A stretch of 64,000 nucleotides of DNA from Tremella fuciformis (taxonomy: Eukaryota > Basidiomycota > Tremellomycetes > Tremellales > Tremellaceae), in contig CP136495.1 in assembly GCA_032768795.1 (NCBI GenBank), forward strand, positions 436,501 to 500,500. The letters are read 5' to 3'. A model generated the notes under the pieces. That model saw nothing but the letters and a program-made list of their open reading frames with translations, was not told where the DNA came from and did not search any database. Positions 1 to 64,000 of this stretch are shown here, piece by piece. A program made the translations under genes and the position numbers. The first letter of the stretch is position 1; each line of letters starts with the position of its first letter.

Positions 1-961
1 GCACATGCTGCTCAGGAAACGCTTCTCCTCCTTCTCGGTCATACCCCAGATAACAACTGTTCCGTATTCGAAGAGGAAGACATCCGGTACCCATTCTTCC
101 TCTTCGAAATCGTCATCATCCCCACTATCGACCGTCTCTTCCTCGGTCAGGCTTTTCCGTCGTCCGCCTCCAGGCCGTTTCGAGAACCCTGTTCGTCGCT
201 TGGTCTCTTTCTGCCTGTCCACTTTGGCATTCTCCCCATCCATCTCAGAGTTGAGATTCAGAAGATCGGCCTCAGGAATAGATCGGGAGTGTTGCGGTTT
301 CAGTGCTGGAGATCTGAAGCCGGACGACGCAGATGGAGGCGGAAGGTAAGGAGTGTGAAGACATTCTGCGTCGAAGATCCGCGGATGTGTGCGGTAGGAA
401 GCAGGACGGGCAGAAAGGAACGCATGCAGGCCGACGAGGTTGTACGATCTGTACGATCAGCCTCTCATAGGGCGCAGACTCATAGGGTCCGCTCACGCTG
501 CAGTACAGTACGCTGTGACCCTAGGTAGCTTTGCCTTCTCCGTTTTGGTCAACTTCTGCGCATCTCGTCTGGCTGTACCGGCTGGGATCTGTGAAAGGGG
601 TGTGTAGAACTGCCGCGTCAGTCATAAGTAGGTTAGAAACCACCTTATGCCCACTTGCACTCCTTCTGACCCGTCGTCTTCCATCATCCTCGCCCTACGA
701 TCCTCATCCTCCTCTTCTTCTGGTATAGTCGGCGTGTCAGGCTGAGTGGGAAGGACCTTGAGTTCTGTGGGCTTCAGCACGTTGCTTCGGGGAGACAAAC
801 ACAGGACGCACTGCTCCCGAGCTTTGACGTTCTGCACCGGTCAGCGCCCTGTACACCCCAGACAGCTATCGGATGGCTCACCGCATCGGCTGCCTGTTCT
901 CTCTCCTCTGCTGAGGCAGCTGCGAGTAAGGCAGAGGGAGAGTATTGCTTGCAGGTGGCAT
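1..961 (-). CDS. RMD1/RMND1-family (DUF155) protein, 5' part, five exons, runs off left edge
   Basis: Host gene, partial. I read the exons (minus strand) as 961-882, 831-812, 764-655, 588-497 and 448-1; introns of 50, 47, 66 and 48 nt all have GT..AG ends and phases that join without a stop, giving about 250 residues. The ATG at 961 opens a short Pro/Gln-rich leader. Exon 4 ends with RVTAYCTAA and exon 5 starts SYNLVGLHAFL; after an acidic stretch (SGDDDDFEEEEW) comes DVFLFEYGTVVIWGM followed by EKEEKRFL. These blocks are the conserved N-terminal core of the RMD1/RMD8/RMND1 family, whose members act at mitochondria or in meiotic nuclear division; I cannot tell which paralogue this is. The C-terminal membrane helices lie outside the window. 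Exon 2 is a 20-nt microexon, inferred because it restores the family motif RTSK..(S)KL. It is the only host protein gene seen here. Confidence 0.85.
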
Positions 962-1340
962 GTTGGCGATCGCTCTTCGGTCTCCTCCCAGACAGTGCTA
1001 ATGACCGATTCTCCCCTGTATCGCGCGACGGCAATGAAGACTTGCCAGTGTCGAGCGAGCGAATGCAACCTCTGACGCAGAGAAGCAATGAGAGTGTTTC
1101 GATGGCAATTCGCAGTAGAAAGATGAGTGAGAAGCAATATGCCCAACACAATCGCCCGGTCGTCGCCGGACCGAGCTGGAATTGCAGATACATAGACATG
1201 ATCATTGAAATAGAAACACTGGATACATGCGCATCCACGAGTCCCGAGCATTCAATTGGGCATTCCCAATCAATCAGAATGCATAGACCGCGACCAAGGA
1301 GTGGAAGGCCAGCGCGGGCAAAAAGAACAAAAGAATCATG
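962..1340. other. Intergenic region between the RMD1-like gene and tRNA-iMet
   Basis: No reading frame here is convincing; the ORFs that cross it are antisense to the spliced gene or have no recognisable domain. It must hold the promoter and 5' leader of the minus-strand RMD1-like gene (ATG at 961), and at its right end the trailer and terminator of the tRNA. No obvious TATA box was seen. It shows no LINE or LTR sequence, so unrearranged host DNA reaches right up to the tRNA. Confidence 0.6.
1320..1324 (-). terminator. Putative RNA polymerase III terminator of tRNA-iMet
   Basis: Reading the minus strand from the tRNA 3' end, the first run of five T residues is at 1324-1320, 17 nt past the discriminator base, preceded by a TTTT run at about 1332-1329. 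T-runs of this kind terminate Pol III. Either could serve; the placement is inference from sequence. Confidence 0.55.
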
Positions 1341-1418
1341 TAACGTCTCCTAGTTTCGATCTAGGGACTTTCAGGTTTCAATATGAGCCTGACACGCTAG
1401 CCTCTGCGTCAAGACGTT
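1341..1418 (-). tRNA. Initiator tRNA-Met (CAT) with a 5-nt intron
   Basis: Minus strand 1418 to 1341. Acceptor stem AACGTCT/AGACGTT pairs 7/7, D stem ACGC/GCGT 4/4, anticodon stem TCAGG/CCTGA 5/5, T stem CCTAG/CTAGG 5/5, discriminator A. The D loop AGAGGCTA has the G18G19 pair. Initiator marks: A1:U72 pair and a T loop ATCGAAA (A54, A60) in place of TTCR. The B box GATCGAAAC fits GWTCRANNC. The anticodon loop is 12 nt; taking out TTGAA between positions 37 and 38 leaves CTCATAA, the usual initiator loop with anticodon CAT, so a 5-nt intron is inferred. Mature length 73 nt without CCA. A non-LTR retrotransposon (A1) ends at the base before its first nucleotide, so its natural leader has been replaced by retrotransposon sequence. 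Confidence 0.95.
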
Positions 1419-1554
1419 CATTCCCGAGCTAAAATACTCCGAGGATCTCCGGTTCCTCTCGGATCAGCCGGTGATCGGATCACCCGCCGTCCCGTATTCG
1501 CTATGAGATCTCTGCTCCTCCGCCTGTCAAGTCCAGACTCTGATGCTCACCGGA
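1419..1554 (-). promoter_or_regulatory. 3' UTR of LINE A1
   Basis: 136 bp between the stop codon and the tRNA, almost the same length as in B (138 bp) and E (142 bp). It contains a GATC-rich segment with short inverted repeats (CAGCCGGTGATCGGATCA region) that has counterparts in the B and E 3' UTRs (GATCAGCC followed by CCCGTGATKGGTC). Non-LTR reverse transcriptases commonly recognise a 3' UTR structure, so this is the likely template recognition element. It is also now the leader region in front of tRNA-iMet. Function is inference. Confidence 0.5.
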
Positions 1555-4500
1555 TCAAGACCGTGCCCCGGTCAAACCCAGCTTTCTCCTTTTTCCCGCC
1601 CGCCGATCAGCCGACAAGTCCGCCTCCGACGCCCGCCGTCGCTTCGAACGAGCCGTGTCTCCAACGTCGCTGATGCTGTCGTGACCGAGTTGTCGCGTTC
1701 GCCCTCGATCAGGTGCCGCCTCATCCTCTTTCTGCAAGATCCTGCTCGATGAACGCACTCCGCGCTGGTACAGCGGCATAACGTCCCGCCAGTGTGTTTT
1801 CGCAATCGCGGCCGCCAGACGAATGGCCATCTCGTGCGCTGCCTTAGCTTCTGCAACCCCTAGGGGATCCGGAGGTGGAATGACAACACCATACCAGTAC
1901 TGAGAAGGCCGCTCGGGGGTACCGTAGACGACGTCCACCATATAGCTCTGCCATGCCTGGCGAGCAACATCCTCGTCGCCGAAGCCGCTGTCAGCTCCCA
2001 CCCTTGCCCAGTGGCGCTGCACGGCGTCGTCGATAACCGAGTTACGGATGTCTTCGAAATGGGGACAGGCGACAAAGACATGCCGCTCGGTCTGAGAGGT
2101 GTGCCCGCAGAGCTTGCACGAACGATCCCGGTCCGGATCGGTGACATCGTGGAGCAACAGCCTGCCCGTCCGAATGAGGAACTGCAGGCGCGTTGAGGCA
2201 TGAGCTGCGGATCTGCGGTAGAAATAGGCGGGCGTTGGCGTCTGCTTCGATGGGGCGAAGCCAAGCCGCATCTTGAAAGTCGGCGTATGTCGCTGGAACA
2301 CCACGTCGTGGAGTCGGGTGGCCATGATCTTCGGCCACTCGTCTGGAACGTATCCCACGGCCGTGTCGTATGCTACGAACTTGGGCATGTACGCGGTCGG
2401 AGGCGGGATGAGGGTGGGCGCCAGAGTGCGATGTGCGAGCGCGGCTGACCGATCTGCCTGTTGATTGAGCAGGGAGGAAGGGTCAGTCTTATCGGTGTGC
2501 GCCTTGATGTGCGTAACGGAGCCAGCAAAACGACGGTACACGTCGTTCAGCCAGAGCAGGTACTCACTGGTTGGTCGACGTTTCCACGGGAACACATCGA
2601 AACCGGATGATCTGAGCGTTTTTACGGCCGTAACGCCGTTTGCGTAGTCCGTAACAAGACGTTGAGTGCCGGGGTAAGCGTGCGCTCCGATGGCGGCCGC
2701 GATCAAACCGACCAGTTCACCATGTCGAGACGTTGCTGCCTGTCCGATGAGAGAGAAGGAGGCCGAAGATGGACCAGCGACCGCCGCGGTGACGTCGTAC
2801 CCGCCTTCCGGGCGCGGTACTGCGCTTCCGTCAGACGCCCACAGTCCTGGCCCATTCTCCGGGCTTCTGGCAAATGCAGCCTGTATGTTCAGCGTCATCT
2901 GCGACTTACGGTCCTTCCGACTGGTCAAGGGCGACTTGTCGTTGTAGACAAGGTCGACCAAGTCCAGCTTGCGAAGCCAGTCAAGCACAAGCGGATTCTT
3001 CCGCCGATCGTCCCCCATTCGCGGATCGTCACAGAACGCGCCCTTATACACGTCGAAAGCAACAGAGGGATTGATGGTGTCAAAGTAGTGAAGGAACTGC
3101 CTGTTGCGATACGGCAGCAGCGACGCGGCACGCCTGGCGACGTGTTGCATGCTTTCGCGCGGCAAGTCCGTCTGATCGGTGTCGGTGATAGCGAGACCAG
3201 AGAGCTTAAGGTATTCGGCAGCGGCCAGCCAAGAGGTCGGAAGGTCAGGCTTCTTCGCATGGTCGTTTAGAGTGACACCGGGTCGCTCGAGAGGAGGGAC
3301 GCATCGATTGTGCTGACACTGCCAGTTAGCAAGGACGATGGATGCGGCTACCCGCATCGGCTCGAGATGATGATTGAGGGCTCTCAACACATTCTCCACA
3401 GCGATGCGGCCGTTCAGAACGTAGAACGAGGGAAAGCCGAAGCCCTTGTAGTCGAGAGGCAGGGAGAGGATCGCAGTGCGGGTGTATGGTACCTTCATCG
3501 CGTTCGTTATCTTCAGCGTCACCGCGGCATCCACCGCACTGGCATGCTTGGGAAGCAGTGGCTGTAGGTGGAGCCTCGGCAATATCCGGGGAAGGATGAG
3601 AGACCACGTAGCCTTTGCCAGCAAGGAAATTGGGTACTCAGCGTTTGTGGGTATAGGTATTGCGTCGATGACGGCCAAGATGGCCTTCAGCGACTCGGTC
3701 GGATCAAGAAACGCCGTGCGTAGAATCTTTGGCGTGCTGGTAACAGGTATGCGCCGCTCAACGCCAGCTATGCGGAGGCAGATGTCGGAAGGGGGGTTCT
3801 TAACGGCACCGAGCTGGAACGCCATCGTCTTCGCACCCCAGTCGGTCCGGACGTCGTACCTGCGCTGAAACTCCTCACTGCGGGAAACATACCTCTCGAG
3901 ATTCTCCACACTGGTTGCAAATTTGATGGAGTCGTCGAGAACCTCAACGTCTCGGAGGCGGAGACCGCCTTTCGGGCGATCCGTTCGTATGTGGAGGACC
4001 TTTTTGCGTGAGTTCACTGTCTCTATGATTGGTGCAGCTTGGTCCGATAGCTCCGGCAGCCCTGCCAGCCAGTGGTGCTGCATGGCCATGGCCAAGGTGT
4101 ATTTGATGCAGCTCGATGGATCACCTTGCTTGGTTTGGCCTGTAGTCAGAAAGTCTCGCTTACCCACACCATCCTGAGACTTGACGCGAAGCGATACTCC
4201 GGCTGTTCTCGCAGTCTCAAACGGTAGGACGTGCCCCAGGCCAAAGAATGTGAAGGAATCAACTGTAGCCGAGCTGTGGAGGTTGTCGAAACCCTTCTCG
4301 TGATCCTGTATCAGCCCCCATATCACATCACCATTCAGCCGGGCTGAGTGGTCTACTTCTGCCATGAACTGGGTGAGGTCACTGGACCTCACGCCACGCT
4401 GGGTGGCGATCTGGGTCGGCGGGAGTAGGCCGCGTTGCCAGACATACTCATGCAACCGGATCGTGTACCAGGAGCTGACCACGCCGTAGAGGCAGTTGCC

Positions 4501-7500
4501 GAATACGATACCTCTGTAGTTGCGGGGATCGGTGACGTCACCCCGCTTGAAAAGCGGCGAGATGAAGTTTTCCTTGAGGCGAGAGGGGAAGTAGTTGTGC
4601 ACAATGCAGTAGTTGCAGAGGCGTAAAATGAGGGTAAGGAACTCCGTGCCCGTCTGCTTCAGCGCCCACTTTTCCCAGCCGTCAGGCCCTGGAGACGGTT
4701 TAGGATTACCTTTGCGAAGCGTGTCGTATAGATCATCAAGAGACATGATCGCTGGCCAGTCGAAGCGATTCTTGCCCGCGTTCTTGCTTTTGAAAGACCG
4801 AGCGGCTTCACAGTTGAGCCAGGGTTTCGAACCTGGCTCAGGATCAGCTCGATGGAGTAGGAGCTTCTCGAAATACCGCGTCCATGCCTCAAGCCGCGTT
4901 TGAGGCTCGGTTGCCAATACCTCCGATGCTGGTTCAGGACCGGGCTGAGCACTCCGGTCGAACACCATCCAGTCCGGAGGAGATAGGACCGCGCTGGTGT
5001 CAGCTATCACGCCATTTGAGGGCACACGGAACCCGAAGGTGCTGTCCCCAGCTGATAGCCCTTTGCCATCGGGCCCGATGACTTGCAGAACAGGCGGATT
5101 TGTGATTGAGACTGGTTCAAAGAGTTGGCGGATCGGTCCGCCACCGAGGACACGTTGAAACTCCTCTTTGGTGGCCCGGGATGCAGATTTGGCGAGGGCA
5201 GCGCGAGTCGCCTTGTGAAGCTCCTTTGAGACGACGTGTCTGGCGCGCCTTACCTGCTCCACGGACGGATCGCGCGTCATGGCATGATGACAAGCTTCAT
5301 CCCAGACATCGCGAGCCTGCGGACGGGCGGCCAGGAAGGCTTGAAGACGCCCCTCATCCATCGCGCGTATCAACTTACCATACATCTTCATCCTGACCGC
5401 TATCGCATGGCATTCGTCGTTTGCCCCCAACCGGAGACGATCGTTGACTCTCGAGCCTTTGCGCGGCGAAAATATGGCCTTGCTGGCGGTGGTTAGCGTA
5501 CGATGGCAGTAATCCAGTAGTTCATCAAAGTCACTGTCGGCCTGGATGCAGCCGTCCGAATCGGGCAGTGGCGGATCGAATCGCATCTCTGACTCTATCA
5601 GCTCTCTGAAATTCGTGTACTTCTCTTTGGCACGGTCAGCTTTCGGGCGTCGGAGTCGAGGAGGCGCGAGGTTGACCACTCTGTGAGTTGTGGGAGTGAG
5701 AGCGCCTATGGAAAGTTGAGCTAGCACCGGGCGATGATTGGTGCCAGGAATGTCGAGATCCCCAAGGGCTTCAATGCCTTTTGGCGTCACATCGCGATGT
5801 ATAGCAAAGCGATCAAGGATCTTGAACGACGCATTATCGTGCCAGCCTCGGCAAGTCCAATCGCGGGTGACACGTATTCGGCGTTGCTGTTCCCATACAT
5901 CGGTTGCTGCGATGTTAGCCAGAAAGCGCCGGTAGGCAGAACGGTAGAGTCGTGAGACGATCTCATTGTACTTCTCTGACCCTTTGCTGTTCTCCCAAAC
6001 GTGCAGATAGGTGTTGAAATCGCCGCCGATGATAAACGGATGTGTAGAGCCGGCCACAGCCTGGACAGCGCTCCAAAAGGCATCCATGTCAGTGTGGCGA
6101 TCGCGACTGCTGGCGGTGGGAGCATATACCCCTACGATCCGCACCTGTTTCGGTCGTCCCAGTAGATCGGCGAGCTTGAGGTCTACAGCCGTGATCCTAC
6201 CTGAGCCTATACCAGTGGATGGTCCGGCAATGTGACGCACCACTGCGATAGTCTTACTCACCAGTATGGCTACTCCCCGACTTTGGCGGGCTGGCGAACG
6301 CTCAAAGTAGACATTGTAGAACCTTCTAAGGTCGAACTGGCGCATCGGGTCGAGCGGGACATGGAAGATCTGGTCAGGGCCCTGCCACGTTTCGGTCAAT
6401 ATCAGGATATGTGGGAAACAGTTGGATATCATTGCCAGAATGGCTAGATCCTTCGTGCGCTCACCTTTGAGTCCGTTACAATTGAGCGTCAGTATCCTCA
6501 GCGGGTCAGGATTCGCTGCAACAACGTTTAGCAGTAGCAGACCCAGGACAAGCTTCAGCCAGAGAGGAAGGATCGCACGGCGAGTAGGGAAAATAGCCTG
6601 TGCCGGCATAGAATGCCAACTCGCGGCGAAGTGAGAAGGTGGTGTGCTGAGCGGTGCATTCGGCGAGCGTCGGAAGCGGAAGCGTGTATAGGAGCGGAGA
6701 AGGATCAAGCAAAAAGCCACAATCGAGAACACATCCGGGCACGCACCAGGCCTCACCCCGCCTTGCGGCCCTTTGCAATCAGTAGGAGGGTGGGAACACA
6801 CTCGGCGACTTACGTCCATATCCCAATCACCTTCAATTCCGTCGTCGCGGGCACCGTCAACGGTGGCCGACTTCTCAAGCGCAGATTTCGAGGGTCCAGC
6901 GACAGGTCCGTCCGGGTGGAGAAGGTCGTCCGGGACGTCGAGAAGCTCCTCTCGATCGTCACCTACCTCCCCGTCCCCGAAGCCCATGCCACCATGCTCT
7001 TCGTCATCATCTTCGTAGCCGTCGAACTCTGCCTCTGCGTCAAGTGCTTCACCAGGAAGGTCACTGTTCTCGTCCGTCACGTCCTCGAAACGAGCCTCAG
7101 GGGCGCTGGACGGCAGAAGGAGTCTGGGAACAGGGACATCAGGAAGCTCGGGAGCGGGCCTGGCTGCGTCGTTCAGCGTGTTCAGCTCAGCGCGCTTGGC
7201 TTCCAAATTCGCCTTCGCAGACTGAATTTGGCCCTGCACTCGCGTAATGGTGATCTGCGCGAGACTGGCCATTGCGCCGCTGACATCCGACTTCGTGGCC
7301 GACCAGAGGGCTTGTTCCTTGTGCGAATTCTCCAGTTTGTCCTCCAGCTGCTCGACGTTTCGTCTCTCGAATTCGATGGCGGCCTCGACAGACGCAATCT
7401 TGCGAGTGAGCTTCGCATCGTCGGCTTGCCAGCGAGAGTGAAGCATCTGATAGCGTTGTGACGCAGCGGTCCACTGGAGCATGTAGGATCCCATCGCCTC

Positions 7501-8973
7501 GGTCTTCTCTTCACGCCTCTCGAGCTTCGCTTCCATCGTCTTCTGCCACGCTCGCGTCTGCTCAGTGTTGTCCGCGATCTTCTTCTCCTGAGCAGCACGC
7601 TTGCGCGCCGCATCCTCTGTGACCTGCTTGTTCACCCTGAGGTTGTTACAATTCAACTCGTACACGAGCTGATACGGCGGGACGACCATCGGTGTCTGCT
7701 GGCAGATGAAGATGGACAAGGCAAAAGATGTAGGAGTGGCGATAAACCATTTGCCGTGAGCGCGGCGGTGATCGGCGAGGAGGGCCTCCTCAGTCGAGAA
7801 CTTCTTGTTGTATTCTGCGACCCAACCCCACAACTCGGTGAGGAGTGTGGTTTCGGACAGGCGCCCTGCGCCGTACGCGGCGATGGAGCAGGCATTGGTC
7901 GGGAACAGCACCGTCGTAGAGGGCTCGAATGTCACAGTGTAGCCCTTGTATTGCCATTGCTTCCCGCGGGCGAGCGCATCAAACTGCTGGACCGAGGTCG
8001 GGTGAAGGAACTTTACCTGCCTCTCGTGACGAAGGCCGTTGTCGCGACTGTACTGGAAGCGGCCAAATGTCGCCACGAACGGGTGCTTGTACTCAGTGCA
8101 GATGTCTTTGATAAAGGCAGACGCGTCGACCTCCTTCAGATCATCCTTAGGGTGATCATTGTTCTTCTCAAAGAAGAAGTCGCCGACTGCTCGAGGATCG
8201 GTTTCCTTTCCACACGCCCAGTACGCTTCCACCTTCTTCGATAGCAACCTTCGGCGCAGTCTGTCCATGACATCGGGGTCGTCGGCGCCAGCCTGTCTGG
8301 CCTCCTGCGTGAACACGACTCGGGCAGTGGACTGATAGGCGGCAATGCGTCCCGTCAGCCCAGACTCACCCTCGCGTACTTCGAAGAGCTTGAGGTCGAT
8401 GAAGTCGGGTTGACCGGGAGAGAACGTCTTCGCGTCGACTTTGTTGGCGTCCCGCAAGATAGCAGCACCGTGGTGAAGAGCATCATCGGTTCTTGCATGC
8501 CTCAGCGCGAACAACCTCAGATCCTTCGGGGAACCGTCGTCCCCGTCAGACCATGAGGCCGGCGCGCCTTCGGCCAAGACAGCAGCCAAATGAGTATCGG
8601 CGGTGGAAGGTTCCTTGGCGAGGTCCGGGGGCGAGGCACGAGCGATCGACGTCGTGTCTACCCCCGCAAGCCAGTTGTCGTCAGTCGACTCCCCTGGCTT
8701 CTGGGTAACAGGCTGAGGTCTAAGACTGGAGGGCTTAGATGGCGTGATGGTAGCTTTCGGATTCTTCGCAGCACCAGGACGAGGAGGCAGGGAGGTGTTT
8801 CCGGGGGCAGTGGTGTGGCTACCGGCTGCGGAGACCTTGGGAGGTAGGCCCTGCTTGGCAGCCGTCGTAGCCTTGTTGGCAGCGATCTGCGAAGGGGTGT
8901 TCGGGCGGAATAGGCGGCGAGGCGCAGCCGTGGTGGTGTTCATCGGGGACGAAGGTCGCTTCTGGGATGACAT
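1555..8973 (-). CDS. LINE A1 polyprotein: ORF1-like region, EEP endonuclease, reverse transcriptase, RNase H
   Basis: 2,472 codons if started at the ATG at 8973 (MSSQKRPSS). Residues about 1-150 are basic and Pro/Ala-rich, about 455-600 coiled coil, then an acidic tail to about 720: an ORF1/gag-like part without zinc knuckles. A second ATG at 6609 starts a hydrophobic stretch (LPLWLKLVLGLLLLNVV) directly before EEP motifs LRILTLNCNG, TETWQ, GGDFN and GTNHRPV (Asn where SDH is usual). RT follows: NYRGIVFGN (about 1480), DHEKGFDNL (1560), KQGDPSS (1615), VLDDS (1678; LDD, not YADD). RNase H has DGSA, GEL, TDYANG, KAHT and ADRSA (2047-2170); then CKLCG..H....CPHF (CCHC) and a basic tail. No stop separates the ORF1 and EEP parts, so either a fusion or two start sites are possible. 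The frame even stays open upstream to an ATG at 10,173. Domain set is Tad/I-like; clade not assigned. Confidence 0.85.
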   Translation of the reverse strand: MSSQKRPSSPMNTTTAAPRRLFRPNTPSQIAANKATTAAKQGLPPKVSAAGSHTTAPGNTSLPPRPGAAKNPKATITPSKPSSLRPQPVTQKPGESTDDNWLAGVDTTSIARASPPDLAKEPSTADTHLAAVLAEGAPASWSDGDDGSPKDLRLFALRHARTDDALHHGAAILRDANKVDAKTFSPGQPDFIDLKLFEVREGESGLTGRIAAYQSTARVVFTQEARQAGADDPDVMDRLRRRLLSKKVEAYWACGKETDPRAVGDFFFEKNNDHPKDDLKEVDASAFIKDICTEYKHPFVATFGRFQYSRDNGLRHERQVKFLHPTSVQQFDALARGKQWQYKGYTVTFEPSTTVLFPTNACSIAAYGAGRLSETTLLTELWGWVAEYNKKFSTEEALLADHRRAHGKWFIATPTSFALSIFICQQTPMVVPPYQLVYELNCNNLRVNKQVTEDAARKRAAQEKKIADNTEQTRAWQKTMEAKLERREEKTEAMGSYMLQWTAASQRYQMLHSRWQADDAKLTRKIASVEAAIEFERRNVEQLEDKLENSHKEQALWSATKSDVSGAMASLAQITITRVQGQIQSAKANLEAKRAELNTLNDAARPAPELPDVPVPRLLLPSSAPEARFEDVTDENSDLPGEALDAEAEFDGYEDDDEEHGGMGFGDGEVGDDREELLDVPDDLLHPDGPVAGPSKSALEKSATVDGARDDGIEGDWDMDVSRRVCSHPPTDCKGPQGGVRPGACPDVFSIVAFCLILLRSYTRFRFRRSPNAPLSTPPSHFAASWHSMPAQAIFPTRRAILPLWLKLVLGLLLLNVVAANPDPLRILTLNCNGLKGERTKDLAILAMISNCFPHILILTETWQGPDQIFHVPLDPMRQFDLRRFYNVYFERSPARQSRGVAILVSKTIAVVRHIAGPSTGIGSGRITAVDLKLADLLGRPKQVRIVGVYAPTASSRDRHTDMDAFWSAVQAVAGSTHPFIIGGDFNTYLHVWENSKGSEKYNEIVSRLYRSAYRRFLANIAATDVWEQQRRIRVTRDWTCRGWHDNASFKILDRFAIHRDVTPKGIEALGDLDIPGTNHRPVLAQLSIGALTPTTHRVVNLAPPRLRRPKADRAKEKYTNFRELIESEMRFDPPLPDSDGCIQADSDFDELLDYCHRTLTTASKAIFSPRKGSRVNDRLRLGANDECHAIAVRMKMYGKLIRAMDEGRLQAFLAARPQARDVWDEACHHAMTRDPSVEQVRRARHVVSKELHKATRAALAKSASRATKEEFQRVLGGGPIRQLFEPVSITNPPVLQVIGPDGKGLSAGDSTFGFRVPSNGVIADTSAVLSPPDWMVFDRSAQPGPEPASEVLATEPQTRLEAWTRYFEKLLLHRADPEPGSKPWLNCEAARSFKSKNAGKNRFDWPAIMSLDDLYDTLRKGNPKPSPGPDGWEKWALKQTGTEFLTLILRLCNYCIVHNYFPSRLKENFISPLFKRGDVTDPRNYRGIVFGNCLYGVVSSWYTIRLHEYVWQRGLLPPTQIATQRGVRSSDLTQFMAEVDHSARLNGDVIWGLIQDHEKGFDNLHSSATVDSFTFFGLGHVLPFETARTAGVSLRVKSQDGVGKRDFLTTGQTKQGDPSSCIKYTLAMAMQHHWLAGLPELSDQAAPIIETVNSRKKVLHIRTDRPKGGLRLRDVEVLDDSIKFATSVENLERYVSRSEEFQRRYDVRTDWGAKTMAFQLGAVKNPPSDICLRIAGVERRIPVTSTPKILRTAFLDPTESLKAILAVIDAIPIPTNAEYPISLLAKATWSLILPRILPRLHLQPLLPKHASAVDAAVTLKITNAMKVPYTRTAILSLPLDYKGFGFPSFYVLNGRIAVENVLRALNHHLEPMRVAASIVLANWQCQHNRCVPPLERPGVTLNDHAKKPDLPTSWLAAAEYLKLSGLAITDTDQTDLPRESMQHVARRAASLLPYRNRQFLHYFDTINPSVAFDVYKGAFCDDPRMGDDRRKNPLVLDWLRKLDLVDLVYNDKSPLTSRKDRKSQMTLNIQAAFARSPENGPGLWASDGSAVPRPEGGYDVTAAVAGPSSASFSLIGQAATSRHGELVGLIAAAIGAHAYPGTQRLVTDYANGVTAVKTLRSSGFDVFPWKRRPTSEYLLWLNDVYRRFAGSVTHIKAHTDKTDPSSLLNQQADRSAALAHRTLAPTLIPPPTAYMPKFVAYDTAVGYVPDEWPKIMATRLHDVVFQRHTPTFKMRLGFAPSKQTPTPAYFYRRSAAHASTRLQFLIRTGRLLLHDVTDPDRDRSCKLCGHTSQTERHVFVACPHFEDIRNSVIDDAVQRHWARVGADSGFGDEDVARQAWQSYMVDVVYGTPERPSQYWYGVVIPPPDPLGVAEAKAAHEMAIRLAAAIAKTHWRDVMPLYQRGVRSSSRILQKEDEAAPDRGRTRQLGHDSISDVGDTARSKRRRASEADLSADRRAGKRRKLGLTGARS

Positions 8974-10185
8974 GGGCGAGTAAAGGGCACAATCAGCCGC
9001 GGTGGATGAGTGCAATATGTGATGATGTGATGAGTCAAGAGATGGCAAACGACAGATGGAGTAGAGGTTAGTGATGGTCTTATGAGCGAGCCAGTGGGTG
9101 GCAAGAGCGTCTTGGGGGGTCCATCGCCGCTGGGGGCGAGACCTGTTAGTATCCCAAGTTGGAGTCACAAGGCAACGGTGGAGCAGATTTGCAATCCTCA
9201 CCGTTGGATGACCAAGAAGCGGGCAGAACGGATCAAAACGGGTTTCCCAGTCGCGACAAGGCTCTGGCCCGATGCCATCGCAGGCGGAGGGTGGCTGACA
9301 GCTGTTGATGGGCGGTGCATGACGGAGGAGTTGCTGGACAACAGGCCACGGAGGCCTCGAAGAGGCGCAGAGGTCCGTGCCGACTGTGTGTGTATTGTGG
9401 CTGAAACTCACCAAACGGGGTAGAAAATTTTCGGAGATGGGCGCGAAGTAGTCGTTTCGGTAATGTGATTGTCGAGTATTAGTAAACGGGGAACTCCCAT
9501 TAGAAAAGCGCGGAGGCGATACGATGTCGAGCGTGCTGTCTGGTGGACAGCAGAGGCGAGAACATGAGGGCGATGTAGTCGACTGGGCATAGATGAGTGC
9601 AAGCGCGCCGCAGACCGTAGCGGTTACGCTGCTCCCATGCAGAACATATAGGACTTGCATGGGTTCGGAGCATGCTCCGGCAGGCATCAAAGCCTGTAGC
9701 TGAGCGAGAAGGGGCACTGGGCATGCGCTGATCGTTGCAAACACCAAAGGCATTTGCAGGTCACAGTCACGCTCGGTACACCCTTGAGGGAAGTGGCAGT
9801 GAGAGGGATGTAGAGGGAGGTCGACCCGTGAGAGGCCGGCCCGAGGACACGAGGAGGAATAGGCTGGCGAGGCCCCAACTGATGGCGATGTGGTGCGCTC
9901 GCGGTGTTCGTGATTCGGCCCGTCCCAGTCGTCCAGCGTCCATGCATACCTCGGATTCCATTCAGCTGCCTTCCAGGTCTCGCTTACGTTCAATTGCGCA
10001 AAGATCTCGTGGATGGACCCCCGAACATCCAGCTTTTCGTAGGACCCTGCGCCGAACAATGGCTCGGCGAGATCGGTCGATAGGCCGTTAGGAATCGAGG
10101 TATGCATGACGATGAGACAGAGCGTGAGGATGTAGCCGACCACTAAGCGTGTCGTTGAGCACATCATGAACATCGAGCTCGCTGG
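8974..10185 (-). other. 5' region of LINE A1, open in frame with the polyprotein
   Basis: About 1.2 kb between the hexamer tract and the first good ORF1 ATG. It would normally be called 5' UTR, but in the polyprotein frame it has no stop for about 400 codons and starts with an ATG at 10,173. A block at about 9,620-9,690 encodes GACSEPMQVLYVLH; element E has GACSKPVHVLYVLH in the matching place, with half of the codon changes silent. Either it encodes an N-terminal extension or it is a conserved RNA/promoter element; I cannot decide. Confidence 0.5.
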
Positions 10186-10238
10186 CAAAGACAAAGACAA
10201 AGACAAAGACAAAGACAAAGACAAAGACAAAGACAAAG
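10186..10238. repeat. (CAAAGA)n hexamer tract at the 5' end of LINE A1
   Basis: About nine copies of the hexamer on the plus strand (TTTGTC on the LINE strand). The same hexamer, with about 12 copies, occurs at the 5' end of A2. It is absent at the junctions of 5'-truncated copies, so it belongs to the full-length 5' end. Confidence 0.9.
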
Positions 10239-10244
10239 GACGTT
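10239..10244. repeat. Target-site duplication copy AACGTC between B1 and A1
   Basis: GACGTT on the plus strand. It equals tRNA-iMet nucleotides 1-6 and lies between the 3' end of B1 and the 5' tract of A1, as expected if A1 inserted at the tRNA start after B1 had already done so. Equivalent copies: 14,369-14,374, 23,215-23,220, 25,053-25,058, 28,618-28,624, 59,996-60,002 and 61,811-61,817; the last three are 7 bp (AACGTCT). Confidence 0.85.
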
Positions 10245-13200
10245 CATGCGCAAACCTAATCACTCTTCGGATCTCCCGATCGGATCAATCAGCCATCAGC
10301 CGACGCCCCGTGATTGGTCCTGAACCCAATTTCTCCTTCGCTCTCCCGCCCATCCTCCAGTCAGTCTGATCCGGAGGCGTGCTCACCCGTTCCTACTTCC
10401 AGATCCAATTCTCCGTCTCTTCACGCCCAAGTCCCCAGCTCGGAAGTCGGACGGACGCTCGCGGGCCGGCGGGTCGGGATCCGGGTCACCTGGATCTCGG
10501 GGCCTTTTCTGCTTCGACCGAGGGCCAAGCCCTTCCCCTTGATTCGCGTCCCGGACACGCCTGAGCGCAGCGGCAGTCGAGACGTTGTCCCTCCTCGATT
10601 CCCTAGCCGACACTCTGTGCCCTGCGTCATCGCTCGAATCGTTGATGATACCCGGGGCGGTCAATCCATTCCTCGCGTAGATCGGCATTACGTCTCGGAA
10701 ATGGACCTTTGCAATGGCGGTTGTCAGTCGAATGGCGAGCTCGTGCGCGACCTTCGCTTCGAGAGTGGTGAGTCCAGCCGGAGGCGGTGGAACGACTCCA
10801 TACCAGAAACGCCACGGAGAGCCACGTTCGCCATACACGACGGACTTGAGATACTCGCGAACCAGCTCGGTAGTGCGTTCCGAGGCGCCACGACTCGTGG
10901 ACGCGAGATACTTGACATGCCTCGAGACCGCATCGTCGACAAAGGTTTGGCGTATCTCGTCGAAGTGCGGACAGTGAGAGAAGATGTGGTACTCCGTCTG
11001 CGTGTGATGACCGCAGAGTTTGCACGACCGATCGCGAACCTTCTCGTTCACGTCGAAAGTGAGCAGTCGACCGGTGCGCACCAACAGCTGCATCCGAGTC
11101 GCAGCATGCGCCGGCGAGCTCCGATAGAGATATGGCGGAGTAGGGGTGGCCGGGTTCGGTCCGCAACCCAGCCGGAGCTGGAATTTTGGCGTATGCCGCC
11201 GGAAGGTGTCCTCGTGGAGTCGTGATGCCATAGTCGCCTTCCAGTCATCAGGCAAATAGCCCTGCGATGTGTCATACGGCACGTAGTTCGCCATGTACGC
11301 TGTCGGTGGTGTGATGATCGTGACGCGAGTCGACAGATGAGCGGAGCGAGCCGCAAGATCTGTCTTCTTGTTCAGCTCTGACTCGACGTCATGAGCATCG
11401 GTATGCGCCTTGACGTGTTCGACCGGGGCCGTCGTGGATCTGAACGCATCAACAAGCCACATCATGTACTCACGGGTTGGGCTCCCTCGCCAGTCAAATG
11501 GATCGAATTCGGCTGAGCGGAGTGTTTTGACGGCGGTGACACCATTTGCGTAGTCCGTGATGATCCTGTTCGCCGGGTGATTCGAGGCCGTGGTACCTGT
11601 TGCAGCAGCAATGAGACCCAACAATTCGCCATGTCGGGACGACGTGGGTTGACCGATGATCAGATAAGACGCCTCAGCCGGCCCGCACACTGCCGCCGTG
11701 GTTGACGGCCCGGCAGGATATGCCTTTGCACTGCCATCAGATGACCAGATTCTAGCTGTCGCTCCGCGATCCGGCGTAAAGCTGGCCTTCAGCGCGCGCG
11801 CCATCATCTGCTTCCGCTGGGCGCGTGTGCGAAGCGGGGACTTGTCGTTGAACATTAGCTCTCGCAAGTCGAAATGTCGAAGCCAGTTGAGTATCGCCGG
11901 ATTCTGCGTCCTCATTGCGCCAAATGCTGTCTTGTTAAGGAAGGCATCACGATACTCACTGAAGGCTACCGAGGGTTGAATGCGGTCGAAATACTGAAGA
12001 ATATGGCGAGACCTTTCCGGCAGCGTCGGAGCAGCTCGCCTAGCCACATGCTGCATGCTCTCCTTCGGGAGATCGCTTTGATCGGTGCTTGTAATACATA
12101 TGCGCGATAGCTTGAGATACTCGGCCGCAGCAAGCCACGGGTAAGGAATCGCTGGACCGCCTTGGCCGGTGATCAGAGTTTCGGCTGGTCGCTCAAGAGG
12201 AGGCACACACGCGTTGCCCTGACACTGCCAATTAGCTAGCGTGATCTCGGCCATGACCCTCATTGGTTCCAGATGGTGATTAAGGCCTCGGAGGAGATTG
12301 CCAACAGCAATCTGGCCGTTGAGGACATAGAAGGATGGGAAGTCGAAGCCCTTGTATGAAAGGGGAAGGGAAAGGATCGACGTCCGCGTGTATGGTATCT
12401 TCATCGCTGCCGTGATCTTCCGAGTGACCGCCTCGTCCACCTTGTGAGCATCAGCGGGGCGGAGCGGGTGGAGATGAAGGCGAGGGAGTATTCGTGGGAC
12501 GAGCAGACCCCAGGCTACCTTGCAGAGGACCGAAACAGGATAGTCGCGGTTTGTCGCGAGAGGAAAGCCGTCGATCAGGGCGAGGATGTTTTGGAGTGTG
12601 TATTGACGATCGAGGTACGCCGTGCGGAGAATCGATGGCCGCCTCGAGACCTGCACTTGGTGGGACATTCCTGCGATAGTGAGCGTGATAGTCTCAGGTA
12701 GATTATCGGGTATCTTCCCAATGACATAGGCCTCCGTCTTGCTGCCCCAGTGCGTCCTGATCTCATACTCATCCTGGAATCGCTCGCTGAGCTCGATGGA
12801 TCTGTTGAGTGCGGGGATGGTATGCGCAAACCTGAGAGAGTCGTCAAGGACTTCCGTACTGCGTAGCTGAACCCCGCCCTTTGGCCTATCGGCACGGACG
12901 TGGAGGACACGTCGCCGAGAGTTGACAGTCTCAACTTTGACCGGAGTATCTCCGGCCTTGCCGAGTTCTTCTGCGATCCAGTGTTCTTGCATCGCCATCG
13001 CGAGAGTGTACTTGGCACAGCTGAGATTGTCGCCCTGTTTCGTTGTGCCATCAGTGTAAAATGCACGCTCACCAATGCCGTCCTGAGACTTGACTCTGAA
13101 CGAGACCTGAAGGGTCCTGGCTTGCTCAAATGCTATCAGTTGATCGAGTCCGAAAAAGTGGTAGGCGTCAGGAGCTGCTGTCCGGTAAAGATTGTCGAAG

Positions 13201-14368
13201 CCTTTCTCGTGGTCCCTCTTGCAAACCCATATGGTGTCACCATTCAGTTTCGCGGCGTGATCCACCTCGTTGAGGAAATGCGTCAAGTCACTGGAACGCA
13301 CGCCACGCTGACTGGCGATCTGGGTAGGCGGGAGGAGACTCCTGCGCCATACAAACTCCTGTAGCTTGCGCGTACACCATGATGCGATGAGGTTGTGAAG
13401 GCAGTTCGCAAACACGATGCCTCGATAGTTGCGCGGGTCGGTCACGTCTCCCCGCTTGTAGAGCGGCGATATATAATTCTCCTTTAGTGGCGGGGGGAAG
13501 TAGTTGTTGACAATCGTGTAGTTGCACAGCCTGAGGACAAGAGTGAGGAAGTCGGATCCAGACTGTTTGAGTGCCCATTTCTCCCATCCGTCAGGACCAG
13601 GGGAAGGCTTACTGTTTCCTTTTCTTAGGACTTCGTACAGGTCGTCGAGATTCATGACCCTAGGCCATTCGAAGCCATTTGCTCCTCTGTTGGCTTCACG
13701 ATACCTGGCGCAGGCCTCCGACCGCAGCCAAGGCTTGTCGCCGTCTGGTTTCTCGTCGCGATGCAACAACACCTCCAGATAATCCGTCCACACGTCAAGC
13801 CTGGCTTTCGACGTAGACGCGAGCACCGCAGCGGGCGGATCGGGGCCGGGCGTGGCATCGAGATCGAAAACATTCCATTCTGGAAGAGGTCGAGGACCAG
13901 AGCTGCTTTCAGGACGGTCGTGATGCGTCAATCGATATCCTTTTCTGCGAGCATTGGCGTCGAGGAGGCTGGAACCATCCGGGGCAATAGCTTGAAGCAG
14001 CGGTGGATTGGTGATGGCTGTAGGGTCGAAGAGCTGGCGCAAGGGCCCTCCGCTGAGGACACGCTTGAAATCCTCGCGGGCTGCATCACTTGCGATCTTG
14101 GAGAGTGTTCCGCGCACAACCTTATGGAACTCACGTGAAACACCGCGCTTTACGGCTCTAGCATCCTGTATTGTCGGGAACGGGCCTGCCCTGATGCAGA
14201 CCAATGTCCAGGCGTCACGCGCCTGCGGACGATGGGCGAGAAAAGCATCAAGTCGATCCTCATCCATCGCGCGGATGATCCGGCCTAGCATCTTCATCCT
14301 GAGTGCGAGGGCATGACTCTCACTGCCAACTGTGATTTGAACCCGATCATTGAGGCGCGATCCACGCT
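10245..14368 (-). mobile_element. LINE B1: 5'-truncated non-LTR retrotransposon
   Basis: A second LINE family, with the same domain order as A but clearly diverged in protein and with its own 3' UTR (10,245-10,382, ending ...GCGCATG). Its 5' end is cut at 14,368 inside the region between EEP and RT and joined straight to an AACGTC copy and the 3' end of A2. Random 5' truncation with a fixed 3' end is typical of target-primed reverse transcription. Confidence 0.9.
10383..14368 (-). CDS. LINE B1 ORF2 fragment: reverse transcriptase, RNase H, zinc motif
   Basis: About 1,328 codons, open from the truncation point to the stop at 10,383, with no internal stop or frameshift. The N-terminal EEP domain is missing. 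It starts in the linker (GSRLNDRVQI), then RT motifs NYRGIVFAN, DHEKGFDNL, KQGDNLS and VLDDS (again LDD); RNase H motifs DGSA, GELLG, TDYANG, KAHT; and zinc motif CKLCG...H....C. The C-terminus is basic (VKRRRIGS). It lacks its own start, so it is a dead copy, but the intact frame indicates a recent insertion. It is close to identical to B2 over the shared part. Confidence 0.85.
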
Positions 14369-14510
14369 GACGTTCATTCCCGAGCTAAAATACTCCGAGG
14401 ATCTCCGGTTCCTCTCGGATCAGCCGGTGATCGGATCACCCGCCGTCCCGTATTCGCTATGAGATCTCTGCTCCTCCGCCTGTCAAGTCCAGACTCTGAT
14501 GCTCACCGGA

Positions 14511-17500
14511 TCAAGACCGTGCCCCGGTCAAACCCAGCTTTCTCCTTTTTCCCGTCCGCCGATCAGCCGACAAGTCCGCCTCCGACGCCCGCCGTCGCTT
14601 CGAACGAGCCGTGTCTCCAACGTCGCTGATGCTGTCGTCGTGACCGAGTTGTCGCGTTCGCCCTCGATCAGGTGCAGCCTCATCCTCTTTCTGCGAGATG
14701 CTGCTCGATGAACGTACTCCGCGCTGGTACAGCGGCATAACGTCCCGCCAGTGTGTTTTCGCAATCGCGGCCGCCAGACGAATGGCCATCTCATGCGCTG
14801 CCTTAGCTTCTGCAACCCCTAGGGGATCCGGAGGTGGAATGACAACACCATACCAGTACTGAGAAGGCCGCTCAGGGGTACCGTAGACGACGTCCACCAT
14901 ATAGCTCTGCCATGCCTGGCGGGCAACATCCTCGTCGCCGAAGCCGCTGTCAGCTCCCACCCTTGCCCAGTGGCGCTGCACGGCGTCGTCGATAACCGAG
15001 TTACGGATGTCTTCGAAATGGGGACAGGCGACAAAGACATGCCGCTCGGTCTGAGAGGTGTTCCCGCAGAGCTTGCACGAACGATCCCGGTCCGGGTCGG
15101 TGACATCGTGGAGCAACAGCCTGCCCGTCCGAATGAGGAACTGCAGGCGCGTTGAGGCATGAGCTGCGGATCTGCGGTAGAAATAGGCGGGCGTTGGCGT
15201 CTGCTTCGATGGGGCGAAGCCAAGCCGCATCTTGAAAGTCGGCGCATGTCGCTGGAACACCACGTCGTGGAGTCGGGTGGCCATGATCTTCGGCCACTCG
15301 TCTGGAACGTATCCCACGGCCGTGTCGTATGCTACGAACTTGGGCATGTACGCGGTCGGAGGCGGGATGAGGGTGGGCGCCAGAGTGCGATGTGCGAGCG
15401 CGGCTGACCGATCTGCCTGTTGATTGAGCAGGGAGGAAGGGTCAGTCTTATCGGTGTGCGCCTTGATGTGCGAAACGGAGCCAGCAAAACGACGGTACAC
15501 GTCGTTCAGCCAGAGCAGGTACTCACTGGTTGGTCGACGTTTCCACGGGAACACATCGAAACCGGATGATCTGAGCGTTTTTACGGCCGTCACGCCGTTT
15601 GCGTAGTCCGTAACAAGACGTTGAGTGCCGGGGTATGCGTGCGCTCCGATGGCGGCCGCGATCAAACCGACCAGTTCACCATGTCGAGACGTTGCTGCCT
15701 GTCCGATGAGAGAGAAGGAGGCCGAAGATGGACCAGCGACCGCCGCGGTGACGTCGTACCCGCCTTCCGGGCGCGGTACTGCGCTTCCGTCAGACGCCCA
15801 CAGTCCTGGCCCATTCTCCGGGTGTCTGGCAAATGCAGCCTGTATGTTCAGCGTCATCTGCGACTTACGGTCCTTCCGACTGGTCAAGGGCGACTTGTCG
15901 TTGTAGAGAAGGTCGACCAAGTCCAGCTTGCGAAGCCAGTCAAGCACAAGCGGATTCTTCCGCCGATCGTCCCCCATTCGCGGATCGTCACAGAACGCGC
16001 CCTTATACACGTCGAAAGCAACAGAGGGATTGATGGTGTCAAAGTAGTGAAGGAACTGCCTGTTGCGATACGGCAGCAGCGACGCGGCACGCCTGGCGAC
16101 GTGTTGCATGCTTTCGCGCGGCAAGTCCGTCTGATCGGTGTCGGTGATAGCGAGACCAGAGAGCTTAAGGTATTCGGCAGCGGCCAGCCAAGAGGTCGGA
16201 AGGTCAGGCTTCTTCGCATGGTCGTTTAGAGTGACACCGGGTCGCTCGAGAGGAGGGACGCATCGATTGTGCTGACACTGCCAGTTAGCAAGGACGATGG
16301 ATGCGGCTACCCGCATCGGCTCGAGATGATGATTGAGGGCTCTCAACACGTTCTCCACAGCGATGCGGCCGTTCAGAACGTAGAACGAGGGAAAGCCGAA
16401 GCCCTTGTAGTCGAGAGGCAGGGAGAGGATCGCAGTGCGGGTGTATGGTACCTTCATCGCGTTCGTTATCTTCAGCGTCACCGCGGCATCTACCGCACTG
16501 GCATGCTTGGGAAGCAGTGGCTGTAGGTGGAGCCTCGGCAATATCCGGGGAAGGATGAGAGACCACGTAGCCTTTGCCAGCAAAGAGATTGGGTACTCAG
16601 CGTTTGTGGGTATAGGTATTGCGTCGATAACGGCCAAGATGGCCTTCAGCGACTCGGTCGGATCAAGAAACGCCGTACGTAGAATCCTTGGCGTGCTGGT
16701 AACAGGTATGCGCCGCTCAACCCCGGCTATGCGGAGGCAGATGTCGGAAGGGGGGTTCTTAACGGCACCGAGCTGGAACGCCATCGTCTTCGCACCCCAG
16801 TCGGTCCGGACGTCGTACCTGCGCTGAAACTCCTCACTGCGGGAAACATACCTCTCGAGGTTCTCCACACTGGTTGCAAATTTGATGGAGTCGTCGAGAA
16901 CCTCAACGTCTCGGAGGCGGAGACCGCCTTTCGGGCGATCCGTTCGTATGTGGAGGACCTTTTTGCGTGAGTTCACTGTCTCTATGATTGGTGCAGCTTG
17001 GTCCAACAGCTCCGGCAGCCCTGCCAGCCAGTGGTGCTGCATAGCCATGGCCAAGGTGTATTTGATGCAGCTCGATGGATCACCTTGCTTGGTTTGGCCT
17101 GTAGTCAGAAAGTCTCGCTTACCCACACCATCCTGAGACTTGACGCGAAGCGATACTCCGGCTGTTCTCGCAGTCTCAAACGGTAGGACGTGCCCCAGGC
17201 CAAAGAATGTGAAGGAATCAACTGTAGCCGAGCTGTGGAGGTTGTCGAAACCCTTCTCGTGATCCTGTATCAGCCCCCATATCACATCACCATTCAGCCG
17301 GGCTGAGTGGTCTACTTCTGCCATGAACTGGGTGAGGTCACTGGACCTCACGCCACGCTGGGTGGCGATCTGGGTCGGCGGGAGTAGGCCGCGTTGCCAG
17401 ACATACTCATGCAACCGGATCGTGTACCAGGAGCTGACCACGCCGTAGAGGCAGTTGCCGAATACGATACCTCTGTAGTTGCGGGGATCGGTGACGTCAC

Positions 17501-20500
17501 CCCGCTTGAAAAGCGGCGAGATGAAGTTTTCCTTGAGGCGAGAGGGGAAGTAGTTGTGCACAATGCAGTAGTTGCAGAGGCGTAAAATGAGGGTAAGGAA
17601 CTCCGTGCCCGTCTGCTTCAGCGCCCACTTTTCCCAGCCGTCAGGCCCTGGAGACGGTTTAGGATTACCTTTGCGAAGCGTGTCGTATAGATCATCAAGA
17701 GACATGATCGCTGGCCAATCAAAGCGATTCTTGCCCGCGTTCTTGCTTTTGAAAGACCGAGCGGCTTCACAGTCGAGCCAGGGTTTCGAACCTGGCTCAG
17801 GATCAGCTCGATGGAGAAGGAGCTTCTCGAAGTACCGCGTCCATGCCTCAAGCCGCGTATGAGGCTCGGTTGCCAATACCTCAGATGCTGGTTCAGGACC
17901 GGGCTGAGCACTCCGGTCGAACACCATCCAGTCCGGAGGAGATATGACCGCGCTGGTGTCAGCTGTCACGCCATTTGAGGGCATACGGAACCCGAAGGTG
18001 CTGTCCCCAGCTGATAGCCCATTGCCATCGGGCCCGATGACTTGCAGAACAGGCGGATTTGTGATTGAGACTGGTTCAAAGAGTTGGCGGATCGGTCCGC
18101 CACCGAGGACACGTTGAAACTCCTCTTTGGTGGCCCGGGATGCAGATTTGGCGAGGGCAGCGCGAGTCGCCTTGTGAAGCTCCTTTGAGACGACGTGTCT
18201 GGCGCGCCTTACCTGCTCCACGGGCGGATCGCGCGTCATGGCATGATGACAAGCTTCATCCCAGACGTCGCGAGCCTGCGGACGGGCGGCCAGGAAGGCT
18301 TGAAGGCGCCCCTCATCCATCGCGCGTATCAACTTACCATACATCTTCATCCTGACCGCTATCGCATGGCATTCATCGTTTGCCCCCAACCGGAGACGAT
18401 CGTTGACTCTCGAGCCTTTGCGCGGCGGAAATATGGCCTTGCTGGCGGTGGTTAGCGTACGATGGCAGTAATCCAGTAGTTCATCAAAGTCACTGTCGGC
18501 CTGGATGCAGCCATCCGAATCGGGCAGTGGCGGGTCGAATCGCATCTCTGACTCTATTAGCTCTCTGAAATCCGTGTACTTCTCTTTGGCTCGGTCAGCT
18601 TTCGGGCGCCGGAGTCGAGGAGGCGCGAGGTTGACCACTCTGTGGGTTGTGGGAGTGAGAGCGCCTATGGAGAGTTGAGCTAGCACCGGGCGATGATTGG
18701 TGCCGGGAATGTCGAGATCCCCAAGGGCTTCAATGCCTTTTGGCGTCACATCGCGATGTATAGCAAAGCGATCAAGGATCTTGAACGACGCATTATCGTG
18801 CCAGCCTCGGCAAGTCCAATCGCGGGTGACACGTATTCGGCGTTGCTGTTCCCATACATCGGTTGCTGCGATGTTAGCCAGAAAGCGCCGGTAGGCAGAA
18901 CGGTAGAGTCGTGAGACGATCTCATTGTACTTCTCTGACCCTTTGCTGTTCTCCCAAACGTGCAGATAGGTGTTGAAATCGCCGCCGATGATAAACGGAT
19001 GTGTAGAGCCGGCCACAGCCTGGACAGCGCTCCAAAAGGCATCCATGTCAGTGTGGCGATCGCGACTGCTGGCGGTGGGAGCATATACCCCTACGATCCG
19101 CACCTGTTTCGGTCGTCCCAGTAGATCGGCGAGCTTGAGGTCTACAGCCGTGATCCTACCTGAGCCTATACCAGTGGATGGTCCGGCAATGTGACGCACC
19201 ACTGCGATAGTCTTACTCACCAGTATGGCTACTCCCCGACTTTGGCGGGCTGGCGAACGCTCAAAGTAGACATTGTAGAACCTTCTAAGGTCGAACTGGC
19301 GCATCGGGTCGAGCGGGACATGGAAGATCTGGTCAGGGCCCTGCCACGTTTCGGTCAATATCAGGATATGTGGGAAACAGTTGGATATCATTGCCAGAAT
19401 GGCTAGATCCTTCGTGCGCTCACCTTTGAGTCCGTTACAATTGAGCGTCAGTATCCTCAGCGGGTCAGGATTCGCTGCAACAACGTTTAGCAGTAGCAGA
19501 CCCAGGACAAGCTTCAGCCAGAGAGGAAGGATCGCACGGCGAGTAGGGAAAATAGCCTGTGCCGGCATAGAATGCCAACTCGCGGCGAAGTGAGAAGGTG
19601 GTGTGCTGAGCGGTGCATTCGGCGAGCGTCGGAAGCGGAAGCGTGTATAGGAGCGGAGAAGGATCAAGCAAAAAGCCACAATCGAGAACACATCCGGGCA
19701 CGCACCAGGCCTCACCCCGCCTTGCGGCCCTTTGCAATCAGTAGGAGGGTGGGAACACACTCGGCGACTTACGTCCATATCCCAATCACCTTCAATTCCG
19801 TCGTCGCGGGCACCGTCAACGGTGGCCGACTTCTCAAGCGCAGATTTCGAGGGTCCAGCGACAGGTCCGTCCGGGTGGAGAAGGTCGTCCGGGACGTCGA
19901 GAAGCTCCTCTCGATCGTCACCTACCTCCCCGTCCCCGAAGCCCATGCCACCATGCTCTTCGTCATCATCTTCGTAGCCGTCGAACTCTGCCTCTGCGTC
20001 AAGTGCTTCACCAGGAAGGTCACTGTTCTCGTCCGTCACGTCCTCGAAACGAGCCTCAGGGGCGCTGGACGGCAGAAGGAGTCTGGGAACAGGGACATCA
20101 GGAAGCTCGGGAGCGGGCCTGGCTGCGTCGTTCAGCGTGTTCAGCTCAGCGCGCTTGGCTTCCAAATTCGCCTTCGCAGACTGAATTTGGCCCTGCACTC
20201 GCGTAATGGTGATCTGCGCGAGACTGGCCATTGCGCCGCTGACATCCGACTTCGTGGCCGACCAGAGGGCTTGTTCCTTGTGCGAATTCTCCAGTTTGTC
20301 CTCCAGCTGCTCGACGTTTCGTCTCTCGAATTCGATGGCGGCCTCGACAGACGCAATCTTGCGAGTGAGCTTCGCATCGTCGGCTTGCCAGCGAGAGTGA
20401 AGCATCTGATAGCGTTGTGACGCAGCGGTCCACTGGAGCATGTAGGATCCCATCGCCTCGGTCTTCTCTTCACGCCTCTCGAGCTTCGCTTCCATCGTCT

Positions 20501-21932
20501 TCTGCCACGCTCGCGTCTGCTCAGTGTTGTCCGCGATCTTCTTCTCCTGAGCAGCACGCTTGCGCGCCGCATCCTCTGTGACCTGCTTGTTCACCCTGAG
20601 GTTGTTACAATTCAACTCGTACACGAGCTGATACGGCGGGACGACCATCGGTGTCTGCTGGCAGATGAAGATGGACAAGGCAAAAGATGTAGGAGTGGCG
20701 ATAAACCATTTGCCGTGAGCGCGGCGGTGATCGGCGAGGAGGGCCTCCTCAGTCGAGAACTTCTTGTTGTATTCTGCGACCCAACCCCACAACTCGGTGA
20801 GGAGTGTGGTTTCGGACAGGCGCCCTGCGCCGTACGCGGCGATGGAGCAGGCATTGGTCGGGAACAGCACCGTCGTAGAGGGCTCGAATGTCACAGTGTA
20901 GCCCTTGTATTGCCATTGCTTCCCGCGGGCGAGCGCATCAAGCTGCTGGACCGAGGTCGGGTGAAGGAACTTTACCTGCCTCTCGTGACGAAGGCCGTTG
21001 TCGCGACTGTACTGGAAGCGGCCGAACGTCGCCACGAACGGGTGCTTGTACTCAGTGCAGATGTCTTTGATAAAGGCAGACGCGTCGACCTCCTTCAGAT
21101 CATCCTTAGGGTGATCATTGTTCTTCTCAAAGAAGAAGTCGCCGACTGCTCGAGGATCGGTTTCCTTTCCACACGCCCAGTACGCTTCCACCTTCTTCGA
21201 TAGCAACCTTCGGCGCAGTCTGTCCATGACATCGGGGTCATCGGCTCCAGCCTGTCTGGCCTCCTGCGTGAACACGACTCGGGCAGTGGACTGATAGGCG
21301 GCAATGCGTCCCGTCAGCCCAGGCTCACCCTCGCGTACTTCGAAGAGCTTGAGGTCGATGAAGTCGGGTTGACCGGGAGAGAACGTCTTCGCGTCGACTT
21401 TGTTGGCGTCCCGTAAGATAGCAGCACCGTGGTGAAGAGCATCATCGGTTCTTGCATGCCTCAGCGCGAACAACCTCAGATCCTTCGGGGAACCGTCGTC
21501 CCCGTCAGACCATGAGGCCGGCGCGCCTTCGGCCAAGACAGCAGCCAAATGAGTATCGGCGGTGGAAGGTTCCTTGGCGAGGTCCGGTGGCGAGGCACGA
21601 GCGATCGACGTCGTGTCTACTCCCGCAAGCCAGTTGTCGTCAGTCGACTCCCCTGGCTTCTGGGTAACAGGCTGAGGTCTAAGACTGGAGGGCTTAGATG
21701 GCGTGATGGTAGCTTTCGGATTCTTCGCAGCACCAGGACGAGGAGGCAGGGAGGTGTTTCCGGGGGCAGTGGCGTGGCTACCGGCTGCGGAGACCTTGGG
21801 AGGTAGGCCCTGCTTGGCAGCCGTCGTAGCCTTGTTGGCAGCGATCTGCGAAGGGGTGTTCGGGCGGAATAGGCGGCGAGGCGCAGCCGTGGTGGTGTTC
21901 ATCGGGGACGAAGGTCGCTTCTGGGATGACAT
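14511..21932 (-). CDS. LINE A2 polyprotein: ORF1-like, EEP, reverse transcriptase, RNase H
   Basis: 2,473 codons from the ATG at 21,932, one codon longer than A1 near the C-terminus. All motifs listed for A1 are intact: LNCNG, TETW, GGDFN, GTNHRPV, DHEKGFDNL, KQGDPSS, VLDDS, DGSA, TDYANG, KAHT and the CCHC motif. The alternative ORF2 start is at 19,568. The 5' region (21,933-23,144) is also open in frame, as in A1. With a full-length frame, intact ends and little divergence, it is a candidate active copy, although it no longer has the tRNA next to its 3' end. Confidence 0.85.
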   Translation of the reverse strand: MSSQKRPSSPMNTTTAAPRRLFRPNTPSQIAANKATTAAKQGLPPKVSAAGSHATAPGNTSLPPRPGAAKNPKATITPSKPSSLRPQPVTQKPGESTDDNWLAGVDTTSIARASPPDLAKEPSTADTHLAAVLAEGAPASWSDGDDGSPKDLRLFALRHARTDDALHHGAAILRDANKVDAKTFSPGQPDFIDLKLFEVREGEPGLTGRIAAYQSTARVVFTQEARQAGADDPDVMDRLRRRLLSKKVEAYWACGKETDPRAVGDFFFEKNNDHPKDDLKEVDASAFIKDICTEYKHPFVATFGRFQYSRDNGLRHERQVKFLHPTSVQQLDALARGKQWQYKGYTVTFEPSTTVLFPTNACSIAAYGAGRLSETTLLTELWGWVAEYNKKFSTEEALLADHRRAHGKWFIATPTSFALSIFICQQTPMVVPPYQLVYELNCNNLRVNKQVTEDAARKRAAQEKKIADNTEQTRAWQKTMEAKLERREEKTEAMGSYMLQWTAASQRYQMLHSRWQADDAKLTRKIASVEAAIEFERRNVEQLEDKLENSHKEQALWSATKSDVSGAMASLAQITITRVQGQIQSAKANLEAKRAELNTLNDAARPAPELPDVPVPRLLLPSSAPEARFEDVTDENSDLPGEALDAEAEFDGYEDDDEEHGGMGFGDGEVGDDREELLDVPDDLLHPDGPVAGPSKSALEKSATVDGARDDGIEGDWDMDVSRRVCSHPPTDCKGPQGGVRPGACPDVFSIVAFCLILLRSYTRFRFRRSPNAPLSTPPSHFAASWHSMPAQAIFPTRRAILPLWLKLVLGLLLLNVVAANPDPLRILTLNCNGLKGERTKDLAILAMISNCFPHILILTETWQGPDQIFHVPLDPMRQFDLRRFYNVYFERSPARQSRGVAILVSKTIAVVRHIAGPSTGIGSGRITAVDLKLADLLGRPKQVRIVGVYAPTASSRDRHTDMDAFWSAVQAVAGSTHPFIIGGDFNTYLHVWENSKGSEKYNEIVSRLYRSAYRRFLANIAATDVWEQQRRIRVTRDWTCRGWHDNASFKILDRFAIHRDVTPKGIEALGDLDIPGTNHRPVLAQLSIGALTPTTHRVVNLAPPRLRRPKADRAKEKYTDFRELIESEMRFDPPLPDSDGCIQADSDFDELLDYCHRTLTTASKAIFPPRKGSRVNDRLRLGANDECHAIAVRMKMYGKLIRAMDEGRLQAFLAARPQARDVWDEACHHAMTRDPPVEQVRRARHVVSKELHKATRAALAKSASRATKEEFQRVLGGGPIRQLFEPVSITNPPVLQVIGPDGNGLSAGDSTFGFRMPSNGVTADTSAVISPPDWMVFDRSAQPGPEPASEVLATEPHTRLEAWTRYFEKLLLHRADPEPGSKPWLDCEAARSFKSKNAGKNRFDWPAIMSLDDLYDTLRKGNPKPSPGPDGWEKWALKQTGTEFLTLILRLCNYCIVHNYFPSRLKENFISPLFKRGDVTDPRNYRGIVFGNCLYGVVSSWYTIRLHEYVWQRGLLPPTQIATQRGVRSSDLTQFMAEVDHSARLNGDVIWGLIQDHEKGFDNLHSSATVDSFTFFGLGHVLPFETARTAGVSLRVKSQDGVGKRDFLTTGQTKQGDPSSCIKYTLAMAMQHHWLAGLPELLDQAAPIIETVNSRKKVLHIRTDRPKGGLRLRDVEVLDDSIKFATSVENLERYVSRSEEFQRRYDVRTDWGAKTMAFQLGAVKNPPSDICLRIAGVERRIPVTSTPRILRTAFLDPTESLKAILAVIDAIPIPTNAEYPISLLAKATWSLILPRILPRLHLQPLLPKHASAVDAAVTLKITNAMKVPYTRTAILSLPLDYKGFGFPSFYVLNGRIAVENVLRALNHHLEPMRVAASIVLANWQCQHNRCVPPLERPGVTLNDHAKKPDLPTSWLAAAEYLKLSGLAITDTDQTDLPRESMQHVARRAASLLPYRNRQFLHYFDTINPSVAFDVYKGAFCDDPRMGDDRRKNPLVLDWLRKLDLVDLLYNDKSPLTSRKDRKSQMTLNIQAAFARHPENGPGLWASDGSAVPRPEGGYDVTAAVAGPSSASFSLIGQAATSRHGELVGLIAAAIGAHAYPGTQRLVTDYANGVTAVKTLRSSGFDVFPWKRRPTSEYLLWLNDVYRRFAGSVSHIKAHTDKTDPSSLLNQQADRSAALAHRTLAPTLIPPPTAYMPKFVAYDTAVGYVPDEWPKIMATRLHDVVFQRHAPTFKMRLGFAPSKQTPTPAYFYRRSAAHASTRLQFLIRTGRLLLHDVTDPDRDRSCKLCGNTSQTERHVFVACPHFEDIRNSVIDDAVQRHWARVGADSGFGDEDVARQAWQSYMVDVVYGTPERPSQYWYGVVIPPPDPLGVAEAKAAHEMAIRLAAAIAKTHWRDVMPLYQRGVRSSSSISQKEDEAAPDRGRTRQLGHDDSISDVGDTARSKRRRASEADLSADRRTGKRRKLGLTGARS

Positions 21933-23144
21933 GGGCGAGTAAAGGGCACAATCAGCCGCGGTGGATGAGTGCAATATGTGGTGATGTGATGAGTCAAGAG
22001 ATGGCAAACGACAGATGGAGTAGAGGTTAGTGATGGTCTTATGAGCGAGCCAGTGGGTGGCAAGAGCGTCTTGGGGGGTCCATCGCCGCTGGGGGCGAGA
22101 CCTGTTAGTATCCCAAGTTGGAGTCACAAGGCAACGGTGGAGCAGATTTGCAATCCTCACCGTTGGATGACCAAGAAGCGGGCAGAACGGATCAAAACGG
22201 GTTTCCCAGTCGCTACAAGGCTCTGGCCCGATGCCATCGCAGGCGGAGGGTGGCTGACAGCTGTTGATGGGCGGTGCATGACCGAGGAGTTGCTGGACAA
22301 CAGGCCACGGAGGCCTAGAAGAGGCGCAGAGGTCCGTGCCGACTGTGTGTGTATTGTGGCTGAAACTCACCAAACGGGGTAGAAAATTTCCGGAGATGGG
22401 CGCGAAGTAGTCGTTTCGGTAATGTGATTGTCGAGTATTAGTAGACGGGGAACTCCCATTAGAAAAGCGCGGAGGCGATACGATGTCGAGCGTGCTGTCT
22501 GGTGGACAGCAGAGGCGAGAACATGAGGGCGATGTAGTTGACTGGGCATAGATGAGTGCAAGCGCGCCGCAGACCGTAGCGGTTACGCTGCTCCCATGCA
22601 GAACATATAGGACTTGCATGGGTTCGGAGCATGCTCCGGCAGGCATCAAAGCCTGTAGCTGAGCGAGAAGGGGCACTGGGCATGCGCTGATCGTTGCAAA
22701 CACCAAAGGCATTTGCAGGTCACAGTCACGCTCGGTACACCCTTGAGGGAAGTGGCAGTGGGAGGGATGTAGAGGGAGGTCGACCCGTGAGAGGCCGGCC
22801 CGAGGACACGAGGAGGAATAGGCTGGCGAGGCCCCAACTGATGGCGATGTGGTGCGCTCGCGGTGTTCGTGATTCGGCCCGTCCCAGTCGTCCAACGTCC
22901 ATGCATACCTCGGATTCCATTCAGCTGCCTTCCAGGTCTCGCTTACGTTCAATTGCGCAAAGATCTCGTGGATGGACCCCCGAACATCCAGCTTGTCGTA
23001 GGACCCTGCGCCGAACAATGGCTCGGCGAGATCGGTCGATAGGCCGTTAGGAATCGAGGTATGCATGACGATGAGACAGAGCGTGAGGATGTAGCCGACC
23101 ACTAAGCGTGTCGTTGAGCACATCATGAACATCGAGCTCGCTGG
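21933..23144 (-). other. 5' region of LINE A2
   Basis: Counterpart of the A1 5' region, including the GACSEPMQVLYVLH block near 22,580-22,650. It stays open in the polyprotein frame. No separate gene is seen. Confidence 0.5.
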
Positions 23145-23214
23145 CAAAGACAAAGACAAAGACAAAGACAAAGACAAAGACAAAGACAAAGACAAAGACA
23201 AAGACAAAGACAAA
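23145..23214. repeat. (CAAAGA)n hexamer tract at the 5' end of LINE A2
   Basis: About 12 copies, longer than the A1 tract. It gives a Phe-Val or Ser-Leu repeat in translation, which extends ORFs artificially into it. Confidence 0.9.
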
Positions 23215-23220
23215 GACGTT

Positions 23221-25052
23221 CATGCGCAAACCTAATCACTCTTCGGATCTCCCGATCGGATCAATCAGCCATCAGCCGACGCCCCGTGATTGGTCCTGAA
23301 CCCAATTTCTCCTTCGCTCTCCCGCCCATCCTCCAGTCAGTCTGATCCGGAGGCGTGCTCACCCGTTCCTACTTCCAGATCCAATTCTCCGTCTCTTCAC
23401 GCCCAAGTCCCCAGCTCGGAAGTCGGACGGACGCTCGCGGGCCGGCGGGTCGGGATCCGGGTCACCTGGATCTCGGGGCCTTTTCTGCTTCGACCGAGGG
23501 CCAAGCCCTTCCCCTTGATTCGCGTCCCGGACACGCCTGAGCGCAGCGGCAGTCGAGACGTTGTCCCTCCTCGATTCCCTAGCCGACACTCTGTGCCCTG
23601 CGTCACCGCTCGAATCGTTGATGATACCCGGGGCGGTCAATCCATTCCTCGCGTAGATCGGCATTACGTCTCGGAAATGGACCTTTGCAATGGCGGTTGT
23701 CAGTCGAATGGCGAGCTCGTGCGCGACCTTCGCTTCGAGAGTGGTGAGTCCAGCCGGAGGCGGTGGAACGACTCCATACCAGAAACGCCACGGAGAGCCA
23801 CGTTCGCCATACACGACGGACTTGAGATACTCGCGAACCAGCTCGGTAGTGCGTTCCGAGGCGCCACGACTCGTGGACGCGAGATACTTGACATGCCTCG
23901 AGACCGCATCGTCGACAAAGGTTTGGCGTATCTCGTCGAAGTGCGGACAGTGAGAGAAGATGTGGTACTCCGTCTGCGTGTGATGACCGCAGAGTTTGCA
24001 CGACCGATCGCGAACCTTCTCGTTCACGTCGAAAGTGAGCAGTCGACCGGTGCGCACCAACAGCTGCATCCGAGTCGCAGCATGCGCCGGCGAGCTCCGA
24101 TAGAGATATGGCGGAGTAGGGGTGGCCGGGTTCGGTCCGCAACCCAGCCGGAGCTGGAATTTTGGCGTATGCCGCCGGAAGGTGTCCTCGTGGAGTCGTG
24201 ATGCCATAGTCGCCTTCCAGTCATCAGGCAAATAGCCCTGCGATGTGTCATACGGCACGTAGTTCGCCATGTACGCTGTCGGTGGTGTGATGATCGTGAC
24301 GCGAGTCGACAGATGAGCGGAGCGAGCCGCAAGATCTGTCTTCTTGTTCAGCTCTGACTCGACGTCATGAGCATCGGTATGCGCCTTGACGTGTTCGACC
24401 GGGGCCGTCGTGGATCTGAACGCATCAACAAGCCACATCATGTACTCACGGGTTGGGCTCCCTCGCCAGTCAAATGGATCGAATTCGGCTGAGCGGAGTG
24501 TTTTGACGGCGGTGACACCATTTGCGTAGTCCGTGATGATCCTGTTCGCCGGGTGATTCGAGGCCGTGGTACCTGTTGCAGCAGCAATGAGACCCAACAA
24601 TTCGCCATGTCGGGACGACGTGGGTTGACCGATGATCAGATAAGACGCCTCAGCCGGCCCGCACACTGCCGCCGTGGTTGACGGCCCGGCAGGATATGCC
24701 TTTGCACTGCCATCAGATGACCAGATTCTAGCTGTCGCTCCGCGATCCGGCGTAAAGCTGGCCTTCAGCGCGCGCGCCATCATCTGCTTCCGCTGGGCGC
24801 GTGTGCGAAGCGGGGACTTGTCGTTGAACATTAGCTCTCGCAAGTCGAAATGTCGAAGCCAGTTGAGTATCGCCGGATTCTGCGTCCTCATTGCGCCAAA
24901 TGCTGTCTTGTTAAGGAAGGCATCACGATACTCACTGAAGGCTACCGAGGGTTGAATGCGGTCGAAATACTGAAGAATATGGCGAGACCTTTCCGGCAGC
25001 GTCGGAGCAGCTCGCCTAGCCACATGCTGCATGCTCTCCTTCGGGAGATCGC
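23221..25052 (-). mobile_element. LINE B2: strongly 5'-truncated copy of family B
   Basis: The 3' end ...GCGCATG at 23,221 is followed by AACGTC and A2. The 5' end is cut at 25,052, a different point from B1, and joined to AACGTC and the 3' end of A3. Different truncation points show B1 and B2 are separate insertions rather than one duplicated block. Confidence 0.9.
23359..25052 (-). CDS. LINE B2 fragment: RNase H and C-terminal zinc motif
   Basis: About 564 codons, open from the truncation point to the stop at 23,359. It keeps the end of the thumb region, RNase H (SSDGSA, SSRHGELLG, ITDYANGVTA, KAHTDAHD) and the zinc motif CKLCGHHTQTEYHIF..C. EEP and RT are missing. It differs from B1 by very few residues (for example SSGDAGH for SSDDAGH). 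Non-functional fragment. Confidence 0.85.
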
Positions 25053-25058
25053 GACGTT

Positions 25059-28000
25059 CATTCCCGAGCTAAAATACTCCGAGGATCTCCGGTTCCTCTC
25101 GGATCAGCCGGTGATCGGATCACCCGCCGTCCCGTATTCGCTATGAGATCTCTGCTCCTCCGCCTGTCAAGTCCAGACTCTGATGCTCACCGGATCAAGA
25201 CCGTGCCCCGGTCAAACCCAGCTTTCTCCTTTTTCCCGTCCGCCGATCAGCCGACAAGTCCGCCTCCGACGCCCGCCGTCGCTTCGAACGAGCCGTGTCT
25301 CCAACGTCGCTGATGCTGTCGTCGTGACCGAGTTGTCGCGTTCGCCCTCGATCAGGTGCAGCCTCATCCTCTTTCTGCGAGATGCTGCTCGATGAACGTA
25401 CTCCGCGCTGGTACAGCGGCATAACGTCCCGCCAGTGTGTTTTCGCAATCGCGGCCGCCAGACGAATGGCCATCTCATGCGCTGCCTTAGCTTCTGCAAC
25501 CCCTAGGGGATCCGGAGGTGGAATGACAACACCATACCAGTACTGAGAAGGCCGCTCAGGGGTACCGTAGACGACGTCCACCATATAGCTCTGCCATGCC
25601 TGGCGGGCAACATCCTCGTCGCCGAAGCCGCTGTCAGCTCCCACCCTTGCCCAGTGGCGCTGCACGGCGTTGTCGATAACCGAGTTACGGATGTCTTCGA
25701 AATGGGGACAGGCGACAAAGACATGCCGCTCGGTCTGAGAGGTGTTCCCGCAGAGCTTGCACGAACGATCCCGGTCCGGGTCGGTGACATCGTGGAGCAA
25801 CAGCCTGCCCGTCCGAATGAGGAACTGCAGGCGCGTTGAGGCATGAGCTGCGGATCTGCGGTAGAAATAGGCGGGCGTTGGCGTCTGCTTCGATGGGGCG
25901 AAGCCAAGCCGCATCTTGAAAGTCGGCGCATGTCGCTGGAACACCACGTCGTGGAGTCGGGTGGCCATGATCTTCGGCCACTCGTCTGGAACGTATCCCA
26001 CGGCCGTGTCGTATGCTACGAACTTGGGCATGTACGCGGTCGGAGGCGGGATGAGGGTGGGCGCCAGAGTGCGATGTGCGAGCGCGGCTGACCGATCTGC
26101 CTGTTGATTGAGCAGGGAGGAAGGGTCAGTCTTATCGGTGTGCGCCTTGATGTGCGAAACGGAGCCAGCAAAACGACGGTACACGTCGTTCAGCCAGAGC
26201 AGGTACTCACTGGTTGGTCGACGTTTCCACGGGAACACATCGAAACCGGATGATCTGAGCGTTTTTACGGCCGTCACGCCGTTTGCGTAGTCCGTAACAA
26301 GACGTTGAGTGCCGGGGTATGCGTGCGCTCCGATGGCGGCCGCGATCAAACCGACCAGTTCACCATGTCGAGACGTTGCTGCCTGTCCGATGAGAGAGAA
26401 GGAGGCCGAAGATGGACCAGCGACCGCCGCGGTGACGTCGTACCCGCCTTCCGGGCGCGGTACTGCGCTTCCGTCAGACGCCCACAGTCCTGGCCCATTC
26501 TCCGGGTGTCTGGCAAATGCAGCCTGTATGTTCAGCGTCATCTGCGACTTACGGTCCTTCCGACTGGTCAAGGGCGACTTGTCGTTGTAGAGAAGGTCGA
26601 CCAAGTCCAGCTTGCGAAGCCAGTCAAGCACAAGCGGATTCTTCCGCCGATCGTCCCCCATTCGCGGATCGTCACAGAACGCGCCCTTATACACGTCGAA
26701 AGCAACAGAGGGATTGATGGTGTCAAAGTAGTGAAGGAACTGCCTGTTGCGATACGGCAGCAGCGACGCGGCACGCCTGGCGACGTGTTGCATGCTTTCG
26801 CGCGGCAAGTCCGTCTGATCGGTGTCGGTGATAGCGAGACCAGAGAGCTTAAGGTATTCGGCAGCGGCCAGCCAAGAGGTCGGAAGGTCAGGCTTCTTCG
26901 CATGGTCGTTTAGAGTGACACCGGGTCGCTCGAGAGGAGGGACGCATCGATTGTGCTGACACTGCCAGTTAGCAAGGACGATGGATGCGGCTACCCGCAT
27001 CGGCTCGAGATGATGATTGAGGGCTCTCAACACGTTCTCCACAGCGATGCGGCCGTTCAGAACGTAGAACGAGGGAAAGCCGAAGCCCTTGTAGTCGAGA
27101 GGCAGGGAGAGGATCGCAGTGCGGGTGTATGGTACCTTCATCGCGTTCGTTATCTTCAGCGTCACCGCGGCATCTACCGCACTGGCATGCTTGGGAAGCA
27201 GTGGCTGTAGGTGGAGCCTCGGCAATATCCGGGGAAGGATGAGAGACCACGTAGCCTTTGCCAGCAAAGAGATTGGGTACTCAGCGTTTGTGGGTATAGG
27301 TATTGCGTCGATAACGGCCAAGATGGCCTTCAGCGACTCGGTCGGATCAAGAAACGCCGTACGTAGAATCCTTGGCGTGCTGGTAACAGGTATGCGCCGC
27401 TCAACCCCGGCTATGCGGAGGCAGATGTCGGAAGGGGGGTTCTTAACGGCACCGAGCTGGAACGCCATCGTCTTCGCACCCCAGTCGGTCCGGACGTCGT
27501 ACCTGCGCTGAAACTCCTCACTGCGGGAAACATACCTCTCGAGGTTCTCCACACTGGTTGCAAATTTGATGGAGTCGTCGAGAACCTCAACGTCTCGGAG
27601 GCGGAGACCGCCTTTCGGGCGATCCGTTCGTATGTGGAGGACCTTTTTGCGTGAGTTCACTGTCTCTATGATTGGTGCAGCTTGGTCCAACAGCTCCGGC
27701 AGCCCTGCCAGCCAGTGGTGCTGCATAGCCATGGCCAAGGTGTATTTGATGCAGCTCGATGGATCACCTTGCTTGGTTTGGCCTGTAGTCAGAAAGTCTC
27801 GCTTACCCACACCATCCTGAGACTTGACGCGAAGCGATACTCCGGCTGTTCTCGCAGTCTCAAACGGTAGGACGTGCCCCAGGCCAAAGAATGTGAAGGA
27901 ATCAACTGTAGCCGAGCTGTGGAGGTTGTCGAAACCCTTCTCGTGATCCTGTATCAGCCCCCATATCACATCACCATTCAGCCGGGCTGAGTGGTCTACT

Positions 28001-28617
28001 TCTGCCATGAACTGGGTGAGGTCACTGGACCTCACGCCACGCTGGGTGGCGATCTGGGTCGGCGGGAGTAGGCCGCGTTGCCAGACATACTCATGCAACC
28101 GGATCGTGTACCAGGAGCTGACCACGCCGTAGAGGCAGTTGCCGAATACGATACCTCTGTAGTTGCGGGGATCGGTGACGTCACCCCGCTTGAAAAGCGG
28201 CGAGATGAAGTTTTCCTTGAGGCGAGAGGGGAAGTAGTTGTGCACAATGCAGTAGTTGCAGAGGCGTAAAATGAGGGTAAGGAACTCCGTGCCCGTCTGC
28301 TTCAGCGCCCACTTTTCCCAGCCGTCAGGCCCTGGAGACGGTTTAGGATTACCTTTGCGAAGCGTGTCGTATAGATCATCAAGAGACATGATCGCTGGCC
28401 AATCAAAGCGATTCTTGCCCGCGTTCTTGCTTTTGAAAGACCGAGCGGCTTCACAGTCGAGCCAGGGTTTCGAACCTGGCTCAGGATCAGCTCGATGGAG
28501 AAGGAGCTTCTCGAAGTACCGCGTCCATGCCTCAAGCCGCGTATGAGGCTCGGTTGCCAATACCTCAGATGCTGGTTCAGGACCGGGCTGAGCACTCCGG
28601 TCGAACACCATCCAGTC
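25059..28617 (-). mobile_element. LINE A3: 5'-truncated copy of family A
   Basis: The 3' end ...GGGAATG at 25,059 is followed by AACGTC and B2. The 5' end is cut at 28,617 just upstream of the RT domain and joined to AACGTCT (28,618-28,624) and the 3' end of LINE D. Nearly identical to A2. Confidence 0.9.
25195..28617 (-). CDS. LINE A3 ORF2 fragment: reverse transcriptase, RNase H, zinc motif
   Basis: About 1,140 codons, open throughout. It starts shortly before the RT domain (MVFDRSAQPG) and keeps NYRGIVFGN, DHEKGFDNL, KQGDPSS, VLDDS, the RNase H residues and CKLCGNTSQTERHVF..C. One difference from A2 is VIDNAVQ for VIDDAVQ. It has no EEP domain and no start of its own. Confidence 0.85.
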   Translation of the reverse strand, partial: DWMVFDRSAQPGPEPASEVLATEPHTRLEAWTRYFEKLLLHRADPEPGSKPWLDCEAARSFKSKNAGKNRFDWPAIMSLDDLYDTLRKGNPKPSPGPDGWEKWALKQTGTEFLTLILRLCNYCIVHNYFPSRLKENFISPLFKRGDVTDPRNYRGIVFGNCLYGVVSSWYTIRLHEYVWQRGLLPPTQIATQRGVRSSDLTQFMAEVDHSARLNGDVIWGLIQDHEKGFDNLHSSATVDSFTFFGLGHVLPFETARTAGVSLRVKSQDGVGKRDFLTTGQTKQGDPSSCIKYTLAMAMQHHWLAGLPELLDQAAPIIETVNSRKKVLHIRTDRPKGGLRLRDVEVLDDSIKFATSVENLERYVSRSEEFQRRYDVRTDWGAKTMAFQLGAVKNPPSDICLRIAGVERRIPVTSTPRILRTAFLDPTESLKAILAVIDAIPIPTNAEYPISLLAKATWSLILPRILPRLHLQPLLPKHASAVDAAVTLKITNAMKVPYTRTAILSLPLDYKGFGFPSFYVLNGRIAVENVLRALNHHLEPMRVAASIVLANWQCQHNRCVPPLERPGVTLNDHAKKPDLPTSWLAAAEYLKLSGLAITDTDQTDLPRESMQHVARRAASLLPYRNRQFLHYFDTINPSVAFDVYKGAFCDDPRMGDDRRKNPLVLDWLRKLDLVDLLYNDKSPLTSRKDRKSQMTLNIQAAFARHPENGPGLWASDGSAVPRPEGGYDVTAAVAGPSSASFSLIGQAATSRHGELVGLIAAAIGAHAYPGTQRLVTDYANGVTAVKTLRSSGFDVFPWKRRPTSEYLLWLNDVYRRFAGSVSHIKAHTDKTDPSSLLNQQADRSAALAHRTLAPTLIPPPTAYMPKFVAYDTAVGYVPDEWPKIMATRLHDVVFQRHAPTFKMRLGFAPSKQTPTPAYFYRRSAAHASTRLQFLIRTGRLLLHDVTDPDRDRSCKLCGNTSQTERHVFVACPHFEDIRNSVIDNAVQRHWARVGADSGFGDEDVARQAWQSYMVDVVYGTPERPSQYWYGVVIPPPDPLGVAEAKAAHEMAIRLAAAIAKTHWRDVMPLYQRGVRSSSSISQKEDEAAPDRGRTRQLGHDDSISDVGDTARSKRRRASEADLSADRRTGKRRKLGLTGARS

Positions 28618-29178
28618 AGACGTTATGCATGTTCGTGGCTACGAGTCCTACGCCGTTTATGAACTCGACCTCGGGTCCGGGGTCTCCCCCCTCCCCTAGG
28701 TCGGGTCCCGGCTCAGCATGATCGCGGGCCAACAGGCCAGCCCGCGATCCTACTCGGACTCCCCGTGAGGGCTACAAAGCGTGCTCACTCAGGGATGCCT
28801 GCAATGTCTCCAACGACTCCTCCACCGTCATCTCCATGTCTCTCCTGATTACGTTCGATTCCGGGCCTGTGTTCGTTTCGCTCCTGTATCTCCTGGTCCT
28901 GCTCCAGGTCCAGCTCCATCTCGTCCTCCTCCTCCTGCGGTCGTCCTACTCGTTCGGTATCGTCTCTGAAGAGGTGCGGTTGATAGTGGCGATCCCGCCG
29001 ATAGTCCACGAAGATCTGTGATGCGAGGCGCAGCGCAAGCGAGTGCGCGTATCGATAGTCCGTTCGGTTTAGTTGTGGCGGTAGGGAAGGGAGTTCGCCG
29101 AGCCAATAGTACGTCAGCTTCTCCTCTTCGGGCGGACTCACCACGACGCTGGGAGCGTACTTGTCACGGAGGTGACAG

Positions 29179-29299
29179 CCACCGTACCCTATATGTACCA
29201 AAGACCGCGAGTCTAGCCGAGACTCGGGTCATCGTGACCCTTTTATGGTGCAGTGGTTTACTGTGCGTCGCCCTATGCTATTTGGTAGGTATAGGCCTC
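29179..29299. mobile_element. Small (121 bp) non-coding insertion in LINE D with 7-bp direct repeats
   Basis: Flanked by GTGACAG at 29,172-29,178 and 29,300-29,306. Discounting the insert and one repeat rejoins the D frame exactly (WEQYCH followed by LRDKYAPS). Inside are near-terminal inverted arms CCTATATGTACCAAA (29,188-29,202) and TTTGGTAGGTATAGG (29,281-29,295), 13 of 15 complementary, and two perfect small hairpins (CGAGTCT/AGACTCG and GGGTCA/TGACCC). It looks like a MITE-like or other short non-autonomous element; the arms do not reach the very ends, so the class is open. Confidence 0.6.
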
Positions 29300-29958
29300 G
29301 TGACAGTACTGCTCCCAGGCCCTCTGGCGGTCCGCTTCTTCTGCAGGGAAGCGCCTCTGCAGGGCTTGGTGAATGAATCGACGCCTGACCGGGTCGAAAT
29401 GCGGGCATCGTAGGAAGAGATGGTACTCGTCCTGCAGGGGGTGCCCACAGTAATTGCACGACGGACTCTGCTCCTTGTCCCTGTGATGGCGCGAGAGGTT
29501 GAAGCGGATGTTTCCCGACTTGGCGAGGAGATGCACAAGTGGAGCAGAAGGCGCTGCCGACTTCAGGATGAAGTATGATGATGTTGGCGGCTTGACTGGG
29601 TTATTCAGCTTGAGGCGGTCTTTGAGACCTCGAGGTTGGCGACGAATCTGTTCCTTGAGTAGCACCCCATCCAGGTGTCTCATCCAGTCGTCTGGTGCGA
29701 AGCCAACAATCGGGAAGTGAGGTACGTACTGGCCCATCGTCACTGTTGGCGGATAGAAAGGCGTTACGCGGTGCGACATCCCGTGCGCCTCACGTGCAGC
29801 CCGATCCGCCGCATCGTTGAGTCTGGAGTCCTCGTCCTCTCCTTCCGTGTGTGCCTTTACATGTTCCACCGGTACCCTCGGAATCATCCTCGCAAAGCTC
29901 CTCATCAACGTTAGGAACTGCTTACCCGGCTTGGTGATGAAGCTGTGCGCTGGCTCTG

Positions 29959-30393
29959 TGTCACGATGCTGCGCTCTCCCGTTGGCAGAGGCCCTCTCGC
30001 ACAATATCAGAGTCAAGAATAAAGGATAAAGGGGTAGAAACGAGGATGTCGAGGTAGGATCCTCGTCGGGGTTGGATCCTCGTCGAGGTTACAAGGTCGT
30101 CGAGGTAACAAGGTCGTCGAGGATACAGCGTGAGTGCGACTCAGCCACGCTGCGTGCCACGGAGAGAGTGAGATCGTCAATGGTGATCCATGAGACTCAA
30201 TCAGAGAGTGCTGAAGAACTACGACGGGCGCCCGGGGCATCCTATATGACTCTGCGCCTGCTTCCCGTCGTCGCGCGTTCATCCAACGTCTACTCCCTCG
30301 TCGAGGTTCTCCAGCCCGAGGTAGGTCACGTGTCGGCCACGTGAGAGGTGTCGGTCACGTGCGTAGGTTGTCGAGGGCGTGGCCGTCGTGACA
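29959..30393 (-). repeat. Gypsy-1 3' LTR
   Basis: 435 bp with termini TGTCACG...CGTGACA. The U3 part holds three CACGTG palindromes (30,327, 30,338, 30,356) and several CCTCGTCGAGG-type palindromes; a TATA-like CATATAGG lies about 30 nt before the predicted transcript start. Confidence 0.95.
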
Positions 30394-30407
30394 CTCTGCC
30401 CACCTTT
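30394..30407 (-). promoter_or_regulatory. Gypsy-1 polypurine tract
   Basis: AAAGGTGGGCAGAG on the minus strand directly before the 3' LTR; purine-rich, as expected for the plus-strand primer. Gypsy-2 has AGAGGGGGGCAGAG at the same place. Confidence 0.75.
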
Positions 30408-30739
30408 GAAGTCGAGCTCCTGCGAGACACGCGCTATCTCCATCCACTCCAGCCTTCATCCTCGTCCTCGTCCTCGTCCTCGTCGAGCACACCCGCATTG
30501 CCGATCCATGAGTCGAGATAGCAGTCGAATGACGTCGCTTGTAACGGGAGCGAAACTCTGGCGACAAGTCGTCGAGCGGTCGTCAAGGAAACGGAGAAAG
30601 GACTGCCAATCCGTCGTCGAGGTAGCCTCGTGTTGCTCGAGGGCGTCGCCATGTCGCGGGATGCTCGAAAACGACATAAACAGAGGGGGGAGAGGGCGTC
30701 AGCGCTCTCATCCCCACCATCAACCTCAACTCACGCCTT

Positions 30740-32333
30740 ATGCCCTGGCTACACCTCTCGAGGCCAAGGACACTCGACGCATCCACCTTTACCACAAGCT
30801 CGCCCCCTCCATCTCCCTACATCCTCTTCGACAGCAGTTCTCTAGACAACGCGCTGTCCTATCCTTCTTCTACAACCCCTACGGCAACTATAGACGAGGC
30901 ATCTTCTGACTCAGACGGGTCAGTAACACTCTGCACAGAAACCGATTCTCGATTTGAGACTGTCAGTGTCGACTCGATGTCCAACCCATCCTCATCTCGT
31001 GCCGGCACCGCCCAACCCGAAGGCACCCCCTTCCCATCCCCCACGCAAGCCGCCTCGACTGCCGACATCCCAACAGTCGACGAGGCTGTTCCACTCCCCG
31101 CCGTCGGAGCCATCCCACCGCCCGACGAACAAGCTGCGGAGCTACTCAGCGATGCGCCTGCCGCGGCTGTCCCACAGGAAGAGGGGGAGGAGGAGTTGGA
31201 TGTAGAGGCTGATGTGGACGAGCTAGCGCCCGACACTCCGGCATCGTCGAGCTTGTCCGAGGAGGAGATTTCTCCTAGCCGGCGATTTGACCCGCGTAAT
31301 GCCTCCGAGGAGGCATACTATGTGAAGAAAGGATGGGGACTGCCGGTCCCAGAGTCAGAGCCATTGGACCGTTCATTCTTTGGTGAGTAAAGTCTGCAAG
31401 CTTCGCCCAAACTGATCAGTAGGCTCCCACTACCCCGACCGAGGACAGCGGGGATACAACAGATCTCTGACATGGGCCCGGGTGAGTATTGTCAGCTACT
31501 TGGTATCCTCTGACATTCAGCAACAAGCGGGTTCACGGCTGATCCGGGTTCTAGAAGGGGATGAGCGATGTGAGGCGTGTGTCACCGACGACCTCCCGTG
31601 TCGCATCGTCGAGGAAGGCAAGAAAGTGAAGTGCCTAACGTGCGGCACCCTGGCCTGCTCGTTCGGCACGGTAACTCCTGGCCCCTCTTCATCGGCACGG
31701 CGCCGTCAGGTGTCCTTCGCTCGCGGCACGTCTCCCTCGCCCGTCACCCCAGGCATCCGACGTTCCGGCAGGCTCGCCGCAGGTCGCTCCACCTCGACGA
31801 CCTTGGCCGCCGGCCTCGCCAACATCGACCTAGCGGGCACGGTCAAGGCTTCTGGGAAGAAAGGGAAGGGAAAGGGAAGGGAGAGACGTCGGGCTCGCTC
31901 TTCGTCCTCGCCCATCTCGTCACCGTTGGGACACAAGAGACTCCGCTCAGGGCATCCTACCTCGACGAGTAGACTGAGCCCGCTCCCTCCCCCTGCTCCG
32001 GAACCGATGGGCGACGCTGGCACGGGTTGGCTAGGGGATGGCGGACTCGATCCTGTACCTCAAGCCGGACCGTCAAGGACTTCTCACTGGTCTCCACCCC
32101 CACCCATGATGCAGCTACCGCCGCCAACACCACCACCACCCGCTCCAATGACCTCGACCTCTGCCCCAGACCGCCGGTGGCAAGAGTTATTTCAATTGAG
32201 TCACTTCGCTCGCCGAGAGACTCAAGCACCGATGCGTACCTACTTTATCTCACGGGCGCGAGACATCGCAGGTGACTTGGGTGTTAACTTCGACGAGTTG
32301 ACACTTGGGGAGTTTCTCGAGGGAACATCTTGA
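30740..32333 (+). CDS. Antisense accessory gene of gypsy-1 (cysteine-motif protein), three exons
   Basis: Exons 30,740-31,382, 31,420-31,481 and 31,521-32,333 (introns 37 and 39 nt, GTGAGT...CTGATCAG and GTGAGT...CTGACATTCAG) give 505 codons in one frame. A TATA-like CATAAA lies 65 nt before the ATG. The N-terminus is Ser/Pro/acidic and probably disordered. Then come LDRSFFG, exon 2 (..YPDRGQRGYNRSLTWA), and a cysteine block RCEACVTDDLPCR plus KVKCLTCGT, spaced C-x2-C-x6-C-x10-C-x2-C, followed by a basic, Pro-rich stretch and a C-terminal helix (ARDIAGDLGVNFDEL). Gypsy-2 has the same gene with matching intron positions around exon 2, so it is conserved. It converges on pol, whose stop is 120 bp away. 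Function unknown; metal binding is inference. Confidence 0.75.
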
Positions 32334-32453
32334 CCGTAGCTTGTCTTGTCTTTGACTTCTTGCTTCTTGCTTCTTGCCGTCTTGACTCTTGTGCCTTGCC
32401 GCATGTATGTTTCTCACCGCTCACTGCTTCTCAGCCTATGCTCTGTAGCTACT

Positions 32454-35400
32454 TCACTTAGGCCTGGTTGCTGCTTGGCCCCCTGGTTTCTCCGGGTTCT
32501 CCTTGTGGAACTTCTCAATGCTCGCCCAGGCTCCATCAATATTCCCTGCTGGTTCCCATGTCGTCGCCTCATCCGTCCCCTCATACCCAAGCCACTCCAC
32601 CTTGTACTCCAATCGTCCTCTCCTTTTCCTCGAGTCGATGATCCTCTTCACCTCGAATGATTCCCCTTCCTCGTCGACTTCCACAGGCCCTGGCGGATCG
32701 TATGTTTGTCCTGGGAGCGTCGGAGGCTCGAATACCTTGAGTCGGTCCACCGAAAAGACTGGATTGACCTTCATCGTGTCGGGCAGCTCAAGCTTGTACG
32801 CGCTGCCCGCCTTTGCGATGATTCTATAGGGTCCACACCATTTCAAGTCGAGCTTCTTCGAAGGTCGTCGAGTTTGTATGTTCTCCATCGACAGCATCAC
32901 TTGGTCCCCTACCTTCATCTCGGGGGCCTCCTGATGCTTGGCGTTGTACCCTCTTGCATATGCCTCATTGGCGAGCTCGATGTTCTTCTTGCACAAGGCG
33001 TGCACCTCCTCGAGCGAGGCAAATTTCTCGACGACTGATGGGATCTCTCGAGCTTCTCCCTCGACGACGATGGATTCTGCCCACCTTGGGGCGTAGCCGA
33101 AGTTTGCTTCAAACGGCGTCATCATGATTGCCGAATGCATTGAGTTGTTGTACGCGAACGCCGCCCGCTGGAGAAGGGTAGCCCAGTTGTCCTGCTTGTA
33201 GTCGCAGAAGATCCTCAGGTATTGCTCGAGGGCTTGATTTGTCCTCTCTGTCTGCCCATCCGTCTGAGGGTGGAAGGCCGTCGAAAGGCTGACCTTGATG
33301 CCGAGGGTGCTGCACATTGCACCCCAAAGCTTGCTGGTGAACTTGCTTCCTCTATCCGAAATGATGCTCGTGGGTAGCCCATGCTGCGCTACCACATTGT
33401 CGAGGACAAGGTCGACCAAGCCTGCCGTGTTGAGCCGAGTTGTCGTAGGGATGAAGATAGCCCATTTGGTGAGCCGGTCGACGACGACAAGGATCGAGTT
33501 GAAGCCCGAGCTGGCGGGAAGCTCCTCGATGAAGTCCATGGATATCGAGGACCATGGCCTGTCAGCAATCTCCAGGCTGTGTAACAGTCCATGGGGACGC
33601 TGACGCACCGGTTTGCACCGCTGACACACTGCACACCCTCTCACATACTTCTCCACATCCCGTCTTAGTCCCAACCAACAGTACTCCCTCCTAACCAGCT
33701 CCAGCATCTTCGCAACTCCAGGATGTCCAGCCAATTGCCCCTCGTGGTGATCTCGCATGACCTTTACTCTTGCCTGTTTGATGTCCGGGATGTAGAGTCG
33801 CCCGTTGATCCTGAGTAGGCCATCCTCGTCGAACTTGATCTTGCTTGCCTCGTCGAGGCCCAGTCTTTTTGCCAGTGACCATGCCCTTGGGTTCTCCTCC
33901 TTCGTAATCCTCTTCTCCTCTCTTAGCTCCCCAAGCTCCTCCAATGTATCCTTCAAGTCCTCATCTCCGCCCTGCCCTTCCTTCAATTCTCCTCGAGACA
34001 GTCCCCTCAATTCTCCTTCCTCGTCTTCTCCTTCTTCTTCGTCTTCTCCTCCTTCTTCGTCTTCCACCAACGCTCGCAACATGTAGCCCAGACTGGATGT
34101 GACCGTACTCTCCTCGTCGAAGCTTGGCAGGGCTTGAACTAGCTCTGGTTCTGCGTCCTTGCCCTGTGGGATGTAATCGGCCCTCCTCGATAATGCATCC
34201 GGGTAGGCTGCCTTGGTTCCTGGTCGATAGACGATCTTGTATGAGAAGCCAGCCAGGGTATCCACCCATCTCGCAACTCGAGGGCTGAGTTTCTGTGGCT
34301 CCATCCAGTATGTGAGGTTGAGATGGTCGGTCAAGATCGTCGAGGTAACCTGCAGAAGGAGGTGTCGACGCCGCTTAAAGGCCATAACGATCGCGAGGAA
34401 CTCTTTCTCCGTGGTGGTGTAGTTGAGCTCCGCTCCTGAGAAGGCTCCCGACTCGACAGCAACAGGGTGTTCTTGTCCTGTCGAGGAGTTCACCTGCGAG
34501 ATGATGAACCCCCATCCATAGACCGAGGCGTCTGTCTGGATGATAGTCTCGAACGTCGGGTTGAAGTGAGCGATCACTGGTGCTTCGCTCATTCGCCTCT
34601 TGATCTCCTCGAACGCCCACTGCTGTCCATCTCCCCAATGGAAGTCGATATCCTTCCTTGTGAGGTGCGAGAGAGGCCCAGCGAGCTTGGAGAATTGCGG
34701 TACGAAGCGTCGGTAATAGCTCGCAAGACCGAGGAACCGTCGAGTTTCGTGTAGGTTTCGAGGGGTAGGGAAATTGCGAACACCCTCGACATACCCACTG
34801 TCAGCCTCGACGCCCTCGTGCGAGATGATGAAGCCCAAGAACTTCACCTTAGTCTGCTCGAACTCCGACTTAGACGCCTTCACAAACAGTCCAGCCTTCC
34901 GCAACGCCTCCAGCACCGCCTTAGTCAATCTCCTAAGTTCCTCGAGGTTCTCCGCATGGATGAGAATGTCGTCGATGTAGATGATGACCCCTTTTCCCAG
35001 GAATTCGTGCAGGACTTCGTTCAAGAAGTGTTGGAACACGCTCGGCGCGTTCCGAAGTCCGTCTCGCACCACCAGTGACTCGAACATTCCTCGAGGGGTA
35101 CGGAATGCTGTGAACTTCTCATGTCCAGGAGCCATCCGGAGCAGCTGGTATGCTCCCGGCAAGTCGAGCTTCGTGTAGTATCTCGACTTGGCTAGGTCGT
35201 CGGTCACTTGGGATATCAGGGGTAGCGGATACGCGTCTGGCACCGTCATCTCGTTGAGCTTGCGATAGTCGACAACCATTCTCAGTTCTCCTTGGGCCTT
35301 CTTTGGTACGAAGAAGCTTGGTGACCCATAGGGCGAGTTCGAGGGTCGAATCCTTCCAGCCTTTCTCTCTCGATCCAGCAACTTGTCGAGCGCATCCATC

Positions 35401-36536
35401 TGATCTGGGTTCAGGCTGTACAGCGGGGCCACTCGTAGGTCGGCTCCAGGTTTAAGCGTGATGCGTAGGTCGTATTCTCTACTTGGAGCAAGCGTCTCTA
35501 CCCCTCGTCGAGGATGGAAGACCTCGAGGTATTCGTGATATCGCTCCGGGACAAGATGTTGCACGGCTGCTTCCTCTTCTGGGCTGAGTTCGTACTCGTC
35601 ATAGTCGGGTAGGACGTCGATATATGCCTCCTTCTCGCTCAACTCCTCGGTCACTGTGCCGCATAGCTCGACTGTATTTCCCTGGTTCTGCTCCCATCGG
35701 TTGAATGGGAGCTCAATGCTGTTCGCCTTCGATCGCCTGCTCCTTCGTCTACCTTGTCGCCTTTCCGCCTTGGTCTCCAATGTTCCTGATAGTCGAGAGA
35801 CCTCGTCGAGGTTCTGTGGTCCGTTCTCCTGGTTCGTCTCTTTCCCGCCTGTCCTCTTCCTTGTCGCCTTCTTCCTTCCAGCATCCAATATCACACCGTT
35901 CTCCTTCATCCAGTCATATCCCAACACCACGTCCGCTCCTGCCAATGTTGTCACACCTAACTCTTCCCTTCCTTCACCGCCTAGGACTTTTACTGTTCCC
36001 GTCACTCCCTTTTCTATTTGTCCTGCTGAGCTTGGTTTGCCGTCAAAGAGGAGGAGTTGCCGGGGTCGAGGGAGTGGGTAACAGGGGATGTGATGCCGTT
36101 CAACGAACACAGAGTCGACGAAGTTACCAGTGGCCCCGGTGTCGAGCAGCACCTTCACCCCGTCGACTTGATTGACGCTTCCTGACACGACAGCCTGCTC
36201 TCTGCCTAAACAGCAAACCTCACCACGAATGCATGCCTCCTCATCACTAGCTATTCCGTCCGTGGCAACCAGTGCCTTCTCATCTTTCGCTTCTTCGTCG
36301 AGGTTCGGGATTAAAGGTGATTGTGATACAGGGGGGTTGGGAGGTGAATGGGGAGGGGAGGTGGCCGAGAGGATGTCTTGATGGGGCCGCTGGACCTCTC
36401 GTATGTTCTCAGCGTCCCTCAAGCTTTTGGGTCCTCCTGCTTGACGATAGGTCGGCCGGGTGCAGGGCTGCCTCGAGGAACGGGAGGTCGTTGCCCGGGA
36501 ACACAGGCGTTGGCGAAATGACCGACTCCGCCGCAT
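32454..36536 (-). CDS. pol: Gypsy-1 Pol: protease, reverse transcriptase, RNase H, integrase, chromodomain
   Basis: 1,360-codon open frame overlapping gag by 118 nt in the -1 frame; the protein probably begins at the frameshift near 36,428. Protease LLDTGATG (about residue 131); RT with VDYRKLNEM and YIDDILIH (about 519); RNase H with QTDASVYGWG (about 667), TTTEKEFLA and TDHLNL; integrase with HHCC (H..H...CAVCQRC), SMDFIEEL, SDRGSKF and GQTERTNQ; GPY/F-like linker; and a C-terminal chromodomain (YKVEWLGYEGTDEATTWEP). All catalytic residues are present and there are no stops, so the element may be active. Confidence 0.95.
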   Translation of the reverse strand: MRRSRSFRQRLCSRATTSRSSRQPCTRPTYRQAGGPKSLRDAENIREVQRPHQDILSATSPPHSPPNPPVSQSPLIPNLDEEAKDEKALVATDGIASDEEACIRGEVCCLGREQAVVSGSVNQVDGVKVLLDTGATGNFVDSVFVERHHIPCYPLPRPRQLLLFDGKPSSAGQIEKGVTGTVKVLGGEGREELGVTTLAGADVVLGYDWMKENGVILDAGRKKATRKRTGGKETNQENGPQNLDEVSRLSGTLETKAERRQGRRRSRRSKANSIELPFNRWEQNQGNTVELCGTVTEELSEKEAYIDVLPDYDEYELSPEEEAAVQHLVPERYHEYLEVFHPRRGVETLAPSREYDLRITLKPGADLRVAPLYSLNPDQMDALDKLLDRERKAGRIRPSNSPYGSPSFFVPKKAQGELRMVVDYRKLNEMTVPDAYPLPLISQVTDDLAKSRYYTKLDLPGAYQLLRMAPGHEKFTAFRTPRGMFESLVVRDGLRNAPSVFQHFLNEVLHEFLGKGVIIYIDDILIHAENLEELRRLTKAVLEALRKAGLFVKASKSEFEQTKVKFLGFIISHEGVEADSGYVEGVRNFPTPRNLHETRRFLGLASYYRRFVPQFSKLAGPLSHLTRKDIDFHWGDGQQWAFEEIKRRMSEAPVIAHFNPTFETIIQTDASVYGWGFIISQVNSSTGQEHPVAVESGAFSGAELNYTTTEKEFLAIVMAFKRRRHLLLQVTSTILTDHLNLTYWMEPQKLSPRVARWVDTLAGFSYKIVYRPGTKAAYPDALSRRADYIPQGKDAEPELVQALPSFDEESTVTSSLGYMLRALVEDEEGGEDEEEGEDEEGELRGLSRGELKEGQGGDEDLKDTLEELGELREEKRITKEENPRAWSLAKRLGLDEASKIKFDEDGLLRINGRLYIPDIKQARVKVMRDHHEGQLAGHPGVAKMLELVRREYCWLGLRRDVEKYVRGCAVCQRCKPVRQRPHGLLHSLEIADRPWSSISMDFIEELPASSGFNSILVVVDRLTKWAIFIPTTTRLNTAGLVDLVLDNVVAQHGLPTSIISDRGSKFTSKLWGAMCSTLGIKVSLSTAFHPQTDGQTERTNQALEQYLRIFCDYKQDNWATLLQRAAFAYNNSMHSAIMMTPFEANFGYAPRWAESIVVEGEAREIPSVVEKFASLEEVHALCKKNIELANEAYARGYNAKHQEAPEMKVGDQVMLSMENIQTRRPSKKLDLKWCGPYRIIAKAGSAYKLELPDTMKVNPVFSVDRLKVFEPPTLPGQTYDPPGPVEVDEEGESFEVKRIIDSRKRRGRLEYKVEWLGYEGTDEATTWEPAGNIDGAWASIEKFHKENPEKPGGQAATRPK

Positions 36537-37498
36537 CGGAAACAGAGGCGCTGCTCGTTCCTCCTCTGACGTTCGGCAGGGTCGAGACCTCCAGGAGGCG
36601 TTGACCTGAAACCAGGCGGGCCACTAGGGGCTGGCGATGGACGCGTCGACGGGATCGGCGGGAGAGGTCGGTAGGTCGACGAGGCAGGGATAGCAGCTTG
36701 CTGCTGGGTAGTCGGGGCTGGTCGTCGTCGAGCTTCTTCGTACCGCTTGACCTCTGCCTTCTTCTCAGCCTCCCTTGCTCTGAGCCTGTTGTCCAACTTG
36801 ATGACATAGGACTGAAGCTCTCCGAAGGTCTCCAGCTCCACTGTGGTCCGAGCAACCTCGTCTCGAAGATTGTCTGAGAGGCCCTCGAGCGCCCTAGCTC
36901 TAGCTTGCTCGTTGGCTTCCCATCCCAAGACCGCCAGGTACTCCCTAAGCTTCGCGAAGTACTCTGCCGCTGATCCGGTCTGCTTCAAGTCGAAGTATCG
37001 CCTCTGAGCGGTCCCCTTGATGTCGGGGTCTCCGAAGTTGTCCCTCAAGTATTTCGACAGCCTCTGGAAGCTACTGATCTTCTCGTCGAGCTCGTCTCCC
37101 GACGCGAGAGGTTGGATAGCGTCCTGAACGAATCCTCTGAGAAAGGAGATGGCGTAAATGACCTTGGACTCCTCTGTGAACTTCGAAGGCTGTAGCCGAA
37201 AGACGATGTTACATTGCATGAGGAATCCTTCGAGTTTCTCCGGCTTTGAGCCATCGAAAGTGTCGGGCGGGTTGGCCTTTGGCTCGCTCGATGATGCGTT
37301 GGTCGAGGGAGCGGGGGAGTTGGCTCGTCGAGCCTCGATGGCAACGAGCTGTTGCAGGATCTGAGCGAGGGAAGCCTGATCCGCCATGTTGTTGGGTGTG
37401 CTAGACCGGCTAGCAGGAGGAAGACGAAGGGACTGTGGTAAAGCTTGGTGCTCGTGGTTCGGGTTGAGTGATGTCGAACGTCGAGTCTCGATGGGCAT
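36419..37498 (-). CDS. gag: Gypsy-1 Gag
   Basis: 359 codons from the ATG at 37,498 (MPIETRRST), chosen because gypsy-2 Gag starts with the matching MAPSTRRTT; an inner ATG at 37,387 is the alternative. The central part carries the retrotransposon gag capsid region (NPPDTFDGSKPEKLEGF, later GDPDIKGTAQRRYF), then a basic linker and one CCHC knuckle, CFRCGGVGHFANAC. It forms the particle and packages element RNA. It ends three codons after a slippery CCCAAAA that leads into pol. Confidence 0.93.
   Translation of the reverse strand: MPIETRRSTSLNPNHEHQALPQSLRLPPASRSSTPNNMADQASLAQILQQLVAIEARRANSPAPSTNASSSEPKANPPDTFDGSKPEKLEGFLMQCNIVFRLQPSKFTEESKVIYAISFLRGFVQDAIQPLASGDELDEKISSFQRLSKYLRDNFGDPDIKGTAQRRYFDLKQTGSAAEYFAKLREYLAVLGWEANEQARARALEGLSDNLRDEVARTTVELETFGELQSYVIKLDNRLRAREAEKKAEVKRYEEARRRPAPTTQQQAAIPASSTYRPLPPIPSTRPSPAPSGPPGFRSTPPGGLDPAERQRRNEQRLCFRCGGVGHFANACVPGQRPPVPRGSPAPGRPIVKQEDPKA
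36425..36431 (-). promoter_or_regulatory. Probable -1 ribosomal frameshift site, gypsy-1 gag-pol
   Basis: Heptamer CCCAAAA, in the gag frame C CCA AAA, fits X XXY YYZ. Slipping there leads into SLRDAEN of the pol frame. Gypsy-2 has GGGGGAA at the same place (53,939-53,945), followed by the related AAGCCTGAGGGG. Confidence 0.6.
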
Positions 37499-37533
37499 AT
37501 GCCCCGGGTGTGCGTGGTTGTGCGAAGAGGTAA

Positions 37534-37547
37534 CAGCACTCTCTGAT
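37534..37547 (-). promoter_or_regulatory. Gypsy-1 self-priming site (PBS)
   Basis: 14 nt, two bases inside the 5' LTR, exactly complementary to nt 37,804-37,791 of that LTR when both are read on the element strand. A TATA-like CATATAGG sits 30 nt upstream of 37,804, so the complementary segment would be the 5' end of the mRNA, the arrangement known from Tf1. No match to the 3' end of the iMet tRNA in this window. Confidence 0.7.
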
Positions 37548-37549
37548 AC

Positions 37550-37984
37550 TGTCACGATGCTGCGCTCTCCCGTTGGCAGAGGCCCTCTCGCACAATATCA
37601 GAGTCAAGAATAAAGGATAAAGGGGTAGAAACGAGGATGTCGAGGTAGGATCCTCGTCGGGGTTGGATCCTCGTCGAGGTTACAAGGTCGTCGAGGTAAC
37701 AAGGTCGTCGAGGATACAGCGTGAGTGCGACTCAGCCACGCTGCGTGCCACGGAGAGAGTGAGATCGTCAATGGTGATCCATGAGACTCAATCAGAGAGT
37801 GCTGAAGAACTACGACGGGCGCCCGGGGCATCCTATATGACTCTGCGCCTGCTTCCCGTCGTCGCGCGTTCATCCAACGTCTACTCCCTCGTCGAGGTTC
37901 TCCAGCCCGAGGTAGGTCACGTGTCGGCCACGTGAGAGGTGTCGGTCACGTGCGTAGGTTGTCGAGGGCGTGGCCGTCGTGACA
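37550..37984 (-). repeat. Gypsy-1 5' LTR
   Basis: 435 bp, matching the 3' LTR by eye. U3 (CACGTG cluster, CCTCGWCGAGG palindromes), TATA-like element at about 37,832-37,838, predicted R start near 37,804. Confidence 0.95.
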
Positions 37985-40900
37985 CTCTGAGTCGGACCGA
38001 CCCACTCGAATCGCATTGACCGCTGTCATGTAGTCCGTTATGATGCGCGGGGCGTCCTGCATGCGTATCTTTTGCCCGCGCAACGAATCCATGACGTGGA
38101 ATAGGCCTGCTGTGAGTGCCAGGAGCTCACCGTGCATCGATGAGCTGCTTTGCCCGACCACAATGAAGGAGGCTTGACTCGGGCCAACAACCGCCGCTGT
38201 AGTGGATGCGGTTGGTAACAGTCCACCAATCCTGCTACTCCCGTCAGTGGCCCAGGTGAGGTGCTGACCTTGTATTGGGGTGAACGCGCGCCTGAAGTTG
38301 TCCCAAATGTCCATGTGCCTCAGCTCAAAGCTCCGGAAAGCCGTAGGATCCAGTGTCACAAACTGCTGGAGCGGGCGCAAGCCCCGTAGCTGTCCTGGAA
38401 GAGATCTTACCACGTCCAGTTCACCTCGAGGGAGATTTATATGGCGCTGTCTCAGCTTCGCGGTCCACCCAGTCCAATGTTCCTGTTCGTCTTGCGGCTT
38501 GCTGTACTTGTCCAAGGTCTCGGCGCTGGGTGGGAAAGTGAGAGCGCCATGGTACGCCGCTCTGTTTAGTACATGCCTAATAGTTGCAAACCGTCCGAAT
38601 GTCTCATACTGATTCGTGTTTGCCAGTCGCAGACCTGTGCCCCTCATCACATACACCGCCGGGATGAGGGTACATGGCAGAAGCGGTGGGCCGCGCTTTG
38701 TCAGAATTTCGGTGGGTGGGAGGCACTTGTTACCTAGGCATTCCCAGTTTGCCATCGTGATGCTCGCCATGTTTCTCATGGGAACCAGGTGATGGTTAGC
38801 TGCTCGCAACATTGTCCTTACCGCTATCTTGGCATTGATGGTGGAGACGGAGGGGAAGCCAAAGCCACCCTGAACGATCGGAAGAGACAGGAGCTCTCCA
38901 GGGATGGTAGGGGTGCCTAGAGCATACGCTACCTTGTCCGCTATTGCGCGGTCCACTTTCAGCGCATCGCCGGGCATAAGCGGGTGAAGTGATAGTTTTG
39001 ACAAAATCCTAGGCATGAGCATCGTCTCCACGGCACGCTTGACCAGCGCAAGCGGGAAGTGGCGGTTCCAGGGCAGAGGGAAGTCCTCGACGATCGAGCG
39101 GATCGCATCAAGTGTCTCCCTTGGCTGCAATATCGGTGCTCGCAGGAATTTCGGTTTTGGATCATACGGGATATCGTGTGCGGCGCCAGCGCTGTGGACC
39201 CTGATGGTCGCCGGGGGGTCCTGTACTTTGCCTAGCTGGAAGTATTTGGTCTTCCCGTTGTCGAAGGCGGTTCGGACACCGTAGGCCTCCTGGAAGGTTT
39301 CATACGCCTCCGTGATGCGAATTGCACCTCGCAGTGTCTTACCCAGTAGGATGGAGTCGTCCATGTCCTCCACACCCAAGACTCTGAGGACAATCTTGTC
39401 CGCGGCTTGGTGTGGCCGACCACCGTGCGCCAAAACTGTGCGATCATTCACTACGTCGTCTGGGCCTACCACTCTATTCTCCACAGCCTGGATCCAATGT
39501 GACGCCATTGCCATCGCTAGAACGTATTTGATGGGACTCGCTGCGTCACCCTGCTTTGTCTGTCCATCAGTATGGAATTCCACACCTACCCCGTCCTGGG
39601 TCTTCAACCGAATGGAGACGTGGTGTGTGCGGGCCTTCTCAAACTCCCATAACGCCGGAGGGAGGCCAAAGAAGCGTATGAAATGCTCCGTTGCTCTCTG
39701 CGCGATATTGTCGAATCCCTTCTCATGATCTCTCAAGACCGCCCAAATCGTCTGTCCTGTGAGCGTTGCGGCGGTATTCATTTGGTCTATGAAGCAGGTC
39801 AGATCGCCGATCTGAACGCCCCTCTGTGTGGCAATTTGCGTCTGCGGGATGAGCCTGTGGTTCTGTGCGTAATCCTGCAGACAGCGCGTCATCCACTTTA
39901 CCGGCAACGTCTGTATTAGGCAGGCCAGAGTGACGCCACGGTAATTGTTGGGATCAGTGATATCGCCTCGCTTATACACCGGAGAGATGTAATTCTGCTT
40001 GATAGCGTCCGGGAAGTAATTGTGAACTATCGTGTAGTTGCACAGGCGAAGTATGATGTTCAGGAAAGACTCGTCAGCATTTCTCAGTGCCCATTTCTCC
40101 CATCCGTCCGGTCCCGGCGATGGCTTTGGATTGCCGGAACACAAAATTCGCTTAAGGTCAATCATGGACATCGGTCTTGGCCATTGCATTGGCGATCGAG
40201 CGGTGATCTGCTGGAACTTGCGCGCTGACGCTGAGTCAAGCCATGGCGTAGGAACCTCCGGGGGAGGAGGTTGCGTAGCCAATCGTTTGAAGTGCTCCGT
40301 AAGCCAGGTACGTCGCGCCGGAGCGGTCTTGGCTATGACGTCTGTATTCGGGTCGATGAGGACGGGCGGGTTCGTAACTGCTTTAGTGTCAATGAGATGT
40401 CGGATGGGCCCACCTTGTAAAGCGGCAGCTATTTCCTTGTTGCCATTGGCCCCGTGTTGGTGAGCCTGTCTCCGCCGCTCGCTGCGAAGATCCTTAGACA
40501 GCTCGTTGCGGGCTGCGGTCAATACGGGTCGGTCAGGTACCTCTCCTACCGCTAGCTGCAGTCTGGTATGCTCCGCCATTACTGTCGCAGCCTGTACGCA
40601 CCGATCATATGTCCTGTTGATGAGTGCACCGATCATTTGATTCAGGGTCTGGATCCTCTTTGCTATTGCATCGCACCTCGAATTCGTGGGCTTCAGTAGA
40701 GCCGGGTTGACCTGGGCCTTCCGCTTTCGATCGAAAGCCTTTTCGCATGCCGCATTGAAAGCTGTGTGGCACTCGCGCAGCGTGTGGTCAAAGTCCTGAG
40801 CAGTAGCTATCTCTTCCGGGATCGTGAAACGCGCCATAGCGGCTACGAGGCTCTCGTTCATCCGTTTGAATCGCTCATCAGCTTGCGCCGCAGTCGGCTT

Positions 40901-41987
40901 CCGCAGTCTAGGGGTTGTATAATTCCGCAGGGGAACCGCGGAAGGGGTAAGTACGCCTGCAAAGATGTCGCAGATCACCGGTCTATGGTCGCTGGCCGTT
41001 ATGGAACGCCCAGTGGTGGACTTACGAGAAACCATAGATCTAGACATTGCAAACCGATCGACAATCCTTCGTGAGGCCGGATTGCGGATCGGCTTTAGCG
41101 TCCAGTCCCTGTGGACGTAAACCTGTGGCACATCTTCCCAATTGTCCCTTGCGTCGTGGTCCAGGAGAAAGCGTCGGTAGTATGAACGCTGCCTAGCAAG
41201 AATCTCTTCTCCCGAGAGCTGGCCATGAGCCTCCCAGGTATGCAGAGATGCGTTAAGGTCCCCTCCAAGGATCCAATTGTCGTGTCTGTCAATAAGCTGT
41301 CCTGCCGCTCGCCAAAACCCTTGAATCCTCTCGGGCCAGTCCCTGTCGGTACTGCCCGTAGGTGCATATGCCGCGACGCACCGGATCGTCTGAGGACGAC
41401 CGGTAGGATCGTGCATTCGAACGTCTACCGCCAGCAGGCGGCCATCAGAATTTGCGTCTGGCGGCGGCATCTCAACCTGTAATGTGGTGAACACACTCCT
41501 TACCAACACTGCCACTCCCGTTCGATAGTTTTCCGCCGATGCCGGTATCGAGTGCGCCCTATAGTGGCGAAGGACTTCCGCTGGTACGTTCAGCTCTCTG
41601 CCTGCCCGCTGATGCGTTTCACTCAGGAGAACTACGTGAGGCCAAGTGGCCTCTTCGCCCACGAGCAATGATCTGATATCCGCCTGCTTACCTATGTTCT
41701 CGCTGAGGCCTAGGCAGTTGAGGGTCAGGATGCGTAGCGGTTCTTGTGGATTCTGCGCTGCCTGCACGCAGGGAATGCAGGCGATCGCCACTGCTATTAG
41801 GATCAGTCTGCGAACCTTCTCATGTCGCAAGGCGTGTATGCATTTCATTCGAGAACCTAATCACGCCGGCATTTACGCCTCGGATCAAATCGGCGATCAG
41901 CCGATGTCCCGTGATGGGTCAAACTATGTCAAGTCTCTGCTCTCCTGCCTGTCTCTCTCACCAATGTCCGACAAGCTCCCGGTGCCA

Positions 41988-44900
41988 TCAAGAGCCATTC
42001 TCCGACAATCCTCTCGCTTTCTTCCTCGGACGATCGCCAGGACCACCGAATTCTCCTTCGTTGCCGGGCCGCTTCCGAGTCGACGGCCCCGGCGCCGCTT
42101 TCACCGTCGCACGTCTCGGAAGCGTCGCGATGGGCCTGTCGGTCGGGGTGGCGGTCGTTTTCGCGAGACGTCGTCGACCCCGCGATTTGGTCGATGGGCG
42201 TGGCCCTGCATTCGCACCGAGGTCGCTGAAGATGTCGCCAGAGAGATCGCCGCGGGCATAGTGGGGCATGACGTCGCGCCAGTGGATTTTTGCGACTGCT
42301 GCCGCCAAGCGGATCGCCAGCTCGTGCGCCGCTTTGGCTTCGCTTGCCCCGAGACCGTCTGGAGGGGGTCGCACACCCCCGTACCAGTACTGCGACGGGT
42401 CGCCCGGTAAGCCTCGGATGACAGTGGCGAAGTAGGAAGAGACGGCGGCGGTGAAACGCTGTGCGTCGCGGCTGTCGCGGTCGGTGTCCTTCAGATGATA
42501 GGCCAAGTGCCGTTGCACCGCCTCCTCGATGAATGTCGTGCGGACTTCGTCGAAGTACGGGCAGCGGACAAAGATGTGATGATCTGTCTGTGAGAGTTCC
42601 CCGCAAAGCTTACAGGAGTATTCGCGAGACGACGCAGTGACGTCCCTGGTAATGTGCCGGCCGGTCCTGATGAGAAACTGCATGCGAGTAGCGGCGTGGG
42701 CTGGAGATTTGCGATACGGATAGGTGGGAATAGGGGTCGAGATGGACGGTCCAAAACCCAGCCGGAACTGGATGTTGAAGGTCTGCTTGTCAAATACCTG
42801 TCTGTGAAGCCTTGTGGCCACTATTGACGACCAGGTGTCCGTCACATACCCTTGCCCGACGTCGTATGGGACATATTTGGGCATGTATGCGGTCGGTGGG
42901 GGTATGAGCGTCGCAAGAGTACCTATGTGAGCGTCCTTCGCAGCATGATCCGGCTTGTCATTTAGTACGGAGAAGGCGTCCTTACTGTCGGTGTGAGCCT
43001 TAACGTGCTCGACGGGACACTCCACGCCTTTGAAAGCATCGTGCAGCCACATGAGCCACTCCGCAGCCGGCTTTGATTGCCACCCGAATGCGTCGAAGGC
43101 TGGCGAGCGCATCGTTCTGACCGCAGTTACGCCGTTCGCGTAGTCTGTGAGGATGCGACCACCCCGTTCTGCGTGAGTTGAGCAGCCTACGGCCGCGGCA
43201 ATCAGACCCATGATCTCACCTTGCCGTGATCCCGCAGGCTGGCCGATAATTCGGAAGGTGGCTGACAGGGGACCACACACGGCTGCTGTGGTTGTCGTCC
43301 TACCGATGTTATCTGTCATTGCACTCCCATCCGAAGCCCAGACGTTGTCTACGCTGTCTTCGCTCATTCGGAATGCTCCTCGGACGGCTCGAGCCATAAC
43401 GAGCTTTCTTTCTTGGCGAGAGAGAGCCGGAGACCTGTCGTTCAGTAACAACGACGCGATCTGAAACTCCCGGAACCACTCCTCAGTAGCCGGCCGCTGC
43501 TCGCGAGTGGCCCGCATTCGATTATCGTTCAGGAAGGCTTTCCGGAACACCTCGAAGGAGACGGAGGGTTGGATGTTGTCGAAATAACTGAGGTGGGAGC
43601 GGCGTTGCGGGAGGGTAACCGACTTAGCGCGGCGGGCGATGTGCTGCATACTCTGTTTGGAGAGGTCGCTCTGGTCAGTGTCCGTTACGTTCAAACGAGC
43701 GTCCCGGAGGTACTCTGCCGCGGCGATCCACGAGTAAGGTATGTTCGGCAGCGCATTCCCTGGAGGCAGATATACTCTCTCTAGCGGAGGTACGCACGCA
43801 TTGTCCTGGCATTGCCAGTTAGCCAAAGTTATCTCCGCCATGGTACGCATAGGCTCCAGGTGATGATTGAGTGCCCTAGTCACGCTGCCGATGGCAATCT
43901 GGCCGTTGAGTACGTAGATTGACGGGAAATCGAAACCTCTGTACTGAAGCGGAAGGGAGAGTAGCGCTGATGCCGTATATGGGGCTCTCATAGCCGAAGT
44001 GATCTTTCGCGTGATCGCCTCGTCTAGTAATTCAGCATCAATCGGTCGGAGGGGTTGGAAGTTCAACCGAGGGAGAATACGGGGCAAGAGCAGCGACCAA
44101 ACTGCTTTGCGAAGGAGTGAGAGAGGGTATTCGCGATTCTCTGGAAGGGGAAAAGCCTCGATGATGGCTAAGATGGCCTGCACTGTGTCCGTAGGATTGA
44201 GGTAGGACGTGCGCAACATCTTGGGGTTGGGATTGACGTTGACAATGTGCTTGACACCTTTCACCTGCAACGTAATCGCTTTGGGAAGCTGCCCCGTGTG
44301 CTCACCGAGAACGCCCGCTTCTGTTTTCTGGCCCCAATCCGTCTCGGCTCCGTAGGCATCCTGAAAGTATTCAGCCAGCTGTACTGCGCGTTCAAGCGAC
44401 GGGATCGATCGACGTGCCAGCAGCGAATCGTCCATCGCTTCTACCTCCGAGAAACGCAGGCCACCGCTTGGCCGATCCGTACGTATGTGAAGAATACCCC
44501 TGCGAGCGTTAACCGTCTCAATCTTCACAATGTCCTCCTGCCGTGTTTCCGGGTGCGATGCCATCCAGTGGGCTCGCATAGCCATTGCCAGAGTGTATCT
44601 GATCGGGCTAGCGTTATCTCCCTGCTTGTTCTGACCGTTTGTTATAATTACGCTGTCACCTACCCCGTCCTGTGATTTGACCCGTAGCGAGACGTTTGCC
44701 AGGCGCGCGGTCTCGAAGGGGATGGCTTGCTCCATATTGAAGAACTTGAGCGCATCCAGCGCCGCTGAACCATGCAAGTTGTCGAAACCTTTCTTCTGAT
44801 CCCTGCAGACAAACCAGATAGTGTCGTGATTGAGCTTTGCGGCGAAGTCCACCTGGGCCAGGAACTGTGTCAGGTCACTGGGCCGCACTCCTCTCTGAGT

Positions 44901-46494
44901 AGCTATCTGTGTTGGAGGGAGTAGCTTGTTCTCCCACGCGAAACGTTGGACATTCTGTGCGTACCATGAGGTGATGATGTTGTGCAAGCAGTTGCCGAAG
45001 ACAATACCTCTATAGTTTCGGGGATCCGTGGCATCGCCTCTCTTGTAGAGCGGCGAGATGAAATTCTCCTTCAGAGAAGACGGGAAATAGCTGTTCACGA
45101 TGGTGAAGTTGCAGAGTCTCAAGATGAGGCCTAAGAAGGCTGAGCCGGCCTGTCTGAGCGCCCACTTTTCCCATCCATCCGGCCCTGGTGACGGCTTACT
45201 ATTACCCCTCCGAAGAGTATCGTAGAGATCGTCAAGGGTCATCGGCGACGGCCAGTGGAATGCCTTCGGTCCCACTAGCTCCTCCCGGAACCTCTTTGCT
45301 GCAGGACAATCCAACCAAGGTTTTGCAAGTTCCGGAGGGTCATCACGATGCAAGAGCTTACCGAAGTACTGCGTCCATGTCTCATTCTTGGTGCGCGGCG
45401 ATGTTGCAAGCAGTATGGGAGGCACGTCATGTTCTGGTGTTGCCGCTGTGTCGAATGTGTCCCACTCTGGATCCGGCCGCGAGTCCTGATAGACCGCGGC
45501 ACGGCTCGAAGAGTAGGTAGGCCGTGCTCCCCGTATCCGCGTGTCACTGCTTGTTAGTGGTTTCCCGTCTGGGCCTACCATCTGTAGCATCGGTGCATTT
45601 GTGATCGCCAGAGGCTCAAACAGCTGGCGAATGGGCCCTCCATCCAACACGCGCTTGAAGTCTTCTCTGTTAGTATCGGTAGCTGCCTTCTGCAATATGT
45701 TCCTGGTAGTTCGACGGAGCTCGCGAGACACGCCTTGTTTGACTTTACGAACTTCCGCAATGGTGGGTGTCCTACTGGCTGTGAGAGCGAGAACAGTGTT
45801 CCATTCTTCTCTGGCTTGAGGACGGGGGCGGAGAAACTCAGCTAAACGGCCTTTGTCGAGTGCTCGAATGATTCTGCCGAGCATCTTCATCCGGGTAGCA
45901 AGCTTGTGGCACTCATCGTTCGGGCCTATCTGGATCCGATCGTTGATGCGCGACCCCCTCTTAGCACGGAAAGTCGCTTTACATGTGGCAGAGAAGATGT
46001 CGTGGCAAACCGAGAGAAGCTCGTCGTACTCACCGTCATCCAGAACCTCCTTGTCTGTGTTAAGAGACGGGCTGAGGTAGTCGAGCTCGAACGAGATGCG
46101 TTCCCTGAAGAGGTCAAACTTCTCAGCTGCGTCTGATGCCTTTGGCCGGCGCAGCCTAGGTGGAGCCAGATTCACCACTTTGTGAGAAGCTGGTAGAAGA
46201 GCGCCGGTAGAATACTGTACCAATACAGGACGGTGATTAGTGCCCGGGATCTGCGCGTCGCTGAGGACTTCGATACCCCGGCATGCCAATTGGGCATGAG
46301 CCGCAAATCGATCGAGAATCCTTCGTGTGCTGACTCCTGACTTCTGCTTCGCCCAACTATGCGTCGTCCAGTCCCTGCCGATGAGCACTCTTTGCTGCTG
46401 CTCCCACGCGTCGGTAGCGGACGACTGCAGGAGGAATTGGCGGTAAGCTGCGCGGAATTCGCGTGCGACGATCTCCCTGTATTTAGATGGGTCG
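41988..46494 (-). CDS. LINE E polyprotein, C-terminal part: end of EEP, reverse transcriptase, RNase H, zinc motif
   Basis: Continues the frame of the 55,523-58,617 segment; together they make 2,533 codons without a stop when the LTR insertions are discounted. Motifs: RDWTTHSW and GTNHRPV of EEP (Asn as in A), RT NYRGIVFGN, DQKKGFDNL (Gln-Lys where A has His-Glu), KQGDNAS, AMDDS (MDD), RNase H SDGSA, QGEIMGL, TDYANG, KAHTDSK, and zinc motif CKLCGELSQTDHHIF..C. The tail is rich in Arg/Lys/Pro. The coding part is intact, but the element is dead because two insertions split it. Confidence 0.85.
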
Positions 46495-46929
46495 TGTCAC
46501 GACGGCCACGCCCTCGACGACCTACGCACGTGACCGACACCTCTCACGTGCCCGACACGTGACCTACCTCGGGCTGGAGAACCTCGACGAGGGAGTAGAC
46601 GTTGGATGAACGCGCGACGACGGGAAGCAGGCGCAGAGTCATATAGGATGCCCCGGGCGCCCGTCGTAGTTCTTCAGCACTCTCTGATTGAGTCTCATGG
46701 ATCATCATTGACGATCTCACTCTCTCCGTGGCACGCAGCGTGGCTGAGTCGCACTCACGCTGTATCCTCGACGACCTTGTTACCTCGACGACCTTGTAAC
46801 CTCGACGAGGATCCAACCTCGACGAGGATCCTACCTCGACAACCTCGTTTCTACCCCTTTATCCTTTATCCTTGACTCTGATATTGTGCGAGAGGGCCTC
46901 TGCCAACGGGAGAGCGCAGCATCGTGACA
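46495..46929 (+). repeat. Solo LTR of the gypsy-1 family
   Basis: 435 bp, TGTCACG...CGTGACA, flanked by GGTCG (46,490-46,494 and 46,930-46,934). It reads on the plus strand, opposite to gypsy-1. It differs from the gypsy-1 LTRs at several positions, so it is older. It presumably formed by recombination between the LTRs of a former full element. Confidence 0.93.
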
Positions 46930-46934
46930 GGTCG

Positions 46935-47338
46935 TGTCACGGGGCCAAGCCGGTCGTCGACTGATAGGCCCTCTCACACGTGCTGTCTGTTGATCTGTCT
47001 CTGTCCTCCACGAGAAGGTGTGTCCTACAGCCTCTCGTGCGTCGACAACACGGCTGCGCCGTTACTTTCTATCCATGGGACTCAATACCACGGTGCTAAG
47101 GACGGTCTACGGGTGAGGACTTGTATATATATCACCCGTGCCCTCCTCTGCACCGCCTTGGGCTTTCTCCTTGAAACACCATCGACGAGGCTCGAGCTCT
47201 AAAGTCGTCGAGGCTACTCGAGCGTCGTCGAGGCTACTCGAGGATCGACGATAGGCTCACGTGTTTGACAGGCGTGCTGGGCTGGAACGAGGCTCGTAGG
47301 CGTGCTTTGGTGATCATGGAGGCGTGGCCGACGTGACA
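46935..47338 (-). repeat. Gypsy-2 3' LTR
   Basis: 404 bp, TGTCACG...CGTGACA; TATA-like run near 47,121-47,132; repeated TCGTCGAGGCTACTCGAG units near 47,203-47,245. Confidence 0.95.
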
Positions 47339-47352
47339 CTCTGCCCCCCTCT
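47339..47352 (-). promoter_or_regulatory. Gypsy-2 polypurine tract
   Basis: AGAGGGGGGCAGAG on the minus strand directly before the 3' LTR. Confidence 0.75.
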
Positions 47353-47957
47353 GAAATCGAGCTCCTGCGAGATGGCGGGCGAGGCGGGGCAGCTTGTATG
47401 GCCTGAGCCTTTGCTCCCGCCTCGCGCTAAGCCGTATCTTTTGGTCATTCCTCGCAGGGCTGATCCCGAGGGTCTGTGGGTGTGTAAGCAGGGCCTGGTC
47501 TCGTCGACGGTCCGTCCTTCTTGGTCGCTCGAGGTCTCGCGCAGCTGGTGCTATCTTTCTAGGCGCTAGTCGGGGCGTAGGCTGTGTTGCCGTCGTGGAG
47601 TGACTAACGGGCACAGGTAGTGTGCAGCCCGCATGTGTCCCGACGCGCGTGGTGTCGAGGGTGATCCCTGTGCTGGATAGCCCGCCCGTTGCTGAGCTAT
47701 AGGCGTCTCATGCTGGAATTTGCGCGTATGTAAGTCGACCTCGAGTCGACCTCGGCCACGAGGCCGGGGTCAGATTGCCCAATGCGGCAGTCGCCGCGAG
47801 ATAACCGGTGATTGCCGCTCCGCTCTACGCCCTTCTGTCGATCATGTTGCTCGTTGCTAGGCAACAAGTCGCCAAACTGTCGTGAAAAGTCGTGTTGCCT
47901 GCTCTCGTCGTCAAGTGCCCTCTCGTCCCTCGTCCCCGCCATGTCCCCTCCAAAAGG

Positions 47958-47963
47958 TATAAA
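47958..47963 (+). promoter_or_regulatory. TATA box of the antisense gene in gypsy-2
   Basis: TATAAA on the plus strand, 66 nt before the ATG at 48,024. Gypsy-1 has CATAAA 65 nt before its antisense ATG. The matching spacing supports an own promoter for this gene. Confidence 0.5.
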
Positions 47964-48023
47964 CCCCCTCTCGACGAGGCTACTCGTCCCGTCCATTCCA
48001 AACTCTCCACTCCAACGCATCAT

Positions 48024-49824
48024 ATGTTCTCCAACGCCACCGATCCCTCCCTCAAAATCGTCCTCCGAGGACGACCTTTACGCCTGGTCACGATGACCAA
48101 AACCCCTTCCCCCAGCCCCACGACGCCGCCATCCTCCCCCGAGTCGGCTGTCGACGCTCCCCCTCCTCGACTGTTCCCTCGATGGGCGGTCCGTCCTCGA
48201 ACTCCAGAGCCCACACCGGTCGAGGAGATCGACGAGCTCGTCGATGAGCTCGACTGGTCGGATGCGGCCAGTGCTGCGCCAAGCGGTGAGTGATTGTTGA
48301 GTCACCCTACTGCTTGTATTGATGCCCAGGGCGTACAGCGATTCTGCGCTCGCTAGCAGACATACACGCCGAGATCCGTCGGCACCAGGGGACCGTCAGA
48401 GCCGCTAGGGAGAGTAGCTGTGCTACCTCCTCTACGTCCAGCGGCTACTCAGACGCCTCGCCCCCGTCTTCCCAGGCTTCCGACGCGGCTTTCGCTGGCG
48501 AGAGTCGCTATCGAGAAGCCCACTCCTTGCCGTTCGAGCCGGCCTCGCCTCGGCCTCTTCGCCCCTACATTGGTGGTGGGACCGGATCCCCCATCATACC
48601 GCCCTATCCCCTCGTCCCCCTCGGCTCGCCTATCCTTCTCCTTCCCCCGCCTTCTATGCCTCCGCCATCCCGCTCTCCGACTCCGCCAATCAACCCACGC
48701 CGCCGGCGTCGAGTCGAGTCGCCCGGTTCCCCAGGCAACACTCCCCTGCCAACGATACCGCCTCCCCTCTCCCCAACCCCAAAGCGTCGTCGCGTGTCGC
48801 CTGTTGGCGGCATGTACTCCTCTCGCCTGCGTTCAGCCTCAACCCGGTATCTTGGGGTGTCTGAGGTAGCCGATGCTCTCCCGGCCGCCGTGGACAACGC
48901 AGGTGTAGGAGAAGACGTCGTGGAGGGGAGCATCTCGACGGGAGACGGATCCGAAGCGGGCAGCGAAGGATCCGTTGGGGAATCCGAAGCGGGCAGTGGA
49001 GGATCCGATGGGGAGGGAAGCGAGGCGTCGTCGAGGCGACTCGAGGCTGGCCCTCGAGTCCGGTGTAGGAATGCGCTGGACCGCGCCTTTTTCGGTACGT
49101 CCGCCATCTGTTGAGGTCCCCGCTCATTCCCAGGGCCATTCTACCCGACGTTCGGCCGGGGATCGAATAGGACCCTCCCATGGGCCCTGGTGCGTTGTTG
49201 TTTTCTACTCTCCAGCCTCTCACGCTGATCTTGCAGGCTCAGGCAAAAGGGCGACCTCTCCGCACGCTCAACGGCCGCCAGCGATGCCAGCGGTGTCGTT
49301 CGGACAACTTGCCGTGTAGGGTCCTAGATGGAGGCGGGCCGAAGTTGAAGTGCTACACCTGTGGCACAGCCTCAGGTTGCTCGTTCAACTCCAGCCCGAC
49401 TCCTCGACGACCCGCCAGCTCGTCCTCGACACCCAGAGCTCGCCGGGCTGTGAGCTTCGCGGATGTCGACCCGCCTTCGCCGACTCCCGCCCCCACGCCT
49501 GTTGTCGGCCCGGCCGCCTTCACCGACCGACTTCGCCGGTCGGTTCGTCAACCCGTGCCGGCTCCCGTGCCGCCTCCGACGCCGCCTCCGGTGTCGACTC
49601 CTGCCCGCCCATCCGCGCCAGCTCCCTTGTCGTGGACTCCCTCGACGAGGCTCGACATCGGTGTCCTTCAGCACCATGTCACGCTGGCCCAGTCCATCCC
49701 GGCGGACAGGGCGTACCACGTCGAGGAGGCGAGGCGGCACGCGAGGCTCCTGGGGCTGGACCTTAGGGCGATGGTCGGGCCCATGTTCGACGACGTGGCG
49801 GAGGCGAGTGGTTCGGGGTCGTGA
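48024..49824 (+). CDS. Antisense accessory gene of gypsy-2 (cysteine-motif protein), four exons
   Basis: Exons 48,024-48,285, 48,330-49,094, 49,134-49,189 and 49,237-49,824 (introns 44, 39 and 47 nt; all GT..AG, phases 1, 1, 0) give 556 codons in one frame. The N-terminal half is Pro/Ser-rich and probably disordered. LDRAFFG precedes intron 2; exon 3 encodes ..FYPTFGRGSNRTLPWA; exon 4 starts with the cysteine block RCQRCRSDNLPCR and KLKCYTCGT (C-x2-C-x6-C-x11-C-x2-C), then a Pro-rich region and a C-terminal helix (EEARRHARLLGLDLRAM). The last two introns fall at the same codons and phases as the two in gypsy-1, strong evidence of common descent. It ends 140 bp from the convergent pol stop. 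Not recognised; it is not a Zn2Cys6 cluster. Confidence 0.78.
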
Positions 49825-49964
49825 ATGTAGATAGTGTACATAGTTCTTTCTTAGCTCATGTTCATATGCCGTGTTGTTCATGTTGTACAGGGGATGCAGG
49901 GATAGGACTCAGCTTGGGTGACGAATCTCGATCCAGATCATCGTCACCGCCAGTAGTCCATGCG

Positions 49965-52900
49965 TTATATTCCTCTTGGTTTCCCTGGGTTCCTTTTGTG
50001 GAAGCTCTCGACGCTTTCGAGAGCACCAGTAATGTTCTCCACTGGTTCCCAGGTCGTCTCCTCATCTGTTCCTTCGTACCCCACCCACTCGACGAGGTAC
50101 TCCACCTTTCTGCCCCTTTTCCTCGAGTCGACGACGTTCTTCACCTCATAGCTAGGGCCCTCGTCGTCGACCTCCACTGGTGGCGGAGGGTCGTAGGTCT
50201 GTCCAGGGATCCTCGGCGGGTGGTATGGCTTAAGACGGAGGACGTTGAAGACCGGGCTCACCCTCATCGTCGCCGGCAGCTCCAGCTTGTACGTTGATGG
50301 ACCCGTCTTAGCGAGGATTTTGTATGGTCCCCCCCATTTGATGTCGAGCTTCTTCGAGGGTCGACGAGTCTTGATGTTCTCCATCGACAGCATGACCATA
50401 TCATCCACCTTCAACACTGGCGCATCCCTTCTCTTTGCATCGTAATACTTGGCGTACCGCTCATTGGCTTGCTGTATGGCTTGTTGGCAAGATCGGTGCA
50501 CCTCGTCGAGGGACCCAAGCTTTTCCTTGACCGACGGTATCTCCGCTCGCTCGGCGCTCTCTCTCAAGTCATCAGTCCATCGCGGCGAGTACCCAAAGTT
50601 CGCCTCGAACGGGCTCATCTTGATCGCCGAGTGCTGGGTATTGTTATAGGCGAAGGCTGCTCTCTGCAGCAGACTCGACCAATCGTCTTGTCTGTGATCG
50701 CAGAATACCCGTAGGTACTGCTCGAGGACCTGATTGACTCGCTCCGTCTGCCCGTCGGTTTGGGGATGGAAGGCTGTCGACAGGCTGATCTTGATCCCCA
50801 GGGCCCCACACAGTGCTCCCCATAGTCGACTAGTGAACTTGCTCCCTCGATCAGATACGATGGACCTTGGCAACCCATGCTGCGCCACGACATTGTCGAT
50901 GATGAGGTCGACGAGTCCCGCCGTTGTGAGGCGAGTCGTTGTCGGCACGAAGATAGCCCACTTCGTCAGGCGGTCTACCACGACGAGGATGGAGTTGAAG
51001 CCCTGGCTGCCGGGGAGCTCCTCGATGAAGTCCATGGAAATTGCTTGCCACGGGCCTTCCGGGACTTCGAGACTCTGGAGGAGACCATGAGGGCGCTGCC
51101 TGCTTGTCTTTGTCCTCTGGCAGATGGCACAACCCTGTACGTAGGCCTCAACATCGCGCCGCAGCCCCAGCCAACAGACGTCCCTCCTGAGCAACTCCAA
51201 CATCTTGGTGATTCCCGGATGTCCCGCTAGGATCCCCTCATGTCGATCCCTTATGGCTCGGAGCCGCCCATCGCCCTTGCCAGTGAGGTATAGCCGCCCA
51301 TTGAGTCGCAGGGCCCCGCCAGGCTCTACCTTGGCTCGTGTGGGCTCGTCGAGGCCCATCCTTTGAACCAACCCAAACAGCTTGGGGAATCCCGCCGCAT
51401 CAATCACCACTCCGTTCTCCTCCTTCTTGATCCTCTCCAACTCTTCTCCAGCGTGCTCGAACTCCTCATCCTCCTCCCAGGTGCTCCGAGTACCCGTCTG
51501 CGGATCCTCTCTTGCCTCTGGATCTGGACTCGACGAGCCTCGTCGAGGCTCCTCGATGAGTGCCCGAAGCATGTACCCCAGCGACGTCTCGACCTTGCTT
51601 TCTTGGTCAAACCCAGGTAAGGCCTGCACTCGTTGCTCCTCCAGGTCCAATCCATCAGGCTTGTAGTCGGGCCTCCTCGACAGAGCGTCTGGGTAAGCCG
51701 CTTTGAGCCCGGGACGATACACGATTCGGAAGGAGAATCCTGCCAGGGCGTCGACCCATCGCGCAACCCGCCCACTCAGTTTCCTCGGCTCCATCCAATA
51801 GCTGAGGTTGTGGTGATCCGTGAGGACCGTGCAGCTTACTTGCAGAAGGAGATGTCGCTTCCGCTTGAACGCCATCACTATCGCCAGGAACTCCTTCTCT
51901 GTAGTCGTCCAGTTCAACTCTGCCCCCGAAAACGACCCAGACTCTATGGCCACCGGGTGCTCGAGGCTCGTCGAGGGGTTAATCTGTGATATCACAAATC
52001 CCCACCCGTAGAGCGAAGCGTCGGTCTGCACGATGGTCTCGAATGCAGGGTCGAAATGGGCTAATACAGGGGGCTCGCTCATTCGCCTCTTGATCTCTTC
52101 GAAGGCTCTTGCCTGCGCGTCTCCCCAACCAAACGGGACTCCCTTCTTTGTCAGCAACACTAGGGGGAGCGCTACCTTGGCAAAGTTGGGTACGAAGCGG
52201 CGGTAATAGTTTGCCAGACCCAAGAACCGGCGTACTTCGAGGAGGTTGCTTGGTGCTGGGAAGTCGACGACGCCTTTCACGTACTCCGGATTCGCTTCCA
52301 CGCCTTCTCGGGAGATGACAAAGCCCAGAAAGTCGACCTTCCTCTTCTCGAACTCGGATTTCGACGCTTTCACATACAGTCCCGCCTTCCGCAACGCCTC
52401 GAGTACCGCCTTTGTGAGGGAACGAAGCTCGTCGAGGCTCTTGGCGTGGACCAAAATGTCGTCGATGTAGATCACCACTCCCCGCCCAACGAACTCTCTG
52501 AGCACCTCGTTGAGGAAGTGCTGGAAGACTGCTGGCGCGTTCTTCAAGCCATCTCGTACTACCAGGGACTCGAACATCCCCAGAGGCGTCCTAAAGGCGG
52601 TATAGGCTTCGTGTCCTGGCGCCATGCGAAGAAGCTGGTAAGCTCCCGGTAGGTCGAACTTGGTGTACCACTCTGACTCCGCCAGATCAGCCGTGACTTG
52701 GGAAATCAACGGCAAGGGGTACGCGTCCGACACTGTTGCCTCGTTGAGCTTCCGGTAATTGACCACCATTCGCCATTCGCCGGCAACCTTCTTAGGGACA
52801 AAAAAGCTCGGCGACCCATACGCCGCGTTCGATGGCCTGATCTTGCCCGCTGCTTGCTCTTTGGCGAGGAGCTCCCTGAGTGCTCTCATTTGATCCGGCG

Positions 52901-54032
52901 ACAGTTGGTAAAGCGGTGCGACCCGTAGTTCTGCGCCCTCCTTCAGTCTGATCCGCAGGTCGTATTCTCTACTCGGCGGAAGCGTGTCGGCGGGTCGACG
53001 AGGGTGGAACACATCGAGGAACTCATGGTAGTACTCCGGAACGATCCTTCGCACCGCCTGGGACTCCTCCTCTGACAGAGTGTACTCGTCAAACCCAAGA
53101 TGCCCGTCCAAACGTCCCACCACTTCCTCGAGCTCGTCGGTGACAGTCCCTCGCAGCCGCTCTGCGGCGAGCCTGTTCTGCTCCCACCGATTGATCCGCA
53201 AGGGGATATGGTTCGGGGAGCTCCTACGGGACTGCCCCGCGTGTTTTCCTCTCTCTCTTCTTGCTCTGGTAGCCAAAATGGCCAGATCACTTGAAGCAGC
53301 CTCGACGACCGTCGACGAGGCCACCTTTTCTTCTCCACGGGTGACTTCCATAGCTCCCATGTCCATGACTACTCTCTTCTCTTGCATCCAGTCGTACCCT
53401 AGCACGACGTCTGCACCTGCGAGCCGCGTAACCGCTAGCCGTTCTTCACTTGTTTCCCCAAGCGTCTCCACCGGGGCCACCACTTCGTGGGTGATTTCGC
53501 CCGCGGATGACGGTTCGCCGTCGAACAGGAGGACATTCCTGGGTCGCTCCAACTTCTGTTGGGTCAAGCCCTGGCCTTCGGCGTAGTCCTGATCAATGAA
53601 GGTCCCGCCTGCGCCTGTATCTAACAGTATGCAAGCGGCCGTCCCGTCCACTTTTCCTGCTACGACAGCTTGATGCCTTCCCAGCCTGCAAGCCTCACCG
53701 CTCATGCATTCCTCGGCATCACTAGCACTCTGTACAGACTCCTTCTCGGACTCCAGGTCCTCTGCTTCTTCTTCATGTTGATCTTCCTCGACGAGGGAAG
53801 CGGACCCCGTCGGTGGGTGAGTGGGCGTCGGATTAGAGGATTTGAGAGGTGAAGTCGGTTGTTCAGGAGGCGTGAGGGCGGAGAGTGTGTATGGAGCGGG
53901 GCCTCGAGTTTCTCCTTGTAGCTCGGGACCCCTCAGGCTTCCCCCTGCGGCTCCTGCTTCACGCGTTGGCCGGGGTTGAACGAGCCTGGGCAGTCGCGCG
54001 CAAGATGCCCAGCGTTTCCGCACTTGAAGCAA
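49965..54032 (-). CDS. pol: Gypsy-2 Pol: protease, reverse transcriptase, RNase H, integrase, chromodomain
   Basis: 1,355-codon open frame overlapping gag by 100 nt in the -1 frame. Protease LLDTGAGG, RT VNYRKLNEA and YIDDILVH, RNase H QTDASLYGWG and LTDHHNLS, integrase with H...H and CAICQRT, SMDFIEEL, SDRGSKF, GQTERVNQ, and a C-terminal chromodomain (YLVEWVGYEGTDEETTWEP). In motif 3 of RT it has VNYRK where gypsy-1 has VDYRK. No stops; potentially active. Confidence 0.95.
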   Translation of the reverse strand: MLQVRKRWASCARLPRLVQPRPTREAGAAGGSLRGPELQGETRGPAPYTLSALTPPEQPTSPLKSSNPTPTHPPTGSASLVEEDQHEEEAEDLESEKESVQSASDAEECMSGEACRLGRHQAVVAGKVDGTAACILLDTGAGGTFIDQDYAEGQGLTQQKLERPRNVLLFDGEPSSAGEITHEVVAPVETLGETSEERLAVTRLAGADVVLGYDWMQEKRVVMDMGAMEVTRGEEKVASSTVVEAASSDLAILATRARRERGKHAGQSRRSSPNHIPLRINRWEQNRLAAERLRGTVTDELEEVVGRLDGHLGFDEYTLSEEESQAVRRIVPEYYHEFLDVFHPRRPADTLPPSREYDLRIRLKEGAELRVAPLYQLSPDQMRALRELLAKEQAAGKIRPSNAAYGSPSFFVPKKVAGEWRMVVNYRKLNEATVSDAYPLPLISQVTADLAESEWYTKFDLPGAYQLLRMAPGHEAYTAFRTPLGMFESLVVRDGLKNAPAVFQHFLNEVLREFVGRGVVIYIDDILVHAKSLDELRSLTKAVLEALRKAGLYVKASKSEFEKRKVDFLGFVISREGVEANPEYVKGVVDFPAPSNLLEVRRFLGLANYYRRFVPNFAKVALPLVLLTKKGVPFGWGDAQARAFEEIKRRMSEPPVLAHFDPAFETIVQTDASLYGWGFVISQINPSTSLEHPVAIESGSFSGAELNWTTTEKEFLAIVMAFKRKRHLLLQVSCTVLTDHHNLSYWMEPRKLSGRVARWVDALAGFSFRIVYRPGLKAAYPDALSRRPDYKPDGLDLEEQRVQALPGFDQESKVETSLGYMLRALIEEPRRGSSSPDPEAREDPQTGTRSTWEEDEEFEHAGEELERIKKEENGVVIDAAGFPKLFGLVQRMGLDEPTRAKVEPGGALRLNGRLYLTGKGDGRLRAIRDRHEGILAGHPGITKMLELLRRDVCWLGLRRDVEAYVQGCAICQRTKTSRQRPHGLLQSLEVPEGPWQAISMDFIEELPGSQGFNSILVVVDRLTKWAIFVPTTTRLTTAGLVDLIIDNVVAQHGLPRSIVSDRGSKFTSRLWGALCGALGIKISLSTAFHPQTDGQTERVNQVLEQYLRVFCDHRQDDWSSLLQRAAFAYNNTQHSAIKMSPFEANFGYSPRWTDDLRESAERAEIPSVKEKLGSLDEVHRSCQQAIQQANERYAKYYDAKRRDAPVLKVDDMVMLSMENIKTRRPSKKLDIKWGGPYKILAKTGPSTYKLELPATMRVSPVFNVLRLKPYHPPRIPGQTYDPPPPVEVDDEGPSYEVKNVVDSRKRGRKVEYLVEWVGYEGTDEETTWEPVENITGALESVESFHKRNPGKPRGI

Positions 54033-55075
54033 AGGCCCTGGCTGCCTCGCCTCTCGTGCTCGTCCGGAGTGAGCCTAGGGCGAGGAGGGTAGACTCGTCG
54101 AGGGGCTGCAGCGGAGTTGAGACTCGACGAGGTTATCGGGCCAGGTGAGGGTCTGGGGTTCGTCACCGCCGCTCCAACCTCTGACGTAACCGCTGTAGAT
54201 CCGCCGTTGTTGCCGCCCAGGACAGTCTTCTTCTTCTCTCGCCTGTTCTCCGCCTTGTTCTTCTCTGCCTCCCTTGCTCGCAGACTGTTGTCGAGGCGGA
54301 CCACAAACGCCTGCAGCTCGGCAAAGGTCTCGAACTCTTTGGGGTGCCTGGCCACCTCGTCCTGAAGCACGTCGGAGAGCCCTTCCTTGGCACGAGCCGT
54401 TGCTTGCTCGTCGAGCTCCCATGAGAGGACTGACGTGTACTCCCGAATCTTGGCGAAGTACTCGGCTGCCGATCCCGTCTGCCGCAGCGAGAAGTACTTG
54501 CGTCGAGCAGTCCCCTTCGCGTCGGGATCCCCAAAGTTCTCGCGCAGGTAGCGACGAAGCCCAGCGTAAGTCCGAATTTTCTCGTCGAGGTAGTCGCCAG
54601 CCTCGACATGCTCTCCGTTCTCGTTCAAATCGCTGTCTCGCCCTGTCGCCAAGGGCTGAATCGCGTCGAGCACGAATCCCCTGAGGAACGAGATCACATA
54701 CATGACCTTGTGCGTGTCGCCAGAGAACTTCGACGGCTGCAGCTTGAAGACCGTCTCGCACTGCATGATGAACCGCTCCAAAGCGGCTGGGTCCTTGCCG
54801 TTAAACGTGTCAGGCGGGTTCGCCTTCGGCTCGGACGGGTTCCCAACGCCTGGCGAGCCCTGTCGTTGCTGCGCCTGCTGCTCGACGAGGGCCGCCTGAA
54901 GCTGCACGATTTGCGCGAGCAACTGCTGCACAGACGGCTGATCACCCAATGGTTGGGCCATGTTGGTCGCGGCGGCTCTCAGTCGAGTGTCCACCGGTAG
55001 TCGTAGGTTTGTGGGTAGAGCAATGTGCTGATGCTCAGGATCTGTCGACGTGGTTCGTCGAGTCGATGGTGCCAT
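53933..55075 (-). CDS. gag: Gypsy-2 Gag
   Basis: 380 codons from the ATG at 55,075 (MAPSTRRTT). Capsid region around NPPDTFNGKDPAALERF and FGDPDAKGTARRKYF, a Lys/Arg-rich linker, and one CCHC knuckle CFKCGNAGHLARDC. It ends just after the GGGGGAA run used, by inference, for the shift into pol. An inner ATG (MAQPLGD) is a possible second start. Confidence 0.93.
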   Translation of the reverse strand: MAPSTRRTTSTDPEHQHIALPTNLRLPVDTRLRAAATNMAQPLGDQPSVQQLLAQIVQLQAALVEQQAQQRQGSPGVGNPSEPKANPPDTFNGKDPAALERFIMQCETVFKLQPSKFSGDTHKVMYVISFLRGFVLDAIQPLATGRDSDLNENGEHVEAGDYLDEKIRTYAGLRRYLRENFGDPDAKGTARRKYFSLRQTGSAAEYFAKIREYTSVLSWELDEQATARAKEGLSDVLQDEVARHPKEFETFAELQAFVVRLDNSLRAREAEKNKAENRREKKKTVLGGNNGGSTAVTSEVGAAVTNPRPSPGPITSSSLNSAAAPRRVYPPRPRLTPDEHERRGSQGLCFKCGNAGHLARDCPGSFNPGQRVKQEPQGEA

Positions 55076-55098
55076 GAACTAGTCGTGTGAGAGGTAGG

Positions 55099-55111
55099 AG
55101 CACCGTGGTAT
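55099..55111 (-). promoter_or_regulatory. Gypsy-2 self-priming site (PBS)
   Basis: 13 nt, two bases inside the 5' LTR, exactly complementary to LTR positions 55,276-55,264 on the element strand. A strong TATA run (about 55,302-55,311) lies 30 nt upstream of 55,276. Same geometry as gypsy-1 although the sequence differs. Confidence 0.72.
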
Positions 55112-55113
55112 AC

Positions 55114-55517
55114 TGTCACGGGGCCAAGCCGGTCGTCGACTGATAGGCCCTCTCACACGTGCTGTCTGTTGATCTGTCTCTGTCCTCCACGAGAAGGTGT
55201 GTCCTACAGCCTCTCGTGCGTCGACAACACGGCTGCGCCGTTACTTTCTATCCATGGGACTCAATACCACGGTGCTAAGGACGGTCTACGGGTGAGGACT
55301 TGTATATATATCACCCGTGCCCTCCTCTGCACCGCCTTGGGCTTTCTCCTTGAAACACCATCGACGAGGCTCGAGCTCTAAAGTCGTCGAGGCTACTCGA
55401 GCGTCGTCGAGGCTACTCGAGGATCGACGATAGGCTCACGTGTTTGACAGGCGTGCTGGGCTGGAACGAGGCTCGTAGGCGTGCTTTGGTGATCATGGAG
55501 GCGTGGCCGACGTGACA
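55114..55517 (-). repeat. Gypsy-2 5' LTR
   Basis: 404 bp, matching the 3' LTR by eye; contains the TATA run and predicted transcript start described for the self-priming site. Confidence 0.95.
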
Positions 55518-55522
55518 GGTCG

Positions 55523-58500
55523 CTACACTCCCATACGTGTAGGTAGGCGTTGAAATCACCCCCAAGGACAAAAGGTCGATCACCTGTAGTCAGTTGTACA
55601 ACGCGGTCCCAGAAACCTTTGATATCCAGATGCCTGGCGCGAGTACTGGCTGTAGGGGCATAGATGCCAACAATTCTGAGTGTTTGTGAACGACCGATAG
55701 CATCTGCAAGCTTGATATCGAGGGCTGCGATGCGACCAGCCCATAATGGTTCTGGCGCAATCGAGACACGAGACACGATAGAGATGGTCTTGAGGACCAG
55801 GATCGCGACCCCTCGAGAGCCTGACGTTGGTGAAGACTCACTGTGGACATTGTAGAAGCGCTGAAGGGAGAACTGGCGAAGGGGATCTGCTGGTAAAGCG
55901 AGCATCTGCTTTGTGCCCTGCCATGTCTCCGTCAATATCAGGATGTGTGGGAAGCAATTCGAGATCATGCAAAGGATGGCGAGACTTTTAGTGAGCTCTC
56001 CCTTGAGTCCATTGCAGTTGAGAGTGAGGACCCTGAGAGGATCGCTGTATGTGAAAGCGCCAGGCAGCAAAGAGAGTCCAAGCAGGCACATCAGCACAAG
56101 GGGTGGCCGGGTCGTCCCAGTGGTACGAGTCACATTCCGCGCAACACGATTCTTACAAGGACCAGTCAACCGAGAGAAAGTCATTACGAGGTCGTTACAG
56201 GTGAAGCTTGAGACGGCGAGGAGCGACAACAGGACGAGCCGAGCGAGTATGGTCAGGTAGAAGCATTCTTCTGTGTAAGTGCGTCTTGGCAAAAAGAGGA
56301 CGTCCAGGCTCACTTGTGCGTCCTCCATCACAAAGTCACCTTCGATGTGAGACGACGAGTCTGCCGGGAGAGGAATCAACCTTCCCAAGGCCAAGGCGTC
56401 AGTGCCATTTGGACCTCGCAGGAAAGCCTGCTCTTCCTCGTCCTTTTCCGCTGCAGCCTGCCGGGAGCCAGAGGGTTGGGGCCGCTCGCCAGAGGCGGAG
56501 GCCGACTCAAGGTCCCCCTCCTCCTCATCACCGAGCTGTTCCATCGGTGCGTCGCCGAACGCTTTGGGCGAAGCCGCGTTCTTGCTGTGCGGATCGAGAA
56601 CTTCAGAGGGCGAGCTGACGCTACCATCCTCACTTGGCGCATTCTCCTCTTGGTCATCGGCCTCTTCGTCGTCTTCCAGAGCCTGAATTTCTCCAGCGGT
56701 AGAGTTGGCGGCTTGGAGCAGAAGTCGTGGGATTGGGACAGATGGGAGAGAGGGAGCTGGGTAGGCCTGAGACGCAAGAAGACGCCTCTGTGCCATCGCC
56801 CCGTCCAGGGCTGCCATGGAGGCTTGAAGCTCCTCTTGTGCCTTTTGGAGTGCAGACTGCGATAGGGCGATCATGGTTTCCTGCGCGTCGGACTTGAGAG
56901 CTTTCCACAAGGCGACATCCCTCTCGGCATGGTTGACATCCGTTTTCAAGGTGTCCACGCGGCCTTGAGCGTATTTGATGTCGGACTCGACTGACGCCAA
57001 GCTGGCCCCGTGGTCCAGTCGCTCACCGATCCACTGCGTCTGTTTGGCGGAGAATTCGGATTGAGCGTTTGTGTAGCGCAAGACATAGCCCCACATCGCC
57101 TCATTCTGATCATCCTTGCGATCCAGGCGCGCCCTCAGCGACTTGACCTCTTCCAGGGCTTCAGCCTGAGCTTCGGCAATCTTCTGCTCCTGCTCGACCT
57201 TCCTCCGGGCCTGCTCAGCATTCTGCTCAGCCGTGATCTTCGTTTCCGCCACATTGAGATCGTAGACGAATTGCCAGGGTGGCAGCAGGCGCGGCATTTT
57301 TGAGCAAAGGTAAGCGGAGAGAGAGAAGGAGGTCGGGGTGACAATGAACCATTTCCCGTGCGCACGCCGTTCATCTTTGAGCAATCCTTCGTTGGCGCTG
57401 TACTGCTCATTGTACTCCGCTACCCATTCCCACAGTTCCGCAAGGATCGAGGTTTCGGCAAGCTGTCCAGCGCCCCAGACTGCTATAGAGCACGGGTTGG
57501 TAGGGAAGAGGACGTTAGTCGCGGGCTCGTAAGAAACGATATACCCGGGACTGCCATTCTCTCCCGCAACTTTCCATGTGCGTCCCTGCGAAAGCTCGGC
57601 GACCTGCTGGACCAAGGCCGGGTGCAGGAACTTGACGTGCCGCTCGTGTCGCATGCCACGACGACGTGAGAAGTCGAACGACCCATAGAAGGACACAGTC
57701 GGTTGAGCGAGTTTGAGAGGAGACAAGAGATCACGAAGAAAGGCAGTGGCAGTATCCTCCGTGATATCGTCCTTCTCCCTTCCCTCCTCCTTTTCAAAGT
57801 AGAAATCTTCCACCGAGCGTCTGTCGACCTTGTTTCCGCAGCTCCAGTATGCCTCAAATGCCTTGCTGATCAGGCGAATACGAAGCTTGTCCATGATTCC
57901 GATGTCGTATCCCTGACCGTTTTGTCGAGCGGTAGCGCTATAAATGATGCGCGCCGTTGGCTGGAAAGCGGCAGCTATGCCATTGAGCTGAGGCTCGCCT
58001 TCGAGGACGTCGAAGAGCGCAGCATCAATATACTCAGCATTGCCGGGGCGGAGGACCTCCTTGTTGACTTCATTGATGTGGCGGAGAATCTCGTGAGCGT
58101 GATCGATGGAGTCGCCTGTACGAAGATGTCGCAGGTTGAAAATACGCAGCTCGAACGGGGAGGTCTCAGGATTGGTGGAGGGAATCTTGATTTTTGAGGC
58201 AGTAATAATGCTAGAGAGACTCTTGTCTCCTTGCGCAGCGCTTTCCTTAGGTGGCTCCGCTTTTTCGAACGTCTGAGCCGCAGCCGCTTCTGCCCATTTG
58301 GCTGCTGCCTGTTGGGCGGAAACGCCCGCAGCTTTGACAGGCGTCGCCTTGGGATCGGCGGTCACTCGAAGAGCGGTGCTGGGTTTGGCAGGCTTAGACG
58401 CCTTGGCTTTGCCGGGGTCGGCTCTGGCGGGTGCGAGAGACGTAGTCTCTCGACCTGATGCCGCCGTTGCCCCGGTCTTGCCACCAGCCGTGGGGAGCAC

Positions 58501-58617
58501 AGGAGGGGGAACCCCGGCCGGATTGCCGCGAGTGTTGCGAGGCTTGAAGGCCATCTTCTGGACGGGTCCAGTGAGACCTTCGGGCAATAGACGTTTGTTG
58601 TTGGCAGGAGGAGCCAT
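55523..58617 (-). CDS. LINE E polyprotein, N-terminal part: ORF1-like region and most of EEP
   Basis: Starts at the ATG at 58,617 (MAPPANNKRLL) and is cut at 55,523 by gypsy-2; it continues at 46,494. ORF1-like part: Ala/Pro/Lys-rich head, a central region with DFYFEKEE and GRTWKV matching A, coiled coil (AEQNAEQARRKVEQEQKIAE), then an acidic tail. At about 56,184 an inner ATG precedes a hydrophobic segment (PLVLMCLLGLSLLPGAF) and the EEP domain: LRVLTLNCNG, TETWQG, GGDFNAYLHVWE. As in A, no stop separates ORF1 from EEP, which argues for a real fusion. Confidence 0.82.
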
Positions 58618-59950
58618 ATGCGTAATGAGAAAAGGTGGGGTAATGAATCGAGGTATCAACGTAAGCGAGTCCGAGGAAGTCAGAAGAAAGAAGAGAGGGG
58701 GGATGGTCGACCTTTTGGCCAAACACCCCCGAAAAAGAGGAGAGGGGGGGAACTTCGGCAAGACGGAGATACAGTCGTGGGTAGAGCGGGGTTCGCACCA
58801 CAGCCCCAACCACAACGGATCAAAAGGCAAAGAAGGGGGACAACGCTGGGCGCGAGAGGCCCAGTCCCCGCCATGGTGAGGGGAGAGAGGGTGCACCCAG
58901 GCCACCATCATTCCGGTGAAGACCGAGACGGAGAGCCCATGCTCAGGTCCCATCAAAGAACATCGCAGATGAGTCAGAGTCCCCTTCGAGTCGGGGAGGT
59001 AAGCCGGGGAGAACAAGCGATGTCGTGGGGCAGATTGGCGACCGAGCTCGACCGGTAGCTGATCGTGAAGTAAGCGGCCGTCGATGATGACAAAGGCAAT
59101 CGAAGGAGGCAGAAACGGGAAAACAAGTCGAGCGATGTTGTTTGCTAACGGAGTGATGCCGGAGACAGTTTTTGGGCCGTGGTCGGCGGGGTATCGGGAT
59201 TCCGGGCCGAGGATGAAATTTTCACGAGCTTCATTAGAAAACAGTAATCCAGTTAGAAAAAGGTCAGAGTAGATTAGCAGATCATTACCAAAGCTGAGAG
59301 AGCGATGCGCAGAGTACGATGCTTCGGTGGGTAGCGTCTGGCGAGAAAGATAGACTGGCGAGTCGAGTGCGAGCGTGCCACATAGCATAGTGGTCACTTC
59401 GCCCACGTGCAGAACATACAGGACATGCACGGGTTTGGAGCAAGCTCCAAGTGCTGGCAGCAAAGCCGAGCACGAATGGAGAGGTGAGACGGGCAAGTCG
59501 GTCCCGAAGACGAGATCTACGACCGCCTCACGACTCCAGTGATGGCAGGATCGCGCGCTCTTTGACTGGCGACGAAGGTCTGGAGCAGCGGTCGAGTGAA
59601 AGACGACGGCGGGTGACACCGCATGAGATCGAGGCTGGAGTGCCAGGTCGCGAGCGCTTGTTTCGTTCATCGCGGCCTTCTGTCCCCCATTTCGCGCGAA
59701 CCACCCATCCCTTGTCACAGACCAATCACTGCTTACGTTCTCGAGCCAGCCGGTCGTGCAAGTGCACCCTCAAACACAAGCGTTGACGAGACCGGCGGCG
59801 AACATTGGCTCGGCAGTAACGGTCGGTAACGCGAGGTCGGTGATGCGCACGATGGCAAACAGCGTCGTCAAGGCGAGGACGATGATCATGTTGGCGCTGG
59901 CACTGGCAAGGGCATACACGCAGGGCATCATCGTCGATACCCTGCAATCG
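58618..59950 (-). other. 5' region of LINE E
   Basis: About 1.3 kb upstream of the ORF1 ATG. From 58,618 to about 59,718 it stays open in the polyprotein frame (about 367 codons). It includes the block GACSKPVHVLYVLH near 59,400-59,450, matched in A. The last 230 bp toward the 5' end is not open in this frame. No other gene is seen. Confidence 0.5.
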
Positions 59951-59995
59951 TGAAAGATGAAAGATGAAAGATGAAAGATGAAAGATGAAAGATGA
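59951..59995. repeat. (GAAAGAT)n heptamer tract at the 5' end of LINE E
   Basis: About six copies on the plus strand. Like the hexamer of A1 and A2 it lies between the 5' end of an untruncated LINE and the AACGTCT copy (59,996-60,002) before the next 3' end. Confidence 0.9.
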
Positions 59996-60002
59996 AGACG
60001 TT

Positions 60003-61810
60003 CATTCCCGAGCTAAAATACTCCGAGGATTCCGGGTTCCTCTCGGATCAGCCGGTGATCGGATCACCCGCCGTCCCGTATTTGCTATGAGATCTCTGCT
60101 CCTCCGCCTGTCAAGTCCAGACTCTGATGCTCACCGGATCAAGACCGTGCCCCGGTCAAACCCAGCTTTCTCCTTTTCCCCGTCCGTCCATCAGCCGACA
60201 AGTCCGGTTCCGACGCCCGCCGTTGCTTCGAGCGACCCCTGTCGTCCCCATGACCAAGTTGTCGCGTTTGCTCTCGATCAGGTGTCGCCTCATCCTCTTT
60301 CGATGAGCTGCCGCTCGATGAACGCACTCCGCGCTGGTACCGCGGCATGACATCCCGCCAGTGTGTTTTCGCAATCGCTGCCGCAAGGCGAATCGCCATC
60401 TCGTGTGCCGCTTTGGCCTCGGACACGCCAAGTGGATCCGGGGGCGCGGGAACGACACCATACCAGTATTGAGTCGGTCGTTCTGGCGTGCCGTACACCA
60501 CTGCCGCCACGTATCGCTGCCACATCTCGTGGGCTGCGTCCACATCGTCGAATCCGCTGTCAGCAGCTACTCTTGCCCAGTGCCGCCGAGCAGCATCTTC
60601 GGCAACGGAGTGACGGATATCGTTGAAGTGAGGACAGTCAACGAAGACATGCCGCTCGGTCTGGGACGAGTACCCGCAGAGCTTGCACGATCGATCACGG
60701 TCCGGGTCGGTGACGTCGTGCAACAACAATCTGCCTGTCCGGATGAGAAACTGGAGGCGCGTCGAAGCATGAGCAGCAGATTTGCGGTAAAAGTAGGCGG
60801 GCGTTGGCGTCCGCTTCGAAAGGGCGAAGCCGAGCCGCATCTTGAAGGTCGGTGTGTGTCACTGGAACACCACGTCGTGAAGTCGGCTGGCCATGATCTT
60901 CGGCCACTCCTCTGGTACGTACCCCACGGCCGTGTCATACGCTACAAATTTGGGCTTGTACGCGGTCGGGGGCGGGATGAGGGTGGGCGATAATGTCCGA
61001 TGCGCAAGTGCGGCCGACCGATCTGCCTGTTGATTGAGCAGGGAGGATGGGTCAGTCTTATCGGTGTGCGCCTTGATGTGCGAAATGGAGCCAGCAAAAC
61101 GACGGTACACGTCGTTCAGCCAGAGCAGGTACTCACTGGTTGGTCGACGTTTCCACGGGAACACATCAAAACCAGATGATCTGAGCGTTTTTACGGCCGT
61201 CACGCCGTTTGCGTAGTCCGTAACAAGACGTTGAGTGCCGGGGTATGCGTGTGCTCCGATGGCGGCTGCAATCAAACCGACCAGTTCACCATGTCGAGAC
61301 GTTGCTGCCTGTCCGATGAGAGAGAAGGAGGCCAAAGATGGACCAGCGACCGCCGCGGTGACGTCGTACCCGCCTTCCGGGCGCGGTACAGCGCTTCCGT
61401 CAGACGCCCACAGTCCTGGCCCATCCTCCGGGTTTCTAGAAAATGCAGCCTGTATGTTCAGCGTCATCTGCGACTTACGGTCCTTTCGACTGGTCAAGGG
61501 CGACTTGTCATTGTAGAGAAGGTTGACCAAATCCAGCTTTCGGAGCCAGTCGAGCACAAGCGGATTCTTCCGCTCCCCCATTTGCGGATCGTCACAGAAC
61601 GCGCCCTTACACACGTCAAAAGCAACAGAGGGATTGATGGTGTCAAAGTAGTGAAGGAACTGCCTGTTGCGATACGGCACGCCTGGCAACGTGTTGCATG
61701 CTTTCGCGCGGCAGGTCCGTCTGATCGGTGTCGGTGATAGCAAGACCAGAGAGCTTAAGGTATTCGGCAGCGGCGAGCCAAGAGGTCGGTAGGTCAGGCT
61801 TCTTTGCAAG
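60003..61810 (-). mobile_element. LINE A4: old, 5'-truncated copy of family A
   Basis: The 3' end ...GGGAATG at 60,003 is followed by AACGTCT and the E 5' tract. The 5' end is cut at 61,810 and joined to AACGTCT (61,811-61,817) and the 3' end of B3. It is clearly more diverged than A1-A3. Confidence 0.85.
60139..61810 (-). pseudogene. LINE A4 fragment: decayed RNase H and zinc-motif region
   Basis: Two open stretches (61,810-60,859 and 60,840-60,139) separated by a TGA where A1 has CGA (Arg). A 14-bp deletion near 61,680 shifts the frame at its N-terminal side, a 6-bp in-frame deletion lies near 61,575, and a short piece of the C-terminus is missing. RNase H motifs SDGSA, TDYANG, KAHT and zinc motif CKLCG..H....C are still legible. 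Many differences from A1 are CG to TG or CA. Confidence 0.85.
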
Positions 61811-61817
61811 AGACGTT

Positions 61818-61928
61818 CATGCGCAAACCTAATAACTCTTCGGATCTCCCGATCGGATCAATCAGCCATCAGCCAACGCCCCGTGATTGGTCCTGAACCC
61901 AATTTCTCCTTCGCTCTCCCGCCCATCC
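61818..61928 (-). mobile_element. LINE B3: about 110-bp 3' stub of family B
   Basis: Only the B-family 3' UTR remains (GCGCAAACCTAAT block to about CTCCCGCCCAT), with a few substitutions against B1. It is followed by AACGTCT and A4. Its 5' boundary blurs into the copia region at about 61,929. Confidence 0.8.
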
Positions 61929-62127
61929 CAACGGAAATAGGTGGTACGCTCACATGAGCTTGACTCATCCTCGAGTAGCCTCGTCGAGGCACACACATCC
62001 TCGACGAGGTTGTGCCTCGACAAGGTTCAACCTCAACGAGGCAGGGAAGCTGCCACCAACGATAACTCCGCATATAACGCCGACACCCTCGACGACCTTG
62101 TAGAATGCCGCCGCCTGTTGCCCTTCT

Positions 62128-62211
62128 CATCACTCATAGCAAGTGCTGAGCGGGCAACAGGTGAGTCTGAATGCATCACTCATAGCAAGTGCTGAGCGGG
62201 CAACAGGTGAC
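62128..62211. repeat. 46-bp-period direct repeat in the copia leader
   Basis: The segment CATCACTCATAGCAAGTG...GGGCAACAGGTGA at 62,128-62,164 recurs at 62,174-62,210. It may be a tandem duplication of the LTR end or primer-site region. The stretch from here to the ATG at 62,344 shows nothing else recognisable. Confidence 0.6.
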
Positions 62212-62343
62212 CGGAATCCCATTGCCTCAGAGCTAAGATTCCGTCGTGGTAACGTCTCGTTTGACAAGTCGCGGTAGATAGAACGCGTCAACAAACTCGT
62301 CGACCTTGCCTACGCACCGCCAGCCTCGAAGTGGTCCTCCGTC

Positions 62344-64000
62344 ATGCCATCTGTGCAGACGGTGAAAGAAGAGCGCAAGCTCAATGGGCGCGACAACTAC
62401 GCCCAGTGGGTGCGCGAGATTCGAGTCGTCCTTGGATCCGCCGGCCTAGTCCCCCACATCACCAAGGACGCGTCAGTGATCCGAGCACTCGTCGAGGCTC
62501 GATATCCAGTGTCAAGTCCGGCGACAGCAGCCGAGACATCAAAGAGAGCAGTTGCTCTATACGAGCATGAGAAGGAGCAGTCCACTGCCCTCTCCACTCT
62601 CTACGGCAGTCTGACAGAGACTGTCCAAAACAAGCTTCCCTCGAACCTGATCGACTTCGAGAATCCTCAACCGAAGGGGCTCTACGATCATCTGGTCACC
62701 ACATATGGGGCCGACAACGGATCTCGCCTAGCCGAATTATGGTCATCGATATTTGGCGAGACCATCCCAGAGAATGAGGACCCCGAACCTCATCTCACAG
62801 CTATCCGGTCGCAACTGGCCGAAATCACCTCCTCCGCCATCACTTCCAAGCTCACCCTTGAGCAATTCGCCAACCAGATTGGCGCATACGCCGCCATCCG
62901 TCGCCTACCGTCCTCATACGGCCTCCTCGCATCGACCTTCTACTCAGGGACCTCGTCGAACAAGATCCACCTCGACGAGGTTATCGATAGGGTCGCCGAT
63001 GAACATCGCAGACGTCAACAAAAGGGCGAGAGCGTAAACGAGATGGGGATGCTCAGCAAATCTCTGCAGAAACCGGCAAGCAAGAGATGCATCCACCATC
63101 CGGATCAGGGGAGGCACTCCACAGATGAGTGCTGGAAAGTGATTGGAGTGCCGAAGCACATCCAGGAGCAAAGGTCGGCCAGGGAAGCAGCCAAGGGAAG
63201 GAAGCAGGGAGGACAAGCGAAGAAGGCAAGAGAGCAGATGGAGTCAGGGGATGACTCATCGAGTGAGAACAAGAGAGGCTCGTCGAGGGAGACAAAGGAG
63301 GAAGGCTATTATGCGACGGAGATTGCACTACACGCCAACGACAACCTCCCATCCACCTCCATCATCATCGACAGCGGTGCCACCAGTCCATTCATCAAGG
63401 ACAAGCACCTTCTCTCACATCTCACCAAACTCGACAAGGCCGTCAAGATCCAAATTGGAGACGGATCGATTGTCGAAGCTACACACTCCGGCCGCCTGAC
63501 ATTCGAGAACGTATGGTACAAGAACGCCCTCTATGTCCCCTCATTCACGCACAACCTCCTCTCCACACAGCGCCTCGGTCCATACACAGGGACCCATTGG
63601 CGCTTCTCGAGTGACTCGGCTACATTGGTCGAGAAAGGAAAGGTCATCCTCCGGGGCAAGAAGCTCGGCAACCTATGGGTTGTAGACGACACACCGGTAC
63701 GCACCACCTCGCGCATTCACCGAGCACTTCAGGCAAGAGAAAACACTGAAGCCGAAGACAACCGCCTCCTCACCTGGCACAAGCGCCTAGGTCACTCGAA
63801 CATGAGGAAGGTCTGGGAGCTTGGGAAAGAGGGGAAGCTAGGCGCAAAGTGGACGGGATTGTTTCGGAGAGTCGAATGCATGGATTGCCTGAAAGGAAAG
63901 GCAACGCGCTCGGCATCTCTACCTAACCCGCGTCGAGCCGGCAAACCCCTCGTCGAGGTATCAGTCGATCTATGGGGACCAGCGACCGTCCAGTCGAGAG
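62344..64000 (+). CDS. Copia Gag-Pol, N-terminal part: gag, zinc motif, protease, GAG-pre-integrase, integrase start
   Basis: 552 codons open from the ATG at 62,344 (MPSVQTVKEERKLNG) to the window edge. Gag of the copia/UBN2 type: NYAQWVREI near the start, later LTLEQFANQIGAY. A degenerate knuckle-like motif is CIHHPDQGRHSTDECW. Protease has IIIDSGATSPF, the DSG(A) form usual in copia. GAG-pre-integrase has LLTWHKRLGHSNM and CMDCLKGKATR (HHCC). The integrase core begins at VSVDLWGP. The order protease-integrase before RT marks Ty1/copia; RT and RNase H lie outside. No stop seen. Single fused frame, unlike the gypsy elements here. Confidence 0.9.
   Translation, partial: MPSVQTVKEERKLNGRDNYAQWVREIRVVLGSAGLVPHITKDASVIRALVEARYPVSSPATAAETSKRAVALYEHEKEQSTALSTLYGSLTETVQNKLPSNLIDFENPQPKGLYDHLVTTYGADNGSRLAELWSSIFGETIPENEDPEPHLTAIRSQLAEITSSAITSKLTLEQFANQIGAYAAIRRLPSSYGLLASTFYSGTSSNKIHLDEVIDRVADEHRRRQQKGESVNEMGMLSKSLQKPASKRCIHHPDQGRHSTDECWKVIGVPKHIQEQRSAREAAKGRKQGGQAKKAREQMESGDDSSSENKRGSSRETKEEGYYATEIALHANDNLPSTSIIIDSGATSPFIKDKHLLSHLTKLDKAVKIQIGDGSIVEATHSGRLTFENVWYKNALYVPSFTHNLLSTQRLGPYTGTHWRFSSDSATLVEKGKVILRGKKLGNLWVVDDTPVRTTSRIHRALQARENTEAEDNRLLTWHKRLGHSNMRKVWELGKEGKLGAKWTGLFRRVECMDCLKGKATRSASLPNPRRAGKPLVEVSVDLWGPATVQSR

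Follow-up and report, generated by a model that had tools for sequence, protein, structure and literature searches.

The window analysed here is a 64,000-base stretch of Tremella fuciformis DNA (G000:C6:436501-500500) from one assembly of 28.14 Mb in 11 contigs. It holds an initiator-like tRNA-Met gene (1342..1418, minus strand) and, beginning at the first base of that gene and extending outward, a 60.5-kb stack of LINE elements. In the tRNA, read on the minus strand from 1418 to 1342, all four stems are Watson-Crick paired, making it the only such cloverleaf in the window, and the stretch scores 46.5 bits against RF00005 when scanned alone (gathering score 29). Initiator tRNAs are marked by a CAT anticodon, an A1:T72 pair, A54 and A60 in the T loop, and three G:C pairs in the anticodon stem. 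We take the gene to be an initiator (iMet) gene from the CAT anticodon, which requires the 5-nt TTGAA to be an intron in the canonical position, together with its A1:T72 pair and its T loop, ATCGAAA; the anticodon stem is without the three G:C pairs at its end. ARAGORN run with introns finds the gene, placing the intron elsewhere and naming it tRNA-Ser. It was missed by ARAGORN without introns, by cmscan of the whole window, by cmscan of ten loci and by an RF00005 genome scan, and we think that the 5-nt intron and speed filters lie behind these four default-scan misses. In the RF00005 genome scan the best 63 of 484 candidates were scored, and since the window tRNA was not among the hits, the scan is unusable as evidence of absence.

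Pattern and DNA searches of the genome bear on how many such genes there are. An initiator-type pattern matched once, at the window tRNA, with no match in a reversed control, and two looser patterns matched 10 and 8 times, with 8 and 11 matches in their reversed controls, which is chance level. Among the looser-pattern matches, the window tRNA is the only one with a T stem of 5/5 and an acceptor of 7/7, the runner-up reaching 4/5 and 4-5/7. A DNA search of the genome with the iMet candidate returned no match besides itself. The pattern AATGAACGTCT was uninformative, with 7 matches versus 32 in its reversed control, and its five matches outside the window lie at loci without LINE homology in a tblastn search of 22 loci of about 3 kb. 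The preliminary description had counted iMet genes elsewhere, never bordered by these LINEs, as evidence against targeting; no second iMet candidate was found by the patterns and the DNA search of the genome. The window tRNA looks like the genome's single initiator gene.

A neighbouring LTR element supplies further evidence for this tRNA. Directly after an LTR at window position 62247 stands TGGTAACGTCTC, complementary to the CCA end and discriminator base of the iMet candidate; this primer site matches 12 nt of the tRNA CCA end, where 0.012 matches would be expected in 104 kb. The element starts at 61931, upstream of the outermost LINE, carries Pol_BBD and gag_pre-integrs domains, and is read as copia type from them. 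A copy on contig C3 (about 1882121) also matches the iMet CCA end, and the two sites, belonging to one element family, count once. Because a copia-type primer site complements its CCA end, the match supports a real, expressed iMet tRNA that probably serves as an LTR-element primer. Initiator tRNA priming of a fungal LTR element has been described for Tyl3 (PMC5014426). In a third LTR element, on contig C1 (about 2598693), the post-LTR stretch matches the spliced anticodon arm, as in the half-tRNA type; this match was noticed first and searched for afterwards, and lends weak support.

Outward from the tRNA, the LINEs follow in the order A1, B1, A2, B2, A3, E, D, A4 and B3, with all LINEs and scars on the minus strand. 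LINE sequence makes up 43.4 kb of the stack, and the remainder consists of two Ty3 elements, a solo LTR and scars. A1 (1419..10238) is full length, with one 2909-aa open frame (stop to stop) that includes an EEP domain, and its 3' end is flush with tRNA +1. Upstream of A1, the scar AACGTC (10239..10244), identical to tRNA nt 1-6, follows the 3' end of B1 (10245..14368), which is 5'-truncated and includes the RT region. The same scar (14369..14374) follows A2 (14375..23217), a full-length copy whose 5' (TTTGTC)n overlaps by a few bases the scar AACGTCTT (23213..23220) after B2. B2 (23221..25052) is 5'-truncated at a point unlike that of B1, and A3 (25059..28617), also 5'-truncated, is followed by AACGTC (25053..25058). 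Next lies E (28625..41845), followed by AACGTCT (28618..28624) and divided into two parts (28625-29958 and 37990-41845) by a Ty3 element with identical LTRs (29959-37989), whose LTR borders gave no matching target duplication. The 3' end of D (41846..59994), GAATG, stops at 41846, where E adjoins it directly with no AACGTC; within D lie a solo LTR (46494-46929) and the other Ty3 element (46935-55517). The scar AACGTCTT recurs (59995..60002) after A4 (60003..61808), a 5'-truncated copy with 88% identity to A1-A3, and AACGTCT (61811..61817) follows B3, of which the last 111 nt are present (61818..61928).

Tandem repeats of 5-7 nt stand at or near the junction in all five full-length 5' ends read, those of A1, A2 and D and of two loci outside the window, C2a and C2b. 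The repeats are TTTGTC, TTTCATC, TTTAC and TTCATC (the last two by eye), at 10186-10238, 23145-23217 and 59951-59996 in the window. Within E, positions 29162-29224 belong to a repeat roughly 145 bp long. Elsewhere its copies often come in pairs spaced 386 bp apart that flank a 530-bp unit, resembling a small LTR (TRIM) element. Upstream of the stack, C6:500501-540500 contains, as judged by eye, LTR elements and, at C6:514.0-514.6 kb, the decayed relic of a LINE; downstream of the tRNA, C6:426501-436500 carries several similar ORFs that look by eye like a host gene family.

Domain searches matched PF03372 (EEP) in A (1e-12), D (1e-8) and E (1.2e-9). PF00078 matched weakly, below Pfam's cut-off, in B (7.7e-5) and in E (3.7e-4), and RVT_1 was absent by Pfam from A1 and from the C-terminal piece of D. 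The alignment of A with B, D and E extends through the RT region, and the RT assignment of A and D therefore rests on alignment with B and E. Pfam gave no RNase H match in A1; an RNase H motif is visible by eye in A, B and D, and the database homologue P0002 (37% identity) bears PF00075. Five database homologues of the A EEP-RT region emerged from 7988 candidates scored, two of them named, from Ganoderma and Phenoliferia. By their predicted domains and their alignment with one another, A, B, D and E form a group of non-LTR retrotransposons with an EEP/APE endonuclease upstream of RT. Read by eye, A, D and E each show a hydrophobic, signal-peptide-like stretch ahead of the EEP domain, near window position 6.6 kb (A1 residue 1240), at 41.8 kb (E residue 20) and at 56.1 kb (residue 1225 of the N-terminal D piece).

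The 3' junctions tie these elements to the tRNA. The preliminary description placed the end of A1 at the base before tRNA +1, and this is exact: the last base is 1419 and the tRNA begins at 1418 on the minus strand. It also listed seven other LINE 3' junctions (10,239; 14,369; 23,215; 25,053; 28,618; 59,996; 61,811) followed by AACGTC or AACGTCT, and every coordinate holds, each giving the lower bound of an AACGTC tract, since the elements and the tRNA lie on the minus strand. Only the tRNA start is present at these seven junctions, as had been said, and the length of the match varies by copy: 6 nt after B1, A2 and A3, 7 nt after E and B3, and 8 nt after B2 and A4. The match is at least 18 nt after A1, where the real tRNA follows, and 0 after D. 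At least 6 nt of tRNA 5' sequence thus follow 8 of the 9 LINE 3' ends, A1 included, with D as the exception. The minus strand of the window contains AACGTC 37 times, and the chance of finding it after at least seven of the eight 3' ends away from the iMet gene is about 2e-22. At the relic at C6:514 kb, a B/D-type 3' end, read by eye, joins an E-type piece directly without AACGTC, as D joins E in the window. E probably inserts without target duplication, although two cases are no proof; the D-E junction and the relic need either an event without duplication or a deletion.

Genome-wide DNA searches, in which common words were skipped and the best candidates scored, give copy numbers as lower bounds. 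Probes from the 600-nt 3' ends found at least four A and at least three B copies in the genome, all in this stack, with the B3 match to the B probe spanning 111 nt only. The E probe had one full match, in the window, and 25 further rows among the matches listed, 24 of which match the short internal repeat only, while one is the relic 14 kb past the window. The D 3' end was covered genome-wide by the A1 protein query only. Copies away from the gene had been named in advance as the finding that would count against targeting, and the genome-wide search with 3' ends returned no A or B copy away from iMet among the matches listed.

Divergence among the copies is uneven. A single mismatch in 3559 nt separates A2 from A3, and a single mismatch in 1832 nt separates B1 from B2, yet the two members of each pair have unlike 5' ends. 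Between A1 and A2 there are 75 mismatches in 8823 nt; had B1-A1 and B2-A2 been copied as one unit, 15.6 B1/B2 mismatches would be expected at this rate (P(<=1) = 3e-6). B3 shows 2 mismatches in 111 nt. A4, the outermost A copy, is also the most diverged, at 88% to the other A copies, as expected if newcomers land between the last element and the tRNA. No full-length B turned up in the assembly, B1 being longer than B2. The database protein P0001, from source lgn, shares 99.8% identity with B1 across 1330 aa and continues upstream to reach the EEP region, which means that B exists in a longer form outside this assembly; B sources may sit on other haplotypes of the iMet locus.

Three other histories could be proposed for such a stack. 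If a unit ending by chance in AACGTC had multiplied by tandem segmental duplication or unequal crossing-over, the collinearity of A1+B1 with A2+B2 over 10.7 kb at 99.1% would be explained. This history does not account for the 5' stops, which differ between B1 and B2 and between A2 and A3, each stop being joined directly to an AACGTC scar, nor for a B1/B2 divergence far below that of A1/A2, and E and D break the series; we regard it as very unlikely. The differing truncations and uneven divergence argue instead for independent target-primed insertions. Some of the same evidence bears on the idea that A and B move as a composite read-through unit, a truncated B followed by a full A, which would save events and would suit the alternation A-B-A-B-A as well as the B3-A4 pair. 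The A and B parts diverge unequally, however, and the bases after B1 (AACGTCC) and B2 (AACGTCTTT) are not the same, leaving this proposal even less probable.

That AACGTC is the elements' own 3' end, carried to other sites, is the most improbable of the three. It would explain why the motif is present at every 3' end except that of D, but A, B and E have it in common despite unlike 3' ends, its length is 6, 7 or 8 nt by copy, and no A or B copy lies away from the gene among the matches listed. Moreover, AACGTC pairs with the 3' acceptor strand of the tRNA, and so belongs to the gene. Truncations, scar variation and divergence led us to reject segmental duplication, an element-borne motif and an A+B composite alike.

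The preferred reading, which we hold to be very probably correct, is that the EEP LINE families A, B, D and E are specific for the 5' boundary of the iMet gene, inserting at +1 with a 6-8-nt duplication and stacking outward. It draws on flush 3' ends, scars of 6-8 nt, differing 5' truncations, the failure to find A or B elsewhere and the divergence of the outermost A, all features of the sequence. The preliminary description had explained every junction by repeated insertion at the tRNA start with duplication of the 5' acceptor strand. That account stands for A, B and E, whose 3' ends are unlike yet are followed by the same bases, and fits the differing 5' truncations and the diverged outermost A; it falls short at D, which has no scar and whose assignment to the iMet target we infer. 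With 8 of the 9 elements ending at iMet +1 or a scar, and a 6-8-nt target duplication after seven copies (absent at D-E), the group appears to be one of tRNA-gene-specific LINEs.

Under this model, the EEP endonuclease would nick the antisense strand between tRNA positions -1 and +1 (CGTT^CAT for A and B), and reverse transcription would start at the nick, on element RNA whose 3' end coincides with the tRNA boundary. A second cut, in the sense strand and 6-8 nt inside the gene, would duplicate AACGTC(TT). Each newcomer would then sit between the previous copy and an intact tRNA, regenerating the target and building the stack outward in age order. Recognition would extend beyond these 6-8 nt, since the scars are not obviously re-used. 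The RNA 3' end may arise by RNase P cleavage of a read-through LINE-tRNA transcript, and a Pol III factor could likewise act at the junction.

Related elements occur beside other tRNA genes. A search of the genome with the A1 protein gave at least 27 matches, with the best 16 of 24 candidates scored, and at least six LINE-superfamily loci lie outside the window. A tRNA gene or half stands downstream in 6/6, with support from strong (three) to weak (one). Locus C3 has a tRNA-Glu(CTC) 338 nt past the stop (RF00005, 54.5 bits), and C5a has a tRNA-Pro(AGG) 101 nt past the stop (49.1 bits). At C5b there is an intact inverted tRNA (37.9 bits), which ARAGORN calls tRNA-Arg with a 53-nt intron, and a tRNA 3' half lies past it, 1.3 kb after the open frame. 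At C2a, ARAGORN finds a tRNA-Gly(TCC) with all stems paired 105 nt past the stop, where Rfam gives only a sub-threshold tRNA-Sec match. C2b has a tRNA 3' half, where ARAGORN instead gives a tRNA-Arg with a 47-nt intron that lacks Rfam support. The weak case is C1, with a tRNA-Pro(TGG) found by ARAGORN under the intron option only and no Rfam match.

Four of these loci, C2a (C2:2310300-2320300), C2b (C2:981200-990700) and the pair C5a and C5b (at C5:1271100-1277000 and C5:1595000-1602000), have a tRNA 5' half just before the LINE and the matching 3' half beyond it, the halves being picked by eye. With G:U allowed, acceptor pairing between the halves is 7/7 at C2a, 6/7 at C2b, 7/7 at C5a (register +/-1 base, no anticodon stem assigned) and 7/7 at C5b. 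As a control, pairing of 7/7 arises in the same 3' flanks at 3/995, 0/995, 3/994 and 2/1094 positions, about 0.2%. An intact tRNA lies inside the insertion in three of the four, and at C5b its 3' exon and the split 3' half agree at 35 of 36 bases. The flanks fetched for C1 and C3 showed no split tRNA, the 3' end of C3 being approximate. A test for 3' transduction at C2a, which looked through the genome for the carried tRNA-Gly together with its flank, turned up no second copy, so a surviving source is not supported.

In an RT tree of 15 rows, drawn from the same genome and five database proteins and rooted at the midpoint, C2a, C2b, C5a, C5b and C1 group together (100/100), apart from A, B and D (100/99). 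E and C3 fall with A, B and D plus P0002 and P0003 (98/96), with the branching among them not resolved. One could imagine a LINE clade wholly tied to tRNA genes by two strategies. A, B, D and E would regenerate the apparently single-copy iMet gene at +1 and persist indefinitely, with sources perhaps on other haplotypes, while the sister clade would split other tRNAs at the anticodon loop or intron and carry an intact tRNA that could replace the destroyed one, a self-rescuing arrangement. We consider this broader scheme tentative and rather doubtful.

Several known systems resemble the stack in part. The preliminary description cited Dictyostelium TRE5 and TRE3 as precedents; they are indeed tRNA-targeted LINEs, but nearer ones exist in NLTR-A of D. 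purpureum and in the tRNA-specific NeSL and LIN elements. TRE5 and TRE3 of D. discoideum insert 40-54 bp upstream and 40-150 bp downstream of tRNA genes, respectively; TRE5 does so in opposite orientation, with ORF1 contacting TFIIIB and box B needed (PMC5911963). They share the APE endonuclease and tRNA-gene targets with the window LINEs, yet act at a distance, whereas the window LINEs lie flush at +1. NLTR-A, a LINE with an RNase H domain after RT, lands 2-6 bp upstream of the mature tRNA (PMC5006619, PMC5911963). It differs in belonging to Amoebozoa and in its 2-6-bp window, as against a flush +1, and those accounts describe no single-gene stack. NeSL-1_TV (tRNA-Pro), LIN15_SM (tRNA-Arg) and LIN25_SM (tRNA-Glu) are each specific for one tRNA species; as presented in PMC4640811, they are NeSL-related, placed among restriction-like-endonuclease LINEs and not fungal, whereas the window LINEs bear EEP. 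The Tx1- and R1-clade LINEs, such as Keno at U2 genes, are alike by description in combining APE with a sequence-specific target, although their targets are multicopy (PMC4640811). Utopia, at U2 snRNA genes, also has several families persisting on a low-copy RNA gene, but it uses a restriction-like endonuclease, and its excess insertions are thought to cost intact U2 genes (PMC4640811), whereas iMet is left whole here. Among fungi, Ylli of Yarrowia lipolytica is an APE LINE with many 5'-truncated copies, as here, but its description reports poly(A) tracts and no identified target-site duplication, and mentions no tRNA specificity (PMC5014426).

Site-specific LINEs are described as surviving by targeting multicopy sequences, and their persistence on low-copy targets has been called a surprise (PMC4640811). 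The preliminary description did not recognise any EEP-type LINE that lands exactly at +1 and piles up beyond 60 kb, and the structure is as it said: a 60.5-kb stack, PF03372 in A, D and E, and A1 flush with the gene. The literature searched, in which subscription journals are thinly covered, yielded neither a fungal LINE inserted at tRNA +1 nor an initiator tRNA gene bearing a stack of LINEs, which is weak evidence of novelty. What seems new here is an EEP-type fungal LINE group at +1 of an apparently single-copy initiator gene, stacking there.

The promoter of a tRNA gene is internal. Because insertion occurs at the first base and the promoter lies within the gene, a single essential target would survive every hit. 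The target is thus seemingly inexhaustible, and the iMet locus would be an ordered record of past insertions. Several questions become testable in this system: how one unique site is recognised by an EEP endonuclease, whether it is RNase P or the Pol III machinery that sets the junction, and how sources persist with one landing site.
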